A stretch of DNA of 64,000 bases, taken from positions 5,267,501 through 5,331,500 of the forward strand of contig NZ_CP089309.1 of NCBI RefSeq assembly GCF_021228795.1, in the 5' to 3' direction. Position 1 is the first letter of the stretch. The number at the start of each line of letters is the position of its first letter. The notes under the pieces are model-generated. The model was given only the letters and a program-made list of their open reading frames with translations, was not told the origin of the DNA and did not search any database. Made by a program: the position numbers and the translations under genes. The DNA comes from Thiocapsa bogorovii (GTDB taxonomy: Bacteria; Pseudomonadota; Gammaproteobacteria; Chromatiales; Chromatiaceae). Shown here piece after piece: positions 1 through 64,000 of the stretch.

Positions 1-1
1 C

Positions 2-1699
2 CTCGACTTGACGCTCGCCACTGTTGCCGTGACCCGGGCAGCGACCGGGGCCGCGGTTGGACCTGGCCCGATCGATCCTGCACAGGCCGAGGTCTTCGCC
101 GCGGCCCGCGCGGGATTGCCGCAAGGGCGGATCGAGGGTGCGGTCCTCGGCGCTGCAGGCGAGCGTCTCGGTCTCGTCGTGCCGGCACAGGAACTGCCGG
201 AGACGATCGAGGGGGTGTGGTTCTTCGCAGGTGCTTGGGGCCTGATCGAGCACGCCGCGGCGCAGCCCTGGCGAAAGGTCGGGAACGTACTGCGGATCGA
301 TCTATCGCCCGGCGCGGCTGTCGAGCAAGCTGCGCCCGAGGGCCTCCTGGTGGTCGCGGACGCGCGCGGGGAGGTCCACTCCTACGAGGTCGCCGCGGTG
401 CGCGGGCCGCTGGCCGAAGACACCGCTCGCGATCGCCCGATCGGGTTGCCGTTGGCCTTCCTCTTTGCATTCCTCGGCGGCCTCATCCTGAACCTGATGC
501 CCTGCGTCTTTCCGATCTTGGCGATGAAGGCCTTGAATCTGATCAATGGCCTGTCCGGGCAAAGCCCGGACGCGGCGCGCGATCGCGCTGTTCACGGCGT
601 GGCCTACACCGCGGGAGTGCTCCTCTTCTTCACCGGGCTCGCGGCGCTCTTGTTGGCCTTGCGTGCCGGCGGGGCGGCCGTCGGTTGGGGTTTTCAGCTC
701 CAGTATCCGCCGTTCGTCGTTTTCATGGCCTACGTCTTCTTCGTGATCGGTCTGAGCCTTTCGGGCGCGGTCACGATCGGCGCCCGGCTGATGAGCCTGG
801 GTGGCGCTAAAACGGGATCGGGTACCGCGGGTGCCTTCGGAACCGGCGCCTTGGCAGCCCTGGTCGCTGCACCCTGCACCGCGCCCTTCATGGGAGCCGC
901 CTTGGGCTACGCCGTCACGCTGAGTTGGCCGCTCGCGTTGGCGATCATGCTGACCTTGGGATTCGGCCTGGCGCTCCCCTTTCTCGTGTTGTCGCTGGTG
1001 CCGCGGTTGGCTCGTCTGCTGCCGAGGCCGGGGGCCTGGATGGAGACCCTCAAGCAGGCGCTCGCCTTTCCGATGTTTGCGGCTGCGGCCTGGCTGGTTT
1101 GGGTCCTGAGCGTGCAGACCGGATCGGGCGGGGTCGCGCTGGTGCTCGGCGGGCTGGTGTTGTTGGCCTTCGGGCTCTGGTTGCGCGAGCGCTCACGCAG
1201 CTTGCCCTCGGCGCGGCGACGCTGGGCTGTTGCCGCAACGTCGGCGTCGCTGGTCGGCGCCCTTTATCTCGGGTTGGAGACAGATCGGTTGGCGTCTGCG
1301 ACGCTGTCGGAGAGCGAACAATCTGCGAGCGGACTCGCGAGCGAGCCCTATTCGCCGGAGCGTCTCGCCACGGCGCGGGACGCGCGCCGACCTGTTTTCG
1401 TCAACATGACGGCCGCTTGGTGTATCACCTGCCTGGTCAACGAACGCGTTGCCTTGAGCGCGGTGGAGGTTGCGCAGCGCTTTGCGGATGCCGGGGTGCT
1501 GTATTTGAAGGGCGATTGGACCAACCGCGACCCTGCGATTACCGCCTATCTCGCCGATCACGGTCGCAACGGCGTCCCGCTCTATGTCTTCTACCCGCCC
1601 GACGGGGATCCGCAGGTCCTGCCGCAGATCCTGACCGAGGACATGGTGCTGCGCGCGATCGGCTCCTCGGCGCCGGGGTCGTCGGGGCGCGATGGATGA
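2..1699 (+). CDS. DsbD/ScsB-like thiol:disulfide interchange protein, 5' end outside the window
   Basis: Membrane protein expected to carry reducing power from cytoplasmic thioredoxin to the periplasm. The reading frame is open to the left edge, so the N-terminus is probably missing; the first start-like codon is TTG at 8, and residues are counted from it. About 140 residues of periplasmic-type sequence precede a DsbD transmembrane domain (residues ~147-400) with a Cys in NLMPCVFPI (~166) and a second in APCTAPF (~287), the usual pair of this domain. A C-terminal thioredoxin fold carries WCITC (Cys ~472 and ~475). The long N-terminal part fits ScsB-type better than classical DsbD. The next gene is an exported redoxin, a likely electron acceptor (inference). 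Confidence 0.85.
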   Translation, partial: LDLTLATVAVTRAATGAAVGPGPIDPAQAEVFAAARAGLPQGRIEGAVLGAAGERLGLVVPAQELPETIEGVWFFAGAWGLIEHAAAQPWRKVGNVLRIDLSPGAAVEQAAPEGLLVVADARGEVHSYEVAAVRGPLAEDTARDRPIGLPLAFLFAFLGGLILNLMPCVFPILAMKALNLINGLSGQSPDAARDRAVHGVAYTAGVLLFFTGLAALLLALRAGGAAVGWGFQLQYPPFVVFMAYVFFVIGLSLSGAVTIGARLMSLGGAKTGSGTAGAFGTGALAALVAAPCTAPFMGAALGYAVTLSWPLALAIMLTLGFGLALPFLVLSLVPRLARLLPRPGAWMETLKQALAFPMFAAAAWLVWVLSVQTGSGGVALVLGGLVLLAFGLWLRERSRSLPSARRRWAVAATSASLVGALYLGLETDRLASATLSESEQSASGLASEPYSPERLATARDARRPVFVNMTAAWCITCLVNERVALSAVEVAQRFADAGVLYLKGDWTNRDPAITAYLADHGRNGVPLYVFYPPDGDPQVLPQILTEDMVLRAIGSSAPGSSGRDG

Positions 1700-1797
1700 G
1701 TCGAGTCCAAGACGTCGTGTCTCGGTGGCCTTAAGCCGACAGAAATCGCCGAAGCATCACGGATCAATGATCACCCACCAGAGAGAAGGAGAAAACC

Positions 1798-2418
1798 ATG
1801 AAGCACGCTTTTCCGAAGACCCTTGCCGTGGGCGCTGTCACATTCGCGGCGGCGCTGAGCTTCAGCGTTGCCGCCGCAGCCCCGAAGGTCGGCGCTCCGG
1901 CCCCGGATTTCAGCGTTGTCGACACGGCCGGCGAGACTTGGACCCTTGGCGGTCTTGCGGGCAAAAAGGTCGTCCTGGAATGGACCAATCACGATTGCCC
2001 TTACGTGGTGAAGCACTATGCCTCGGGCAATATGCAGGCACTGCAGAAGGAGGCGACGGATGCGGGTTACGTCTGGCTGTCGGTGATCTCCTCGGCGTCG
2101 GGCAAACAGGGTCATGTCAGTCCGGCGCAGGCCGATGACCTCAGCGACGATCGAGGTGCCGCACCGACCGCGGTCCTGCTCGATACCTCCGGGGCCATGG
2201 GCCGCGCGTACGATGCCAAGACCACGCCGCATCTGTATGTGATCGATCCCGAAGGGACATTGGTGTACATGGGCGGCATCGACGATAAGCCGACGACCGA
2301 TCAGGCCGATATCCCGGGTGCAACCAACTACGTGCGTCTCGCCATGGCGGATCTTGCAGCCGGCAATCCGGTCGCGACCCCGGTGACTCGGCCCTACGGG
2401 TGCTCGGTGAAGTACTGA
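1798..2418 (+). CDS. exported redoxin / peroxiredoxin-like protein
   Basis: 206 residues. A Sec signal peptide (MKHAF..., hydrophobic core, cleavage near AAAAPK at ~29) is followed by an AhpC/TlpA-type redoxin fold (GAPAPDFSVVDTAGE). The active-site segment NHDCPYVVKHY has one Cys (67) and not CXXC. A second Cys lies five residues from the C-terminus (YGCSVKY, Cys202) and could act as resolving cysteine. The strong Shine-Dalgarno AGAAGGAG just before ATG 1798 fixes the start. It lies 98 bp after the DsbD-like gene on the same strand, so periplasmic reduction by that protein is a reasonable inference. The substrate is unknown. Confidence 0.8.
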   Translation: MKHAFPKTLAVGAVTFAAALSFSVAAAAPKVGAPAPDFSVVDTAGETWTLGGLAGKKVVLEWTNHDCPYVVKHYASGNMQALQKEATDAGYVWLSVISSASGKQGHVSPAQADDLSDDRGAAPTAVLLDTSGAMGRAYDAKTTPHLYVIDPEGTLVYMGGIDDKPTTDQADIPGATNYVRLAMADLAAGNPVATPVTRPYGCSVKY

Positions 2419-2495
2419 TGCGTCGGCTTTGAATCTGGCGAGCGGGACTGTAGACTTCAGCGTTTTCCCCACTCCCAGCGTCAAGAGGTTGTTCA

Positions 2496-3698
2496 GTGGT
2501 CGCCCCCGAGCCCGAATTTCACCGCATCAAGCGGTTGCCGCCCTATGTCTTCAACATCGTCAACGAGTTGAAGGCCGAGGCGCGAGCACGCGGCGAGGAC
2601 ATCATCGACTTCGGAATGGGGAATCCCGACCAGCCGACCCCGCAGCACATCGTCGACAAGCTGGTCGAGGCGTCGATCCGCAAGGACACACATCGCTATT
2701 CGGTCTCGCGCGGGATCCCGCGGCTGCGCCGCGCCATCTGTCATTGGTATCGCGATCGCTTCGATGTCCATCTGGACCCGGACAGCGAGGCGATCGTCAC
2801 CATCGGCTCGAAGGAAGGACTCGCTCATTTGGCGCTTGCCACCATGGGGGCCGGGGATTCGGTCCTGGTGCCGAATCCGGCCTACCCGATCCATCCCTAT
2901 GGATTCATCATCGCCGGCGCGGACGTGCGTCATGTGCGCCTGACGCCGGATGTGGACTTCTTCGAGGAGCTGCAACGCGCTATCCAGGACTCTTGGCCGA
3001 AGCCCAAGATGCTGGTGCTGAATTTTCCGGGTAATCCGACCACGCAGTGCGTGGAGCTGGAATTCTTTCAGAAGGTGATCGACATCGCCTCCGAGCACGG
3101 GATCTGGGTGGTCCACGATATCGCCTACGCCGATATCGTCTTCGACGGCTACCGAGCCCCTTCGATCCTGCAGGTGCCTGGGGCGAAGGATATCGCTGTC
3201 GAGTTCTTTTCGATGTCCAAGAGTTACAACATGCCGGGCTGGCGCGTCGGCTTCATGTGCGGCAACCGGACCCTGGTCGCCGCGCTTGCGCGTATCAAGT
3301 CGTATCTCGACTACGGGACCTTCACGCCGATCCAGGTCGCGGCCATTGCCGCCTTGGAGGGACCGCAGGATTGCGTGCGCGAGATCAGCAACACCTACGA
3401 GAGCCGGCGCGATGTGCTCTGCAGCGGACTGAACGCCGCGGGTTGGCCGATCGAGCCGCCGAAGGCGACCATGTTCGTCTGGGCGCCCATTCCCGAGCCC
3501 TATCGGTCGCTCGGCTCGCTCGAGTTTTCCAAGAAGCTCCTGCAGGAGGCCAAGGTCGCCGTCTCGCCCGGGATCGGCTTCGGCGAATACGGGGACGGCC
3601 ACGTGCGTTTCGGGCTGATCGAGAACGAGCATCGCACTCGACAGGCGATCCGCGGGATCAAAGAGATGTTCCGCCGCGAGTCGCGGGCCGGGAGCTGA
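2496..3698 (+). CDS. alaC: alanine-synthesising aminotransferase AlaC
   Basis: Class I/II PLP-dependent aminotransferase, 400 residues, closely matching the AlaC (glutamate-pyruvate aminotransferase) subfamily, which makes alanine from pyruvate. The N-terminal [12 protein letters not shown] segment, the substrate-loop [20 protein letters not shown] and the PLP-binding lysine in [11 protein letters not shown] (Lys ~242) are all visible. The GTG start at 2496 follows an AGAGG Shine-Dalgarno. hom begins 60 bp downstream on the same strand, an arrangement common in gammaproteobacteria. Confidence 0.92.
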
Positions 3699-3757
3699 GC
3701 TTTCGAACAGATAGACGTCCGCTTCGGCGAACCGATTTGCGAACAAGGGGTGTATGA

Positions 3758-5074
<1,317 letters not shown>

Positions 5075-5127
5075 TACAGTGCGCGCGGCGCCTCTGCTCC
5101 GCGACTCTGTGCGTCACGCCACACGGA

Positions 5128-5319
5128 TTAAACCGCGTCCAGAGCGACCTCCGTCATTTTTGCTTTGCGTTCGGTTTGGGAGAAATCCTCGATCTCGGTG
5201 AGGCGCGGTTTGAATTTTAATCTTTTTAATCATTTAAACCGCGCAGGCTCCAGCAGTGGCCAAGTCTGCCGGCTTGATTCCATCCACAAACATCGCATAC
5301 CGCGCCGGGCGCGGTTTAA
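5128..5319 (+). repeat. composite intergenic repeat 1 (A1-linker-B1)
   Basis: Two units in tandem: A (5128-5211) begins TTAAACCGCGTCCAGAG and ends GGCGCGGTTT; an AT-rich linker (5212-5233); then B (5234-5319), TTAAACCGCG to CGCGGTTTAA. It lies between convergent genes (hom and the heptad-repeat protein). Its right end supplies the TAA stop of the minus-strand gene at 5316-5318. Confidence 0.9.
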
Positions 5320-5768
5320 GGCCACAGGCGAATGGCTGCGACCACCAACGCGCCGACGCTGATCGTCAGGCCGAGAGACCAGAACATGAAGCGGTCGAGC
5401 CGCCGGGTCAGCTCTTCGAAGCGCTTGTCCATGGATTCGAAGCGTTTGTCCATGGATTCGAAGCGTTTGTCCATGGATTCGAAGCGTTTGTCCATGGATT
5501 CGAAGTGCTTGTCGACGGCGTTGAAGCGCTGATCCATGTTCAGCTGCATTTGCTCGAAGCGCCTATCAACGGCATCGAAGCGCTTGTCCATTTGCACCAG
5601 AATGGTCTGGATCAACTCGCGTTGGTGCCTGAGCTCCTCCTCTACGCGCACCATGCGCTCGCGCAGCTCGATCTCGTAGACAGCCGGGGGCTTGGCGAAC
5701 GACTGCTCGGCGAGCCATTCGCCCAGATGGGCCTTGATGAATTCGATATCTTCCCGTGCCAGGGCCAT
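5316..5768 (-). CDS. coiled-coil membrane-anchored protein with MDKRFES heptad repeats
   Basis: 150 residues. The N-terminal part (MALAREDIEFIKAHLGEWL) is followed by a charged amphipathic helix, then repeated seven-residue units MDKRFES (about residues 83-117), and a C-terminal membrane helix near FMFWSLGLTISVGALVVAAIRLW. Seven-residue units match one coiled-coil heptad each, so a parallel oligomer anchored by its C-terminus is likely. Similar small proteins are common in purple sulfur bacteria and usually annotated as hypothetical or DUF1640-like. The function is not known. Its stop codon lies in the end of a repeat element. Confidence 0.7.
   Translation of the reverse strand: MALAREDIEFIKAHLGEWLAEQSFAKPPAVYEIELRERMVRVEEELRHQRELIQTILVQMDKRFDAVDRRFEQMQLNMDQRFNAVDKHFESMDKRFESMDKRFESMDKRFESMDKRFEELTRRLDRFMFWSLGLTISVGALVVAAIRLWP
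5416..5520 (-). repeat. 21-bp tandem repeat inside the heptad-repeat gene
   Basis: Five 21-bp units at 5416, 5437, 5458, 5479 and 5500. The second to fourth are identical, the first differs by one base and the fifth is degenerate. Each encodes one heptad, so copy-number changes stay in frame. Confidence 0.92.
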
Positions 5769-5810
5769 CTGCCCCTCCCGTCGCGCTCCGTCCGAATATT
5801 TGCTCTAGTC

Positions 5811-5893
5811 TAAACCGCGTCCAGAGCGAGATGCCATTTTTCGAGTGAGCGCGACATTTGGTGCATCCACAATCCTTAGCGGGGACGCGGTTT
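5811..5893 (+). repeat. single intergenic repeat unit, type A2
   Basis: An 83-bp unit from TAAACCGCGTCCAGAGCGAG to GGGGACGCGGTTT. It aligns over its full length with units at 15186 and 58623 and with the reverse complements of the A halves at about 9110 and 16433. It lies upstream of the heptad-repeat gene and downstream of the spermidine-synthase-like gene. Confidence 0.88.
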
Positions 5894-5977
5894 GAACCAC
5901 CTTGCTCGCGGTGTCGGCTCAATACCGAACCGACCGGGATCGCGAACCTCCGCTCGACCTCGCCGCGGTATTCATGT

Positions 5978-7501
5978 TCAACGCCCTAGGTCATCGAAAT
6001 AGAACTCCGAGACCAACCGCTCGACGGGGACATAGTCGTCGGTCAACAGCGGAAGCGCGTCGAAGGCGGTTCCCGTTCGCATCATGGGCTCGGTCGCCCG
6101 CAGCCAGCGATGATCGAATCCGCGTCGGGCGACGAGCGTCTCGGGCGGATCGCGGGCATCGCTCGCGGAGATGACGAAGGTCATGCGCTCCGCCTCGGGC
6201 GGGACCATGTCCATCCAGACATGGACGTGCTCGAATGATTCCGACAAGGTCTTCATCATGCTCTTGACCAGGCGCGGATCCGGAAAGGCGTCCAGGACGT
6301 TGAGCAGATAGATCCCGTTCGGAGCCAGGCGTGACTTGACAAGCTCAGCGTATTCAAGGGTCACGAGGTGGTAGGGGATGGAGATGTCGTGGAAGGCATC
6401 GGAGACGATGACGTCGTAGCGCTCGGTCGGCTCGCGCGTCAGGACGATCCGCGCGTCCTCATGGACAACCCGCATCCCCTTGGTGTCGAGGAACAGCTGC
6501 TCCTCGGCCGTGCGGGTGACCAGCGGGTCCAGCTCGGCGACCGTCACGGCGGCGTTCGGGGTCCGTGTCCGAACCGAGCGGGGCAGCGTGTAGGCGCCGC
6601 CGCCTGCGAAAAACCAGCGTAGCGTCTCGGCCTTCTCTTCTCCGAAGTGCTCGAGTGCGAGTTCGTCCATCAACTGCACGTAGGGCGAGATCAGCATGCC
6701 GGGCTCGGAGTCGTGGTTGGTCCCGTGGACCAGATGGTCCAGGACAAGGCTGCGTGCGACGCCGAAGGGTGCGGTTTCCGAGTCGTCGACGACCCTGATG
6801 CAGAAGTAGTTGCTCTCGCGATCGCAGGGATTAGAGAAGCCGTTGCGTGCGTCCGTCACCAGGATCAGAGCGACAGCCGAGACAAGCACGAGGTCAGGCG
6901 CCACGCGCGAGCGCCCTTTGAAGAACGGCAGTGCCAGCAGAAAGAGCCCGAGGGCCGTGCCGATGATGATCCCGCGCGTGCCCAGATACTGAATCAGCAC
7001 GTAGCCGGTGACGAAGGTACCCAAGATGCTGCCTAGCGCCGCGAGTGCGTGCATGCGTCCGACGATGTGGCCGGTGCGGCTGTCCAACCCCAGCGCCAAG
7101 GTCGTCAGAAGCGGCGTCACCACGCCTAGCAATACCGCCGGCATGAAGAAGAGCGCGAGGACGTAGAAGAAGCTCGCGCCCAGCAGGGTCATCTCCCGGG
7201 CCTCGATCAGCGGTGCGACCAGCGTCAGGAGAAACAGGATGCCGAGGCTGAAGAACCCGGCCAGGGCAAGCGTGATACCGGCCGCCAGCTCGTTGCCGCC
7301 GCGGTCGGCCCAGATCCCGCCGAGCCAGTTGCCGAGCGACAACCCGGCAAGGATCACACCGATGATGGCGGTCCAGGTGTAGAGCGACACCCCGACGTAC
7401 GGCGCGATCAGGCGGCCCGCAAGGATCTCCAGGACCAGCAGGAACGCCGAGCTCAAAAAGATGGTGACGCCGTACCAGGTGATACGCAGACGGTCGGACA
7501 C
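5978..7501 (-). CDS. membrane-fused spermidine synthase-like protein
   Basis: 507 residues from the GTG at 7501, chosen because GGAG lies 7 bases upstream and the sequence before it (a 34-residue open extension to 7603) looks non-coding. The N-terminal half has about seven membrane helices resembling an MFS-like module (VTIFLSSAFLLVLEILAGRLIAP is typical). The C-terminal half is a spermidine-synthase-type Rossmann domain: FAGGGAYTLPR glycine-rich loop, acidic ELDPLV, and VSDAFHD. Such fusions are widespread, and polyamine synthase activity has seldom been shown for them. No speD or speE neighbour is present. Confidence 0.82.
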   Translation of the reverse strand: MSDRLRITWYGVTIFLSSAFLLVLEILAGRLIAPYVGVSLYTWTAIIGVILAGLSLGNWLGGIWADRGGNELAAGITLALAGFFSLGILFLLTLVAPLIEAREMTLLGASFFYVLALFFMPAVLLGVVTPLLTTLALGLDSRTGHIVGRMHALAALGSILGTFVTGYVLIQYLGTRGIIIGTALGLFLLALPFFKGRSRVAPDLVLVSAVALILVTDARNGFSNPCDRESNYFCIRVVDDSETAPFGVARSLVLDHLVHGTNHDSEPGMLISPYVQLMDELALEHFGEEKAETLRWFFAGGGAYTLPRSVRTRTPNAAVTVAELDPLVTRTAEEQLFLDTKGMRVVHEDARIVLTREPTERYDVIVSDAFHDISIPYHLVTLEYAELVKSRLAPNGIYLLNVLDAFPDPRLVKSMMKTLSESFEHVHVWMDMVPPEAERMTFVISASDARDPPETLVARRGFDHRWLRATEPMMRTGTAFDALPLLTDDYVPVERLVSEFYFDDLGR

Positions 7502-7921
7502 GATGGACTCCGAGAGTGGGCTAACGGTCCGCAAGGATAGCGAAGGGCAGGAGCCGCGACCAGAGGACCACCCGTCCGGGAAGGCGCCACGCCGGCTCGT
7601 CAAGCGGCTGGAAGCCGCTCTTACGGCCGGGAGAAGCGGGTTCGGCGCGGGTTGCGAGAGCGTCGTCTGTAGAGCGCGACCCTGCCTGCCGTCGCGCTCG
7701 CGGAAGAGGACGACTGCAAGTCGTCTATCCCGGGGTGGGTCGCCGCTTCGCGACGACGCTTGGCGTCATTTCCGGCCGATCCTTTGCGCAAGGTGCGACC
7801 GGGGAGTCGAGGCGTGTCGGGGCAGGGCGCGCCGACGAGGCGCACCGGCCCCTCCTGCAAGGGGGCGCAACGCCGCGGTGGTGCGAAGCGGGTCCGGAGT
7901 CGGAACCACGCTCGCGATGCG
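7502..7921. other. 420-bp intergenic gap
   Basis: Lies between two minus-strand genes. No convincing gene was seen; the overlapping open frames here are Arg/Pro/Ala-rich and look like high-GC shadows. The only structure noted is a perfect hairpin at 7709-7725 (GACGACT, GCA loop, AGTCGTC) without a T-run. Confidence 0.6.
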
Positions 7922-8986
7922 TCATTCGGTGGGTTGCGGCTCCGCGCTCAGCTCCTCCGGCATGGGCGGTGTCTCCGAGGGGCTCGAGGGCTCGACGCTT
8001 GCCGATGGATCGGCCGCGTCGTCTCTCGCACGAAGATCCGCGACCTCCATGTCGAGCAACTCCCCTAGATCGAATTCGGAGAGCTTGAAGAACCAGGGCC
8101 GATCGGCGTCCTTCAGGACATAGTCCTGGCTGTCCTTGGCTTGCGAGACCCGGTAGTGCCGCTTCGATCCGTCGGCGAGCCCGATCTCGAGCTCGAAGAG
8201 CGGATCCTGCTGATTGTAGGCGGGATCATCCACGACGCCGAGGACGCCGCGGTAACCCAGGTTGGCGAGGCGCAGCACCAGGGCCGAAACCGTCTCTTCA
8301 TTGAGCGGCCGATCGTCGCCCGCGAGCCCCCAGACGCCCGTTTCGTCCTTGCTCAGGATCCAATCTCGCGTGGCGATGCGGTTGATCTGCTCGCCCTCCA
8401 AGCGCAGGAGCCCGACCTCGATCCAGTCGTCTCGTCGCGCGGAGACGTCGGACAAGGCGAGCCGCAACTCATAGACGGCCGGCTCCCCCGGGAGACGCGA
8501 GAAGACACGTCGGAAGCCGGGCGAATCGCCGATCAGGAGACCGGCGATCGGCCCCGTCTTGCCGTCCAACGTCAGGCGCCGCTCGAAGGCGTCGTCGGCG
8601 ACCTTGAAGCGCTCGCGGGCCGCTTCGCTGGTGGCAATCGGAAGGGGTCGCTTCAGCGCGGCAAGCTCCTTGAGGAGTTGCTCGACCTTGGCGCTTTGAA
8701 CCGGGAGCTCGTCCAGATCCGCGTCGACCCAGGTGCCGTCGCGGCGCACGAGGGTCACGGACTCGGTTCCATCTCCGTTCTCGATACGCAGGGATTGGAC
8801 CTGATCGGGCGTCATCCCGAGCAGCGGCACGTCCACCGCGCTCGGTGCGAGTGCGCGACCGCCCCCCAGATTCAAACCGAGTGCGAGCAGAATCTGCAGG
8901 ACCAGCAACCCGGCAAGCCCCACGACGATCGGCGCGCGCAGGTCCGGGCGCCAGCCGGTATCGGATTGAACAGTCATGTCGGTCAT
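7922..8986 (-). CDS. DUF4340 domain protein of the Gld-type ABC locus
   Basis: 354 residues. An N-terminal membrane helix (PIVVGLAGLLVLQILLALGLNLGG) is followed by a large extracytoplasmic part matching the DUF4340 pattern (VQSLRIENGDGTESVTLVRRDGTW; LLKELAALKRPLPIATS; then repeat-like GVWGLAGDDRPLNEE). The C-terminus is rich in Ser, Pro and Glu. DUF4340 proteins regularly follow GldF/GldG-type transporter genes, as here, and are thought to work with the auxiliary subunit. A repeat composite separates it from the upstream gene. ATG 8986 and ATG 8977 are both possible starts. Confidence 0.8.
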   Translation of the reverse strand: MTDMTVQSDTGWRPDLRAPIVVGLAGLLVLQILLALGLNLGGGRALAPSAVDVPLLGMTPDQVQSLRIENGDGTESVTLVRRDGTWVDADLDELPVQSAKVEQLLKELAALKRPLPIATSEAARERFKVADDAFERRLTLDGKTGPIAGLLIGDSPGFRRVFSRLPGEPAVYELRLALSDVSARRDDWIEVGLLRLEGEQINRIATRDWILSKDETGVWGLAGDDRPLNEETVSALVLRLANLGYRGVLGVVDDPAYNQQDPLFELEIGLADGSKRHYRVSQAKDSQDYVLKDADRPWFFKLSEFDLGELLDMEVADLRARDDAADPSASVEPSSPSETPPMPEELSAEPQPTE

Positions 8987-8993
8987 TCTCGTC

Positions 8994-9187
8994 TTAAACC
9001 GCGCCCGGCGCGGTATGCGATGTTTTTGGATGGGAACGGCCTCGGCAGACTTGACGGCCGCCGGAGTCGGCGCGGTTTAAGGTATTAAAAAATATATTTT
9101 TTTAAACCGCGTCCCTACTAAGAACCGTGGATGCACCAAACGTCGAACTGACTCGAAAGTCAGCATTTCGCTCTGGACGCGGTTTAA
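8994..9187 (-). repeat. composite intergenic repeat 2 (A2-linker-B1, reverse)
   Basis: B unit 8994-9080, AT-rich linker around 9081-9100 (TATTAAAAAATATATT), A2 unit to 9187. It fills the gap between the GldFG-like gene (stop at 9195) and the DUF4340 gene (start 8986). The A half contains a perfect 6-bp stem with a TTCG loop, read on the minus strand. Confidence 0.9.
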
Positions 9188-9194
9188 CCTTGGA

Positions 9195-12134
9195 TCAAGC
9201 ACGCGGATGAGCGCCCAGAATCGCCTCGTCGGCCCGCTCGCGCCGCGCCCTCGCGCGTCGGTACAGCCAATACACCAAGGCAAGGCCGGCGAGGGCGAGG
9301 ACATAGTTCAGGGTCTCCCAGAAGATGCGACCCTCGCGACCCACCGGCTCGAGCAGCCGGTTGAACTGGCCGCGCCCGCGCAGGGTGAGCAGGCCTCGAT
9401 CCTCCAGCGACCAGTCGACGGCGTTCTGCATCAGCTCCAGCGGTTTGAGGTAGCGGCTCTGCGTGGCCTCGGTCGCCAAACTGATCGCGGTGTCCGAGAG
9501 GAAGGTCGAGGAGCCCATCAGGATCAGTCGAGCAGAGGCGGGCGAGGTCTCCACGACACCGGAGATGACCGGAGTCTTGTCTGCGACCGGTTCGCCCGTT
9601 TCAGGGTCGATTGCCTGCGCGTCGGCATCCTCAGGCGCTGCCTCTTCGGACGGGGTGTTTTCTTCGGGCGAGTCATCCAGGAGAGGCGAGGGACGCCCCG
9701 CGAAGGCCGAGCCGAAGCGTCCCTCGACCGCGACGGCGAGCACTCGGCTGCCACGATCCTCGCCGCGCGGGAAACCGAGGCCGCCGTGCGTCTCGAAGTC
9801 AGGTTGCATGTTCTCCGAGTCGCTGGTCCAGGAGCCGGACGAGCTCTTGATCAACTCGATCACACGCCGATCGGCATTCTTCTCGGTATCGACCTGAATC
9901 GGCGAGGACCAGTTCATGGTGATCTGGCCGAGGCTCGAGGTGATTCCCGAGTCCTGCGCGAGTCCGTCGCTGCGGACATCCGGGAAGTAGGGATAGTCGA
10001 GTGTTTGGATCTCCTCGACCGTGAATCCGCCCAGATCGCGCTGCACCGGGATCGGGAAGGGCGTGTTCTTGGGGTCGAGCACCAGGCTCGGCTCGAGGGT
10101 CAGGCCTTGATGACCGAGCCAGTCTTCCAGCCCCGTCGGGGCAGCCCGCGCCGCGATGGAACCGCCGGTCAGGTCCAGGGCGAAGCTGGACGCGGCCAGG
10201 ATGACGGTCCCGCCCTGCATCAGGAATTGGTCGATGGCGAATTGCTGTCGCTCATCCAGGGCCTCGGGTCCCACCACCATCAATAGATCCGTCTCTTCGG
10301 GGACCTGACCGGATGCGAGATCGGTCTCGCGCAGGTTGAATCCGGTGCGCAGGGTCTCCTGCAATAGGCCGTAACCGGATCCGGCGGCCGGTTCGCCGAA
10401 CATCCCGGGGGTCGACGGCGGCGTGTAGAGCGCAATCGTGCGCAAGACGCCCGGCGCGAACCGCTTGATACCGGCCTCGATGGCGCGCTCCAGACTCGCG
10501 CGATCGAGCGCTTCCGGGAGCGGAACCGGAATGGCCTGCTCGCCGGATTCGAGCACCATGTAGAAATAGAAGGGCGTGGGATCGAGCAGGCTCACCACGA
10601 GCGGCTCGAATCCGAACTGCTCCGCAATCGTTTGGGCCAGCGCGCCGTCGCCGGCCGCAGGATCCTGGATCTCGAAGCTGAAACGCGCTCCGCCCTTCGC
10701 GGCGAGATCGGACAAGATCGACTCCAGGTCGGCCCGCAGCTCGGGCAAGGGCTCGGGCAGACGATCGGCCGGGGAGACGAAGCCACGGAACCGCACCGGC
10801 TCGCTCAGATTGGCGAAGAGATCGCCGGCGCCCTGATAGCCGTAGAGCACCTTGCGGATGACGCGTGTGAGATCGTACTCGGGATTGCGCAGGCGCACGT
10901 CCAGATCGGTTTCGCCTTGGACCTTTACGTCGATGAGGTCTTGAAAGCCGAGCGTCTCGAACTGATCGCCGTACTTGATCAGGATGTCGAAGTAGGAATT
11001 GACCACGGAGGCCTGGTATTTGGTCGCGGTCTGGAAGGCAACCGGGCGGATCCCGTACTGCTCGCCGGCCTCGCGCTCGAGCTCGGGCGAGCGTTGAGGA
11101 TCGACGAATTCGACTTGGACTCGGCCGCCGCCCGCGATCTGATACTCACGCAACAGATCGCGAATCTGGGGAACCAACGGGGCCAGCAAAGGGTGGGTGT
11201 CCGCGCTGAAATAGCCGCGGATCAGGAGCGGTTCTCGGAGTTGGCTCAGATAGGTCCGGGTCGCTTCCGAGATCGAGTAGACCCGACCCTCGGTAAGATC
11301 CACTCGGGCACTGCCGATCGCGCCGAGCCAGAGGTTCGCGGCCAAGATGTTGGCGACCGCGAGCCCGGTCACCAGGGTCCAGCGTCGATGATGCCGTCGG
11401 TTTGCGTCCGCTTCGGCCCAGCGCAGCCGCTCCAGGCTGTAGAGCGTCAGAGCGAGGAAGGCGCCGACGATGCTCAGATAGTAGTAAAGATCGCGCAGAT
11501 CGATCACGCCGCGCGTAATGGACTCGAAGCGCGAGCCGCTGCCGATCAGTCGGAGCAGCTCGCCCCCGTCATGCCCGACTAGATTGGTCAGCGCCGGCGT
11601 GCCGATCAGGTAGAGGAGGGCGCCAACCAGGGTGGTTCCGATCAGGGCGACGATCGGGTTGTCGGTGCGCGAGGAGACGAACAGACCAATCGCCAGGTAG
11701 GCCGAGGCCAGCAGCAGGGTGGCCAGATAGGCGCCGACCACCGGGCCCCAGTCCATCGGCCCTAGGAAAGAAACGGTCAGCGGGATCGGCACCGTCAGAA
11801 CCAAGGCAATCGCGACCAGGGCCAGACCCGCGAGGAACTTGCCGAGGACCAGATGCAGGGTGGGCACCGGTAGGGTCATGAGTGTTTCGAGCGTCCCGGC
11901 GCGTCGCTCCTCGCTCCAGAGCCGCATGGTCAGGGCCGCGCAGAGAAAGATCAGCAGCACCGGCATCCAGTCGAACAGAGGGCGGGCATCGGCGATGTTG
12001 CGCGCGAAGAAGGCGTCGACCCAGAAGAAGACGAAGAGCGAGACCGCCAGGAAGGCGCCGATGAAGAGATAGGCGACGGGCGAACCGAAGAAGGCACCGA
12101 GCTCGCGGCGTGCGACGCGCAGAATGTCAGGCAT
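9195..12134 (-). CDS. fused ABC-2 permease and Gld-type auxiliary protein (GldF-GldG-like)
   Basis: 979 residues. The first ~245 form an ABC-2 permease (LRVARRELGAFFGSPVAYLFIGAFL, six helices, EERRAGTLETLMTLPV). After a further membrane helix (~254-280), residues ~285-850 are an ABC_transp_aux/GldG-like extracytoplasmic domain (DLTEGRVYSISEATRTYL..., QMNMV-like core, VVGPEALDERQQFAIDQFLMQGGTVIL). A C-terminal helix (ETLNYVLALAGLALVYWLY) returns to the membrane. In Bacteroidota these are two proteins; here they are one polypeptide. An acidic insert near residues 800-840 is low complexity. The start overlaps the ATPase gene by 8 bp, so they are co-translated. The substrate is unknown. Confidence 0.85.
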   Translation of the reverse strand: MPDILRVARRELGAFFGSPVAYLFIGAFLAVSLFVFFWVDAFFARNIADARPLFDWMPVLLIFLCAALTMRLWSEERRAGTLETLMTLPVPTLHLVLGKFLAGLALVAIALVLTVPIPLTVSFLGPMDWGPVVGAYLATLLLASAYLAIGLFVSSRTDNPIVALIGTTLVGALLYLIGTPALTNLVGHDGGELLRLIGSGSRFESITRGVIDLRDLYYYLSIVGAFLALTLYSLERLRWAEADANRRHHRRWTLVTGLAVANILAANLWLGAIGSARVDLTEGRVYSISEATRTYLSQLREPLLIRGYFSADTHPLLAPLVPQIRDLLREYQIAGGGRVQVEFVDPQRSPELEREAGEQYGIRPVAFQTATKYQASVVNSYFDILIKYGDQFETLGFQDLIDVKVQGETDLDVRLRNPEYDLTRVIRKVLYGYQGAGDLFANLSEPVRFRGFVSPADRLPEPLPELRADLESILSDLAAKGGARFSFEIQDPAAGDGALAQTIAEQFGFEPLVVSLLDPTPFYFYMVLESGEQAIPVPLPEALDRASLERAIEAGIKRFAPGVLRTIALYTPPSTPGMFGEPAAGSGYGLLQETLRTGFNLRETDLASGQVPEETDLLMVVGPEALDERQQFAIDQFLMQGGTVILAASSFALDLTGGSIAARAAPTGLEDWLGHQGLTLEPSLVLDPKNTPFPIPVQRDLGGFTVEEIQTLDYPYFPDVRSDGLAQDSGITSSLGQITMNWSSPIQVDTEKNADRRVIELIKSSSGSWTSDSENMQPDFETHGGLGFPRGEDRGSRVLAVAVEGRFGSAFAGRPSPLLDDSPEENTPSEEAAPEDADAQAIDPETGEPVADKTPVISGVVETSPASARLILMGSSTFLSDTAISLATEATQSRYLKPLELMQNAVDWSLEDRGLLTLRGRGQFNRLLEPVGREGRIFWETLNYVLALAGLALVYWLYRRARARRERADEAILGAHPRA

Positions 12135-13065
12135 GAGCCACCTCCATCTGCTCCAGGGTCACGGCTCCGAAGAGGTCTTCGAGGTCACGCCGCTCGGGTG
12201 CGAGCGCGTAGAGGTCCCAGGGTTGTCGGCCGAGTGCCTTCGCGACCAGAGGCGCGAGCGCCTGCGGATCCTCCGCGCTCAGGGCGAAATACTGCAGACC
12301 CGCATCCCCGTCCCACGACTCGACGGCCGTGACCCCCTCGATCTGTGCGAGCACCGGCCGCGCCACATCCGGCGAGCAGTCGAGCGTGACGAGCAGTCGT
12401 TTGGGACGCCCGATAGCATCCAGTGCGCTGTCGAGCGCCAGTTGGCCGCCGCGCATGATGAGCACTCGACTGCACACCGCTTCGACCTCTTGGAGGACAT
12501 GGGTGGAGATGATCAGGGTCGCATCCTTGGCCAGCTCGCGGACCAGGCTGCGCATGTGCTGGATCTGCGAGGGGTCCAGGCCGTTGGTCGGCTCGTCCAG
12601 GATGAGGATGGCGGGCTCGTGCAGGATCGCCTGCGCCACGCCGACGCGTTGACGATAGCCGCGCGACAGTGTGGCGATGATCGCGGTCGCCTTGGGGCCG
12701 AGGTCCGTGCGCTCGATCGCACGCCGGATGGCTGCAGGACGGCGGTCGTCGGGCATTCCGTGCAGTGCTGCCTGGTAGTCCAGGTAATCGATCACCCGCA
12801 TCTCGGGGTAGAGCGGACAGTTCTCGGGCAAATACCCGATGCGTCGTTGCGCCGCGCGCCGCTGCTCTGCGATATCCATCCCGTCGATCCGGATCGAGCC
12901 GCTGCTCGGCTCCAGATAGCCGGTCATCATCTTCATGATGGTTGTCTTGCCGGCCCCGTTGTGGCCGAGCAGACCGACGATCTCGCCGCGGCCGATGTCG
13001 AACGACACCTGTTGAACCGCCTTGAGCTCGCCGTAGCTGCGACTCAGCTCGCGAACCTCGATCAT
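12127..13065 (-). CDS. ABC transporter ATP-binding protein (GldA-like)
   Basis: 312 residues from ATG 13065, which has AGGAG upstream; the open frame runs on to 13248 through a repeat element and is not used. It has Walker A GHNGAGKTT, Q-loop YLPENCPLYPEM, signature LSRGYRQRV, Walker B ILILDEPTNGLDP and H-loop IISTHVLQEVE. A C-terminal accessory region resembles those of ABC-2 exporters. It is the first gene of the set ATPase, fused permease/auxiliary protein, DUF4340 protein and should energise that transporter at the inner membrane. Confidence 0.9.
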   Translation of the reverse strand: MIEVRELSRSYGELKAVQQVSFDIGRGEIVGLLGHNGAGKTTIMKMMTGYLEPSSGSIRIDGMDIAEQRRAAQRRIGYLPENCPLYPEMRVIDYLDYQAALHGMPDDRRPAAIRRAIERTDLGPKATAIIATLSRGYRQRVGVAQAILHEPAILILDEPTNGLDPSQIQHMRSLVRELAKDATLIISTHVLQEVEAVCSRVLIMRGGQLALDSALDAIGRPKRLLVTLDCSPDVARPVLAQIEGVTAVESWDGDAGLQYFALSAEDPQALAPLVAKALGRQPWDLYALAPERRDLEDLFGAVTLEQMEVAHA

Positions 13066-13431
13066 GATGTCTCCTGCTGAACCGCGTCCCAGGCACTCTA
13101 CGTCGGAATCGTCCGGGATCGGGCCTCGGCGATCCCGGGTCCGTCGGAGCGGACGCGGTTCAGGACTTTTTTGTTGGGAATAGAAACCGCGCCGAGGATC
13201 GAGCGATTCGCAAACGCCGTGTCCTGTTTCGGGACAAACTCGGCTCATCGGATCTTCGCGCGGTCGAGCGTCCGCCGGGTCTCGAACGCCGTTCGGGCGC
13301 GAATTTCACCCGAGGCGGGCTCCGGATGCAAGACCTGTCGAGACCGTTCGTTGTCGTCATCGACGATCGATCCGACAACGACAACGATCTCGAAGGGTCT
13401 CGATACAGTTCCTGTCCTGCGCGATCAGGCG
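13066..13431. other. 366-bp gap with one divergent repeat unit
   Basis: Apart from the repeat unit at 13078-13162, it holds a T6 run at 13166-13172 and a stray AAACCGCGCC at 13184-13193 that looks like a lone element end. An imperfect inverted repeat lies near 13345-13385 (GTTGTCGT with ACGACAAC). No gene is apparent. Confidence 0.5.
13078..13162. repeat. single repeat unit with divergent core (S6)
   Basis: Ends TGAACCGCGTCC and GGACGCGGTTCA are a perfect 12-bp inverted repeat of the family, but here the outer TA is replaced by TG/CA. The core does not resemble A or B; it contains its own inverted repeat CCGGGATCG/CGATCCCGG. Confidence 0.75.
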
Positions 13432-13629
13432 TCAATCGCCGTCGCGCTCCAGGGCGATGAGGAGATCGTCTTCGAGGTCCGGATCCATGGCGACTTGGAC
13501 GACGATCGGGGCGCAGCAGACCTGGCAGTCTTCGATGTAGGTTTGTGGAACGGCGCTGACGTCGATCGTGATCTCGATCGGAGCGTCGCACCAGGGGCAA
13601 TGCGCATCACGCGTCTCAAGTGGGTTCAT
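13432..13629 (-). CDS. CPXCG-motif cysteine-rich small protein
   Basis: 65 residues from ATG 13629. The pattern HCPWCDAPIEITID ... YIEDCQVCCAPIVV gives paired CXXC motifs that could bind zinc, matching the CPXCG family of small proteobacterial proteins. The acidic C-terminus (DPDLEDDLLIALERDGD) fits. The start overlaps the end of zwf by 14 bp, so it is probably translated with zwf. The function is unknown. Confidence 0.8.
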   Translation of the reverse strand: MNPLETRDAHCPWCDAPIEITIDVSAVPQTYIEDCQVCCAPIVVQVAMDPDLEDDLLIALERDGD

Positions 13630-15160
13630 CGGGGGTCGTAATCCGCCGCCAGAGGCGTCCGTCGTTCTTGAGCAGATCGCCCGCCGCGGCCGGACCCCAG
13701 GTGCCGGCGGCATAGTTGGGGAAGTCGCGGGCGGGCATGGCCGACCAGACATCCTGAACCGACTCGACGATTTCCCAGCCTTTCTCGACCGTGTCGGCGT
13801 GTTTGAAAAGGGTGGCGTCGCCGTTCATGCAATCGTAGATGAGTGTCTCGTAACCCGTTGCCGGGGCATTGCCGAAGTAGTCGGCATAGCAGAAATCCAT
13901 ATTGACCGTTCCCACACGCATCCGCGGTCCCGGGATCTTGGCGCCGAAGCTCATCTGGATGCCTTCGTTCGGCTGGATGCGCAGCACCAGCATGTCCGGG
14001 TTCATCTGGGCTGTGTCGGCGTCCTTGAACATGATCTTGGGCGCCCGCCTGAATTGGATGACGACCTCCGTGTATTGGGAGGTCAAGCGTTTGCCGGTGC
14101 GCAGATAAAAGGGCACCCCGGCCCAGCGCCAGTTGTCCATCGTCAGCTTGAGCGCAGCAAAGGTCTCGGTGCGCGAATTGGGGTCGACCCCGGGAGACGA
14201 GCGGTAAGCGGGTACCTTCTCGCCGTCCGGCATGACGCCCTCGCCGTATTGCCCTCGCACCGCGTTGGTGAGGACCTGCTCGGGCGTCAACGGATGCACG
14301 GCGTCGAGGACCTTGTTGATCTCGTCGCGCACGGCTTGGGAGTCGAAGGAATTCGGCGGCTCCATGCCGAGGAATCCGAGCAGAACCAGGAGGTGGTTCG
14401 GGATCATGTCGCGCAAGGCGCCGGCGTTATCGTAGTAAGGGCCGCGATGCTCCACGCCGACGGATTCCGCCACCGTGATCTGGACATGATCGATGTGTTG
14501 ACGATTCCAGAGCGGCTCGATGAAGCCGTTCGAAAACCGAAAGACCATGATGTTCTGGACTGTCTCCTTGCCCAGATAGTGGTCGATCCGGTAGATCTGG
14601 TCTTCGTCCAGTGTCTCGTGAAGCATCCGGTTGAGCGCCTTGGCGCTGTCCAGGTCGTTACCGAAGGGCTTTTCGATGATCACGCGACGCCAGTCGTTCT
14701 CGCTCTCGGCGGTCAGGCCGACGGCACCGAGCAGGCGTGTGATGTCGCCGAAGAGCGAAGGCGGAACAGCGAGATAGAAGAGATAGTTTCCGTCTGTTCC
14801 GCGCTCGGCGTCGATCCCGGACAGGCGCTCGCAGAGCGCGACATAGGTCGCCTCCTCCGTGATGTTGCCGGACATGTAGTGAAGCCGATCGCACAAGCGC
14901 GCCCAAGTCTCTGCATCCCAGGCGCTTCCGACGTGTCGCTTCACCTCCTCGCCCATCATCGACTGAAAGGTCTCGTCGTCCATCTCGATGCGGTCCAACC
15001 CGACGACCGCGAAGGTGTCGGGAAGCAGGTTTCCGTGGCAGAGATGAAAAAGCGCCGGGATGAGTTTGCGCTTGGTCAGATCGCCCGCCGCACCGAAGAT
15101 GATCATGGCGTTCGGCGGAGCGGGCGGTGTGGTTTCGGCGGTCAAGCGCTGCGTGGGCAA
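13616..15160 (-). CDS. zwf: glucose-6-phosphate 1-dehydrogenase
   Basis: 514 residues. First step of the oxidative pentose phosphate pathway. NADP-binding IIFGAAGDLTKRKL is near residue 20 and the substrate-site RIDHYLGKE near 200; the C-terminal dehydrogenase domain is complete (length usual for the family). I place the start at TTG 15160 because AAGGAG lies 8 bases upstream; the next candidate is the ATG at MIIFGAAG. The reading frame stays open upstream through the repeat unit and into gnd, which is fortuitous. gnd lies just upstream, so the two NADPH-forming enzymes are probably one operon despite the intervening repeat. Confidence 0.93.
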   Translation of the reverse strand: MPTQRLTAETTPPAPPNAMIIFGAAGDLTKRKLIPALFHLCHGNLLPDTFAVVGLDRIEMDDETFQSMMGEEVKRHVGSAWDAETWARLCDRLHYMSGNITEEATYVALCERLSGIDAERGTDGNYLFYLAVPPSLFGDITRLLGAVGLTAESENDWRRVIIEKPFGNDLDSAKALNRMLHETLDEDQIYRIDHYLGKETVQNIMVFRFSNGFIEPLWNRQHIDHVQITVAESVGVEHRGPYYDNAGALRDMIPNHLLVLLGFLGMEPPNSFDSQAVRDEINKVLDAVHPLTPEQVLTNAVRGQYGEGVMPDGEKVPAYRSSPGVDPNSRTETFAALKLTMDNWRWAGVPFYLRTGKRLTSQYTEVVIQFRRAPKIMFKDADTAQMNPDMLVLRIQPNEGIQMSFGAKIPGPRMRVGTVNMDFCYADYFGNAPATGYETLIYDCMNGDATLFKHADTVEKGWEIVESVQDVWSAMPARDFPNYAAGTWGPAAAGDLLKNDGRLWRRITTPDEPT

Positions 15161-15185
15161 TTGATCTCTCCTTTTCTTCTTCAAG

Positions 15186-15271
15186 TTAAACCGCGTCCAG
15201 AGCGAGATGCTCGTTTTCGAGCGAGCTCGACGTTTGGTGCATCCACAGCCCCATGCAGGGACGCGGTTTAA
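15186..15271 (+). repeat. single intergenic repeat unit, type A2 (between gnd and zwf)
   Basis: 86 bp from TTAAACCGCGTCCAGAG to GGGACGCGGTTTAA. Its right end contains the gnd TAA stop (15268-15270); its left end is 11 bp from the zwf Shine-Dalgarno. The inner stem CTCGTT-TTCG-AGCGAG is complete with one T-G pair. Confidence 0.9.
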
Positions 15272-16284
15272 CTTTTGGGCTTCTCGTGATGACCGCCGAA
15301 CTGGTAGCGCATCGCCGAGAGGATCTGATTGGCGAAATCCGCCTCGCCACGCGAGCTGAAGCGCTCGAAGAGCGCTGTCGTGAGCAGCGGGGCAGGTGTT
15401 CCGGTCTCGATCGCCGCGAGGCAGGTCCAGCGGCCCTCGCCCGAGTCCGAGACCCGACCGCCGAACCCTTCGAGCTGCGGGTCTGCGCGCAGCGCCGTGG
15501 CCGTTAGGTCCAAGAGCCAAGAGGCGACCACGCTGCCCCGACGCCAGACCTCGGCGACCTCGCCGACGTCGATGCGATACTGATAGTGCTCGGGATTGGC
15601 CAGCGGCGCGGTCTCGGCATCCACCGTGTGCTCGTTCAGCCCGACACCGGCGTGCTTGAGGATGTTGAATCCCTCCGCATAGGCGGCCATCAGGGCATAC
15701 TCGATGCCGTTGTGGACCATTTTCACGAAGTGACCGGCACCGCTGGGACCGCAGTGCAGATAGCCTTGCTCGGATCGACTGAAGTCGCCGCTCCGACCCG
15801 CCGTGCGTTCGATCTCCCCCGGGCCGGGCGAAAGGGCGGCGAAGACGGGATCGAGCCGCTCGACCGCCTCGTCCTCCCCGCCGATCATCAGGCAATAGCC
15901 CCGCTCCAGACCCCAGACGCCTCCGCTGGTCCCGCAGTCGACGAAGTGGATCCCCTTCGGTGCGAGGCGCTTCGCGTGGGCGATGTCGTCGCGGTAGTTC
16001 GAGTTGCCGCCGTCGATGATGGTGTCGCCGGCGGCGAGATGCGGGATCAGGTCGTCGATGACTCGGTCCACGACGGCCGCCGGGACCATGATCCAAACAT
16101 TGCGCGGTGCTTCGAGCTTGGCACAGAGATCGGCCATGTCCTGCGCACCGATTGCGCCTTCGGCGACCAGCGCGGCGACCGCGGCGGGATCCCGATCGTA
16201 GACGACACACCGATGTCCGGCGCGCATGAGTCGGAGCACCATGTTGGCGCCCATTCTACCGAGCCCGATCATTGCGAGTTGCAT
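15268..16284 (-). CDS. gnd: 6-phosphogluconate dehydrogenase, decarboxylating (short GndA/YqeC type)
   Basis: 338 residues, near the shorter form of the family rather than the ~470-residue form. N-terminal NAD(P) motif MIGLGRMGANM; substrate-site IDGGNSNYRDD; FVDCGTSGGVWGLERGYCLMIGG; catalytic lysine in GHFVKMVHNGIEY. It converts 6-phosphogluconate to ribulose-5-phosphate and should work with Zwf encoded downstream. The short form often prefers NAD+. The stop codon lies within the adjoining repeat unit. Confidence 0.9.
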   Translation of the reverse strand: MQLAMIGLGRMGANMVLRLMRAGHRCVVYDRDPAAVAALVAEGAIGAQDMADLCAKLEAPRNVWIMVPAAVVDRVIDDLIPHLAAGDTIIDGGNSNYRDDIAHAKRLAPKGIHFVDCGTSGGVWGLERGYCLMIGGEDEAVERLDPVFAALSPGPGEIERTAGRSGDFSRSEQGYLHCGPSGAGHFVKMVHNGIEYALMAAYAEGFNILKHAGVGLNEHTVDAETAPLANPEHYQYRIDVGEVAEVWRRGSVVASWLLDLTATALRADPQLEGFGGRVSDSGEGRWTCLAAIETGTPAPLLTTALFERFSSRGEADFANQILSAMRYQFGGHHEKPKS

Positions 16285-16321
16285 GTGAAGAGTCCCCTAT
16301 TGGCGGCTGGAGGTCCGGAGA

Positions 16322-16516
16322 TTAAACCGCGCTAGGCGCGGTCTGCGATGTTTTCGGATGGGATCGGCTTCCGGCAGACTCGACGACAGCTGGAGTCGGC
16401 GCGGTTTAAGAGATTAAAAAATATATTATTTTAAACCGCGTCTCTGCTAAGGATCGTTGATGCAGCAAACGTCGCGCTTACTCGAAGGTGAGCATCTCGC
16501 TCTGGACGCGGTTTAA
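16322..16516 (-). repeat. composite intergenic repeat 3 (A2-linker-B1, reverse)
   Basis: B1 unit 16322-16410, linker with ATTAAAAAATATATTA, A2 unit to 16516. It fills most of the gap between glgX (whose TAA stop, 16513-16515, is in the element) and gnd. It is very close to composite 2 in both halves and in the linker. Confidence 0.9.
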
Positions 16517-18591
16517 GCGGCACGTCCTTCGAGCACCATCAGGCTGCGCTGTGCAACCCTGATATGCAATCCGGGTGACAGGCTCGGATCGTAACGATCC
16601 AGGATCGAGGGTTCGCGGTCGGTGTCGATTGCCACTTGCCAGGACCATCCCGGGATCTTCGGGACTGCGAACTGCAACGGCACCTTCCCCATGTTGAGCA
16701 TGACGTGCAAAGGAGGTTCGTCGGCGGTGATCCCGGCGAGCGTGAAGGCCAAGGATTGAGCCGCGGGGTCGTCCCATTCCGGAGAATCAAGCTCCACCCC
16801 GTGCCACGTGATGTCCGGCAACGTCTGTCCGTTGGCGGGCTCGCCGGTCAAGAAACGACTGCGATGCAGGGTCGGATGGCGTTGACGAAAGGCGATCATA
16901 CCCCTGACGAAGCCGTGCATTCCGCAGTTGTCCTCGAGCAGGGTCCAATCGAACCAGGAGATGGTGTTGTTCTGGCAATAGGTGTTGTTGTTGCCCTGCT
17001 TGCTCTGCAGTACCTCGTCGCCGCAACGCAACATGGGAACGCCCTGGCTCAGCATCAGAATCGCGATGAAGTTGCGAGCCTGGCGTCGACGCAAGGCGAG
17101 GATCGCGGGATCGTCCGTCGGACCTTCGACACCGCAGTTCCAGCTCCGATTATCGTTGTGGCCATCGCGGTTGTCTTCGCCGTTGGCCTCGTTGTGCTTG
17201 TGGTTGTAGCTGACCAGGTCCCAGAGGGTAAAGCCGTCGTGGCAGGTGACAAAGTTGATGGAGTTGCTCGGCAGCCGTCCACGGCTCTGATACATGTCGC
17301 TCGAGCCGGTCATTCGTGTCGCGACCTCGGCGATCAGGCCGGAATCGCCTTTCACGAAGCTACGCATCAGGTCGCGATAGCGCCCGTTCCACTCCGCCCA
17401 CCGAAAGCCGGGGAAGTCGCCGACCTGGTATAGCCCGGCCGCGTCCCATGCCTCCGCGATGATGTGGGAACGACCGAGTGCGGGTGAAAGCTCGGTTGCC
17501 CACAGGATCGGCGCGTGATACTGAGGATTGCCGTCCTCGCCGCGTGCCAGGGCGCTGGCCAGATCGAAGCGGAAGCCGTCCACATGCATCTGCCGAACCC
17601 AGTAGAGCAAGGCATCGATGAGAAAGCGCGTGACGATCGGATGGTTGCAGTTCACCGTGTTGCCGCAGCCGGTGTAGTCGCGGTAGATACGCCGATCGGA
17701 GAAATCCAGATGGTAAAAGACCTCGTTGCCAATCCCTTTGAAGCTGATCGTCGGTCCGTCTGCGCCGCCCTCGGCCGTGTGGTTGAAGACAACATCCAGG
17801 ATGACACCGATGCCCGCACGGTGCAGTGCCTTGACCAGATCGCGAAACTCGTCGCGAGCGCGCGACGGATCGAGCGCGAAGCCGGGATGCGGCGCGAAGA
17901 AACTATGGCTGCTGTAGCCCCAATAGTTCTCCAAGCCCATGGCCGCGGTTTTCGGCGGGACGTCTTGGGGATCGAAGGCCATGATCGGCATCAGCTCGAC
18001 ATGCGTGATCCCCAGATCCCGAAGATAGGGGATCTTTTCGATCACGGCGCCGAAGGTGCCGGGATGCGCGACCCCCGACGATGGATGGCGCGTAAAGCCG
18101 CCGGCGTGCATCTCGTAGATGACCGCGGCGTTGAGCGGGATGTGCAGGGGCGCGTCGCCCTCCCAATCATAATTGTCGCGCACCACCTGCGCGCGGATCG
18201 CGGTGGCGACATTGTCGCCGGGGCGGCAGGCGATCTCGCGGTTCCACAGACGGTCGTCGATGGTAACGGCCCAGGGGTCGAGGAGTGCCTTCTCGCCGTC
18301 GATCCGACACCCGATCTCGCGGGTGTTGCAGGCCCCGTGGATGCGCCAGTTGTAGAAGACTCCCTCGCCCAGACCCTCTACGAAGATGTGCCAGAAGAAG
18401 AAGGTTCGATTCACCTGCGGATCCAGGGCGATGATCTCGTAGGGCTCGGGACTGGCTGGCGATTCGAACAGCAACAGCTCGATGTCTTCCGCGTAGCGCG
18501 AGAAGATGCAGAAGTTCACCCCGTTGTCCGTTGCTCTGGCGCCGGCATTGTCCCAGTCGCCGGGTTGAACCGAGTATCTCGTTTTCGCCAT
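16513..18591 (-). CDS. glgX: glycogen debranching enzyme GlgX
   Basis: 692 residues, full length for GlgX isoamylases that cleave alpha-1,6 branches of glycogen. An N-terminal CBM48-type domain (~10-130) precedes the GH13 barrel. Barrel motifs seen: VVFNHTAEGG (region I), nucleophile Asp in VDGFRFDLA (~343), general acid Glu in IIAEAWDAAG, and FVTCHDGFT with the third carboxylate. The Ala-Trp after the Glu is typical of debranching enzymes. The C-terminal beta domain ends VAQRSLMVLEGRAA. It is in the same direction as gnd and zwf, linking glycogen breakdown to pentose phosphate flux (inference). Confidence 0.92.
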   Translation of the reverse strand: MAKTRYSVQPGDWDNAGARATDNGVNFCIFSRYAEDIELLLFESPASPEPYEIIALDPQVNRTFFFWHIFVEGLGEGVFYNWRIHGACNTREIGCRIDGEKALLDPWAVTIDDRLWNREIACRPGDNVATAIRAQVVRDNYDWEGDAPLHIPLNAAVIYEMHAGGFTRHPSSGVAHPGTFGAVIEKIPYLRDLGITHVELMPIMAFDPQDVPPKTAAMGLENYWGYSSHSFFAPHPGFALDPSRARDEFRDLVKALHRAGIGVILDVVFNHTAEGGADGPTISFKGIGNEVFYHLDFSDRRIYRDYTGCGNTVNCNHPIVTRFLIDALLYWVRQMHVDGFRFDLASALARGEDGNPQYHAPILWATELSPALGRSHIIAEAWDAAGLYQVGDFPGFRWAEWNGRYRDLMRSFVKGDSGLIAEVATRMTGSSDMYQSRGRLPSNSINFVTCHDGFTLWDLVSYNHKHNEANGEDNRDGHNDNRSWNCGVEGPTDDPAILALRRRQARNFIAILMLSQGVPMLRCGDEVLQSKQGNNNTYCQNNTISWFDWTLLEDNCGMHGFVRGMIAFRQRHPTLHRSRFLTGEPANGQTLPDITWHGVELDSPEWDDPAAQSLAFTLAGITADEPPLHVMLNMGKVPLQFAVPKIPGWSWQVAIDTDREPSILDRYDPSLSPGLHIRVAQRSLMVLEGRAA

Positions 18592-18655
18592 CCGCGTTCT
18601 CCTGACGTGGGGCCATCGGGACGTCCGCCGGATCTTTAAAGATACCGATCGGCAC

Positions 18656-18742
18656 TTAAACCGCGCCGGCTCCAGTGCCCGTCAAGTCTGCCGGGGCCGA
18701 TCCCATCCAAAAACATCGCATATCGCACCGGGCGCGGTTTAA
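18656..18742 (+). repeat. single intergenic repeat unit, type B1
   Basis: 87 bp, TTAAACCGCGCCGGCTCC to GGGCGCGGTTTAA. It aligns with the B halves of composites 1-3, sharing CAAGTCTGCCGG and AACATCGCATA. The right end supplies the TAA stop (18739-18741) of the small coiled-coil gene. A perfect 12-bp palindrome ATCTTTAAAGAT lies just outside at 18632-18643. Confidence 0.88.
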
Positions 18743-19110
18743 CGCCGATCGCTGCCGGGGATCATCTGCTGAATCACACCCATCGGGTTGACCGCCGGAA
18801 TCTGGTCGCCGCCGCCGACGATGCCCGAGAGGCGCTCCATGGCGATGCGCATCCGCCCCATATCGTCGGCGATGGCGGGCAAGGTGGCGACCTGCTCGCG
18901 CATGCCGGAGACGTCTCGAGCGAGCGAGGTCATGTCTTGACGCATCCGGCCCATGTCTGCCGACATGGATGACATCTCGCGCGCCATCAGCGCGACGCTC
19001 GCGGACATGTCATGCATCAGCTTGACCATATATAGAAATGCGACGCCGGCGACGAGCGCTGCGGCAAGGACCGCGAGGGACGGCAGGACAGGACTCGAAT
19101 CGCGCGCCAT
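18739..19110 (-). CDS. small membrane-anchored coiled-coil protein
   Basis: 123 residues from ATG 19110, which has GGAG 7 bases upstream (an upstream ATG at 19146 has no good site). One membrane helix (VLPSLAVLAAALVAGVAFLYMV) is followed by ~75 residues of Met-rich amphipathic helix with repeated MS-DMGRMR-M patterns, then GGDQIPAVNPMG. I do not recognise a family; the Met-rich helix is like that of some small envelope proteins. It could share a transcript with glgX downstream, but a repeat unit lies between. Confidence 0.65.
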   Translation of the reverse strand: MARDSSPVLPSLAVLAAALVAGVAFLYMVKLMHDMSASVALMAREMSSMSADMGRMRQDMTSLARDVSGMREQVATLPAIADDMGRMRIAMERLSGIVGGGDQIPAVNPMGVIQQMIPGSDRR

Positions 19111-19534
19111 GGCATGCTCCGATGAATCACCGAGAGCGACGATCATGACATGTCCGGGGACCCGATTGCACGGTTGGCGAGTGTCCGGTTCAACGGGTCC
19201 CTATCGGATAGAGGGCATCGGACGGATACCCCTGCGAGCTCGCGGCTTCCACGACATCCGCGCCGATCGGCAGCGCCGAGGGTGTATGCTCGCGTGTCGG
19301 TGTCGTGAACGTGAATTGAAAGCCGGACTGTGGGATATTTCAAGAGAGGGTCGGGCACGGTTGTGATCAACCCGAGTCGACCTGATCGATAAGAATCGTC
19401 AAAGGGTCGCATCCGAGCCCTGGATCATGCTCGTTGCGTCTGCCGAAGGCTCCAAGCAGAGCCTCTGACACGATCATCGAAGGGTGCCTGAACAGCACCG
19501 GGGGACCAGCACCGAGGAGTCTTGACGCATCCCT
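19111..19534. other. 424-bp divergent intergenic region
   Basis: Separates the minus-strand coiled-coil gene from the plus-strand DUF2868 gene, so promoters for both should lie here. It has no repeat unit. No convincing small gene or clear -35/-10 pair was recognised. Confidence 0.5.
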
Positions 19535-22042
19535 ATGGATTTCAGACATCATCCGAACGATTCGGGCAAGGTCCATGCCGCGCCCGATGAAGCGCGCGAT
19601 TGGGCAGTCGCCGATCTGATCGACTTCGAATATTACTTGGAGGCCGACGAGCGCGAGCTGCGCGAACATCCGTCGGCGCGCAAGACCCTTGCCGAGCGAG
19701 ACCGCTCCCTCTATCTCGAAGCGATTGCGCCCGAGATCGGAGATGAGCCGCCGCATACCCCGACGCATCGGCGTTTTAGCCTGCGCCGGTGGCTTGCGGC
19801 GCGCCGTAACGCGGAGCGCCCGGAGATGCGCGGAATCTTGCCGGGAGCGGCGTTCGGGAGCGCAGAGCGCCTGGTGACCATGCTGCTCGCGGTCGTCGGA
19901 TTCATCGCCGGGGTCGGCGTAGCCTCCGCGCTGCTCAGCTACGACGGAACCCGTCCGGTGAGCGTCTCCTGGTATCTGTTTCTGCTCGTGATCGTGCAGT
20001 TTCTATTGGTGGTCTCGGTCGCCACGGCCTGGACGCTGCGCAAGGTGCGCGGTCGAGGCGCCGGTGCGGCTCCCGGACTCCTCATGCACATTGTGCGTCC
20101 GCTCGTGGCCAAGGCCGCGAGCTGGCTTCAGCGCCAACGGATCGGTCATGCCGCGGCCGAGATTCAGGATCAGGCACGCGCTCGGCAGGGCCTCTTCAAG
20201 GCGCAGTACGCGGTCTATGGTCCGGTTTCCTATCTGCCCTTGTTGATCCCGGCCCAGGTCTTCGGGGTCGCGTTCAATCTCGGCGTTATCCTGACGACCG
20301 TGCTGCTGGAATGGTTCACCGACCTGGCCTTCGGGTGGGGCTCGACCCTGAACGTCCACCCCCAGACGATCTTCGACATGACCCGTTTGATTGCGCTTCC
20401 CTGGAGCTGGCTGTTCGGCGAGGGCGTCGGTTACCCGAGCCTGGAGCAGGTGGCCGGCTCGCGCATCATCCTCGAGCACTGGGCGACCGCCACCCCGACC
20501 ATCAAGCCGGATCCGGCGCATCTACGTTCCTGGGGCTCGTTCCTGGTCCTGGCCGTCACGACCTACGGGCTCCTGCCCAGATTGATGCTGTGGAGTGGGT
20601 CCGTTTTGGCCCAACGCATGATTCTGGCGCGCTTGCCCTTCACGCACAGCCGAACCCAGGCGCTCTACGCCCGCATGCTCTCGCCTCGCATCGAGACGAC
20701 ACCCAGCGGTGGGCGTGCGGGCACCGAGATGCCGATTCCGGCCGTGTCGACGCAGCGCAAGCCCCGCGCCTCCGGGGCGGGCGGCCTGGCCGAAGCAGCG
20801 CCGACGACCTCGGCGCGTCCTTGGCGCAACGCGCTGGTTCGGCGTGTCGAGCCGGGAGGCGAGGCGTCGCCGCCCCCGATCGCGCCTCCCGCGCCGAAAC
20901 CGGCCACCCCGGCCGTTGCTCTGCCGCCTGTCGAGGTTGCGAAGGCGGCTCCTGCCCGGGAGCCCGAGCAGCAACCTGCGCAGCCGCGCGAGGCCGAGGC
21001 ACCCTCACGTGCAGCCGAGGACACAACCGCGGTTGTCGCGGAGGGCGCCGTCGAGGTGCCCGTATCCGGCACGATCGACCGCGCCGCGACCCCGCCGTCG
21101 GTTCGTCAGAGCGAGCGCGAGCCGAAACCAGCACCCGAGCCGACGGCGCTGCCGAAGCCCGCGCCTGCTGCGCCCGTCATCCCCGAGCCGACACCTGCCA
21201 GTGATCGAGCGGCGGCCGGCGAGGCATTGCCTCCGGCGACCCCGCGGCCGGTTGCTCGGCCCGAGTCCGAGCCACAGACCGAGTCAAAGCCCGAGGCGGC
21301 TGAGGAAAGGCCTGCCGAGACGGAAGGCCGACTCGAAGAGCGGCCTGCAGCACCCGCAATCCCTGCGACTTCGCGCGCCGAGACGAAGAAGACGAAGGCA
21401 CAGGCCGCCGGCTTGCGGGGATCGGAGTCGAAGAGCCCCGAGAAGCCGCCGACCGAGACCCCTGCCCAACCCTCGGCCCAGCCGCAGATCGCAGAGACAC
21501 CGAAGCTTTCCCCCGAGCCCGCTCCGACGTTGGAGACCGCCGCTCAGACGCCGCCGACGTCGACACCGGCACACGTCATCCGCTTTGCCCCCGATGCCTG
21601 TTTGCTTCTGCTGCATGTCGACGTCGATGACATCCTCGAGGACGAGGACCGCCCGCGTCTGGAGCAGATGCTCATGCACCTCACCGGATGGCAAGTTGCG
21701 GCGACGACGACCGTCGGCGCCGGCAGCGCGATGACCGACGAGGCGCTCGGTATCCTGGAACGTGGCGACTGGCAGGCGCCGCCGCCGCGGGTCGTCGTGA
21801 TCGAGGATGGCTCTCAGCCCCCGATCACGGAGAGCCTGCGCTTCCTGCGCGAGCTGCGCGCCGCGGCCGGGACGCGCGCTCAGATCTTGCTCGCCTTGGT
21901 CGGCGATCCGACCGACGATGACCGTCTGCCCCCGATGCGCCCATTCGACTATACGGACTGGCAGCGCAAGATCGATCAGATGGCCGACCCTTATCTGCGC
22001 CTAGAGATGCTTGCGCCGCCTCACGAGGATGGAGACGACTGA
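19535..22042 (+). CDS. DUF2868 membrane protein with long Pro/Ala/Glu-rich insert
   Basis: 835 residues. Residues ~1-390 match DUF2868: an acidic N-terminus (VADLIDFEYYLEADERELREH), membrane helices near 107-130 and 140-165, PVSYLPLLIPAQVFGVAFNLGVILTTVLLEW (~225-262), and a further helix near 340. Residues ~400-680 are low complexity and rich in Pro, Ala and Glu, probably disordered. A folded C-terminal part (~685-835) begins FAPDACLLLLHVDVDDILED and has a Rossmann-like pattern (RVVVIEDGSQPP). The stop overlaps the start of the GTPase gene (TGATG), so the two are translationally coupled. The ATG lacks a close Shine-Dalgarno (GAGGAG is 15 bases away). Confidence 0.75.
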   Translation: MDFRHHPNDSGKVHAAPDEARDWAVADLIDFEYYLEADERELREHPSARKTLAERDRSLYLEAIAPEIGDEPPHTPTHRRFSLRRWLAARRNAERPEMRGILPGAAFGSAERLVTMLLAVVGFIAGVGVASALLSYDGTRPVSVSWYLFLLVIVQFLLVVSVATAWTLRKVRGRGAGAAPGLLMHIVRPLVAKAASWLQRQRIGHAAAEIQDQARARQGLFKAQYAVYGPVSYLPLLIPAQVFGVAFNLGVILTTVLLEWFTDLAFGWGSTLNVHPQTIFDMTRLIALPWSWLFGEGVGYPSLEQVAGSRIILEHWATATPTIKPDPAHLRSWGSFLVLAVTTYGLLPRLMLWSGSVLAQRMILARLPFTHSRTQALYARMLSPRIETTPSGGRAGTEMPIPAVSTQRKPRASGAGGLAEAAPTTSARPWRNALVRRVEPGGEASPPPIAPPAPKPATPAVALPPVEVAKAAPAREPEQQPAQPREAEAPSRAAEDTTAVVAEGAVEVPVSGTIDRAATPPSVRQSEREPKPAPEPTALPKPAPAAPVIPEPTPASDRAAAGEALPPATPRPVARPESEPQTESKPEAAEERPAETEGRLEERPAAPAIPATSRAETKKTKAQAAGLRGSESKSPEKPPTETPAQPSAQPQIAETPKLSPEPAPTLETAAQTPPTSTPAHVIRFAPDACLLLLHVDVDDILEDEDRPRLEQMLMHLTGWQVAATTTVGAGSAMTDEALGILERGDWQAPPPRVVVIEDGSQPPITESLRFLRELRAAAGTRAQILLALVGDPTDDDRLPPMRPFDYTDWQRKIDQMADPYLRLEMLAPPHEDGDD

Positions 22043-23475
22043 TGTCCGGGAAGATTCCAAGACTAGCGATCATGGGGCACCCGAATGCCGGCAAGTCATC
22101 CGTGGTTGCGACCCTCACCGAGAACGACCTGATTCAGATCGATAAACGCGCGGGTACCACGACCGAATCGAACGTCTACCCGGTCGTCATCGACGGGCGA
22201 CCGGTGATCGAGTTTATCGATACCCCGGGATTTCAGAATCCCAACGCGATCCTGGAATGGTTTCAGGCACAGAGCGGCAAGCGCGAGCTGGCCCGGGCAT
22301 TCGTGGCCGCCCATCGAACAGATCCTCTCTTTACGCATGATTGCGAGCTCCTCGAGCCGGTTGCCGAGGGCGCCGCCATCATTCTGGTGGTCGACGGCTC
22401 CAAGCGCATCAAGGAAAAGGATCGGGTCGAAATCGAGCTGTTGCGCCTGACGGCACGACCGCGCATGGCGATCCTGAACAACCTCACCAACAACACGCGA
22501 TACATGACGCAATGGCGCGATGCGCTCTGCAAGGCGTTCAATTCGGTGCGCGATTTCAACGCCCATCGCGCCACCTACGGCGAGCGCATCCGGTTGCTGC
22601 AGGCGCTCAAGAGCATCGACCAGCGCTGGGAGCCGCTCGTCGAAGAGGCCATCCAAGCCTTCGAGCATGACTGGAACCGGCGCACCGATCAGGCCGTGAC
22701 CACCATCCTGGATCTGCTTAAGGAGGCACTCACCTTCAAGGTGTCCAAGACCGTGAAGGAGAGCAAACTGGTGTTCGAGAGCGGCCGCGAACGCGTCAAG
22801 GAGGAGGTGATCAGGGCGTTTGAAGACGGGCTGCGCCAGCTCGAGACCAAGGCCCAGGAGCAAATCCGCGCGAATTTTCGCCACCACGTCTGGCACATGC
22901 CCCCGGATTCCATCCTCGGGAAGGATTTGCTCTCGGAGGACGTAAATCAGGCGCTCGGCCTCTCCAAACGCCAGCTTGCACTCGTCGGCATGGCTGCGGG
23001 TGCGGCCTCGGGCGCGACCATCGACCTCTCGACGGCTGGGCATACCTTCGGAGCCGGCGCGCTGATCGGTGCGGCAACGGGCGGCGTCCTGGGGTTCGTG
23101 GGAAGCAAGGCACTGGCCAAGCTGAACATCGAGCGTGCGTCGGGGACACAGCGTTTCACGGTCGGACCGGTTCAAAATCCGCGCTTCCCCTTCGTCCTTC
23201 TGGATCGCATCGTGCTCTACAGCGCGCGTGCCATGAACTGGTCACACGGTCGTCAGGCCGCGGAAGAAGACGCGGCGGACAAGGTCCCCGAGAAGGAGAT
23301 CCGTCGGACCGGGTTCACGGAGGAGCTGCCCGCCGCGCAGCAGCGCGATCTGGCGCGGTTCTTCAACGCCGCGAAAAAGGGCAAATCCGAGCGCGAGGAG
23401 GAATGTCGCGCCATTATCAGAGATATCCTGTACGGACTGGCGGTGAGCGAGATCGACAGTCGTGCGGATCTTTAA
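22042..23475 (+). CDS. DUF3482 GTPase
   Basis: 477 residues. TRAFAC-type GTPase: G1 GHPNAGKSS (9-17), G2 region RAGTTTESN, G3 DTPGFQNP. The usual G4 NKxD is not evident; the matching place reads ILNNLTNNTRYM. The C-terminal half is the DUF3482 region with a glycine-zipper-like stretch (GMAAGAASGATIDLSTAGHTFGAGALIGAATGG broken here into two parts, ~311-345) that may insert into membrane. DUF3482 proteins are regularly encoded with DUF2868 proteins, as here, and the function of the pair is not established. Its TAA stop is the first triplet of a repeat element. Confidence 0.82.
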   Translation: MSGKIPRLAIMGHPNAGKSSVVATLTENDLIQIDKRAGTTTESNVYPVVIDGRPVIEFIDTPGFQNPNAILEWFQAQSGKRELARAFVAAHRTDPLFTHDCELLEPVAEGAAIILVVDGSKRIKEKDRVEIELLRLTARPRMAILNNLTNNTRYMTQWRDALCKAFNSVRDFNAHRATYGERIRLLQALKSIDQRWEPLVEEAIQAFEHDWNRRTDQAVTTILDLLKEALTFKVSKTVKESKLVFESGRERVKEEVIRAFEDGLRQLETKAQEQIRANFRHHVWHMPPDSILGKDLLSEDVNQALGLSKRQLALVGMAAGAASGATIDLSTAGHTFGAGALIGAATGGVLGFVGSKALAKLNIERASGTQRFTVGPVQNPRFPFVLLDRIVLYSARAMNWSHGRQAAEEDAADKVPEKEIRRTGFTEELPAAQQRDLARFFNAAKKGKSEREEECRAIIRDILYGLAVSEIDSRADL

Positions 23476-23782
23476 AACCGCGCCCGGTGCGATCCGCATC
23501 GTTTGTTGGGCTGGCTTGGCCGCGTCAGCTCCGACAACTGTTTTGAGCTGGCGCGGTTTAAAGTATTAAAAAATTAAATTCTAAGTAACCGTTTAATAAC
23601 AACTGATCCATCTTAGCCCATCTCCCCTCGCGGGAGAGGAGGGGTTGGGGAGAGGGGGAGAAAGAACCGGAATGGCTAAGTTGTTTCTGAACCGTTTCTA
23701 AACCGCGTCACGACAAAGGTCGGAAAGATCCTTGAGGCCGATACAACATGAGAATAACGCAGGTCGCTCCGCACACGGTTTA
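23472..23782 (-). repeat. composite intergenic repeat 4 (A1-linker-B2, reverse) split by an insertion
   Basis: B2 unit 23472-23562, linker (TATTAAAAAATTAAATT), then about 117 bp of other sequence, then A1 unit 23699-23782. It begins at the TAA stop of the GTPase gene and ends two bases before the bioA ATG. Confidence 0.85.
23581..23698. repeat. nested MITE-like insertion in composite 4
   Basis: Sits exactly where other composites have a 20-bp linker. Its ends form an imperfect inverted repeat (AGTAACCGTTTAATAACAAC against the reverse complement of AAGTTGTTTCTGAACCGTTT). Both sides read TTCTAA/TTCTAA-like, as a short duplicated target would. The middle holds the common CCCCTCGCGGGAGAGGAGGG motif of many bacterial repeats. 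Confidence 0.55.
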
Positions 23783-23784
23783 GG

Positions 23785-25083
23785 ATGAGAGAGGACCAGC
23801 TGATCGGGATCGACCGGGCTCACGCCTGGCATCCCTACACTTCCACCATCGATCGCGATCCGGTCTATGCGGTGCGCTCGGCTTCGGGTTGCCGGATCCG
23901 GCTTATGGACGGCCGCGAGTTGATCGACGGCATGTCCTCCTGGTGGTGTGCGATCCACGGCTACAACCATCCGGTTCTGAATCAGGCCGCGCGCGATCAG
24001 CTCGACGCCATGTCGCACATGATGTTCGGCGGGCTGACCCACGAGCCGGCGGTGCGCCTGATCGACACGCTGGTGACGCTGACCCCTGAGCCGCTGCAGC
24101 ACGTCTTTCTTTGCGACTCGGGATCGGTCTCGGTGGAGGTCGCCATCAAGATGGCCATCCAATACCAGCAGGCCGCCGGACGACCCGAGCGGCACCGGCT
24201 CATGACGATCCGTTCGGGGTATCACGGAGATACCCAAGGGGCCATGTCGGTCTGCGATCCCGTGACCGGGATGCACCATCTCTTCAATCGCGTGTTGCCC
24301 GAACAGGTCTTTGCTCCGGCGCCCGCGTGCCGCTTCGGCGAGCCCTGTCGGCCCGAGCAGATCGCCGAGTTTGCGGACTTGATCGAACGGCATCACGCGG
24401 AGTTGGCCGCGGTGATTCTTGAGCCGATCGTGCAGGGTGCCGGGGGCATGCGCTTCTATGGCGCAGATTATCTCAGGGAGGTTCGCCGGCTCTGCGATCG
24501 CTTCGAGGTGCTCCTGATCGCCGACGAGATCGCGACCGGTTTCGGGCGAACCGGTGCACTCTTCGCCTGCGAGCATGCCGGAATCGCCCCCGATATCATG
24601 ACCCTCGGCAAGGCCCTCACGGGCGGCTATTTGACGCTGGCGGCGACGCTCGCGACCGATCGGGTCGCCCATACCATCTCTTCGGGCAACCCCGGCGTCT
24701 TCATGCACGGCCCGACCTTCATGGGCAACCCGCTCGCCTGCGCGATCGCCAACGCGAGCATCCATCTCCTGCTTGCGTCGGACTGGCGAGCGAACATCGC
24801 TCGAATCGAGCGTGGTCTAGCTGCCGGGCTGGCGGGCTGCCGGGACCTTGCGGGTGTAGCCGAGGTGCGCGTGCTCGCTGCGATCGGTGTGGTCGAGATG
24901 TCTGCGCCCGTCTCAATGCGCGACATCCAGCAGCGCTTCGTCGCGCGCGGGGTCTGGGTGCGCCCTTTCGGCCGACTCGTTTATCTGATGCCGCCCTACA
25001 TCATCGACGATGCGGAGCTTGCGACGCTCTGCACCTCGGTTGTGTCCGTCCTCGGCGAGATGGCTGCGGAATCATCCGAATAA
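23785..25083 (+). CDS. bioA: adenosylmethionine-8-amino-7-oxononanoate aminotransferase
   Basis: 432 residues. A PLP enzyme that makes 7,8-diaminopelargonate in biotin synthesis. Highly conserved segments are HPYTS, VDGMSSWW-like [61 protein letters not shown], the PLP lysine in [23 protein letters not shown] and [21 protein letters not shown] 23785 comes 2 bases after a repeat element, so only the element end (TTTAGG) is available as a ribosome site. No other bio gene is near. Confidence 0.95.
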
Positions 25084-25202
25084 GCGATAGGGCACACGGA
25101 CGGAGGACTGGTGGTTGGGTCTGCGTTGCCGCCCGAACGCCCCCACCTGCTGGGCATGTCGACGACGCCGAGCCCGATTCCACATGCTTGAGGAGCCATG
25201 CT

Positions 25203-25559
25203 ATGCAAGACCGTCCCGTCATCAAAACCGCAATCCCGAAACGCCGCTATCAGGTTGGCAGTCACTCGGCATCGCTGCTCGGCGAGATCGAGAGCGGCGA
25301 CGGCCGTTACTACCGCTACATCCTCGCGTTCGTGCCGTCCGGGCAGCGCGAGCCCGTCTTCTATGTCTGCGCCGAGCCAAGCCCGCCTGCGGAACGCGCC
25401 GATGGGGCCTACCGGCTCGGCATCGTCGGCGAAGTCATCTCGGAGGTCGTGGATACGGATGATCGTTGGGGTGATCTGGACACCTTCGCCGAGCAGGCAC
25501 TCAAGCTGGGCCAGCAGGCGCTCGGGTTGCAGCAGGCCGCTGTCGCCCGACTGATGTAA
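25203..25559 (+). CDS. hypothetical protein
   Basis: 118 residues from ATG 25203, with AGGAG 7 bases upstream. The sequence is soluble, with alternating strand-like segments (RRYQVGSHSASLLGEIESGDGRYYRYILAFVPSGQREPVFYVCAEPS) and a final amphipathic helix (DTFAEQALKLGQQALGLQQAAVARLM). No family was recognised. Codon use looks like that of its neighbours, and it is 119 bp after bioA. Confidence 0.65.
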   Translation: MQDRPVIKTAIPKRRYQVGSHSASLLGEIESGDGRYYRYILAFVPSGQREPVFYVCAEPSPPAERADGAYRLGIVGEVISEVVDTDDRWGDLDTFAEQALKLGQQALGLQQAAVARLM

Positions 25560-25642
25560 CGCGGGCGCCGCCGGAATCCATGCAACCCGCGTGGATCACG
25601 CGACGGCTTCTCACGCGAACATCGCCAGTCACGGCCGTCAAC

Positions 25643-25747
25643 TCACGTTGTTTCCACCTCGCAAATCTTGGCGAAGGTCTGGATCCCGATCAGCAGCTTA
25701 CGGGGTTGAATGGCAGATCTCGACGGCGCGAAGGTGACTGGGTTCAT
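25643..25747 (-). pseudogene. truncated N-terminus of an AAA-ATPase-like/DUF1703-type gene
   Basis: 34 codons after ATG 25747, which has GAGGAG 9 bases upstream. The peptide contains RKLLIGIQTFAKICE, resembling the conserved start of PF09820-type AAA-ATPase-like proteins (K-LPIGIQTF--IRE-). The frame stops just after (EVETT then TGA), and the rest of the gene is missing. This is probably the leftover of a deleted gene; identification is by a short motif only. Confidence 0.4.
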
Positions 25748-25767
25748 CCCCGACATCTCCTCGGCGA

Positions 25768-26253
25768 CTAAGAACCGATTTCGGCTTCGGACTCGAGCGC
25801 GAGTATGAATTCCCATTGCTCGGGCGTGACCGGCATGATGGAGAGCCGATTGCCCTTGCGTACGAGCGGGAAGCCGGAGAGGGCGCCCTCGGCGTGCGCC
25901 TTGAGCTCGGCGAGCGAGATGGTCCGCTTCAGATGGCGCACGTAACGGACGTCGACCAGATACCACCGCGGTTCGTGCGGGTCGCTCTTGGCATCGAAAT
26001 ACTTCGCCTCGGGATCGAACGCGGTGCCGTCGGGATACGCCTCGCTCGCCACCTCCGCGATCCCCACCACGCCCGGCAACGCGCAGTTGGAGTGATAGAA
26101 GAGGATTTGGTCGCCCGGACGCATGTCATCGCGCATCATGTTGCGGGCCTGGTAATTGCGCACCCCGTCCCACGGCTCGGTCCCGTTCGGACGCGCGGCC
26201 AGGTCGTCGAGACCGAAGGCGTCCGGCTCGGATTTCATCAGCCAGTAGTTCAT
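25768..26253 (-). CDS. EVE domain protein
   Basis: 161 residues covering one EVE (PUA-like) domain: MNYWLMKSEPDAFGLDDL, WDGVRNYQARNMMR, GDQILFYHSNC-PGVVGIAEV, KSDPHEPRWYLVDV and PLVRKGNRLSIMPVTPEQW. EVE domains bind modified bases in DNA or RNA. It is a stand-alone housekeeping-type member of the thymocyte nuclear protein 1 (THYN1) kind. It is in the same direction as rsgA upstream, with a 35-bp gap. Confidence 0.88.
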   Translation of the reverse strand: MNYWLMKSEPDAFGLDDLAARPNGTEPWDGVRNYQARNMMRDDMRPGDQILFYHSNCALPGVVGIAEVASEAYPDGTAFDPEAKYFDAKSDPHEPRWYLVDVRYVRHLKRTISLAELKAHAEGALSGFPLVRKGNRLSIMPVTPEQWEFILALESEAEIGS

Positions 26254-26288
26254 CCTGTCGTGTCCTGATGAGGCATCGCGTGGCGGTG

Positions 26289-27302
26289 TCAGGTACGTGC
26301 CTGCTCCGTTTCGGCGAGCAAATGTTTGAAGTTGGCGAGCCGTTGAGGGGCGATGAGGCCCTCTGCGACGGCGCCGTGGATCGCGCAGTCGGGCTCTTGG
26401 TCGTGTCGGCAGTCGGCGAACCGGCAGTGACCGATGTAGGGGCGGAGCTCGCGAAACCCTTGCTGAAGAGCATCGCGGTCGAGCGGGCCGGTGCGGAAGC
26501 TGCGCACGCCCGGCGAGTCGATCAAGGCGCCGTCGTCGGCCAATCGATAGCTGGTCGCCGCCGAGGTGGTATGGCGCCCGAGTCCGGTGGCCTTGGAGAG
26601 TCGACCGATCTGGATCTCGCGATCCGGCAGCAACGCCTTGACCAAGGATGATTTACCGACGCCGGACTGGCCAACCAGGATGCTCGTTTGGCCTCGGAGG
26701 TGACGGATGAGGTCGACCAGGGTCTGCGGCTCGCGCAGACTGGTCCAGAGGAGGGGATAGCCGATTGCCTCGTAGTAGGCGAAGCGTTTTTGAAAGGTTG
26801 CACGTTCGTCCGCGTCGAGCAGGTCCATCTTGTTGGCCACGATGATGCCCTCGACACCCATGATCTCCGCCGCAACCAGATACTGGTCGATCAGATAGTC
26901 GCTCGGCTCGGGCCGCGGCGCGATCAAGATCACCAGGCGCGTCAGGTTGGCCGCCAAGGGCTTGTCGCGACCGCCGAAGTCGGGGCGACTCAACACCGTA
27001 TGCCGCGGTAGGATGGCTGTGACGACACCCTGATTGTCCGCCGTGCGTTGCCAGACCACGCGATCCCCGCAGACCGGATAACCGATGTTCTGACGCGACA
27101 GACAATGCACGATGCCGCCGTCGGCGTCTTCGATCGCCAGATTGGCCCCGTGTCGCACCACCACACGGCCCTCCGCGGGCAGCGGTTCGCCCTCGATCTC
27201 CGACAAAGCGTTTTCGACGCGCGCGGCGAGGCGCTGACGGCGGCGGTCCTGGATGGTTTGGATCCGCTCGATTTGGCGTCCGGACAGCCGCCGTTTCGTC
27301 AC
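26289..27302 (-). CDS. rsgA: small ribosomal subunit biogenesis GTPase RsgA
   Basis: 337 residues. Circularly permuted GTPase that assists late 30S maturation. An N-terminal OB fold (~35-110) is followed by G4 NKMDLLD, then G1 GQSGVGKSSLV, then G3 DSPGVRSF, in the permuted order. A zinc-binding tail is present: CRFADCRHDQEPDCAIHGAV. It is near orn, as in many gammaproteobacteria. Confidence 0.95.
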   Translation of the reverse strand: MTKRRLSGRQIERIQTIQDRRRQRLAARVENALSEIEGEPLPAEGRVVVRHGANLAIEDADGGIVHCLSRQNIGYPVCGDRVVWQRTADNQGVVTAILPRHTVLSRPDFGGRDKPLAANLTRLVILIAPRPEPSDYLIDQYLVAAEIMGVEGIIVANKMDLLDADERATFQKRFAYYEAIGYPLLWTSLREPQTLVDLIRHLRGQTSILVGQSGVGKSSLVKALLPDREIQIGRLSKATGLGRHTTSAATSYRLADDGALIDSPGVRSFRTGPLDRDALQQGFRELRPYIGHCRFADCRHDQEPDCAIHGAVAEGLIAPQRLANFKHLLAETEQART

Positions 27303-27306
27303 CGGC

Positions 27307-27606
27307 TCAGCGCTCGAAGTTGTAGTAGTTCTGGTTCAGATAGGTGGCCACGTCTTTGATGTCCTCATCGAACCAACGCAGCCCGAGCGCGGTCTCGCAG
27401 CGCTGTACCTGCCGCTCGAGTCCGTCGAGCGAGGTGACCATGCGTCCCTCCCGCGTAAAGATCTCGCTGCCGTGGCAGCTGAGACAGTTGTCTTCGTAGA
27501 GCTCTTTTGCGTTCTCGGTGGGTTGCGCCTGCGCCGTGACTGACCCGAGACCGAGAAGGAGTGCTGCTGCGGCGGCAGCGGCGAGGAATCGCGGTTGAAT
27601 CTTCAT
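27307..27606 (-). CDS. small exported monohaem cytochrome c
   Basis: 99 residues. A signal peptide (MKIQPRFLAAAAAAALLLGLGSVTAQA) is followed by a single haem site CLSCH near residue 40. A Met in GRMVTSL (~55) is a possible sixth ligand. There is one more Cys (VQRCETALGLRWF). The C-terminus DIKDVATYLNQNYYNF fits the last helix of class I cytochromes. It is a periplasmic electron carrier of unknown partner. It starts the minus-strand group that continues into rsgA, 4 bp downstream. Confidence 0.88.
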   Translation of the reverse strand: MKIQPRFLAAAAAAALLLGLGSVTAQAQPTENAKELYEDNCLSCHGSEIFTREGRMVTSLDGLERQVQRCETALGLRWFDEDIKDVATYLNQNYYNFER

Positions 27607-27815
27607 CGATCATGCTCCGGATGGGTGTTGAAAAGAGGATGAGGCGTTCTCGGCCGTCCGGGACGTTCTGCTGGGTCCCGTTCCTGTCTCGTCGTGACGG
27701 GTGCAAAGCTCGCCAGCAGGCGGCGACGCCGGTACTCTAGCCGATGATGGTGTCGACTGCCGGGTTAGACCAGGCGGCTGGCTCACCCGATGACGAATTG
27801 CAGGAGAGCAGGCAT

Positions 27816-28364
27816 TTGACCAAGAACGAAAATAACTTGATCTGGCTCGATCTCGAGATGACGGGGCTCGACCCTGCGACCGATCGTATCCTCGAGATCG
27901 CGACCATGATCACCGACAGCGATCTTCGCATCCTGGCCGAGGGTCCCGTCGTTGCGATCTATCAGCCGGAGACCGTTCTTGCGGGCATGGACGATTGGAA
28001 TCGCGACCATCACGGCCGCTCCGGCCTGCTCGATCGGGTGCGCGCAAGCACGCAGGCCGTATCGGACGCCGAATCGACGACTCTGCGCTTCCTCGCGGAT
28101 CTCGTCCCGCCCGGCGCTTCGCCCCTGTGCGGAAACAGTATCTGTCAGGATCGACGCTTCCTCGCGCTCTGGATGCCGAAGCTCGAGGCCTACTGTCACT
28201 ATCGCAATCTGGACGTGAGCACGCTGAAGATCCTCGCGCAACGCTGGGCACCCTCCGTGGCAAGCGCGTTCAAAAAAGAGTCGCGACACCTGGCCATGGA
28301 CGACATCCGCGAGTCCATCGACGAACTCAAACATTATCGCATGCATCTTTTGCGCCAGCTTTAA
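27816..28364 (+). CDS. orn: oligoribonuclease
   Basis: 182 residues from TTG 27816, chosen because AGGAG is 9 bases upstream and the product then matches Orn length; the open frame reaches back to 27744. DEDDh 3'-5' exonuclease that degrades 2-5-mer RNAs and pGpG. Active-site segments: [31 protein letters not shown] and [11 protein letters not shown]. The TAA stop is the first triplet of a repeat composite, shared convergently with queG. Confidence 0.93.
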
Positions 28365-28555
28365 ACCGCGCCCGGTGTTGTATGCGTGACGTGTTGAAAT
28401 GGTTCGGCCGCGTCAGCTCCGGTGACTGTCGGAGCTGGCGCGGTTTAAAGGATTCGAAGATGTTGAATGCTAAACCGCGTCTCACCAGGATCGAGGATAT
28501 CTCCGAAGCCATACGCACAATGAAAACGACGCATGTCGCTCTGGACCCGATTCAA
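28361..28555 (-). repeat. composite intergenic repeat 5 (A1-linker-B2, reverse)
   Basis: B2 unit 28361-28448, linker (GATTCGAAGATGTTGAATG) and A1 unit 28471-28555, between convergent orn and queG. It contains the TAA stop of orn at its left end and overlaps the TGA stop of queG at its decayed right end (GATTCAA). The B half has a stem CAGCTCCG/CGGAGCTG. Confidence 0.88.
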
Positions 28556-29598
28556 CCGATCTGCCGGAGCGCCCAGCCGACATGCTCCCGAATCAGGGCA
28601 TGCGGATGGTCTGCACGGCTGACCAGGGCTTGTTTGACCTCGGGCGACGCCGGGGCGTTGCCCAGCGCGACGGCGATGTTTCGCAGCCAGCGGAGGTGGC
28701 CGATGCGACGGATCGCGGAGCCTTGCGTCCGGTCGAGAAAGGTCGTCTCGTCCCAGGCAAAGACATCGACGAGCGAGGCCGTATCCAGCCCGTGGCGGGC
28801 CTGAAAATCAGGCTCGACGGCGAGCCGCGCGAAGCGATTCCAGGGACACACCAATTGGCAGTCGTCGCAGCCGTAGATACGGTTCCCTATCAGGGGTCGC
28901 AAATCCTCCGGGATGCTGCCGCCGTATTCGATCGTGAGGTACGAAATACAGAGGCGGGCGTCGAGCGCATAGGGTGCGACGATCGCGCGGGTCGGACAGA
29001 CCTCGATGCAGGCCCGGCAGCGGCCGCAGTGATCGGCGATCGGGGTATCGATCGGCAGCGCGAGGTCGGTGTAGATCTCGCCGAGAAAGAACCAGGAGCC
29101 GGCCTTGGGATGGATGAGATTGGTATGCTTGCCGATCCAACCGAGTCCGGCCTTCGCGGCCAGTGGTTTCTCCATGACGGGTGCGGAGTCGACGAAGACG
29201 CGGTAGCCGAAGGGGCCGATTTCGGCGAGGATATGCTCGGCGAGGCGCTGTAGCCGTCGTCTGAGCAGCTTGTGATAGTCACGACCCAGCGCGTAGCGCG
29301 AGATGAAGGCGCGCGGCGGGTCCTCGAGCGCGGCCTGCATCGCCGGGAGCGACTCGGGCAGATAGTCCATCCGCACCGAGATCACCCGAACCGTCCCAGG
29401 CACCAGGTCGGCCGGGCGCGAGCGTTTCAAGCCATGGCGGGCCATGTAATCCATGGTGCCGTGACGGCCCTCGGCGAGCCAGGCCAGCAGGCGTGACTCG
29501 GCCGATGCAAGGTCGGTGTCGGTGACCCCGACCTGCTGGAAGCCCAGCTCCAGGCCCAGACGTTTGATGCGGGTGACAAGCTCCCCTGTCGGGATCAT
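28552..29598 (-). CDS. queG: epoxyqueuosine reductase
   Basis: 348 residues from ATG 29598 (the frame is open to 29697; the start is not firmly fixed). A cobalamin-dependent enzyme that makes the last step of queuosine tRNA modification. Two 4Fe-4S clusters are indicated by CGRCRACIEVCPTRAI and CDDCQLVCPWN; GYRVFVDSAPVMEKPLAAKAGLG is typical. A C-terminal HEAT-like tail (RHLRWLRNIAVALGNAP) completes it. It is divergent from nnr, as the neighbouring yjeS-yjeF pair is in E. coli. Confidence 0.93.
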   Translation of the reverse strand: MIPTGELVTRIKRLGLELGFQQVGVTDTDLASAESRLLAWLAEGRHGTMDYMARHGLKRSRPADLVPGTVRVISVRMDYLPESLPAMQAALEDPPRAFISRYALGRDYHKLLRRRLQRLAEHILAEIGPFGYRVFVDSAPVMEKPLAAKAGLGWIGKHTNLIHPKAGSWFFLGEIYTDLALPIDTPIADHCGRCRACIEVCPTRAIVAPYALDARLCISYLTIEYGGSIPEDLRPLIGNRIYGCDDCQLVCPWNRFARLAVEPDFQARHGLDTASLVDVFAWDETTFLDRTQGSAIRRIGHLRWLRNIAVALGNAPASPEVKQALVSRADHPHALIREHVGWALRQIG

Positions 29599-29849
29599 TC
29601 CGGTGGAGTCTCGGCTCTGCAAATGCGCATGTCCGAAGGATAGACCGCATCCGACGTCGATTCGAACCTTGTGCTTCGAGAAGGCGCCGTCGAGCAAATC
29701 GAGCGAACAAACCTCTCAAGCAAGACCATCGAGCATATCGGGATCCATGAACGCCGAGCGCCGCAAGACATCATGCTGGATCGACTTGATCCGCCTCGGG
29801 ACCAAGGTGCCTCGTGTCGTCCGCAATCGATCCAGCGCGAGAACGCGAC

Positions 29850-31388
29850 ATGTCATCCCCGCCGCGGACTAATCCGATGCCCGACAGTGATCGTCTGCCG
29901 CATGCGCTTTATCGGGCCGAGCAGGTGCGCAACCTCGACCGCTGCGCGATCGAGCAGCACGGCATCCCCGGCGTCGAGTTGATGAATCGGGCCGGAGAGG
30001 CGGCCTATCGGATCCTGCGCGAGCGCTGGCCGGACGCGCGTGATCTCACCGTTCTGGTCGGTGTCGGCAACAACGGCGGTGACGGCTATGTGATCGCACG
30101 GCTGGGGCGGGCCGATGGTCTGTCCGTGCGCCTGTTGCAGCTCGGGAACCCGCAACGCCTCATGGGCGATGCGGCCCTCAGTCGCGACGCCTGGCGTGAC
30201 GCGGGCGGGACGATCGAGCCCTATCGTGGATTGCCGCGGCGCTCGGATGTTCTGGTCGATGCCGTCCTCGGGACCGGACTGGAACGCCCGGTCGAGGGTC
30301 TGTGGGCCGAGGCGATTCAGGCACTCGACAGGCAGCGCGTACCGGTGCTCGCCGTCGATATCCCGTCGGGTCTGCATGCCGACACCGGGCAGGTCATGGG
30401 CGTGGCGGTGCGCGCGGATCTCACCGTCAGCTTCATCGGACTCAAACAAGGTCTCTTTATCGGGGCCGGACCCGAGTACTGTGGCGAGATCCGTTTCAGC
30501 GCGCTCTCGATCCCGGCCCGGGTCTATTCCTGCGAGGTGGCATCGGCGCGACGCATCGACTGGGATCAGCAGTCGGTGCGTTTCGGGCGACGTCCCCGCA
30601 CCGCGCACAAGGGCACCTTCGGACACCTGTTGGTGATCGGCGGCGCACCCGGTCTATCCGGTGCCGTGCGGCTCGCCGGCGAGGCCGCGTTGCGGGCCGG
30701 GGCCGGATTGGTCACGATCGCCACGCATCCGGCACACGCCGCTTGGCTGAATCTCTCGCGTCCCGAGCTGATGGTGTCGGCGGTCGAGACCGCGACGGAT
30801 CTGGCTCCTCTGATCGCGCGAGCCGATGTCGTCGCGATCGGCCCGGGGCTGGGTCGCGAGGCGTGGGGCCGCGATCTTTGGGAACACGTCCTTGCCGTCG
30901 ATAGGCCGATGGTCGTCGATGCCGATGCCCTGAACCTCCTCGCCGAGGCACCTCGCTCGGGGATGGATTGGGTGTTGACGCCGCATCCGGGGGAGGCTGC
31001 ACGCCTGCTCGGGACCGACGTCGCTTCGATCGAGCAGGATCGCCCGGCCGGCGTGCACGCGCTACAGGGGCGCTTCGGCGGTGTCGCTGTTCTGAAAGGC
31101 GCCGGGACACTGATCCGAAGCGATCCGGCGCGCCCGCTTGCGGTCTGCAGCGATGGCAACCCCGGAATGGCGACCGCCGGCTCCGGGGATGTCTTGACCG
31201 GGATCGTCGGCGCCTTGCGCGCTCAGGGTCTCGACGCGGAGGAGGCGGCCTGCGCCGGCGTCTGTCTACACGCGGCTGCAGGGGATCGGGCCGCGCGGAA
31301 CGGCGAGCGCGGGCTCGTTGCGGGCGATATCATCGCCGCCCTTCGCACGGTCGCCAATCACGTGCCCGCGCCGCAGGAGGACGTATGA
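29850..31388 (+). CDS. nnr: bifunctional NAD(P)H-hydrate epimerase / dehydratase
   Basis: 512 residues from ATG 29850; ATG 29877 is an equally possible start. Repairs hydrated NAD(P)H. The N-terminal YjeF_N epimerase domain (~20-220) has VGVGNNGGDGYVIARL and VDAVLGTGL. The C-terminal ADP-dependent dehydratase domain (~235-500) has GTFGHLLVIGGAPGLSGA, VIGPGLG-like AIGPGLG, LTPHPGEAARLL, VLKGAGT and NPGMATAGSGDVLTGI. Its TGA overlaps the tsaE ATG (ATGA). Confidence 0.93.
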   Translation: MSSPPRTNPMPDSDRLPHALYRAEQVRNLDRCAIEQHGIPGVELMNRAGEAAYRILRERWPDARDLTVLVGVGNNGGDGYVIARLGRADGLSVRLLQLGNPQRLMGDAALSRDAWRDAGGTIEPYRGLPRRSDVLVDAVLGTGLERPVEGLWAEAIQALDRQRVPVLAVDIPSGLHADTGQVMGVAVRADLTVSFIGLKQGLFIGAGPEYCGEIRFSALSIPARVYSCEVASARRIDWDQQSVRFGRRPRTAHKGTFGHLLVIGGAPGLSGAVRLAGEAALRAGAGLVTIATHPAHAAWLNLSRPELMVSAVETATDLAPLIARADVVAIGPGLGREAWGRDLWEHVLAVDRPMVVDADALNLLAEAPRSGMDWVLTPHPGEAARLLGTDVASIEQDRPAGVHALQGRFGGVAVLKGAGTLIRSDPARPLAVCSDGNPGMATAGSGDVLTGIVGALRAQGLDAEEAACAGVCLHAAAGDRAARNGERGLVAGDIIAALRTVANHVPAPQEDV

Positions 31389-31897
31389 TCGAACAGTGGC
31401 TGCCCGATCCCGAGGCACAGCTCGCCTTCGGAGCGCGGATCGCCGCGCTCTTGCCGCCGCGTCTGATCGTCTATCTCGAGGGCGACCTGGGGACCGGCAA
31501 GACGACCCTGACGCGGGGTGTTCTCGCGGGGCTGGGCCATCGCGGTGCCGCGCGCAGTCCGACCTATACCCTGCTCGAACCCTACGAGCTGGCGGACCGA
31601 TGCATCAACCACCTGGATCTCTATCGCCTCGGTGATCCGCAGGAGCTCGAGTATCTGGGGCTGCGCGATCTGCTCGCCGAGGATGCCGTCTGGATGGTGG
31701 AGTGGCCCGAGCGCGGTGTCGGGATGTTGCCGCCGCCCGACCTGGTGATTGCGATCGAGTACGTCGCGAACGGCCGGCTCCTGCGTCTGTCGGCCCGGAC
31801 GGCATCGGGCGAGTCTGTGCTGGAGGCGCTGGCCGGACTTGCCTCCCGTGTCCCGGCGCGTTCCGCATCGCCTGAGAAGTCGGATGTAATCCAATGA
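31385..31897 (+). CDS. tsaE: tRNA threonylcarbamoyladenosine synthesis ATPase TsaE
   Basis: 170 residues. P-loop ATPase that acts with TsaB, TsaC and TsaD to make t6A37 in tRNA. Walker A GDLGTGKTTLTRGVL (~34-48), then SPTYTLLEPYE, HLDLYRLGDPQELEYLG and VWMVEWPERG. The start overlaps nnr by 4 bp. It is followed by an amidase gene, as in E. coli. Confidence 0.94.
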   Translation: MIEQWLPDPEAQLAFGARIAALLPPRLIVYLEGDLGTGKTTLTRGVLAGLGHRGAARSPTYTLLEPYELADRCINHLDLYRLGDPQELEYLGLRDLLAEDAVWMVEWPERGVGMLPPPDLVIAIEYVANGRLLRLSARTASGESVLEALAGLASRVPARSASPEKSDVIQ

Positions 31898-31979
31898 TGC
31901 AATTTGGAAAGGCGTCTTTGGGCATGCTATCGTTCGACGCACGATCGATCGGATCGGGAGCAACCGGAAGGCCGTGCTC

Positions 31980-33338
31980 GTGAATAGGCTGATCTCGACG
32001 CTTCTTTTTCTCCTCCTGCTTGCGGTTTCGGCGCAGTGCGTCTTCGCGGAGCAGGCATCGGTGCAGGGTACGCGGGTCTGGACCGATCCGGAGAAGACCC
32101 GGCTGGTCTTCGAGACCTCATCGGCGATCACACACCGGATCTTCCCGCTGGACGAGCCGGATCGACTCGTCATCGACCTCGACGACGCACGCATGCAGAG
32201 CAATCTGCCGAAGGTCGACCTCGGTGACCCCGTTCTGGTCGGCCTGCGCGGCGGGGTGCGAGGCGGATCGGATCTGCGCATCGTGCTGGATCTCAAACAA
32301 CCGGTACGGGCCAAGAGCTTTGCGCTGAGCCCGAACGAGCGCTACGGACATCGGCTGATCATCGATCTGACACCGAAGGACGGTTCGAGCGTCCGGCGTG
32401 TGGCGCTGCCCTCGTTCCCGAATTCGTCGGTTCGCAAAAGCGGGGCACCTCGAGGTGAAGGTCCTGCGATTATCGTCGCCATCGACGCCGGTCACGGCGG
32501 CGAGGATCCCGGTGCTATCGGCGCCGCCGGGACCCTGGAGAAGGACGTCACCCTTGCGATCGCGCGCGAGCTCGCCAAGCTCGTCGACCGCGAGCCGGGT
32601 CTCGAGGCGCTGATGATCCGCGACGGCGATTACTATATCGGGCTACAGGAGCGGATCGGGATCGCACGTGAGCGCCGTGCCGATCTTTTCGTTTCGATCC
32701 ATGCCGATGCCTTCACCAACGCGACTGCGCGAGGCTCCTCGGTCTACACCTTGTCCTTCAGCGGGGCGAGCAGTGAAGCGGCGAAATGGCTGGCGAATCG
32801 CGAGAACAGCGCGGATCTGATCGGCGGCGTCGATCTCGCGAACAACGACGATCTGTTGGCGACCGTACTGATGGATATGACACAGAACGCGACCATCGAG
32901 CAGAGTACTCAGGCCGCGGCCATGGTCCTCGCCAACCTCGGGCGGTTGGGCGTCGTCCATCGCGGCGACGTGCAGCGAGCGGGGTTTGCCGTTCTCAAGG
33001 CGCCGGACGTGCCTTCGATCCTGGTCGAGACCGCGTTCATCAGCAACCCGGAAGAAGAGAAGCGGCTGCGTGATCGGGGCCATCAGCGACAGCTCGCCCA
33101 GGCGATCATGGCCGGCGTGCTGGGGTATTTTCGCAAGTATCCGCCTCACGGGACGCTCGTCGACGCCTCACTGCAAGGCGGCGGAGGCGCGCGCGAATAC
33201 GTCATCGGTCCGGGCGATACCCTCTCGGGGATCGCCAAGCGGCACAGCGTCAGCATCTCCGCTCTGCGCGCCCGCAACGGTCTAAACGACGACATCATCC
33301 GGGTCGGGCAGGTGTTGGCGATTCCGGAGGATTCGTGA
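31980..33338 (+). CDS. N-acetylmuramoyl-L-alanine amidase (AmiB/AmiC type) with LysM
   Basis: 452 residues from GTG 31980, which sits 8 bases after GGAAGG; a GTG at 31974 is too close to it. Signal peptide, AMIN domain (~25-130), zinc amidase_3 domain (~160-390: AIDAGHGGEDPGAIG, DLFVSIHADAF, ILVETAFISNPEEE), and a C-terminal LysM (YVIGPGDTLSGIAKRHSVSISALRARN broken near 415-450). Cleaves septal peptidoglycan in the periplasm. It lies between tsaE and mutL in the conserved order. Confidence 0.93.
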   Translation: MNRLISTLLFLLLLAVSAQCVFAEQASVQGTRVWTDPEKTRLVFETSSAITHRIFPLDEPDRLVIDLDDARMQSNLPKVDLGDPVLVGLRGGVRGGSDLRIVLDLKQPVRAKSFALSPNERYGHRLIIDLTPKDGSSVRRVALPSFPNSSVRKSGAPRGEGPAIIVAIDAGHGGEDPGAIGAAGTLEKDVTLAIARELAKLVDREPGLEALMIRDGDYYIGLQERIGIARERRADLFVSIHADAFTNATARGSSVYTLSFSGASSEAAKWLANRENSADLIGGVDLANNDDLLATVLMDMTQNATIEQSTQAAAMVLANLGRLGVVHRGDVQRAGFAVLKAPDVPSILVETAFISNPEEEKRLRDRGHQRQLAQAIMAGVLGYFRKYPPHGTLVDASLQGGGGAREYVIGPGDTLSGIAKRHSVSISALRARNGLNDDIIRVGQVLAIPEDS

Positions 33339-33352
33339 GGCGCTTTGCGCCG

Positions 33353-33537
33353 AGCCTCCAGCCTCCTGCCGCCAGCCTCCTGTCTCCTGCTATTGGCTTT
33401 CAGCAAAGAATTACTCCGAACGCACGTGTGGTCGAGGTCGGACGCTCTTAAATCGCAGGGGAATCGCCTTGATGCCGGACAGGATCGGCAAAACCGTCGC
33501 CTGCAGAGTGAGGCAGGAGGCAGGAGGCAGGAGGCTC
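33353..33537. repeat. inverted AGGAGGC-type repeats between amiC-like gene and mutL
   Basis: The left arm, 33353-33390, is made of CCTCC/GCCTCCTG units. The right arm, 33508-33537, is made of GGCAGGAGGC units and is its complement. They flank about 118 bp of unrelated sequence without a gene. The arms could pair for 20 bp or more. Confidence 0.65.
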
Positions 33538-33575
33538 CCCTTGCCCACGCCCCGCGCTTCTGTTCCCATCCGCGC

Positions 33576-35408
33576 ATGTCCAGGCCGATCCGCATCCTCT
33601 CCAGTCATCTCGTCAACCAGATCGCGGCGGGCGAGGTTGTCGAGCGTCCGGCCTCGGTCGCCAAAGAGTTGATCGAGAACAGTCTCGACGCCGCGTGCAC
33701 GCGCGTGGAGATCGACGTGGAGCGCGGCGGCATCAAGCGGCTGCGTGTGCGCGACGACGGGCGCGGCATCCCGCCGGACGAGTTGGTCTTGGCGCTCTCG
33801 CGTCATGCCACCAGCAAGGTCGCCGATTTGAGCGATCTGGAGGCGGTTTCGACTCTGGGGTTCCGCGGCGAGGCATTGCCGAGCATCGCCTCGGTGAGCC
33901 GGCTGCGTCTGGTCTCGCGCAGCCGCGACGAGCCGACGGCACTCGAGGTCACGGTAGGCAGCGACGGGGCCTTGGAAGCGCCACGCCCGGCGGCGCATCC
34001 GCCGGGGACCAGCGTGGATGTCCAGGATCTCTTCTACAACACCCCCGCACGCCGGAAGTTTCTGCGTAGCGAGAAGACCGAGCTCGGCCATCTGGAGCAC
34101 GTGGTGCGGCGCATCGCCTTGGCGCGGCCGGAAATCGCCTTCCAGTTGCGTCACAACGGCAGGACGCTCTACGACCTGCCGGCCGCCGCCGACGCTGCGG
34201 GGCGGCGGGCCCGTCTCGAAACCTTGCTTGGAAACGCCTTCGCCGAGCAGGCATTGACCCTGGACGAGGAGGGCGTCGATCTTCGCCTTTGGGGTTGGGT
34301 CGTGCGTCCGGCGTTCTCCCGCAGCCAAGCGGATCAACAGTTCTTCTACGTCAACGGTCGCATGGTGCGCGACAAGCTCGTGAGTCACGCGGTGCGCCAG
34401 GCCTTCAGCGACCTGCTCCATCACGGGCGGCATCCCGCCTATTTGCTGTTCCTGGAGCTGCCCGCGCGAATGGTCGACTGCAATGTCCATCCGTCCAAGC
34501 ACGAGGTGCGTTTTAGGGAGGGTCGGCAGGTTCACGATTTCATCTTTCGCGTGCTCCAGCGGCGTCTCTCGGCCGGGGTGCTCGGCGAGTCTCCGTCGGC
34601 AACCGGGGGCGCGTTTGGGACGGGCCGGGGGGCGCGGGCCGAAGACGAGCCGGTGGCCCGTCTCGGTGGCGTTTCAGGACCCACCATGCGTCTCCCTCTG
34701 GCCGTCGGCGACGGCCGTGGAGGGTATGCCGAGCGTTTGCAGGCCGATCTGGCATTTCAGCGACCACCAGCGGGGACCGGGGTCGACGACGCGGCCGAGC
34801 GCACAAGCCGCGAGGACGTGGAGGGGCACCCGCTCGGTTACGCCATCGCACAGATCAACGGGGTCTATCTCCTGGCCCAGACCCCCGATGGGCTGATCAT
34901 CGTCGACATCCATGCGGCCCACGAGCGGATCGGCTACGAAAGGCTGAAGACGAGCTGGCACTCCGGCGCCGTGATTCGCCAGCCGCTGTTGGTCCCGGTA
35001 TCCGTCGCGGTGGCCCCGCGCGAGGCCGATCTGATCGCATCCCGGACCGACGACCTGGCCGCGCTGGGCCTGGTCATCGATCGCATCGATTCCGGCACCT
35101 TAGTGGTGAGGGAGGTCCCGGCACTGCTGCGACAGGCCGATCATGAGGGCCTGGTGCGCGATCTCTTGTCGGATCTCGCCGTCCACGGCAGCAGCGCCCG
35201 ACTCGACGAGGCCGTCAACGCGGTGCTCTCCACCATGGCATGCCATGGCGCCGTGCGGGCCAATCGCCGCCTGACCCTCGATGAGATGAACGGATTGCTG
35301 CGCGACATGGAGCGTGCCGAGCGGATCGACCAGTGCAATCACGGCCGTCCGACCTGGATCCGGGTGGGTTTCGACGAGCTCGATCGCTGGTTCTCGCGCG
35401 GACGCTGA
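33576..35408 (+). CDS. mutL: DNA mismatch repair protein MutL
   Basis: 610 residues from ATG 33576 (open frame to 33345 runs through repeats). GHKL ATPase motifs: ELIENSLDA, VRDDGRGI, GFRGEALPSIASVSRL. The C-terminal dimerisation domain has DIHAAHERIGYE, fitting the endonuclease pattern DxHAx2Ex4E, with ACHGAVRA and CNHGRPTW; so this MutL is probably a nicking type, unlike that of E. coli. A Gly/Arg/Ala-rich linker lies near 330-430. miaA follows directly. Confidence 0.95.
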   Translation: MSRPIRILSSHLVNQIAAGEVVERPASVAKELIENSLDAACTRVEIDVERGGIKRLRVRDDGRGIPPDELVLALSRHATSKVADLSDLEAVSTLGFRGEALPSIASVSRLRLVSRSRDEPTALEVTVGSDGALEAPRPAAHPPGTSVDVQDLFYNTPARRKFLRSEKTELGHLEHVVRRIALARPEIAFQLRHNGRTLYDLPAAADAAGRRARLETLLGNAFAEQALTLDEEGVDLRLWGWVVRPAFSRSQADQQFFYVNGRMVRDKLVSHAVRQAFSDLLHHGRHPAYLLFLELPARMVDCNVHPSKHEVRFREGRQVHDFIFRVLQRRLSAGVLGESPSATGGAFGTGRGARAEDEPVARLGGVSGPTMRLPLAVGDGRGGYAERLQADLAFQRPPAGTGVDDAAERTSREDVEGHPLGYAIAQINGVYLLAQTPDGLIIVDIHAAHERIGYERLKTSWHSGAVIRQPLLVPVSVAVAPREADLIASRTDDLAALGLVIDRIDSGTLVVREVPALLRQADHEGLVRDLLSDLAVHGSSARLDEAVNAVLSTMACHGAVRANRRLTLDEMNGLLRDMERAERIDQCNHGRPTWIRVGFDELDRWFSRGR

Positions 35409-35423
35409 GTGCGTGGAAAGCAC

Positions 35424-36425
35424 GTGACCGATTCACCCGAAGGACCCGCGCACGCGCAATCGAGCGATGCGTCCGGGTACCGTCCCCTCGCCATCCTGCT
35501 CATGGGCCCGACCGCGTCCGGCAAGACGGATCTCGCCGTCGAGCTGGTGCAGCGACTGCCGTGCGAGATCATCAGTGTCGATTCGGCGATGGTGTATCGC
35601 GGCATGGACATCGGCACGGCCAAGCCAACACCCGAGGTACTGGCCGGAGCGCCGCATCGTTTGATCGACATCCTGGACCCCGCCGAGGCCTACTCGACTG
35701 CCCGCTTCCGTGAAGATGCACTCGCGGCGATGGCGCAGATCAGCGCGCAGGGCCGGATTCCGCTCCTGGTCGGCGGCACCATGCTCTATTTCAAGGCGCT
35801 GCAACAGGGCCTGGCCCGACTGCCGAGCGCGGATCCGGCGCTCCGCCAAGCCCTGTCCGACGAGGCCGGCGTCATCGGCTGGTCCGCGATGCACGCGCGA
35901 CTGGAGCGCCTGGACCCGCAGGCGGCGGCTCGGATCCACCCGAACGATCCTCAGCGTATTCAACGCGCGTTGGAGATTCATGCCCTGACCGGCCGGTCGA
36001 TGAGTGCGCTGATCGAGTCGGCTGCCGAAAGCGCCGAACTGCCGTATCGCCTCCTCAAATTGGTGCGCGCCCCGGCGGATCGCGAAGCGCTTCGCGAGCG
36101 CATTGCCCGGCGCTTCCGCACGATGCTGGAGCAGGGCTTGGTCGATGAGGTGGCACGTCTGCGCGCGCGCGGCGATCTCACCTCGGATCTGCCGTCGATG
36201 CGGTCGGTCGGATATCGTCAGGTCTGGAGCTATCTCGACGGCACGCTCGATGCCGACGAGATGTGTCTGAAAGGCATCGTCGCCTCCAGACAACTCGCCA
36301 AACGCCAGTTGACCTGGCTGCGTGCCGAGTCGGCGACCCATTGGGTCGCCGACGATCCGGATCCGCTCGACGCGGCGCTGCGTCTGATTCGGATGGCTCG
36401 ATCGACGGCGCTTCATGCGCGCTGA
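35424..36425 (+). CDS. miaA: tRNA dimethylallyltransferase
   Basis: 333 residues from GTG 35424 (GGAAAG upstream); GTG 35409, next to the mutL stop, is an alternative. Adds the dimethylallyl group to A37 of tRNAs. P-loop [57 protein letters not shown] and RSVGYRQVW are present. A small palindrome ATGCGC/GCGCAT spans the stop codon. Confidence 0.94.
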
Positions 36426-36818
36426 GGCGCATTCCGGGCGAGTCTTCTCGGCGCGAAAGTCTTGAAGGCATTGAACGCCCGGCGCATTCCGGTGTCTCCT
36501 TCCCGTCGGCCTGATTGCGCAGCTGTCTGGCGTTGGAGTCCGATGCGTGGCACTCTATTTGCTGGCCTTTGTTTACAGAAAGGTCCACATGTTGCGGCGA
36601 TCACGTCGATCCGCTTTCTTGCGTCGACAAGGATCGGGGCGATGCACGGCGGCATGGTGAAAGCGCAGCGTTTCGACGACACTAAACGAGGCTTTTCGGC
36701 GGGTATGCCTGTCCCGGCTGCTGTCCTGCCTGCTCCACCCCGGCTTGATTGGCAGCGATCATAGCCAAACCTTTTTGCCGGGCAAACCTAGGCGACTAAA
36801 ACAACAAGGAGTCACTCC
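36426..36818. other. 393-bp region upstream of hfq
   Basis: No gene was recognised. It contains a 12-bp direct repeat GGCGCATTCCGG at 36426-36437 and 36481-36492. The length suggests a separate hfq promoter region, as in other gammaproteobacteria, but no clear promoter was found. Confidence 0.5.
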
Positions 36819-37070
36819 ATGTCTAAAGGCCAAAGCCTCCAAGACCCTTTTCTGAACGCCCTGAGGAAGGAACGCGTCCCCGTGTCCATCTTTTTGGTCA
36901 ACGGAATCAAGCTTCAGGGCCAGATCGAATCCTTCGATCAGTTCGTCGTGTTGTTGAAAAACAACGTCAGCCAGATGATTTACAAGCATGCGATATCGAC
37001 CGTCGTACCTGCCAGAAACGTCAAGCTCCCGCCGGCGGAAGGGGCAGTGCCGGAGCCGGGCAATACATGA
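36819..37070 (+). CDS. hfq: RNA chaperone Hfq
   Basis: 83 residues, with CAAGGAG upstream. Hexameric Sm-like protein that pairs small RNAs with mRNAs. Sm1 is [38 protein letters not shown] (seen in pieces across residues 9-46) and Sm2 is [19 protein letters not shown] with the conserved YKHA. A short acidic tail follows. hflX lies 59 bp downstream. Confidence 0.97.
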
Positions 37071-37129
37071 TCGGGGTCCAGCCATAGTCGGCTCGCGCGC
37101 GGAGCTTCGTCGCCGCGAGGGAGGTTGCT

Positions 37130-38416
37130 GTGTTTGAGCGCCCGAGCGCCGGCGAGCGCGCTGTTTTGGTGCACTTGGATATCGGCTCGACCGCCGAGCC
37201 CGACGAGCGCGAGGAGTTTCGTCGCCTGGCGGTCGCCGCGGGTGCGGAAGTCGTCGGCACCCTGCGGGGCTCGCGCTCTTCGCCCGACCCGAAACTCTTT
37301 ATCGGAACCGGCAAGTGCGAAGAGCTGATCGCACTGGTCGCGGGCACGGAAGCGGAACTGGTGATCTTCAATCATCCGCTCTCGCCCGGCCAGGAGCGCA
37401 ATCTCGAGCGCCTTGTCAAATGTCGCGTCGTGGATCGCTCCGGCCTGATTCTCGACATCTTCGCGCAGCGTGCGCGCTCCTTCGAGGGCAAGCTGCAGGT
37501 CGAGCTTGCGCAGCTCAAGCACATGTCGACCCGGCTGGTGCGAGGATGGACCCACTTGGAGCGCCAGAAGGGCGGTATCGGTCTGCGCGGCCCCGGCGAG
37601 ACCCAGCTCGAGACCGACCGCCGGCTGCTGTCCAAACGGATGACCGTGCTCGATCGGCGCCTGGACCGCATCCAGGTGCAGCGCGCCCAGGGGCGCAAGG
37701 CACGCGACAAGGCCGAGCTGCCCGTGCTCTCCCTCGTGGGTTACACCAACGCGGGCAAGTCCACACTCTTCAACCGCTTGACCGAGGCCGGTGTCTTTCA
37801 GGCCGATCAGCTCTTTGCGACCTTGGATCCCACCTTGCGTCGTTTGACCCTCCCCGATGGCGGGCGTGTGCTCGTGGCCGACACGGTCGGCTTCGTCGGC
37901 CGGCTTCCGCATGAATTGGTCGCGGCGTTTCGCTCCACGCTCGAGGAGACGCGCAACGCCGCACTCTTGCTCCATGTCGTGGAGGCATCGGCGCCGCATC
38001 GGTCCCGTCTCGCGGCCGACGTGGAGCAGGTGCTCGCCGAGATCGGAAGCGACGCAATCCCGCGCCTGGAGGTCTACAACAAGGTCGATCTGCTCCCCGA
38101 CGAGTCGCCGCGCATCGAGCGGGACTCTGCTGGCTTGCCGAGCAGGGTCTGGCTGTCCGCGCAGACGGGCGCCGGGGTCGATCTGCTGTTGCAGGCGATC
38201 TCAGAATGGTTGGGGCGCGAACGGATTCGATGCTCGCTGGAGCTTGAGCCCGACGAAGGGCGGTTGCGGGCTTGGTTGTTTGAGCATGCGCAGATCATCT
38301 CGGACGTGCCGAAGCCGGCGGGGGGGTGGTCGATGGATCTTATCATCGGACGGCCGGACCGGGAGCGCTTGGCGGCCAGGAGCTCGCGGTTCGCGAAAGA
38401 ACAGGCGAGCAGCTGA
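37130..38416 (+). CDS. hflX: ribosome-splitting GTPase HflX
   Basis: 428 residues from GTG 37130 with GGGAGG upstream. N-terminal HflX domain (DPKLFIGTGKCEEL, FNHPLSPGQERNLE), helical linker with RGPGETQLETDRRLL, then the GTPase domain: GYTNAGKSTLFN (G1), DTVGFVGRLPHELVAAF (G3), YNKVDLL (G4). The C-terminal domain is complete. Part of the hfq-hflX-hflK-hflC cluster. Confidence 0.95.
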   Translation: MFERPSAGERAVLVHLDIGSTAEPDEREEFRRLAVAAGAEVVGTLRGSRSSPDPKLFIGTGKCEELIALVAGTEAELVIFNHPLSPGQERNLERLVKCRVVDRSGLILDIFAQRARSFEGKLQVELAQLKHMSTRLVRGWTHLERQKGGIGLRGPGETQLETDRRLLSKRMTVLDRRLDRIQVQRAQGRKARDKAELPVLSLVGYTNAGKSTLFNRLTEAGVFQADQLFATLDPTLRRLTLPDGGRVLVADTVGFVGRLPHELVAAFRSTLEETRNAALLLHVVEASAPHRSRLAADVEQVLAEIGSDAIPRLEVYNKVDLLPDESPRIERDSAGLPSRVWLSAQTGAGVDLLLQAISEWLGRERIRCSLELEPDEGRLRAWLFEHAQIISDVPKPAGGWSMDLIIGRPDRERLAARSSRFAKEQASS

Positions 38417-38719
38417 CGATCGACTCGAAGCGCGACCTTCCTGCAGTATCGTCAGCAGCCGGGCACGCGCGTTCGCCATGCGATGTTTGCCATCGGCGGA
38501 CCGGTTCACCTAGAATTCGGGGGCTAATCAACTGGGCCTCGATGGCATCATCGCTTGATATCGTCGCGCTTCGTCGGCACTCTGGAAGAGTCATCTACGG
38601 GCCCGAAGGCCCAGAGCGCGTGGAATCCAATTTGCGCACCACTCTCGCACTCCGCACATCTGCTGCGGAGGCGCCTCTCACCCATCACTCAACAGTCGAA
38701 TTCGACAGACGGAGAAGCT
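38417..38719. other. 303-bp gap between hflX and hflK
   Basis: No gene or repeat unit was recognised; the open frames that cross it are not protein-like. In many relatives hflK follows hflX closely, so hflKC may have its own promoter here. Confidence 0.45.
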
Positions 38720-39895
38720 ATGGCCTGGAACGAGCCAGGTGGCGGTAACAAAGACCCTTGGAGCGGCAAGGGCGGCGGCGATCAAGGCCCTCCCGATCTC
38801 GACGAGGTCGTCCGGAAACTTCAAGAGCGGCTCGGCGGACTGTTCGGCGGCAATAAATCCCCGGGCGGATCATCCGGAGGCGGTGGCGGCTTCAACCTCC
38901 CCGGCGGAGATTTCAGCTCTCGCGCCGTCGGAATTGTCGTCGGGATCCTGTTCGTCATCTGGCTAGCGACAGGCATCTACATCGTCGAGCCTGCCGAGCG
39001 AGGTGTCGTCACGCGCTTCGGTGCTTATGTCGATACCACGGGCCCGGGCCCGCACTGGCACGTTCCCTGGCCGTTCGAGACCGTCACCAAGGTGAACGTC
39101 GACGAGATCTCGACCTTCAGCCACTCGGCGTCGATGTTGACGCAAGACGAGAACATCGTCGACGTGGAGCTGACCGTGCAGTCTCGTATTCAAGATGCTG
39201 CCGACTATCTGTTTCAAGTCGCCGATCCAGATCAGACCCTGCGCGATGCAACCGTCACGGTGGTGCGTGTGACCGTGGGCGGAAGCAAGCTCGACTTCGT
39301 CATGACAGAAGGTCGCGGCGCGGTGGCCGTCACCATCCAGGAACGCGTTCAGGCGCTCATGGATCAATATCAAACCGGCTTGTTGGTCACGTCGGTGAAC
39401 ATGCAACCCGCAAAACCGCCCGAGCAGGTCAAGGCGGCCTTCGACGACGCCATCAAGGCGCGCGAGGACAAAGAGCGGCTGGAGAACCAGGCCGAGGCCT
39501 ACGCCAACGAGGTCCTCCCGCAGGCACGCGGCGAGGCGGCTCGGATCATCGCCGATGCTCGCGCATACCGCGATCAGGTCGTCGCCAGATCCGAGGGTGA
39601 GACGGCGCGCTTCACGGCGATCCTCACCGAGTATCTGATGGCGCCGGAGGTCACGCGACAGCGTCTTTACTTGGAAACGATGGAGCAGGTCTTGGGTGAT
39701 AGCAACAAGGTCATCATCGATGTGGAAAACGGCGGCGACAGCCTTCTCTATCTACCGATCGACCAACTCATCAAGCAGCGGCCGGACACGGCGGCAAACC
39801 TGTCGAAGCCTGAGCCATCCGCCCCGGCCATTGCATCGGAGGCCGCCGATCGTCCGCAACGATCGGTCGATCGTGATCGGAGGGTGAGGCAATGA
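38720..39895 (+). CDS. hflK: FtsH protease modulator HflK
   Basis: 391 residues from ATG 38720 with GGAGAAG upstream. Glycine-rich N-terminus (MAWNEPGGGNKDPWSGKGGG), a membrane helix near 74-95 (AVGIVVGILFVIWLATGIYIV), SPFH domain (ERGVVTRFGAY; PGPHWHVPWPFETV), and a long coiled-coil tail. Forms the HflKC cage around FtsH in the inner membrane. The stop overlaps hflC by 4 bp. Confidence 0.95.
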   Translation: MAWNEPGGGNKDPWSGKGGGDQGPPDLDEVVRKLQERLGGLFGGNKSPGGSSGGGGGFNLPGGDFSSRAVGIVVGILFVIWLATGIYIVEPAERGVVTRFGAYVDTTGPGPHWHVPWPFETVTKVNVDEISTFSHSASMLTQDENIVDVELTVQSRIQDAADYLFQVADPDQTLRDATVTVVRVTVGGSKLDFVMTEGRGAVAVTIQERVQALMDQYQTGLLVTSVNMQPAKPPEQVKAAFDDAIKAREDKERLENQAEAYANEVLPQARGEAARIIADARAYRDQVVARSEGETARFTAILTEYLMAPEVTRQRLYLETMEQVLGDSNKVIIDVENGGDSLLYLPIDQLIKQRPDTAANLSKPEPSAPAIASEAADRPQRSVDRDRRVRQ

Positions 39896-40761
39896 ATAAG
39901 CTGAAAACCTTCTTGCCGCTAGGCTTGGCCGGTCTCGTCATCGCAGTCTATGCCTTCACCTTCGTCGTGCAGCAGTACGAGGTCGCGATCAAGCTGCGAC
40001 TTGGTCAGATCATCGGTGACGACTACCAACCCGGTCTGCATTTTAAGGTGCCGGTTCTCAACAACATCAAGGTGTTCGATCGACGGATCCAGACCATGGA
40101 TTCTCGTCCGGAGCGTTTCCTCACGATCGAGAAAAAGGATGTCATCGTCGACTCCTACACCAAGTGGCGCATTTCCAACGCTGCGCAGTTCTTCCGGTCG
40201 ACCGGCGGCAGCATTGCGCGAACCTCTCGCCTCTTGTCGGAGCGTGTCAACACGAGCCTGCGCAACGAGTTCGGTAAGCGCACGATCCAAGAGGTCGTCT
40301 CCGACGATCGTCTTGCTCTGATGGCCCTCCTGACCAAGGAGGTGAACGAGAACGCTCAGGATCTCGGGATCGAGGTGGTCGACGTGCGCGTGAAGAAGAT
40401 CGACCTGCCGCCCGAGGTGAGCGAGTCGGTCTACTCGCGGATGCGTGCCGAGCGCGAACGCGTCGCCCGGGATCTTCGGGCGCAAGGCGGGGAGGCGGCG
40501 GAACGGATCCGCGCGGATGCCGATCGCCAACGCACCGTCATCGTCGCTGAAGCCTTTAGAGAGTCCGAAGAGACGCGAGGCGAGGGCGATGCACGGGCGG
40601 CTCAGATCTTCGCGAACGCGTTTAACCAGGATCGTGAGTTTTACGCCTTCTTCCGCAGCTTGAGCGCCTATCGATCGGCACTCGGACAGGAACGAGACGT
40701 GATGGTTTTGGATCCGGATTCGGACTTCTTCCGGTTCTTCCGCGACCCCGCCGGGGAGTAA
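39892..40761 (+). CDS. hflC: FtsH protease modulator HflC
   Basis: 289 residues. N-terminal membrane helix (LPLGLAGLVIAVYAFTFVV), SPFH domain (YEVAIKLRLGQI, GLHFKVPVLNNIKVFDRRIQTMDSRPERFLT in pieces), coiled coil (RAERERVARDLRAQGGEAAERIRADADRQ region) and C-terminal ALGQERDVMVLDPDSDFFRFF. Partner of HflK. A hairpin terminator-like sequence follows its stop. Confidence 0.95.
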   Translation: MNKLKTFLPLGLAGLVIAVYAFTFVVQQYEVAIKLRLGQIIGDDYQPGLHFKVPVLNNIKVFDRRIQTMDSRPERFLTIEKKDVIVDSYTKWRISNAAQFFRSTGGSIARTSRLLSERVNTSLRNEFGKRTIQEVVSDDRLALMALLTKEVNENAQDLGIEVVDVRVKKIDLPPEVSESVYSRMRAERERVARDLRAQGGEAAERIRADADRQRTVIVAEAFRESEETRGEGDARAAQIFANAFNQDREFYAFFRSLSAYRSALGQERDVMVLDPDSDFFRFFRDPAGE

Positions 40762-40783
40762 TCCCCGAATCGTCGTGCCTCAA

Positions 40784-40811
40784 CGAACGCCTCGGCTCTC
40801 CGAGGCGTTCG
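40784..40811 (+). terminator. hairpin after hflC
   Basis: Perfect 12-bp stem CGAACGCCTCGG / CCGAGGCGTTCG with the loop CTCT, 22 bp after the hflC stop. No T-run follows, so it is either a weak intrinsic terminator or an mRNA 3'-end stabiliser. Confidence 0.6.
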
Positions 40812-41010
40812 CATGTTCCGAGGCACGCGCCTTGAGCTCCGCACAAAACCGATCGTCCTCTCTCCTGCGGAAACACCTGCATAGCCGTGCAGCTTGTCGT
40901 CGATTCTAAACTTTCGCGCGACACTAGGGTTGGACAAACGTCACAACGTCTGAAAAGATGCCCGCCTTTGGCCGATGCGCTCCCTCCTAGCGCATTGGGA
41001 TCCGCAGTGA

Positions 41011-41214
41011 GTGTCTCGGGGTCACGCCTTGGTGCATGATGTCTTGGTCGCGGTTGCGCTCGTGCTTGTCATCGAAGGCATCTGGCCGTTTGTGAATCCG
41101 GACGGGTTTCGACGCATCCTCCTGCTGATGGCTTCCGAGGACAAGCGCGCGCTGCGTATCGCGGGCCTCGCCAGTATGCTTTCGGGCGTGGGCCTGCTCT
41201 ATCTAGTCAACTGA
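41011..41214 (+). CDS. DUF2065 (YjeT-like) small membrane protein
   Basis: 67 residues from GTG 41011; GTG 41032 gives 60 residues, nearer to YjeT length. Two short membrane helices (VLVAVALVLVIEGIWPFVNP and IAGLASMLSGVGLLYLV) separated by a polar turn with RRILLLMASEDKRALR, typical of DUF2065. Its place between hflC and purA matches yjeT in E. coli. The function is unknown. Confidence 0.85.
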   Translation: MSRGHALVHDVLVAVALVLVIEGIWPFVNPDGFRRILLLMASEDKRALRIAGLASMLSGVGLLYLVN

Positions 41215-41265
41215 GGCTCCCGCCAGACGCGCCAATCGAGACGAAGAACCGGGGCTAAAACACGC

Positions 41266-42450
41266 ATGAACGAGGAACGCTGGCTGTTGCCGGCCGGGAT
41301 CGACGAGGTACTGCCTGCTCAGGCGCGAGTAATGGAGACACTGCGGCGCGAGCTGTTGGATCTCTACGCGAGCTGGGGTTACGAGCTCGTTATCCCGCCT
41401 TTCATCGACTATCTCGAGTCGCTTCTGACCGGAACCGGTCAGGATCTCGACCTTCAGACCTTCAAGCTGACCGACCAGCTCAGCGGGCGGCTGCTCGGTG
41501 TGCGCGCCGACATGACCCCGCAGGTTGCCCGGATCGATGCACACCACCTCAGACGCGATGCCCCGACTCGGTTGTGTTATCTCGGGACGGTCCTGCATAC
41601 GCGCAGCGACGGATTCGCAGGCACCCGCAGCCCCCTGCAGATCGGGGCCGAGATTTACGGGCATTCGGGGATCGAGAGCGACACCGAGATCCTGCGGCTG
41701 ATCATGCTGACCTTGCGAGCGGCAGGGATTCGGGAGACCTATCTGGATCTGGGGCATGTCGGAATCTATCGCGGTCTCGCCCGGCAAGCGGGACTGTCTC
41801 CCGCCGGGGAGCATGCGTTGTTCGACGCACTGCAGCGCAAGGCCGTTCCCGAGATCGAGACACTGATCGCGCGGCTCGGTCTCGGCGGCGCCCCGGCGCG
41901 CATGTTGTCCGCCTTGGCAGAGCTCAACGGAGCGGATGCGCTCACGCGCGCCGAGACGCTCCTGCGCGAGGCCGATCGCCCGGTGCACGATGCCGTCGAC
42001 TACCTGCGCCGACTCGCCGACGAGCTTGGTCGCTGGCTCCCGGATGTTTCCATCCATTACGATCTGGCGGAGCTGCGTGGTTACCGGTATAAGACGGGGG
42101 CGGTTTTCGCCGCCTTCGTCCCCGGCTGGGGGCTGGAGATCGCGCGCGGCGGACGCTACGACGACATCGGGCGCGTCTTCGGTCGCGCACGTCCCGCTGT
42201 CGGCTTCAGCACGGATTTGAAGGAGCTGCTGCGTCACGGACAACGGGTCGATCAGAGCGACGAGGCGGTCTGCGCGCCCTGGTCCACATCGCCGGCATTG
42301 CAGGAGGCCGTCGAGCGGCTCCGTGCCTCCGGACGGCGCGTCGTCCATGCGCTGCCCGGGCCGGAGTCGGATCTGCGCCATCCGGACTGTCGGCAGGTCC
42401 TGGTCGAACGTGACGGGCGTTGGGAACTAGACGATATCCTCGCGGAGTAG
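41266..42450 (+). CDS. hisZ: ATP phosphoribosyltransferase regulatory subunit HisZ
   Basis: 394 residues. A histidyl-tRNA-synthetase-like paralogue needed by short-form HisG. N-terminal LLPAGIDEVLPAQA, class II motif region (FKLTDQLSGRLLGVRADMTPQVAR), LQIGAEIYGHSGIESDTEIL. The synthetase C-terminal anticodon domain is absent and the histidine-activation motif is degenerate (ELRGYRYKTGAVFAAFVPGWG), as expected for HisZ. It lies between the DUF2065 gene and purA, with purA 10 bp downstream. Confidence 0.92.
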   Translation: MNEERWLLPAGIDEVLPAQARVMETLRRELLDLYASWGYELVIPPFIDYLESLLTGTGQDLDLQTFKLTDQLSGRLLGVRADMTPQVARIDAHHLRRDAPTRLCYLGTVLHTRSDGFAGTRSPLQIGAEIYGHSGIESDTEILRLIMLTLRAAGIRETYLDLGHVGIYRGLARQAGLSPAGEHALFDALQRKAVPEIETLIARLGLGGAPARMLSALAELNGADALTRAETLLREADRPVHDAVDYLRRLADELGRWLPDVSIHYDLAELRGYRYKTGAVFAAFVPGWGLEIARGGRYDDIGRVFGRARPAVGFSTDLKELLRHGQRVDQSDEAVCAPWSTSPALQEAVERLRASGRRVVHALPGPESDLRHPDCRQVLVERDGRWELDDILAE

Positions 42451-42454
42451 ATGA

Positions 42455-43756
<1,302 letters not shown>

Positions 43757-43771
43757 TACCTGACTGACGCC

Positions 43772-44038
43772 ATGGACACCGCCGTCGTGGACCTTTTGAC
43801 CGAGGGCCTCTGGCTGATGGTCATCGGCCTGGGAATCGTCTTTACCTTCCTCGCGATCCTGGTCGGCTTGCTGGTGTTGGTGTCGAAGGCGGTGGCACGC
43901 TGGGGTCCCGAGGACGTGCCCCCGGAGACCAGGGTCGCGACGCATCCGCTTGCAGCACCGCCCGCGGCCGACGACACGCGATTGATTGCGGCCATCGGTG
44001 CGGCGATCCAGGCCTATCGCCGACGGCATCGGCCTTGA
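43772..44038 (+). CDS. oadG: oxaloacetate decarboxylase gamma subunit
   Basis: 88 residues. One membrane helix (LLTEGLWLMVIGLGIVFTFLAILVGLLVLVS) then a polar tail rich in Pro and Ala with a basic end (AAIQAYRRRHRP), the plan of OadG/sodium-pump gamma subunits. Starts the oadGAB set 15 bp after purA, so it may be read from the purA transcript. Confidence 0.85.
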   Translation: MDTAVVDLLTEGLWLMVIGLGIVFTFLAILVGLLVLVSKAVARWGPEDVPPETRVATHPLAAPPAADDTRLIAAIGAAIQAYRRRHRP

Positions 44039-44207
44039 CGCATCGACCTCGCCGGGTCGTGCCGCGATCGGATCTCGGCGCTCGCCCCCCGCATCGCGTC
44101 GCATTTGTGCACGACCGCACGAGTCCGACGAACGTCTTCGTCCCACGCGCGGCGATCGGCACGCGACCTGACGATCGGTCATCACTCAACCCGAGATCGA
44201 GTCCCGC

Positions 44208-45995
44208 ATGAAGCCATCCAACCCACTTGCCATCACCGATGTCGTCCTGCGCGACGCACACCAGTCCTTGCTTGCGACCCGACTGCGTATCGAGGACATG
44301 CTCCCGATCGCGCCCAAGCTGGACGACGTCGGCTATTGGTCGATCGAGAGCTGGGGTGGTGCGACCTTCGATGCCTGTATCCGGTATCTCGGCGAAGACC
44401 CCTGGGATCGACTGCGCCTGCTCAAGGCCGCGATGCCGAAGACACGTCAGCAGATGCTGCTGAGAGGGCAGAACCTGCTCGGCTACCGGCATTATGCCGA
44501 CGACCTGGTCGAGACCTTCGTGGAGCGCGCCGCCCTCAACGGAATCGACGTCTTCCGCATCTTCGACGCCATGAACGACGTGCGCAACCTCGAGACCTCG
44601 GTCAAGGCCGCGTTGGCGACCGGCAAGCACGCCCAAGGCACCATGTCATACACGGTCAGCCCTGTACACGACCTGGAATACTGGGTCGACATGGGCCGGC
44701 GTCTCGAGGACATGGGTTGCCATTCGATCTGCATCAAGGATATGGCCGGCCTACTCAAACCCTATGTCGCCGAGTCGCTGGTGACCCGGTTGAAGGAGAC
44801 CTGCAGCGTTCCGATCGCTATGCAGAGCCATGCCACGACAGGCATGAGTACCTGCACCATCCTCAAGGCGGCCGAGGCGGGCATCGATATGGTGGATACC
44901 TCCATCTCCTCGATGAGCATGACCTATGGGCATTCACCGACCGAATCGGTGGTCGCCATCCTCGAAGAGACGGATCGCTCGACCGGATTGAATCTCCCCC
45001 TGCTCGAAGAGATCGCGGCCTATTTCCGCGAGGTCCGTAAGAAATACGCCAAGTTCGAGGGAGCGCTCAAGGGTGTGGACTCGCGCATCTTGGTCGCTCA
45101 AGTGCCTGGGGGCATGCTCACCAACATGGAGAATCAACTGCGTGAGCAGGGGGCTACCGATCGTCTCGACGCAGTCCTTGCCGAGATCCCGAAGGTTCGC
45201 GCGGAACTGGGTTTTCTCCCCTTGGTCACACCGACCTCCCAGATCGTCGGCAGCCAGGCCGTCCTCAACGTCTTGATGGGCGAGCGCTACAAGAGCATCA
45301 CCAACGAGACTGCAGGCGTCCTGAAGGGCGAGTACGGGGCGACGCCGGCCCCGGTCGACGTCGAGCTCCAGCAGCGCGTCTTGGCCGAGGGCGAGGCACC
45401 GATCACCTGCCGTCCGGCCGACAATCTCACGCCCGAGCTCGACGTGCTCACCGCGGAGCTGCAGCGCTTGGCCGAGGAGCGCTCTCTGACGCTTGCCTCG
45501 GATGTCGTGGACGATGTCCTGACCTATGCCCTGTTCCCTCAGGTCGGCCTCAAGTTTCTGGAGAATCGGGGTAAACCGGGTGTCTTCGAGCCGCCGCCCT
45601 GGGATGAGCCGGTGCGTCCAGACGTCGTCGCGCCCGCGGCGGCTCCGGTCGCTATCCCTGCCGTCGCCGAACGCTATCGGGTCGAGGTCGACGGCCGCAA
45701 CTATCACGTCGTCATCTCTCCGGAAGGCGCTGTGGAGCAGCTGACACCCTTACCGAGTGCCTCCTTGCCGCCCCCGGCCGCCGGTCGTGACGTGCCGGCC
45801 CCGCTTGCGGGCACGGTGGTCTCGGTGCGGGTCAAGCCCGGTCAGGTCATCGCATCCGGAGAGCTGATCATGCTGCTCGAGGCCATGAAGATGGAGACCG
45901 AGGTCCGGTCGCCGGAAGCCGGAACGGTGCTGGCGGTCTCGGTGAAGGAGGGCGACAGCCTTCAAGTCGGCCAGACCCTTCTGACCCTAGGCTGA
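44208..45995 (+). CDS. oadA: oxaloacetate decarboxylase alpha subunit
   Basis: 595 residues. N-terminal carboxyltransferase TIM barrel ([30 protein letters not shown]; the metal ligands and catalytic Lys in [18 protein letters not shown]), PYC_OADA domain, a Pro/Ala linker (~485-525), and a C-terminal biotinyl domain with the biotinylated lysine in [10 protein letters not shown]. Transfers CO2 from oxaloacetate to biotin for the membrane beta subunit. Confidence 0.95.
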
Positions 45996-46000
45996 GCGAC

Positions 46001-47134
46001 ATGGAGGCGCTTCTTACCCTCTGGCAGTCCACCGGCATCGCCAATGTCACCTGGCGCGAGCTGCTGATGCTTATGGTCGGCCTCGGCCTGATCTATCTGG
46101 CGATCGCCAAGCGCTTCGAGCCGCTCCTGCTGCTGCCCATCGGATTCGGTGCGATTCTCTCGAACATACCGATCGCCGGGATGGCCGGGCCGGACGGAAT
46201 GATCGGCATGATCTACCACGTCGGTGTCGAGACCGGTATCTTTCCTTTGCTGATCTTTCTCGGCGTCGGCGCACTCACCGATTTCAGCGCCTTGATCGCC
46301 AGACCTTCGACGCTGATCCTCGGCGCCGCGGCGCAGTTCGGCATTTTCGCCACGCTGATCGGTGCGCTTGCCCTCAATCTACTGCCCGGGTTCGATTTTA
46401 CTCTGGCGGATGCCGCCGCGATCGGCATCATCGGCGGGGCGGACGGGCCGACCGCGATCTTTTTGGCCTCGCGTCTCGCCCCCGACCTCCTCGGCGCGAT
46501 TGCGGTCGCCGCCTATTCCTACATGGCACTTGTTCCGATCATTCAGCCACCGATCATGCGTGCTTTGACGACCAAGGCAGAGCGCAGCATCGTGATGGAA
46601 CAGCTGCGCCCGGTCTCGCGCCTGGAACGCATCCTGTTTCCTTTCTCCGTCCTTTTTCTCTGCGCCCTCCTGTTGCCTTCGGCAGCCCCGCTGATCGGAA
46701 TGCTCACATTGGGCAATCTCCTGCGTGAAAGCGGGGTCGTGGAGCGCCTCAGCCGTGCGGCTCAGAACGAGATCATCAACGTCGTCACCATCCTGCTCGG
46801 ACTGGCAATCGGGTCCAAGCTCTCGGGCGAGCTCTTTCTCACGACGCAGACCTTGGGAATCCTGGTGCTCGGTGCCGTCGCCTTCAGCATCGGTACCGCT
46901 GCCGGAGTCATCATGGGCAAGATCATGTGCCGCCTCAGCGGGGGGAAGGTGAACCCGTTGATCGGTGCAGCCGGTGTCTCCGCGGTCCCTATGGCTGCGC
47001 GGGTCGTGAACAAGGTCGGGTTGGCCGAAAATCACCACAATTTCCTGCTGATGCATGCGATGGGCCCAAACGTTGCCGGCGTGATCGGTTCGGCGGTCGC
47101 CGCCGGCGTTTTGCTCGCTCTGGTGGGCCCATGA
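46001..47134 (+). CDS. oadB: sodium-pumping oxaloacetate decarboxylase beta subunit
   Basis: 377 residues, about ten membrane helices. Conserved [42 protein letters not shown] (the Asp of this segment is essential in known OadB proteins) and [15 protein letters not shown] with [19 protein letters not shown]. Decarboxylates carboxybiotin and exports Na+. It starts 5 bp after oadA. Confidence 0.94.
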
Positions 47135-47150
47135 CCAGATGCGGTTTAGG

Positions 47151-47180
47151 TTGACGTTGCGATCGTAAATACGCTATTTT
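47151..47180 (+). promoter_or_regulatory. sigma70-type promoter of yceD-rpmF-fab operon
   Basis: -35 TTGACG (47151-47156), 18-bp spacer, -10 TATTTT (47175-47180). The expected start point would fall about 3 bases before the yceD ATG at 47190, and no Shine-Dalgarno is seen, so the yceD message may be leaderless. Confidence 0.5.
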
Positions 47181-47189
47181 GGCGCGCTT

Positions 47190-47780
47190 ATGTCGAGTGC
47201 CCTTTCTGAACCAATCGATCCCTGGCGAGCATGTCGCCGGGATTTCGTCCTCGACGGCGATGTGTGCTTGAGTGAATTCCAGCGGCTCGCCGCTGCCATG
47301 GATGCACCTGAGCAGGAGGCACGCCGGGTCGATTCGGAACTCGAGGAACCTGCGGTCCTCGGCGCAGCCAGCGTCGAGCTTCGGTTTTCCCGGGATCGAG
47401 ACGGTCGGTGCATCGTAGCGGGTCGAGTTCGCGCGACGCTTCGGTTGTGCTGTCAGCGCTGCCTCGGCGAGGTTGAGATTCCGGTCGACGCTCGGATCCA
47501 GCTGGCGTTGATCCGCCGGGACGAGGAAGCGCTCGATCTCCCCGAGCATCTCGACCCTTGGCTGGTGACCGAGGAACGGCTCGTTCCTCTGGACATGATC
47601 GAAGACGAGCTGCTGCTGGCGGTTCCCGTCGTTCCGCGGCATCCTGTCGGATCCTGCACGGCGGGTCCGGTTGAACATGGCGAGGCGACTGCATCGGCAA
47701 GGAACCGGGAAACGGGATCGGAGGCTAGGCGAGGGCCCTTCGAGATCTTGGCCGCACTCAAACAAACACCCGGGAAATGA
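47190..47780 (+). CDS. yceD: YceD/DUF177 family protein
   Basis: 196 residues. Family linked to 23S rRNA accumulation. The CXXC-type core LCCQRCLGEVEIPVDARIQLALI and the DMIEDELLLAVPVVPRH segment are typical; the end GPFEILAALKQ matches the family end. It heads the classical yceD-rpmF-plsX-fab cluster. No ribosome-binding site precedes the ATG. Confidence 0.9.
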   Translation: MSSALSEPIDPWRACRRDFVLDGDVCLSEFQRLAAAMDAPEQEARRVDSELEEPAVLGAASVELRFSRDRDGRCIVAGRVRATLRLCCQRCLGEVEIPVDARIQLALIRRDEEALDLPEHLDPWLVTEERLVPLDMIEDELLLAVPVVPRHPVGSCTAGPVEHGEATASARNRETGSEARRGPFEILAALKQTPGK

Positions 47781-47921
47781 GCACACGGGACGGTCCGGAG
47801 GCTTGAGCTCGGCGGGTCCCCGCTGCGCAGGAGACCGTCCCCCAACAGCATTCATCGATAGATTGGCAAAAACATCGCGATTCCGCTCGAGTAGCGGCCG
47901 CGCGTTATTCGGAGATCAAAG

Positions 47922-48098
47922 ATGGCCGTTCAGCAAAATCGAAAAACCCCGTCCAAGCGTGGCATGCGTCGCTCGCACGATGCCTTGAGCAAGCCGACAC
48001 TGTCGGTCGACCCGACCAGCGGCGAGACGCATCTTCGCCACCACGTGACACCGGACGGTTTCTACCGGGGCCGCAAGGTTCTGGATCGCTCTGAGTGA
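47922..48098 (+). CDS. rpmF: 50S ribosomal protein L32
   Basis: 58 residues, with GGAG 10 bases upstream. [22 protein letters not shown] is the invariant L32 start (broken here at the usual place), and [15 protein letters not shown] is the C-terminal half. It lacks the zinc-binding Cys pairs, so it is the zinc-free form. It lies between yceD and plsX. Confidence 0.97.
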
Positions 48099-48160
48099 CC
48101 GTACGCGGTCGCCTCGGAGCTCTAAAACCAGCGTACGACCGCAGCTCGAACGTTCTCGGG

Positions 48161-49189
48161 ATGGGATCTGTCTCGACAATCGCGCTCGACGCCATGGGGG
48201 GCGATCACGGCCCGGGTGTCGTGATTGCCTCTGCGCTTCGCTTCCTTGCAGCCTCGGATCGCGTCGATCTGATTCTCGTCGGCGACGAGAGGAGGATCGG
48301 TCAGCACCTCGGAAACGCCGACCGGACTCGACTGAAGATCCGCCCGACGACCCAAGAAGTCGGGATGGACGAGGCGCCGTCAAAAGCGTTGCGGGGCAAA
48401 AAGGATTCCTCGATGCGCGTGGCCATCGATCTGGTCAAGAGCGGCGAGGCGGACGCCTGTGTCAGCGCAGGCAACACCGGAGCGCTGATGGCGACCGCAC
48501 GCTTCGTGCTCAAGACCCTGCCGAGCGTCGATCGCCCGGCGATCATTACGGCCGTGCCTTCTCTTCACGGACACACCCATATGCTGGATCTGGGTGCCAA
48601 CGTCGACTGCACGGCCGAGCATCTCTTCCAATTCGCCGTGATGGGCAGTGAGCTGGTCACCGCCGTCGAAGGCGTTGCTGCACCGCGTGTCGCGCTCCTG
48701 AACATCGGTCAGGAAGAGATCAAGGGCAACGAGCAGGTCAAGCAGGCCAACGAGCTGCTCCTGCGCAGCGGCTTAAACTATGTCGGCTATGTCGAAGGCG
48801 ACGGCATTTTCCTCGACGACATCGACGTGGTCGTCGCCGATGGATTCGTCGGCAACGTTGCGCTCAAGTGCAGCGAAGGGGTGGCCAAGTTTGTCAGTCA
48901 CTCCCTGAGCACCCAGTTCAAGCGAACGTGGCTCAGCAGGCTCGCCGGGCTCGCCGCGATGCCCATTCTCAAACAGTTTCGCCGTACGATGGATCCCCGT
49001 CGCTACAACGGGGCCAGTCTCCTCGGTCTGCGCGGGATCGTGATCAAGAGTCACGGCGGTGCAGACGAGATCGCATTCGAGAATGCAATCCATATCGCGT
49101 TGAAGGAGATTCACGCGAACATACCCAAGCGGATCGGCGAGCAAGTCGGCCGGCACCTCGACAGCGGACAATACAAGGCGATCGCCTGA
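48161..49189 (+). CDS. plsX: phosphate acyltransferase PlsX
   Basis: 342 residues from ATG 48161. Converts acyl-ACP to acyl-phosphate in phospholipid synthesis. [45 protein letters not shown] in parts, [15 protein letters not shown], and [14 protein letters not shown] are typical. A GTG at 48095 overlapping the rpmF stop would extend it by 22 residues; this is less likely. The stop overlaps the fabH ATG (TGATG-type). Confidence 0.94.
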
Positions 49190-50145
49190 TGATTTACTCG
49201 CGCATCCTGGGGACCGGGAGTCATCTCCCGGCCCGGACGATGACGAATGCCGATCTGGAGGCGATCGTCGACACCACGGCGACCTGGATCTTCGAGCGCA
49301 CCGGCATCGAAAAACGCCATTTGGTCTCCGAAGGGGAAACCTGTTGCGATCTCGCCGAGGTCGCGGCCCGCCGAGCGCTGGATGCGGCCGGTCTGCGGCC
49401 TTCCGACATCGACTTGATCGTCGTCGCGACGACGACACCGGATCAGTTTTTCCCGAGTACCGCCTGCCTCCTGCAGCAGCGTCTCGGCGTCCACGGTTGC
49501 CCGGCCTTCGACCTTCAGGCGGTCTGCACGGGCTTTGTCTACGCGGTCGGCGTTGCCGATAAGTTCATCCGCACGGGCGCCGCCACACGGGCGCTGGTGG
49601 TCGGGGCCGAAACGCTTTCACGTATCCTGAACTGGGAGGACCGCGGCACCTGCGTCCTCTTCGGAGACGGAGCCGGCGCAGTGGTTTTGGAAGCCGCTGA
49701 CGAGCCGGGCATCATTTCGACACATCTGCACGCAGACGGCTCCTACAAGGACCTGCTTCAAGTCCCGGGAGGACTCGGCAACGGGCATCCCGACGCCCGA
49801 TTCATCGAGATGAAGGGGAACGAGGTCTTCCGGGTCGCCGTCACGACGCTCGGGCGCATCGTCGACGAGACCCTTGCGGCCGCCGGTATGTCCAAGTCGG
49901 AGATCGACTGGTTGATCCCGCACCAGGCCAATATCCGAATCATTCAGGCAACCGCGCGCAAGCTGGATCTGCCCATGGAGCGCGTCGTGGTCACGGTCGC
50001 GGAGCACGGCAATACCTCCGCGGCCTCGATTCCGCTGGCCTTCGATCAGGCCGTGCGTGACGGGCGCATTCAACGTGGCGAGCTCCTCTTGATGGAAGCC
50101 TTCGGGGGTGGTTTCACCTGGGGTTCGGTCTTGGTCCGCTACTGA
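49189..50145 (+). CDS. fabH: 3-oxoacyl-ACP synthase III
   Basis: 318 residues from ATG 49189 (open frame extends back within plsX). Starts fatty-acid chains by condensing acetyl-CoA with malonyl-ACP. The catalytic triad is Cys in [12 protein letters not shown], His in IPHQANIRI and Asn in [23 protein letters not shown] is the typical end. Confidence 0.96.
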
Positions 50146-50200
50146 TCGGTTTGTCGACGTTCGATTCGTTGCAGGTTCGTTGCCGATAAGGATGACACAC

Positions 50201-51142
50201 ATGATTGCCGCTTTCTTCCCCGGTCAAGGCTCCCAGTCGATCGGGATGCTCGATGCGCTGGCCGAATCGTACCCGGAGGTCCGCAGGACCTTCGATGAGG
50301 CATCGGATGCCTTAAATCTCGACCTATGGCGTTTGGTCAGCGAAGGCCCGAAAGCCGATTTGGATCTCACCCGGAACACCCAACCCGTCATGCTGACCGC
50401 CGGTATCGCGGTCTGGCGCGCCTGGCAGCAGGCCGGCGGATCGCCGGCGCGTCTGATGGCCGGTCACAGCTTGGGCGAGTATTCGGCCCTGGTCGCTGCA
50501 GGAGCCATGAGCTTTGCCGACGGGGTGCGTTTGGCGGCCGAGCGTGCGCGCTTCATGCAGGAGGCGGTCCCGGCGGGCGAGGGTGCGATGGCCGCCGTAC
50601 TGGGTCTGAGCGATGCCGATGTCGTGGCGCTCTGCGCCGCGCAGTCCGAGGGCGCAGTGCTCGAGGCGGTGAACTTCAACGCACCGGGCCAGGTCGTGAT
50701 CGCGGGCGAGACCGCGGCCGTGAACCGTGCCCTCGGCGCCGCCAAGGCTGCGGGCGCAAAGCGTGCGGTGACCTTGCCGGTCAGTGTCCCCTCGCATTGT
50801 GCATTGATGCGTCCCGCCGCGGATCGACTCGCCGAACGGTTGGCTGCGATCGAGATCCGGGTCCCGGAGGTTGCGGTCCTACACAACGCCAGCGTGCAGA
50901 GCGCCACCGACAGCGCGGAGCTGCGCGATCAACTGGTCCAGCAGCTGTATCGCCCGGTCAGGTGGGTCGAGACGGTGCATGCCGTCGCCGCCGAAGGTCT
51001 TCGCATCGCGATCGAGTGCGGCCCGGGTAAGGTCCTGACGGGGCTGAACAAACGAATCGACGACAATCTGACGACACTGCCGGTCTTCGACCCGAAGTCA
51101 CTCGAAGCGGCACTGGAGGCGATAGGCAATGCTGAAAGATGA
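50201..51142 (+). CDS. fabD: malonyl-CoA:ACP transacylase
   Basis: 313 residues from ATG 50201, 8 bases after AAGGA; ATG 50192 overlaps that site. FFPGQGSQSIGML, nucleophile Ser in GHSLGEYSALVAAGA, QEAVPAGEGAMAAVLG, and the active His in VPSHCALM. Overlaps fabG by 14 bp. Confidence 0.95.
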   Translation: MIAAFFPGQGSQSIGMLDALAESYPEVRRTFDEASDALNLDLWRLVSEGPKADLDLTRNTQPVMLTAGIAVWRAWQQAGGSPARLMAGHSLGEYSALVAAGAMSFADGVRLAAERARFMQEAVPAGEGAMAAVLGLSDADVVALCAAQSEGAVLEAVNFNAPGQVVIAGETAAVNRALGAAKAAGAKRAVTLPVSVPSHCALMRPAADRLAERLAAIEIRVPEVAVLHNASVQSATDSAELRDQLVQQLYRPVRWVETVHAVAAEGLRIAIECGPGKVLTGLNKRIDDNLTTLPVFDPKSLEAALEAIGNAER

Positions 51143-51869
51143 CATCGCGCTCGTGACGGGCGCCTCGCGCGGGATCGGTCGTTCCATTGCGATGGCGCTG
51201 GCCGAGCAGGGTGCCGCCATTGCAGGTACCGCAACGACGGCGGCCGGCGCGCGGTCGATCGAGGACGCCCTCACTCAAGCCGGTTACCGGGGCATCGGGG
51301 TCGTGCTCGACGTTTCCGATCCAGCCTCGGTCGAGACCGCAATCGGGGAGATCGCCGAGCGCTTAGGTGCACCCGGGATTCTTGTCAACAATGCGGGGAT
51401 TACGCATGACAACCTCCTCATGCGCATGAAGGACGAGGAGTGGGATTCGGTCATCGAGACCAATCTCAGCTCGCTCTACCGCGTCACCAAGGCCTGTTTG
51501 CGTGCGATGACCAAGGCTCGGAAAGGCCGGATCATCAATATCGCCTCCGTGGTGGGCGCCATGGGCAACGCCGGTCAGACCAACTACGCAGCCGCCAAGG
51601 CAGGCATGATGGGCTTCACGAAGGCGTTGGCCCGGGAGGTCGGATCACGCGCGATCACGGTCAACTGTGTCGCACCCGGGTTCATCGATACCGACATGAC
51701 CCGAGCACTGCCCGAGACGCAACGTCAGTCATTGATCGGGGGCATCCCTTTGGGGCGTCTCGGACAGCCCGAGGAGATCGCTGGCGCCGTGGTCTTTTTG
51801 GCCTCTCCCGCAGCGGCTTACATCACCGGCGAGACCCTACACGTGAACGGCGGCATGTACATGGCATGA
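51129..51869 (+). CDS. fabG: 3-oxoacyl-ACP reductase
   Basis: 246 residues. SDR fold: VTGASRGIGRSIAMALAEQG at the N-terminus, NNAGITHDNLLMRMKDEEW, catalytic Ser in NIASVVGAMGNAGQTNYAAAK (Tyr and Lys follow), and PGFIDTDMT. NADPH-dependent reduction step of fatty-acid elongation. Confidence 0.96.
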   Translation: MLKDDIALVTGASRGIGRSIAMALAEQGAAIAGTATTAAGARSIEDALTQAGYRGIGVVLDVSDPASVETAIGEIAERLGAPGILVNNAGITHDNLLMRMKDEEWDSVIETNLSSLYRVTKACLRAMTKARKGRIINIASVVGAMGNAGQTNYAAAKAGMMGFTKALAREVGSRAITVNCVAPGFIDTDMTRALPETQRQSLIGGIPLGRLGQPEEIAGAVVFLASPAAAYITGETLHVNGGMYMA

Positions 51870-51943
51870 AAGACATCGTCGTCGATATGATTAAGATCAA
51901 ATAAATCAGATCCTTGTGCTTTTTTGCCGAGGATTGATGCGGC

Positions 51944-51972
51944 TTTCATCGGCCGTCGATTGTCACTAGAAT
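51944..51972 (+). promoter_or_regulatory. possible acpP promoter
   Basis: TTTCAT (51944-51949), 17-bp spacer, TAGAAT (51967-51972). The -10 is fair and the -35 weak. It is placed 52 bp before acpP in the largest gap of this operon; acpP often has its own strong promoter. Confidence 0.3.
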
Positions 51973-52023
51973 ACCGCCTGGTCCAGCGAGGGCCACCTTA
52001 ATTCATCCGGAGGAATCAGCCCC

Positions 52024-52260
52024 ATGAGCAGCGTTGAAGATCGAGTCCGCAAAATCGTTGTCGAACAACTCGGCGTCAAAGAAGAGGAAGTGACCTCGGA
52101 GGCGTCCTTCGTCGACGATCTGGGCGCGGACTCACTCGACACGGTTGAGTTGGTCATGGCCCTCGAAGAAGAGTTCGAAACCGAGATCCCGGACGAGGAC
52201 GCGGAGAAGATCACCACCGTCCAACAGGCCATCAACTACATCAACCAGCACCAGGCCTAG
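52024..52260 (+). CDS. acpP: acyl carrier protein
   Basis: 78 residues, with CGGAGGA upstream. The phosphopantetheine serine lies in [20 protein letters not shown]. Highly acidic, as usual. Carrier for all steps carried out by the neighbouring Fab enzymes. Confidence 0.97.
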
Positions 52261-52375
52261 GCAGGTGTCCGGCACCCGGGTCGGGTGCTCCGAGGCTCGA
52301 AGGCCGTCGGCCGCAGCTGGATGCCGGCGCGGCGGCGAGCGTCGAATATCGCGTTTCGAACGAAAGGGGTAGGCA

Positions 52376-53614
52376 ATGTCAGGCAGAAGGGTAGTGGTCA
52401 CCGGTTTGGGCCTCGTGGCGCCGGTCGGTTTGGACGTCAAGTCCTCCTGGGACAACATCCTCGCCGGCAAAAGCGGGATCAAACCCATCACCCACTTCGA
52501 TATCGAGCCGTTCAGCACTCGCTTCGGTGGCCCGATCTATGGCTTCGAGATCGGCAATTACGTCTCCGAGAAAGAAGCCAAAAAGATGGATAAGTTTATC
52601 CATTACGGAATGGCTGCCGGCTGTCAGGCGATCGCCGACGCGGGGCTCGAAATCGATGACTCCAACCGTCGCCGTATCGGTGTGGCGATTGGATCCGGGA
52701 TCGGAGGGATCACGGGCATCGAGAACAATTACGAAGCCTACCGCACCAAAGGGCCGCGTCGGATCTCACCCTTCTTCGTTCCTGCCAATATCATCAACAT
52801 GGTTGCCGGCAACCTCTCGATCAAGTTCGGACTGAAAGGCCCGAACTATTCGATCGTCTCGGCGTGCAGTACGGCGACGCACAACATCGGAGAGGCCGCG
52901 ATCATGATTCGCCACGGCTACGTGGACGTCATGATCGCCGGCGGCGCCGAAATGGCAACCTCGCCTGTCGGACTCGGCGGGTTCGCCGCGGCCCGAGCGC
53001 TCTCCACGCGCAACGACGCGCCCGAGGCGGCCAGCCGGCCGTTCGATCGCGATCGCGACGGCTTCGTCCTCAGCGACGGCGCCGGGGTCGTGGTGCTCGA
53101 GGAGTATGAGCGGGCCAAGGCGCGCGGCGCACCCATCTATGCCGAGCTGGTCGGTGTCGGGATGAACTCCGATGCCTTCCATATGACTGCGCCGTCGGAA
53201 GACGGTGAAGGCGCCTGTGAATGCATGCTGCTCGCTCTCGCGGACGCAGGTCTCGACAAGGACCAGGTGCACTACATCAATGCGCACGGCACCTCGACAC
53301 CCGCGGGCGACGCAGCCGAGACGATGGCCATCAAGCGCGCGTTCGGACAGCGCGCCTACGAGATCCCGGTCAGCTCGACCAAGTCGATGACCGGTCACAT
53401 GTTGGGTGCTGCCGGCGGGGCGGAGGCGATCTTCACGATCCTCGCCATTCGCGATCAGACCGCGCCTCCGACCATCAACTACGAGACTCCGGATCCGGAC
53501 TGCGATCTCGACTACGTCCCCAATACCGCCCGAGAGATGCGCATCGATGTCGCATTGACCAACTCCTTCGGATTCGGCGGTACCAACGGGACCCTCGCTT
53601 TCCGCCGACCCTAG
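52376..53614 (+). CDS. fabF: 3-oxoacyl-ACP synthase II
   Basis: 412 residues. Catalytic Cys in [16 protein letters not shown] (~163), His in [13 protein letters not shown] (~303), Lys and His in [14 protein letters not shown] (~335-340). Elongation condensing enzyme. Follows acpP by 115 bp. Confidence 0.96.
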
Positions 53615-53644
53615 GGTCGGTTCGCGAATCGAGTTCGACGCCGC

Positions 53645-54540
53645 TTGGTCGGTCCGTCGCCTTCCTCTCCGATCGACGATCCGTCGGCTGACGACAGCGC
53701 CTCCGGTGCGATCGGGACTCGACGCGTCTTGGTCGACGGGCTTGAGCATGATCGGCTTCCTGTCGGGGATCGCGGTCTGCACTATGGCGACGGGCTGTTC
53801 GAGACCATTCTGATCCGCGAGGGAATGCCTTGTCTGTGGAACCGCCATCTGGCGCGTCTCGCGCTCGGCGCCGATCGGCTGGGGATCCCGCAGCCCTCGC
53901 GATCGGTTCTGCGCGAGGAGGCTGTTCGGATCTGCGCGGCACTCGATGATGGCATTCTGAAGCTGATCGTCACCCGCGGCGTCGGCGGTCGCGGTTATCG
54001 GCCTCCGGCCTCGCCGCACCCCCGGCGCATCTTGCTGGCCTATGCCTCGCCTCCGAACGTCGATCCGCTTGCGCACGGGGGTGTCGCGATCCGATATTGC
54101 GAGACACCAGCGTCCGTGAATTCGCGTCTGGCCGGGATCAAGCATCTCAACCGTTTGGACGCGGTGCTTGCCCGACAGGAATGGGACGATCCGCAGATCG
54201 CCGAGGGTCTGATGTGCGACGACGCCGGTGACGTCGTGGGCGGGACGATGACGAATCTCTTTGTCTGGAACGGTGTCGCGCTCGCCACGCCTGCGGTGAC
54301 GCGCAGCGGCCTTGCCGGAACGGTGCGTTCGGTCGCACTCGAAGCGGCGGCGCGGGCCGGGATCGCTTGTGTCGAGCGCCCCGTCTCGCGAAGGATGCTC
54401 GAGGATGCCGTCGGACTCTTCCTGACGAACGCGCGGATCGGCGTCTGGCCGGTTGCTCGCCTTGCGGGGCGCGGGTTCGACCCCGACCGGCTGCCCGTCG
54501 ATCTCTTGAAACAGATCCGCCGATTGGCACAGACACCTGA

Positions 54541-54556
<16 letters not shown>
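53645..54556 (+). CDS. pabC: aminodeoxychorismate lyase
   Basis: Up to 303 residues from TTG 53645; the N-terminal ~28 residues are Ser/Asp/Pro-rich and TTG 53729 would give a family-like start (MVDGLEHDRLPVGDRGLHYG). Fold-type IV PLP enzyme making p-aminobenzoate for folate. PLP Lys in LAGIKHLNRLDAVLA, and MCDDAGDVVGGTMTNLFVW. Overlaps mltG by 16 bp. Confidence 0.9.
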
Positions 54557-57277
<2,721 letters not shown>

Positions 57278-57280
57278 CCC

Positions 57281-57652
57281 ATGGCGACACCGGGCGCGTC
57301 CACCGGGTCCCTCGCGGGACAGCAACGTATCCTCAGTTTCGCGATCAAGGACAAGGCTGCGCTCTACGCCGCATTCATGCCCTTTGTCAGAAACGGGGGG
57401 CTCTTCATCCCGACGACGAAGCGCTACCAGCTCGGCGACGAGATCTTTCTTCTGCTGCAGTTGATGGAGGAGACCGAGCGTATCCCGGTTGCCGGTAAGG
57501 TGGTTTGGGTGACGCCGCCGGGTGCCGAGGGCAGTCGTGCGATCGGTGTCGGCGTGCAGTTCAGCGACCAGGACAAAGGGATGGCCCGCCGCAAGATCGA
57601 GGACTATCTCGTCGGCGCCCTCAACTCGGATCGTCCGACACACACCATGTAA
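57281..57652 (+). CDS. pilZ: PilZ domain protein
   Basis: 123 residues. PilZ-type: LYAAFMPFVRNGGLFIPT, LGDEIFLLLQLMEE, VAGKVVWVTPPG, RAIGVGVQF. The usual RxxxR motif of c-di-GMP binders is not evident, as in true PilZ of type IV pili, which is encoded at this place between holB and tatD in Pseudomonas. The TAA stop is the first triplet of a repeat composite. Confidence 0.9.
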   Translation: MATPGASTGSLAGQQRILSFAIKDKAALYAAFMPFVRNGGLFIPTTKRYQLGDEIFLLLQLMEETERIPVAGKVVWVTPPGAEGSRAIGVGVQFSDQDKGMARRKIEDYLVGALNSDRPTHTM

Positions 57653-57842
57653 ACCGCGTCCAGAGCAATATGCTTCATTTTCACTGTGCGTATGGCTTTG
57701 GAGACATCCTCGATCGCGGTGAGACGCAGTTTAAAATTTAATCTTTTTCAATAATTTACACTGCGCCAACTCCGACAGTCGTCGGAGCTGGCGCGGCCAA
57801 GCCATTCCAACAAATTACGCATACCGCACCGGGCGCGGTTTA
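57650..57842 (+). repeat. composite intergenic repeat 6 (A1-linker-B2)
   Basis: A1 unit 57650-57734, linker (AATTTAATCTTTTTCAATAA), B2 unit to 57842. It begins at the pilZ TAA and ends at the AGGAG of tatD. The B half has a 10-bp stem with one mismatch around an AGTC loop (CAACTCCGAC / GTCGGAGCTG). Confidence 0.9.
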
Positions 57843-57851
57843 GGAGAGCGG

Positions 57852-58625
57852 ATGCTCGTCGATTCCCATTGTCACCTCGATCGTGTCGATCTTCGCCGAT
57901 ACGATGGCAACTTCAACGCGCTCGTGCAGGCGACCGCAGATGCCGGTGTCACGCACATGCTCTGCGTCTCGATCGACCTGGAGCATTATCCGGACATGCG
58001 ACGCCTCGTCGATCCCTTCGAGCAGATCGCTGTTTCGGTCGGCGTGCATCCGAATCAGGAGCACGGAGAGGAGCCGACCGCGGAGACCCTGGTGTCTCTG
58101 GCGGCGGATCCGCGGAACGTCGCGATCGGCGAGACCGGATTGGACTATTTCCATCGCGATCTGGATCCGGCCCTTCAGCGCGAACGTTTCCGCGTCCACA
58201 TTGCAGCGGCACGCGCATGTGGCAAGCCGCTGATTATCCACACGCGCGATGCGCGCAAGGATACGATCTCGATCCTCCGCGAGGAGGGCGCCGACGCTGT
58301 CGGCGGCGTGCTGCACTGCTTCACAGAGAATTGGGAGATGGCGAAGGCCGGGATGGACCTGGGTTTCTATGTCTCCTTTTCCGGGATCGTCACCTTTAAG
58401 AATGCCGAGGAGCTGCGCGACGTCGCGCGTCGCGTTCCGCTCGATCGCCTTCTCATCGAGACGGATTCGCCCTACCTTGCGCCGATGCCGCATCGCGGCA
58501 AACCCAACGAGCCCAAGATGGTCGCCCATGTCGCGAGCCGAATCGCCGAGCTTCGCGGGATGGATCCGGCAGAGATTGCCTCGATCACGCGGGAGAATTA
58601 CTTCCGTCTGTTCGCCATCGCCTAA
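57852..58625 (+). CDS. TatD family metal-dependent hydrolase
   Basis: 257 residues, AGGAG 5 bases upstream next to the repeat. Metal site DSHCHLDR at the start, AIGETGLDYF, IHTRDA, LHCFTEN, and LIETDSPYLAP. A YcfH-type deoxyribonuclease-like enzyme, found in the same place in relatives. Its TAA stop begins the next repeat unit. Confidence 0.92.
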   Translation: MLVDSHCHLDRVDLRRYDGNFNALVQATADAGVTHMLCVSIDLEHYPDMRRLVDPFEQIAVSVGVHPNQEHGEEPTAETLVSLAADPRNVAIGETGLDYFHRDLDPALQRERFRVHIAAARACGKPLIIHTRDARKDTISILREEGADAVGGVLHCFTENWEMAKAGMDLGFYVSFSGIVTFKNAEELRDVARRVPLDRLLIETDSPYLAPMPHRGKPNEPKMVAHVASRIAELRGMDPAEIASITRENYFRLFAIA

Positions 58626-58706
58626 ACCGCGTCCGGAGCGAGATGCCCGTTTTCGAGTGAGCTCGACGTTCTTTGTATCCACAACCCTTCGCGGGGACGC
58701 GGTTTA
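58623..58706 (+). repeat. single intergenic repeat unit, type A2
   Basis: 84 bp from TAAACCGCGTCCGGAGCG to GGGGACGCGGTTTA, between convergent tatD (whose stop it holds) and pap (whose stop is 4 bp away). Confidence 0.9.
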
Positions 58707-58709
58707 GGA

Positions 58710-60287
58710 TCATGACTCCGACTTGCCGTTCGATCCCTTCTTCCCCTCCTCGGGACGCTTTTCACCGCACGGCAGGTAACCGGCCGTGGGCTCGGGGTCG
58801 CGCTTGAGCGCTTCGCGCACGGTGTCGCAGACGGTCTTGAGCACCTTCACGCGCGCGTAGGGTTTGTCGTTGCCTTCCACCAGGGTCCAAGCCGCATGCT
58901 TGGTGCTGGTGCGCACCACCATCTCGTTGATCGCATCCTTGTATTGCGGCCATTTCTCGCGGTTGCGCCAGTCGTCGTCGGTTATCTTGTATTGCTTGTA
59001 CGGGACAGCTTCGCGGTCCTTGAAGCGCTTGAGCTGCTCGTCTTGGCTGATGTGGATCCAGAATTTGAGTAGGATGACGCCGCTGTCCACGAGCTGCTCT
59101 TCGAAGCGATTGATCTCCGAGTAGGCGCGACGCCATTCGGCATCGCCGGCGAAGCCCTCGACCCGCTCGACCAGAACGCGTCCGTACCAGGATCTGTCAT
59201 AGAGGGTGATATAGCCCGCCCGCGGGACGTGACGCCAGAAGCGCCACAGATAGTGGTGCGATTTCTCCTCGTCGGTGGGCGCGGCGACCGGGATCGTGCG
59301 ATAGAGACGCGCGTCGACTGCGGTCGTGATCCTGCGGATCGCGCCGCCTTTACCGCCCGCATCGACACCCTCGAAGACCAGAACAGTCGATCGCTTCTTG
59401 TTGTAGGCGCTCCAAGCCAGCTCGTTGATCTCGGTCTGCAGGCGCTTCATCTCCGCCTTGTAGGTGTCCTTGTCCAAGGCGAGCGAGAGATCCAGTTGAT
59501 CCAGGAGCGTGATCTGGGCATTCGCACCGCTCGGGAGCTCCGGACTCCCGCTGCTGGCCTTGACGCTATCCGAGGGGGTCTCTCCCAACCGCGAGCGGAT
59601 GGCGTGCAGAAGGGTTTTGCCGACAGTCAAGTCCCGGTAACGCCTGTCTTCGGCCTCCACCAGATACCAGGGGCAGACGCCTCGGTCGGTGTGGCGGATG
59701 ACACGCTCGGCGACCTGCTCGAATGCGGCGTACTGCTCGGAGAATTTGCTCTTGTCCGGGAGCATCTTCCAGCGACTCTTGTCGTCGCGCGAGAGCTCTT
59801 TCAGGCGCGATTTCTGTTCCTCTTCGGACATGTGGAACCAGAACTTCAGAATGAGTGCGCCGTCTTGGATCAGCATGCGCTCGAAATCGACGATGCGGTT
59901 AAGCTCCCCGTCGAGCTCCGCATCGCTGCAATGACCCTGGAAGCGATGCTCGATCGGGGTCTGATACCAGCCGCCGAAGAGGATCGAGATCTCGCCGCGG
60001 GGCGGCATCGAACGCCAGAAGCGCCAGTAGCGCGGACGCGCGCGTTCCTCGTCGGTCTCGTCCCAGAAGGCGAAGGTTTGAACACCGCGGGTATCCAGCC
60101 ATTCGTTCAGCCGGTTCACCACCTCGCCCTTTCCTGCCGCCTCGACGCCCGAGATGAGAACAACGACCGGGATATCGGAGTCTTTCAGGTCGCGTTGGGC
60201 CGAAAGAAGCTCGGTGCGCAGCTGTTCCTGCTGCTCTTTGAAGTCGTCCTTGCTGACCGAGCGGCCAACTTTTGTCGATTCGAACAT
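58710..60287 (-). CDS. pap: polyphosphate:AMP phosphotransferase
   Basis: 525 residues from ATG 60287, with GAGG 9 bases upstream. Two tandem PPK2 domains, the layout of PPK2 class II: P-loops ISGVEAAGKGEVVNRL (~46-61) and FEGVDAGGKGGAIRRI (~310-325), with WRFWRSMPPRGEI and WRFWRHVPRAGYI as matching lid regions, and GHCSDAELDGEL / ERVEGFAGDAEW. Phosphorylates AMP to ADP using polyphosphate. The C-terminus is Lys-rich. Confidence 0.93.
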   Translation of the reverse strand: MFESTKVGRSVSKDDFKEQQEQLRTELLSAQRDLKDSDIPVVVLISGVEAAGKGEVVNRLNEWLDTRGVQTFAFWDETDEERARPRYWRFWRSMPPRGEISILFGGWYQTPIEHRFQGHCSDAELDGELNRIVDFERMLIQDGALILKFWFHMSEEEQKSRLKELSRDDKSRWKMLPDKSKFSEQYAAFEQVAERVIRHTDRGVCPWYLVEAEDRRYRDLTVGKTLLHAIRSRLGETPSDSVKASSGSPELPSGANAQITLLDQLDLSLALDKDTYKAEMKRLQTEINELAWSAYNKKRSTVLVFEGVDAGGKGGAIRRITTAVDARLYRTIPVAAPTDEEKSHHYLWRFWRHVPRAGYITLYDRSWYGRVLVERVEGFAGDAEWRRAYSEINRFEEQLVDSGVILLKFWIHISQDEQLKRFKDREAVPYKQYKITDDDWRNREKWPQYKDAINEMVVRTSTKHAAWTLVEGNDKPYARVKVLKTVCDTVREALKRDPEPTAGYLPCGEKRPEEGKKGSNGKSES

Positions 60288-60523
60288 GCGTCTTATCCTC
60301 AATGATGCGGGATCCGCTTCCGCGTCCCGGGCACGCAAAGCGGGAAACGGTAGACTTCGGGGGTATGTTCTTCGCAAGGGACGGATCGAGCAAGCGCTCT
60401 AACGCGATTGATTTTCCGAAGATCGGCTGGTCCGGCGGCATCGGCGTATGCCATGCGGTCGTTCGGATGGTAAAGTCCCGGCTGATCCCGGCAACGGATG
60501 GAGCGATCGGTGCGAGCCTTTCC

Positions 60524-60991
60524 ATGATCGACTGGACCTTTACCCCTGCCTCCCTCTGGACCCTGATCGGTGTCGTGCTGATCCTGTCCGAGCTTGCGCT
60601 GCCCGGCGTCATTGCCGTCTTCTTCGGCATCGCCGCGCTGTTGGTCGGATTGCTGCTGTTCCTCGATGTCCCGATCGACCCGCCCGCACAGATCCTGCTT
60701 TTCGGTGTACTCGGCGCCGCGCTTCTGTTGTTCGCGCGCCATCGCCTCAAGCCCTGGTTTCGGGGTCAGGTGGAAACCGGCGGGAGCGGCAGTGAGGTGT
60801 TGCCGGAAGGCACCCCGGCACGGGCACAGACCGATTTTGTGCGCGGAGCGGGTGTCGTGTCCCTCAACGGCGTTCGGTGGAACGCCGAGTCCGCAGATCC
60901 CATTCATGCGGGCGACCCGGTCTGGCTCACCGGCCGGCGAGGCCTTGTCCTGCACGTCAGCGCAACGCCTCCGAACGTCACCGATTCCTGA
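60524..60991 (+). CDS. NfeD-like membrane protein
   Basis: 155 residues from ATG 60524 (no strong Shine-Dalgarno; the frame is open to 60272, overlapping pap antisense). Three or four membrane helices (LWTLIGVVLILSELALPGVIAVFFGIAALL; ILLFGVLGAALLLFARH) then an OB-fold domain (GVVSLNGVRWNAES-DPIHAGDPVWLTGRRGLVLHV). Typical short NfeD, a partner of SPFH/stomatin proteins, one of which follows 165 bp downstream. Confidence 0.85.
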   Translation: MIDWTFTPASLWTLIGVVLILSELALPGVIAVFFGIAALLVGLLLFLDVPIDPPAQILLFGVLGAALLLFARHRLKPWFRGQVETGGSGSEVLPEGTPARAQTDFVRGAGVVSLNGVRWNAESADPIHAGDPVWLTGRRGLVLHVSATPPNVTDS

Positions 60992-61057
60992 GGTGAGCCT
61001 TGCGGCATGCGGGTCAGGAGCATCGGTGCGGACGCATCGCCTTTTTGCTTTCTCGTC

Positions 61058-61139
61058 TAAACCGCACCGACCGACGGTGCGTGATGTTCCCAAGCGAGAT
61101 CCCTTATACAACATTGTTTTTGAAAGTGAACGCGGTTTA
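61058..61139. repeat. single repeat unit with divergent core (S5)
   Basis: 82 bp with family ends (TAAACCGCACC and AACGCGGTTTA) between the NfeD gene and the SPFH gene. The core does not align clearly with A or B units. The right end abuts GAGGAG of the next gene. Confidence 0.7.
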
Positions 61140-61155
61140 GAGGAGAACCTGCACG

Positions 61156-62109
61156 ATGGATGACATGTACCTCAGCATCAGCACCCTGATTTCGATCGTC
61201 GCGGTGGCCGTCATCGTGATCGCGTTGGCCAAGACGGCACAGATCGTCCCCCAGCGTTCGGCCTTCATCATCGAGCGTTTGGGGCGCTATTCGCGCACCC
61301 TGGACGCCGGATTCCACATCCTGATCCCCTTCGTGGATCGGGTTGCCTACCGGCATACCCTGAAGGAAGAGGCGCTCGATGTCCCGAAGCAGCAGTGCAT
61401 CACCAAGGACAATATCGCCGTGAGCGTGGACGGCGTCCTCTACCTTCAGGTCATTGACCCCCAGTCGGCGAGCTACGGGATCACCGACTATCGATTCGCG
61501 TCCATGAGCTTGGCGCAGACGACGCTGCGCTCGATCATCGGTCAGATCGAGCTGGATCGGACCTTCGAGGAACGCAGCAGGCTCAACGAAGAGGTCGTCA
61601 GCGCTCTCGATGACGCCGCGCAGCCTTGGGGCGTGAAGGTCATGCGCTACGAGATCGCGGATATCGTGATGCCGGGCACCATCACCGACGCACTCGAGCA
61701 GCAAATGCGCGCCGAGCGTGAGCGCCGGGCGGTCGTGGCCCGCTCGGAGGGCGAGCGACAAGAGAAGATCAATATCTCCGAGGGTCAGAAGATCCAGGTC
61801 ATTAATCTCTCGGAAGCCGAGAAGGAAAAGCAGATCAACGAGGCCGAGGGCAAGGCGCGCGAGATTCAGATGCTCGCCGAGGCGACCGCGATCGGGATCG
61901 AACGGATCGCCGAGGCCATCGAAAAACCCGGCGGAAAGGACGCCGTGAGTCTGCGGATCGCCGAGCAATACGTCCGCGAGTTCGGGCGCGTTGCGCAGTC
62001 CGGAACCACGCTGATCCTACCCGCGGAGCTCAGCAATATCGGTGCAGCGGTCGCGGGTTTGGCCAAGACACTGCAAGCGGTCGGCTCGGCCGAGGTGACC
62101 AGAACCTGA
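61156..62109 (+). CDS. SPFH/Band 7 (QmcA/stomatin-like) protein
   Basis: 317 residues, with AGAGGAG upstream. N-terminal helix (SISTLISIVAVAVIVIALAKT), SPFH domain (VPQRSAFIIERLGRYSRTLDAG split, ITKDNIAVSVDGVLYLQV, DRTFEERSRLNEEV), coiled coil with repeats of E-EKEKQINEAEGKA, and a C-terminal region of the QmcA type. A membrane scaffold acting with the NfeD-like protein. This is a second SPFH system besides HflKC. Confidence 0.9.
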   Translation: MDDMYLSISTLISIVAVAVIVIALAKTAQIVPQRSAFIIERLGRYSRTLDAGFHILIPFVDRVAYRHTLKEEALDVPKQQCITKDNIAVSVDGVLYLQVIDPQSASYGITDYRFASMSLAQTTLRSIIGQIELDRTFEERSRLNEEVVSALDDAAQPWGVKVMRYEIADIVMPGTITDALEQQMRAERERRAVVARSEGERQEKINISEGQKIQVINLSEAEKEKQINEAEGKAREIQMLAEATAIGIERIAEAIEKPGGKDAVSLRIAEQYVREFGRVAQSGTTLILPAELSNIGAAVAGLAKTLQAVGSAEVTRT

Positions 62110-62198
62110 AGGATCGGACACCGTAGGCCGGGGTGAGCTTGCGAACCCCGGCTTCTCGGTCGCTCCAGGCCGATTTCGCTCGATCCCCGACATCGACG

Positions 62199-63427
62199 TC
62201 AGTACGCGTTTTCGGTGTTGAAGAGCGCAAAAGGCGTTCTGAACATGATGTAGAGGTCGAACAGGACCGACCAGTTCTCGATATAGTAGATATCGTACTC
62301 GACCCGCTTGTGGATCTTCTCGGGAGTGTCGACCTCGCCGCGCCATCCGTTGATCTGTGCCCACCCGGTGATGCCCGGTTTGACCTTGTGACGGGCGAAA
62401 TAGCCATCCACGACCTGCTCCCACAGACGCTCGTCGGTGTGTGCGTTCACCGCATGGGGGCGCGGACCGACGAGCGACAACTCCCCGCTCAAGACGTTGA
62501 AAAGTTGCGGGAGCTCGTCGATCGATGCCTTTCGGATGAAACGCCCGACACGCGTGATTCGCGAATCACCCTTGGTGACCACGCGCTTGGCGAGCGGATC
62601 GGACAAGTGCTGATACATGGATCGAAATTTGAAGACCTCGATCACCTCGTTGTTGAACCCGTAGCGCTTCTGCCGAAAGAGGATGGGGCCTGGACTATCC
62701 AGCCGGATTGCGAGCGCCGTCGCAAGCATGATGGGTGACAAGATGATCAAGGCGACGCTGGCGACCAGTAGATCCAGGGTCCGCTTGACGATCGCATCCC
62801 AATCCGCGACCGGCTTGTCCACGACGTCGACAAAGGGTACGCCCCCGATAAACGAGGAGGCGCGATCGCGAAAATCCAAACTGGCCGTGTGAGCCGAGAG
62901 GCGGATATCAACCGGCAGCACCCAGAGCTGTTTGAGAAATTCGAGCAGCCGCCGCTCCGCATTGATCGGGATCGTCACGATCAGCATGTCGACCCGGGCG
63001 ATGCGGGCAAACTCGACCAGGTCGGCGACGCTTCCGAGCTTCGGGTATCCCGCGACGATGGCCGGTGATCGGTCGCTCCTGCGGTCGTCGAAGATTCCGC
63101 AGATGCGAATCGCGTGGCTGGGTTGCTTTTGGATGTCCCGAATCAGATCGGCCGCTGATGCACCACGACTGCGCCCGCCGTCGACAGCAGGGTCAACGCG
63201 CCGAGCGATGCAACAACGACCGCATCGGCAACACGAACGACTCCTGTCAAGACGGACGCGGAGATCGTCGATGCCCTGAGACTCTCTGCAACCGCCAAAG
63301 CTTGATCGGAGAGTTTTCGGGTTTTCAGACTGGGGTCGTCGTCCTTGGGGATCCCTTGCTGTCTAGCGTTCGGATCGACCTCAGTCACGCTCTTCAGCAA
63401 CCTCGCAGAGAGTTCTTCCGGAAACAT
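62199..63427 (-). pseudogene. broken undecaprenyl-phosphate sugar phosphotransferase (WcaJ/EpsZ type), internal deletion plus frameshift
   Basis: Two parts of one gene in different frames. The N-terminal part (ATG 63427 to stop 63143) reads LSDQALAVAESLRA...LTGVVRVADAVVVASLGAL, the usual start up to the first membrane helix. The C-terminal part runs from about 63170 to 62199: ADLIRDIQKQPSHAIRICGIF, DDRRSDRSPAIVAGYPKLG, then a complete catalytic domain (RLDSPGPILFRQKRYGFNN, KFRSMYQHLSDPLAKRV, FIRKASIDELPQLFNVLSGE, GITGWAQINGWRGE). About 120 residues with the remaining helices are missing between them, and the reading frame shifts. A start at ATG 62987 would leave only the catalytic domain and part of the nucleotide-binding-like domain. 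Confidence 0.8.
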
Positions 63428-63761
63428 GATCGGCCTCGGATCGGGCGATGATCGACTTGATCGAACGAATGTAGGCACCGCAGCAAAGCTCGTGCCGAGG
63501 TTGTTGTGGGGGCGATGAAGGGCAGTGATTCGGTCTTCAGTCTATTCTGATGGAATTTAAGCCCATGTTTTATTTCTTGAAATGTCCTCTTGATGTTGCC
63601 GGAGCGAAGGACGTCGGGACCTCGGCCGAATGCGAAGCAGGACTTTTCAGGGCGTCATGCGGTGCCGCAGAATGTCGAAACATCTTAAAACGGAGCACTT
63701 CCGATCCTTGGCGAGCGCTCCGGATTCTTTGTAGGAAGGCGACGAACGATCGTCGTAGCGG
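63428..63761. other. 334-bp gap
   Basis: Lower GC than its surroundings around 63540-63600. No gene was recognised; a 71-codon open frame on the plus strand (63550-63765) has no ribosome site or recognisable pattern. Confidence 0.45.
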
Positions 63762-64000
63762 CTAAGCCCCGGATTCCTCGGCGAGCCGGCCTGCATGGGC
63801 CTCGACAGCAGCGAGATCATTCGAGATCAGCAGAGGATCGCCCAAGCGTGCCGCGCGCTCCAAAGCCTCGATGGCGTCGTCCAGCGCAGGAACCCCGCAA
63901 TACCGTGTTGCTCCCCGCACCTGATGGGCGTGCTCGGCGAGCCCAGGCCAATCCGACTCCTCGACGCAGGCGCGCAAGGCTTCGATCTCGGCGGGCAGCC
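63762..64000 (-). CDS. C-terminal Hpt domain, gene continues beyond the window
   Basis: 79 codons open at the right edge. The Hpt helix with the phosphorylated His is in HAHQVRGATRYCGVPALDDAIEALE (split around residues 24-48 of this part), followed by a last amphipathic helix. This pattern is typical of the end of BarA-type hybrid sensor kinases, so the parent protein is probably such a kinase (inference). Confidence 0.7.
   Translation of the reverse strand, partial: LPAEIEALRACVEESDWPGLAEHAHQVRGATRYCGVPALDDAIEALERAARLGDPLLISNDLAAVEAHAGRLAEESGA

Follow-up and report, generated by a model that had tools for sequence, protein, structure and literature searches.

A family of composite mini-transposons with IS630-like ends, inserted at TA and often on stop codons, in Thiocapsa bogorovii and other Chromatiaceae

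The window, a 64-kb stretch of the Thiocapsa bogorovii genome, carries a family of short non-coding repeats between and at the ends of its genes (Table 1). All 18 units at 12 loci listed in the first-pass annotation are present, although their lengths are 84-91 bp, mostly 86-88 bp, and not about 82-91 bp as given there. Each unit, or half, consists of two 12-bp arms around a loop of about 62 bases. The TTAAACC-type ends described earlier do not hold for the unit at 13078, which has CTGAACCGCG/CGCGGTTCAG, nor for several others with CTAA ends. The two units once set aside as outliers are part of a large group of older copies whose loops are unrelated but whose paired arms are conserved. With at most one mismatch, the window has 31 occurrences of TTAAACCGCG, whereas 100 shuffles gave an expectation of 2.26 and a maximum of 6. 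Across the whole genome, 99 exact TTAAACCGCG pairs and 272 exact degenerate-arm pairs (YTRAACCGCG...CGCGGTTYAR) were counted, with none in the reversed control of the former or the control of the latter; the possibility, left open at first pass, that only these few copies exist is therefore refuted. Family copies were also found in several Chromatiaceae genera. The Rfam 15 covariance models gave no match in the window at the gathering threshold and none in 5000-28700 at E <= 1. The family comprises hundreds of short non-coding mini-transposons, many with two different hairpin-like halves, spread through purple sulfur bacteria.

Table 1. Repeat units in the window. A plus sign means that the head is on the left; genes come from a simple codon-usage caller made for this analysis, not from published annotation.
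Feature	Position	Strand	Remark
A2 half of composite 5128-5319	5128-5213	+	arms 10/12 paired; class 22
AT-rich linker of composite 5128-5319	5214-5233	+	20 bp, tail-tail junction
B1 half of composite 5128-5319	5234-5319	-	its TAA is the stop of minus gene 5316-5768
A1 single	5810-5895	+	at a TA empty in G002 (GTTTAAACC)
B1 half of composite 8994-9187	8994-9080	+	12/12 arm pairs
A1 half of composite 8994-9187	9102-9187	-	linker 9081-9101
Old TGAACC-type unit	13077-13163	+	head faces start of minus gene 12127-13065; decayed partner half follows, ~13181-13270
A1 unit	15186-15271	+	tail arm carries stop of minus gene 15268-16284
B1 half of composite 16322-16516	16322-16409	+	congener comparison
A1 half of composite 16322-16516	16431-16516	-	head arm holds stop of minus gene 16513-18591
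B1 unit	18656-18742	-	head arm holds stop of minus gene 18739-19146
B2 unit	23472-23562	+	left end holds stop of plus gene 22072-23475
A3 unit	23698-23783	-	head one base upstream of start of plus gene 23785-25083
B2 half	28361-28448	+	head arm holds stop of plus gene 27744-28364
Decayed A2-like partner of 28361	28470-28555	-	right arm degenerate; 3/12 arm pairs at the end used
A2 half of composite 57649-57843	57649-57734	+	head arm holds stop of plus gene 57281-57652
B2 half of composite 57649-57843	57756-57843	-	linker 57735-57755
A1 unit	58622-58707	+	head arm holds stop of plus gene 57852-58625
Old unit	61057-61140	-	head 15 bp upstream of start of plus gene 61156-62109

The usual mobile element is a composite of about 195 bp, in which an A-type and a B-type half lie tail to tail around an AT-rich linker of about 21 bp. 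Adjacent pairs are tail to tail in 54 of 55 cases, and the linker measures 20-21 bp in 42 of the 55. Both halves fall into the main classes in 41 pairs, every one of which is A+B (41/41); the remaining pairs comprise 13 other+other and one B+other. The same sites are variously occupied in congeners. At 8994, an orthologous composite occurs in G004, G002, G007, and G010, and a lone B unit in G001. The composite at 16322 is represented by only the B unit in G004 and G002 and by neither half in G001 and G010. The 15186 site holds an A1-linker-B1 composite in G004, a B unit in G010, G001, and G008, and another class in G002 and G007, while the A1 unit at 58622 is matched by a B1 unit in G004; halves at one site can thus differ in class between species.

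The elements inserted at TA and duplicated it. Flanks in other species overlapped by exactly TA in 15 of 80 element-by-species comparisons, representing six distinct sites, which bears out the earlier proposal of TA duplication by IS630/Tc1-type insertion. Four of these sites are in the window: 57649 (empty as CCATGTAGGAGAG in G004 and G008 and as CCCTCTAGGAGAC in G005), 28361 (a composite in G002, an empty TTAA in G001/G008), 18656 (A1-linker-B1 in G002, empty at CTAG in G008), and 5810. The others are a CTAG lying 8 bp from 5810 and occupied in G004/G007, and the CTAAACGAGG site, filled in G001, G002, and G004. A composite is present in one or more species at five of the six sites. The first-pass test for matching sequence at the same sites in distant genera was run within the genus only; there, the sites are polymorphic, and some species have them empty. 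Many of the 80 comparisons were not clean, and three sites with 2-bp overlaps (#99, #109/#122/#131, #113) lack TA in the present empty sequence.

Elements detected as single units are in the majority (90/145), and every unit has matched ends, as would be expected if each unit of about 87 bp were itself a simple MITE and pairs arose from neighbouring insertions. The single at 5810 also fits this explanation, since its TA is clean and empty in G002 and no composite occupies it in the species seen. We nevertheless consider it improbable. Pairs are fixed in orientation, spacing, and A+B composition, and at the sites 15186, 16322, 18656, and 28361 a single in one species is matched by a composite in another. 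Additionally, docked singles in the T. bogorovii genome are docked by the head, not the tail, in 23 of 25 cases, and the sequence just past the tail of singles is AT-rich for 21 bp (GC 0.43, compared with 0.64 farther away and 0.18 in pair linkers). The composite, rather than the single unit, is therefore the usual inserting unit, and many single units are composites after loss of one half. One half would often disappear after insertion, through decay or through a precise loss between like-oriented arms, while the other would persist with its 12-bp arms still paired. Given that the 5810 TA is empty in G002 and no composite was seen at it, single units may also move; a reading of 5810 as the remnant of the A3-linker-B1 composite that G004 and G007 carry about 8 bp away was rejected because a different TA (CTAG) was used. 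An initial hint that the gene-proximal half survives preferentially was that 51 of 57 singles point their heads at the nearest gene boundary. This idea was also rejected, since a composite carries a head at each outer end and docking is similar for single heads (23/57) and pair heads (20/62).

The likely source of the enzyme is an IS630-family insertion sequence of about 1.27 kb. Four copies of 1274-1277 bp (G006, G166, G079, G135) have TA-flanked 30-bp ends, and the transposase scores 155 bits against NF033545 and 76 bits against PF13358. A heads share 23-26 of 30 bases with the 5' ends of the IS, and B heads share 20-24 of 30 with both ends about equally; only three of 21,251 TA-anchored 30-mers outside units scored at least 19 (20, 21, and 27). 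Of the simple scheme in which A derives from the 5' end and B from the 3' end, only the A part thus holds. Other IS630 groups in these genomes have ends unrelated to the heads. In Thiorhodococcus mannitoliphagus, an IS end fits the head pattern exactly and is followed by MLELDLVKW, and G001 has a B2-A2 composite located at a TA within a decayed IS end. The inner (tail) arms have no counterpart in the IS ends, where the best matches differ at 3-6 of 12 positions, so deletion of the IS interior alone does not account for them.

The search suggested at first pass for an intact IS with the same ends succeeded elsewhere, with intact copies in other Chromatiaceae, while G001 has a decayed end; it failed in the T. 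bogorovii genome itself, where the best match has 26% identity. The element copies of this genome may therefore now be immobile. Units are scarce or absent in the genomes that carry an intact IS (G166 0, G079 0, G135 2, and G006 0 under a stricter TTAA pattern), so mobilisation was not seen in one cell. A MITE, in the sense used here, need not share its genome with an intact autonomous partner. Units of 84-91 bp and composites of about 195 bp are short and lack a transposase gene, as MITEs do. Together, the TA-duplicated empty sites and the IS630 copies with matching TA-flanked ends uphold the earlier proposal of an IS630/Tc1-type mini-element. On these sequence comparisons, the family very probably consists of MITEs moved, now or formerly, by an IS630/Tc1-type transposase, with the A-linker-B composite inserting at TA. 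Such a transposase would bind both heads and cut and paste the composite, as in Tc1/mariner elements.

REP/BIME repeats are likewise paired palindromic intergenic units, although their enzyme differs, and spread by a RAYT (Y1) transposase was accordingly considered. The present units are short, intergenic, palindromic, and paired, and the T. bogorovii genome has 14 Y1_Tnp matches. However, a unit was seen at just one of the 10 Y1 loci inspected among these 14, about 1.3 kb away from the match, so that no adjacent RAYT gene of the kind that accompanies REP/BIME repeats was found, and the insertions duplicate TA, a Tc1-type mark. The BIME-like alternative of the first-pass annotation is therefore not supported, and spread by RAYT appears highly improbable.

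In samples from the T. bogorovii genome, 43 of 88 elements (49%) lie exactly on a stop codon, compared with null shares of 9% for all harmless TAs and 19% for YTAR only (p = 4e-10 against the latter). The first base of the element following TA is an A; when that TA belongs to a TAA or TAG stop codon, insertion therefore re-creates TAA, and the element itself supplies the stop codon of the docked gene. The stop-supplying ends are absent from the earlier description. In a GC-rich genome, stop-codon TAs would be among the harmless TA sites, and insertion combined with selection against damage would leave roughly half of them at stop codons, counted over elements. Docking might then reflect nothing but the scarcity of harmless TA sites: insertion needs TA, the outer bases are mostly YTAR, and stop-codon TAs make up 19% of harmless YTAR sites. 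We regard this as a serious candidate, somewhat short of an even chance, as the docked share is 2.5 times that 19%. Gene-end insertions may be the best tolerated, and a mixture of causes is thus likely. Integron attC sites, whose boxes follow RYYYAAC/GTTRRRY, were also considered since the unit ends overlap stop codons; they were dropped because the units are dispersed among syntenic ordinary genes and their arms do not fit these boxes.

Within each half, the two arms covary, and do so exactly from position 1 to position 12. Among 63 old units of the T. bogorovii genome, 709 of 756 arm positions are paired (permutation mean 622, maximum 641; 2000 permutations), and 27 units are fully paired against 4.5 by permutation. 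In 42 old singles, pairing beyond these edges is near expectation (position 0, 9 observed and 8.6 expected; position 13, 9 and 12.0). Arms of old copies are still paired though their loops are no longer alike. In place, arms diverge 3-5 times less than loops, or about half after ascertainment correction; identities in the old classes are 0.923 for arms and 0.732 for loops (congener arms not preselected), and the 13077 unit retains 23-24 of 24 arm bases in six congeners with loop identities of 0.63-0.95. These identities come from "vertical" comparisons, defined by loop identity >= 0.6 and an aligned share above 80%. Treated separately were 24 empty sites and the "replaced/other" rows, with arm identities of 0.81-0.82 and loop identities of 0.55-0.63. 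A small number of the "vertical" rows could themselves be replacements (e.g., 810038 vs G004).

The arm pairing and low arm divergence suggest retention for function. The surviving halves may, as a tentative reading of these alignments, be kept by host selection, with hundreds of copies in each Thiocapsa genome, as a gene-end palindrome, YTRAACCGCGYC...GRCGCGGTTYAR, with a loop of about 62 bases and a built-in TAA/TGA stop. Inverted repeats are known substrates of template-switch correction, by which the arms could correct each other without selection or function. Such a mutational origin, consistent with arms that covary as base pairs without an RNA-type G.U preference, is possible, though less likely than not: pairing stops sharply at positions 1 and 12, and correction would make the arms alike yet would not preserve their ancestral sequence, whereas arms diverge less than loops. 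On the sense strand, G.U mismatches are not favoured over A.C (5 vs 9 across every docked unit of the T. bogorovii genome; 5 vs 2 for the old classes), and selection on an RNA-level hairpin is therefore not claimed. An intrinsic terminator was set aside given the loop of about 62 bases and a T run of only three.

Several described systems resemble parts of this family. RUP of Streptococcus pneumoniae, a 107-bp IS630/Tc1-mariner MITE with ends similar to IS630-Spn1, is by its description also short, non-coding, and mostly intergenic with IS630-like ends; however, it is called simple (PMC3049150), whereas the present element joins two stem-loop halves as a heterodimer and has inner arms missing from the IS. 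Pneumococcal BOX offers a precedent for stop-codon docking: 58 genes overlap it, and for 36 of them the stop codon, at the extreme 3' end, is encoded by BOX (PMC3049150). Set beside the present family by description, BOX shares modular repeats and stop-codon docking; its ends are said to resemble ISSpn2 and its boxA, boxB, and boxC vary in number, while the description consulted mentions neither a fixed A+B pair nor covarying 12-bp arms (PMC3049150). The assumed mechanism is taken from ISY100, an IS630 element that inserts almost only at TA with its duplication, but this is an autonomous IS, described without MITE docking in the part consulted (PMC2170065). MITEPsy1 of Pseudomonas syringae, a 100-bp MITE targeting CTAG or YTAA, differs from the present composites in its 4-bp duplication, proposed ISPsy2 (IS5-family) parent, and single-element form (PMC3189936).

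The family is thus documented with a likely enzyme, a target rule, and a geometric reason for harmless insertion at stop codons. If host selection does keep the surviving halves, arm sequence and pairing would outlive all loop similarity, and a structured gene-end signal, whether a terminator, an mRNA-end protector, or a paired protein site, would have been bred in bulk from a transposon. Furthermore, related species offer a graded range, with fresh composites at one end and ancient single hairpins at the other, through which the question of when a mini-transposon becomes a host gene-end signal may be tested by comparing arms and loops.

The 18 units at 12 loci described by the first-pass annotation are all present in the window, where the 10-mer TTAAACCGCG, with at most one mismatch, occurs 31 times against 2.26 expected. 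Its proposal to count copies in the complete genome and in related Chromatiales has now been carried out. The single 5.65-Mb contig of Thiocapsa bogorovii contains 99 exact TTAAACCGCG-N40..70-CGCGGTTTAA pairs (reversed control, 0) and 272 pairs with degenerate arms (YTRAACCGCG). At least one degenerate-arm pair was found in 22 of 156 Chromatiaceae genomes, T. bogorovii included, representing 10 of 61 genera (control, 0), and some of these 22 genomes hold just one to three. In a scan of 56 genomes including T. bogorovii, seven of 10 congeners contained 58–283 TTAA-type pairs and three contained none; beyond the genus, one of 45 genomes contained 17. Among the matches listed, the pattern of the head (the outer end of a unit) also occurred in Lamprocystis, Thiobaca, Thiocystis, Thiorhodococcus, and Chromatiaceae MAGs, and the 27 listed loci that were examined included two-unit composites in Thiobaca, Thiocystis, Lamprocystis, and two MAGs.

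The anatomy of the family was analyzed in 864 kb of the T. bogorovii genome and syntenic stretches from nine congeners, which yielded 207 units of 78–96 bp. Over a 40–200 bp histogram, 167 units measured 86–88 bp, 10 measured 85, six measured 84, and four measured 89, every other occupied bin holding one or two; the G005, G006, and G009 stretches (67 kb) held no units. The head motif (consensus cTAAACCGCGtCCgGnGCGatATGCg) oriented 201 units of 83–90 bp, of which 129 fell into classes B1 (48), A1 (32), B2 (20), A2 (12), A3 (10), and one seven-member class, while the remaining 72 formed small clusters or stood alone. Adjacent units were joined tail to tail, by their inner ends, in 54 of 55 pairs, with a linker of 15–26 bp (20–21 bp in 42). 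All 41 pairs with both halves in the five main classes combined A with B; the others comprised 13 pairs outside these classes and one of B with such a unit. Thus, the order and composition of the pairs define the element as a heterodimer with its heads outward. At G004 locus L051 (18863-19137), three units follow one another, the second and third with a common arm.

Two other intergenic sequences were observed. The motif GTTGTCGTTGTCG / CGACAACGACAAC, with eight matches at six places in the 864-kb sample (including window position 13373), lay outside the called genes in every case, also appeared in the gaps of congeners at sites 23475 and 13066, and may represent a further family of short palindromic repeats. 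Positions 23605-23660 of the window, between units 23472 and 23698, carry complementary C- and G-rich blocks, which were not seen in the orthologous gaps listed for seven congeners.

Matches to the outer flanks of 145 elements (90 single, 54 paired, one triple) were looked for across the other species. The flanks overlapped by exactly TA in 15 of the 80 element-by-species comparisons listed, at six distinct sites, bearing out the TA target duplication that the first-pass annotation had suspected.

Empty TA sites recovered by comparing outer flanks between species (numbers are window positions; G codes are compared genomes)
Site	Observation
57649-57843	CCATGTAGGAGAG in G004 and G008; CCCTCTAGGAGAC in G005
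28361	Seen with G004 and G002 copies
18656	Seen with G002 copy
TA of 5810	
CTAG 8 bp from TA of 5810	Filled in G004 and G007
CTAAACGAGG	Filled in G001, G002, and G004

A composite occupies five of these sites in one or more species, whereas just a single was seen at the TA of 5810. Three more sites showed a two-base overlap, but their empty sequence has no TA today; the other comparisons were not clean. The class of the halves varies between species at some sites, so a given TA must also be hit more than once, or copies undergo exchange. TA targeting has been established in vitro for the IS630-family transposase of ISY100 (PMC2170065).

A probable partner with similar ends, of the kind that the first-pass annotation had proposed to look for, was found intact in genomes other than those rich in units. 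PF13358 gave 48 matches in nine of 11 Thiocapsa genomes, and one of 30 loci scanned, in G006, had head-like element ends; its transposase frame of 317 aa scored 155 bits with NF033545 (IS630) and 76 bits with PF13358. Used as a query, this transposase matched 45 of 146 family genomes, with full-length matches at 71–88% identity in G166, G079, and G135 (three times) and broken pieces elsewhere. The four IS examined, of 1274–1277 bp, are flanked by TA and have 30-bp ends such as AACCCCGTCCAGAGCGGGATGCGTAATTTT. A-class heads share 23–26 of 30 bases with the 5' ends and 20–22 with the 3' ends, and B heads share 20–24 with either end; among 21,251 TA-anchored control 30-mers outside units (700 kb), three reached at least 19 (20, 21, and 27). 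In Thiorhodococcus, the exact head pattern stands at an IS end and is followed by the start of a similar transposase. Near 4500450 of G001:C1 (L280:1293-1510), a composite is inserted within a decayed IS630 end, the mini-transposon having landed in its own probable parent. Unit counts in the IS-bearing genomes were 0 in G166, 0 in G079, 2 in G135, and, by a stricter pattern, 0 in G006; unit-rich G000, G001, G002, G004, and G008 gave no match to the G006 transposase above 40% identity. The inner arms were looked for in the IS ends and not found; judging from these sequences, the two-hairpin architecture therefore seems to be an invention of the MITE.

Distances from gene 3' ends to units form a single peak, at which the stop codon occupies unit bases 2–4 (T-TAA-ACC). 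This position holds 74 of 118 inbound gene ends from 57 bases before to 86 inside the unit, counted over all species with orthologs entered repeatedly. In T. bogorovii, 43 of 88 elements are docked in this manner, two of them at both ends, and none lies inside an ORF. Of the harmless TAs, 9% lie in stop codons, a share that rises to 19% among harmless YTAR sites; docking exceeds the latter share (p = 4e-10). The docked stops are TAA (34), TGA (10), and TAG (1), and insertion into TAA or TAG restores TAA, since the TA is followed by an A. Convergent gaps hold 24 of 88 elements against 102 of 746 background gaps, and divergent gaps hold eight against 107 of 746. The composites at 369335-369530 and 810038-810235 of the genome carry the stops of two convergent genes at their outer ends, which a TA common to overlapping convergent stops would explain. 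In 13 T. bogorovii singles, the head is no more than 30 bp from a start codon, and two of these singles are joined directly to the ATG. A stop supplied by a mobile repeat has a precedent in pneumococcus, where BOX is reported to overlap 58 genes and to encode the stop in 36 (PMC3049150).

Sites 15186, 16322 (G004, G002), 18656, and 28361 hold a single in one species and a composite in another. Composites seem to become singles by two routes, precise loss or decay of one half. Sites 15186, 16322 (G004, G002), and 18656 show precise loss, in which the linker went together with one half. Decay is suggested for many other singles by three features: 51 of 57 T. bogorovii singles point their head toward the closest gene boundary (docking is via the head in 23 of 25 docked singles), GC is 0.43 in the 21 bp past the tail but 0.64 farther away, and arm-like remains with up to three mismatches lie past the tail more often than in the control (inner arm, 12 versus 3; outer arm, 15 versus 8). 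Heads are docked at similar rates in singles (23 of 57) and pairs (20 of 62), so docking seems to have no bearing on whether a half is lost.

The persistence of paired arms could reflect retention of arms or halves for a function or, as the main rival explanation, mutational correction between the arms. In 42 old singles, the arms pair across exactly 12 positions (observed/expected: position 0, 9/8.6; 1, 38/23.3; 3, 40/21.4; 12, 32/32.0; 13, 9/12.0). Covariation occurs at positions 1 (T-A/C-G), 3 (A-T/G-C, giving TAA or TGA), and 11 (T-A/C-G), the last mostly separating A from B. At position 1, the arms pair in 54 of 81 main-class composite halves, 22 of 27 other halves, and 77 of 90 singles, and 63 T. 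bogorovii units outside the main classes have 709 of 756 positions paired against a permutation mean of 622. These counts favor pairing, since a unit was detected through its arms, of which at least 9 of 12 positions had to pair. Orthologs were also located by flanks alone, with no arms required in the congener and only 'vertical' rows used. Identity was 0.923 in arms, 0.732 in loops, and 0.864 in flanks for old classes, and 0.953, 0.789, and 0.839 for main classes. Choosing T. bogorovii copies for their arms could alone halve the expected arm divergence of old classes from 0.268 to 0.134; the observed value, 0.077, is lower still.

Orthologous units whose loops were at least 0.62 identical formed 85 pairs (59 of equal length, 21 differing by one base), in which arm changes comprised 81 single, nine double paired, and two double unpaired, not mutually independent. 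One double change stands in place at 805877, with CTAAAAC...GGTTTAG in T. bogorovii and CTGAACC...GGTTCAG in G008. Between orthologs, the linkers of composites 805764 and 826283 can differ by tens of bases. The G.U preference predicted by an RNA role was not seen among arm mismatches; we therefore rate functional retention as possible but less likely than not.

In open-access papers, the exact TTAAACCGCG 10-mer appears in nine, none of them on the subject judging by title, and the listings on Chromatiaceae or Thiocapsa MITEs and repeats, and on MITEs, IS630, and stop codons, held no description of the family. In the searchable text of a prokaryotic MITE review, 'stop codon' and 'IS630' were both absent (PMC10969869). 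We conclude that the family, undescribed as far as searched, is a mobile IS630/Tc1-type MITE that is unusual in its heterodimeric two-stem-loop build, its strong docking at stop codons, and its long-lived paired arms.
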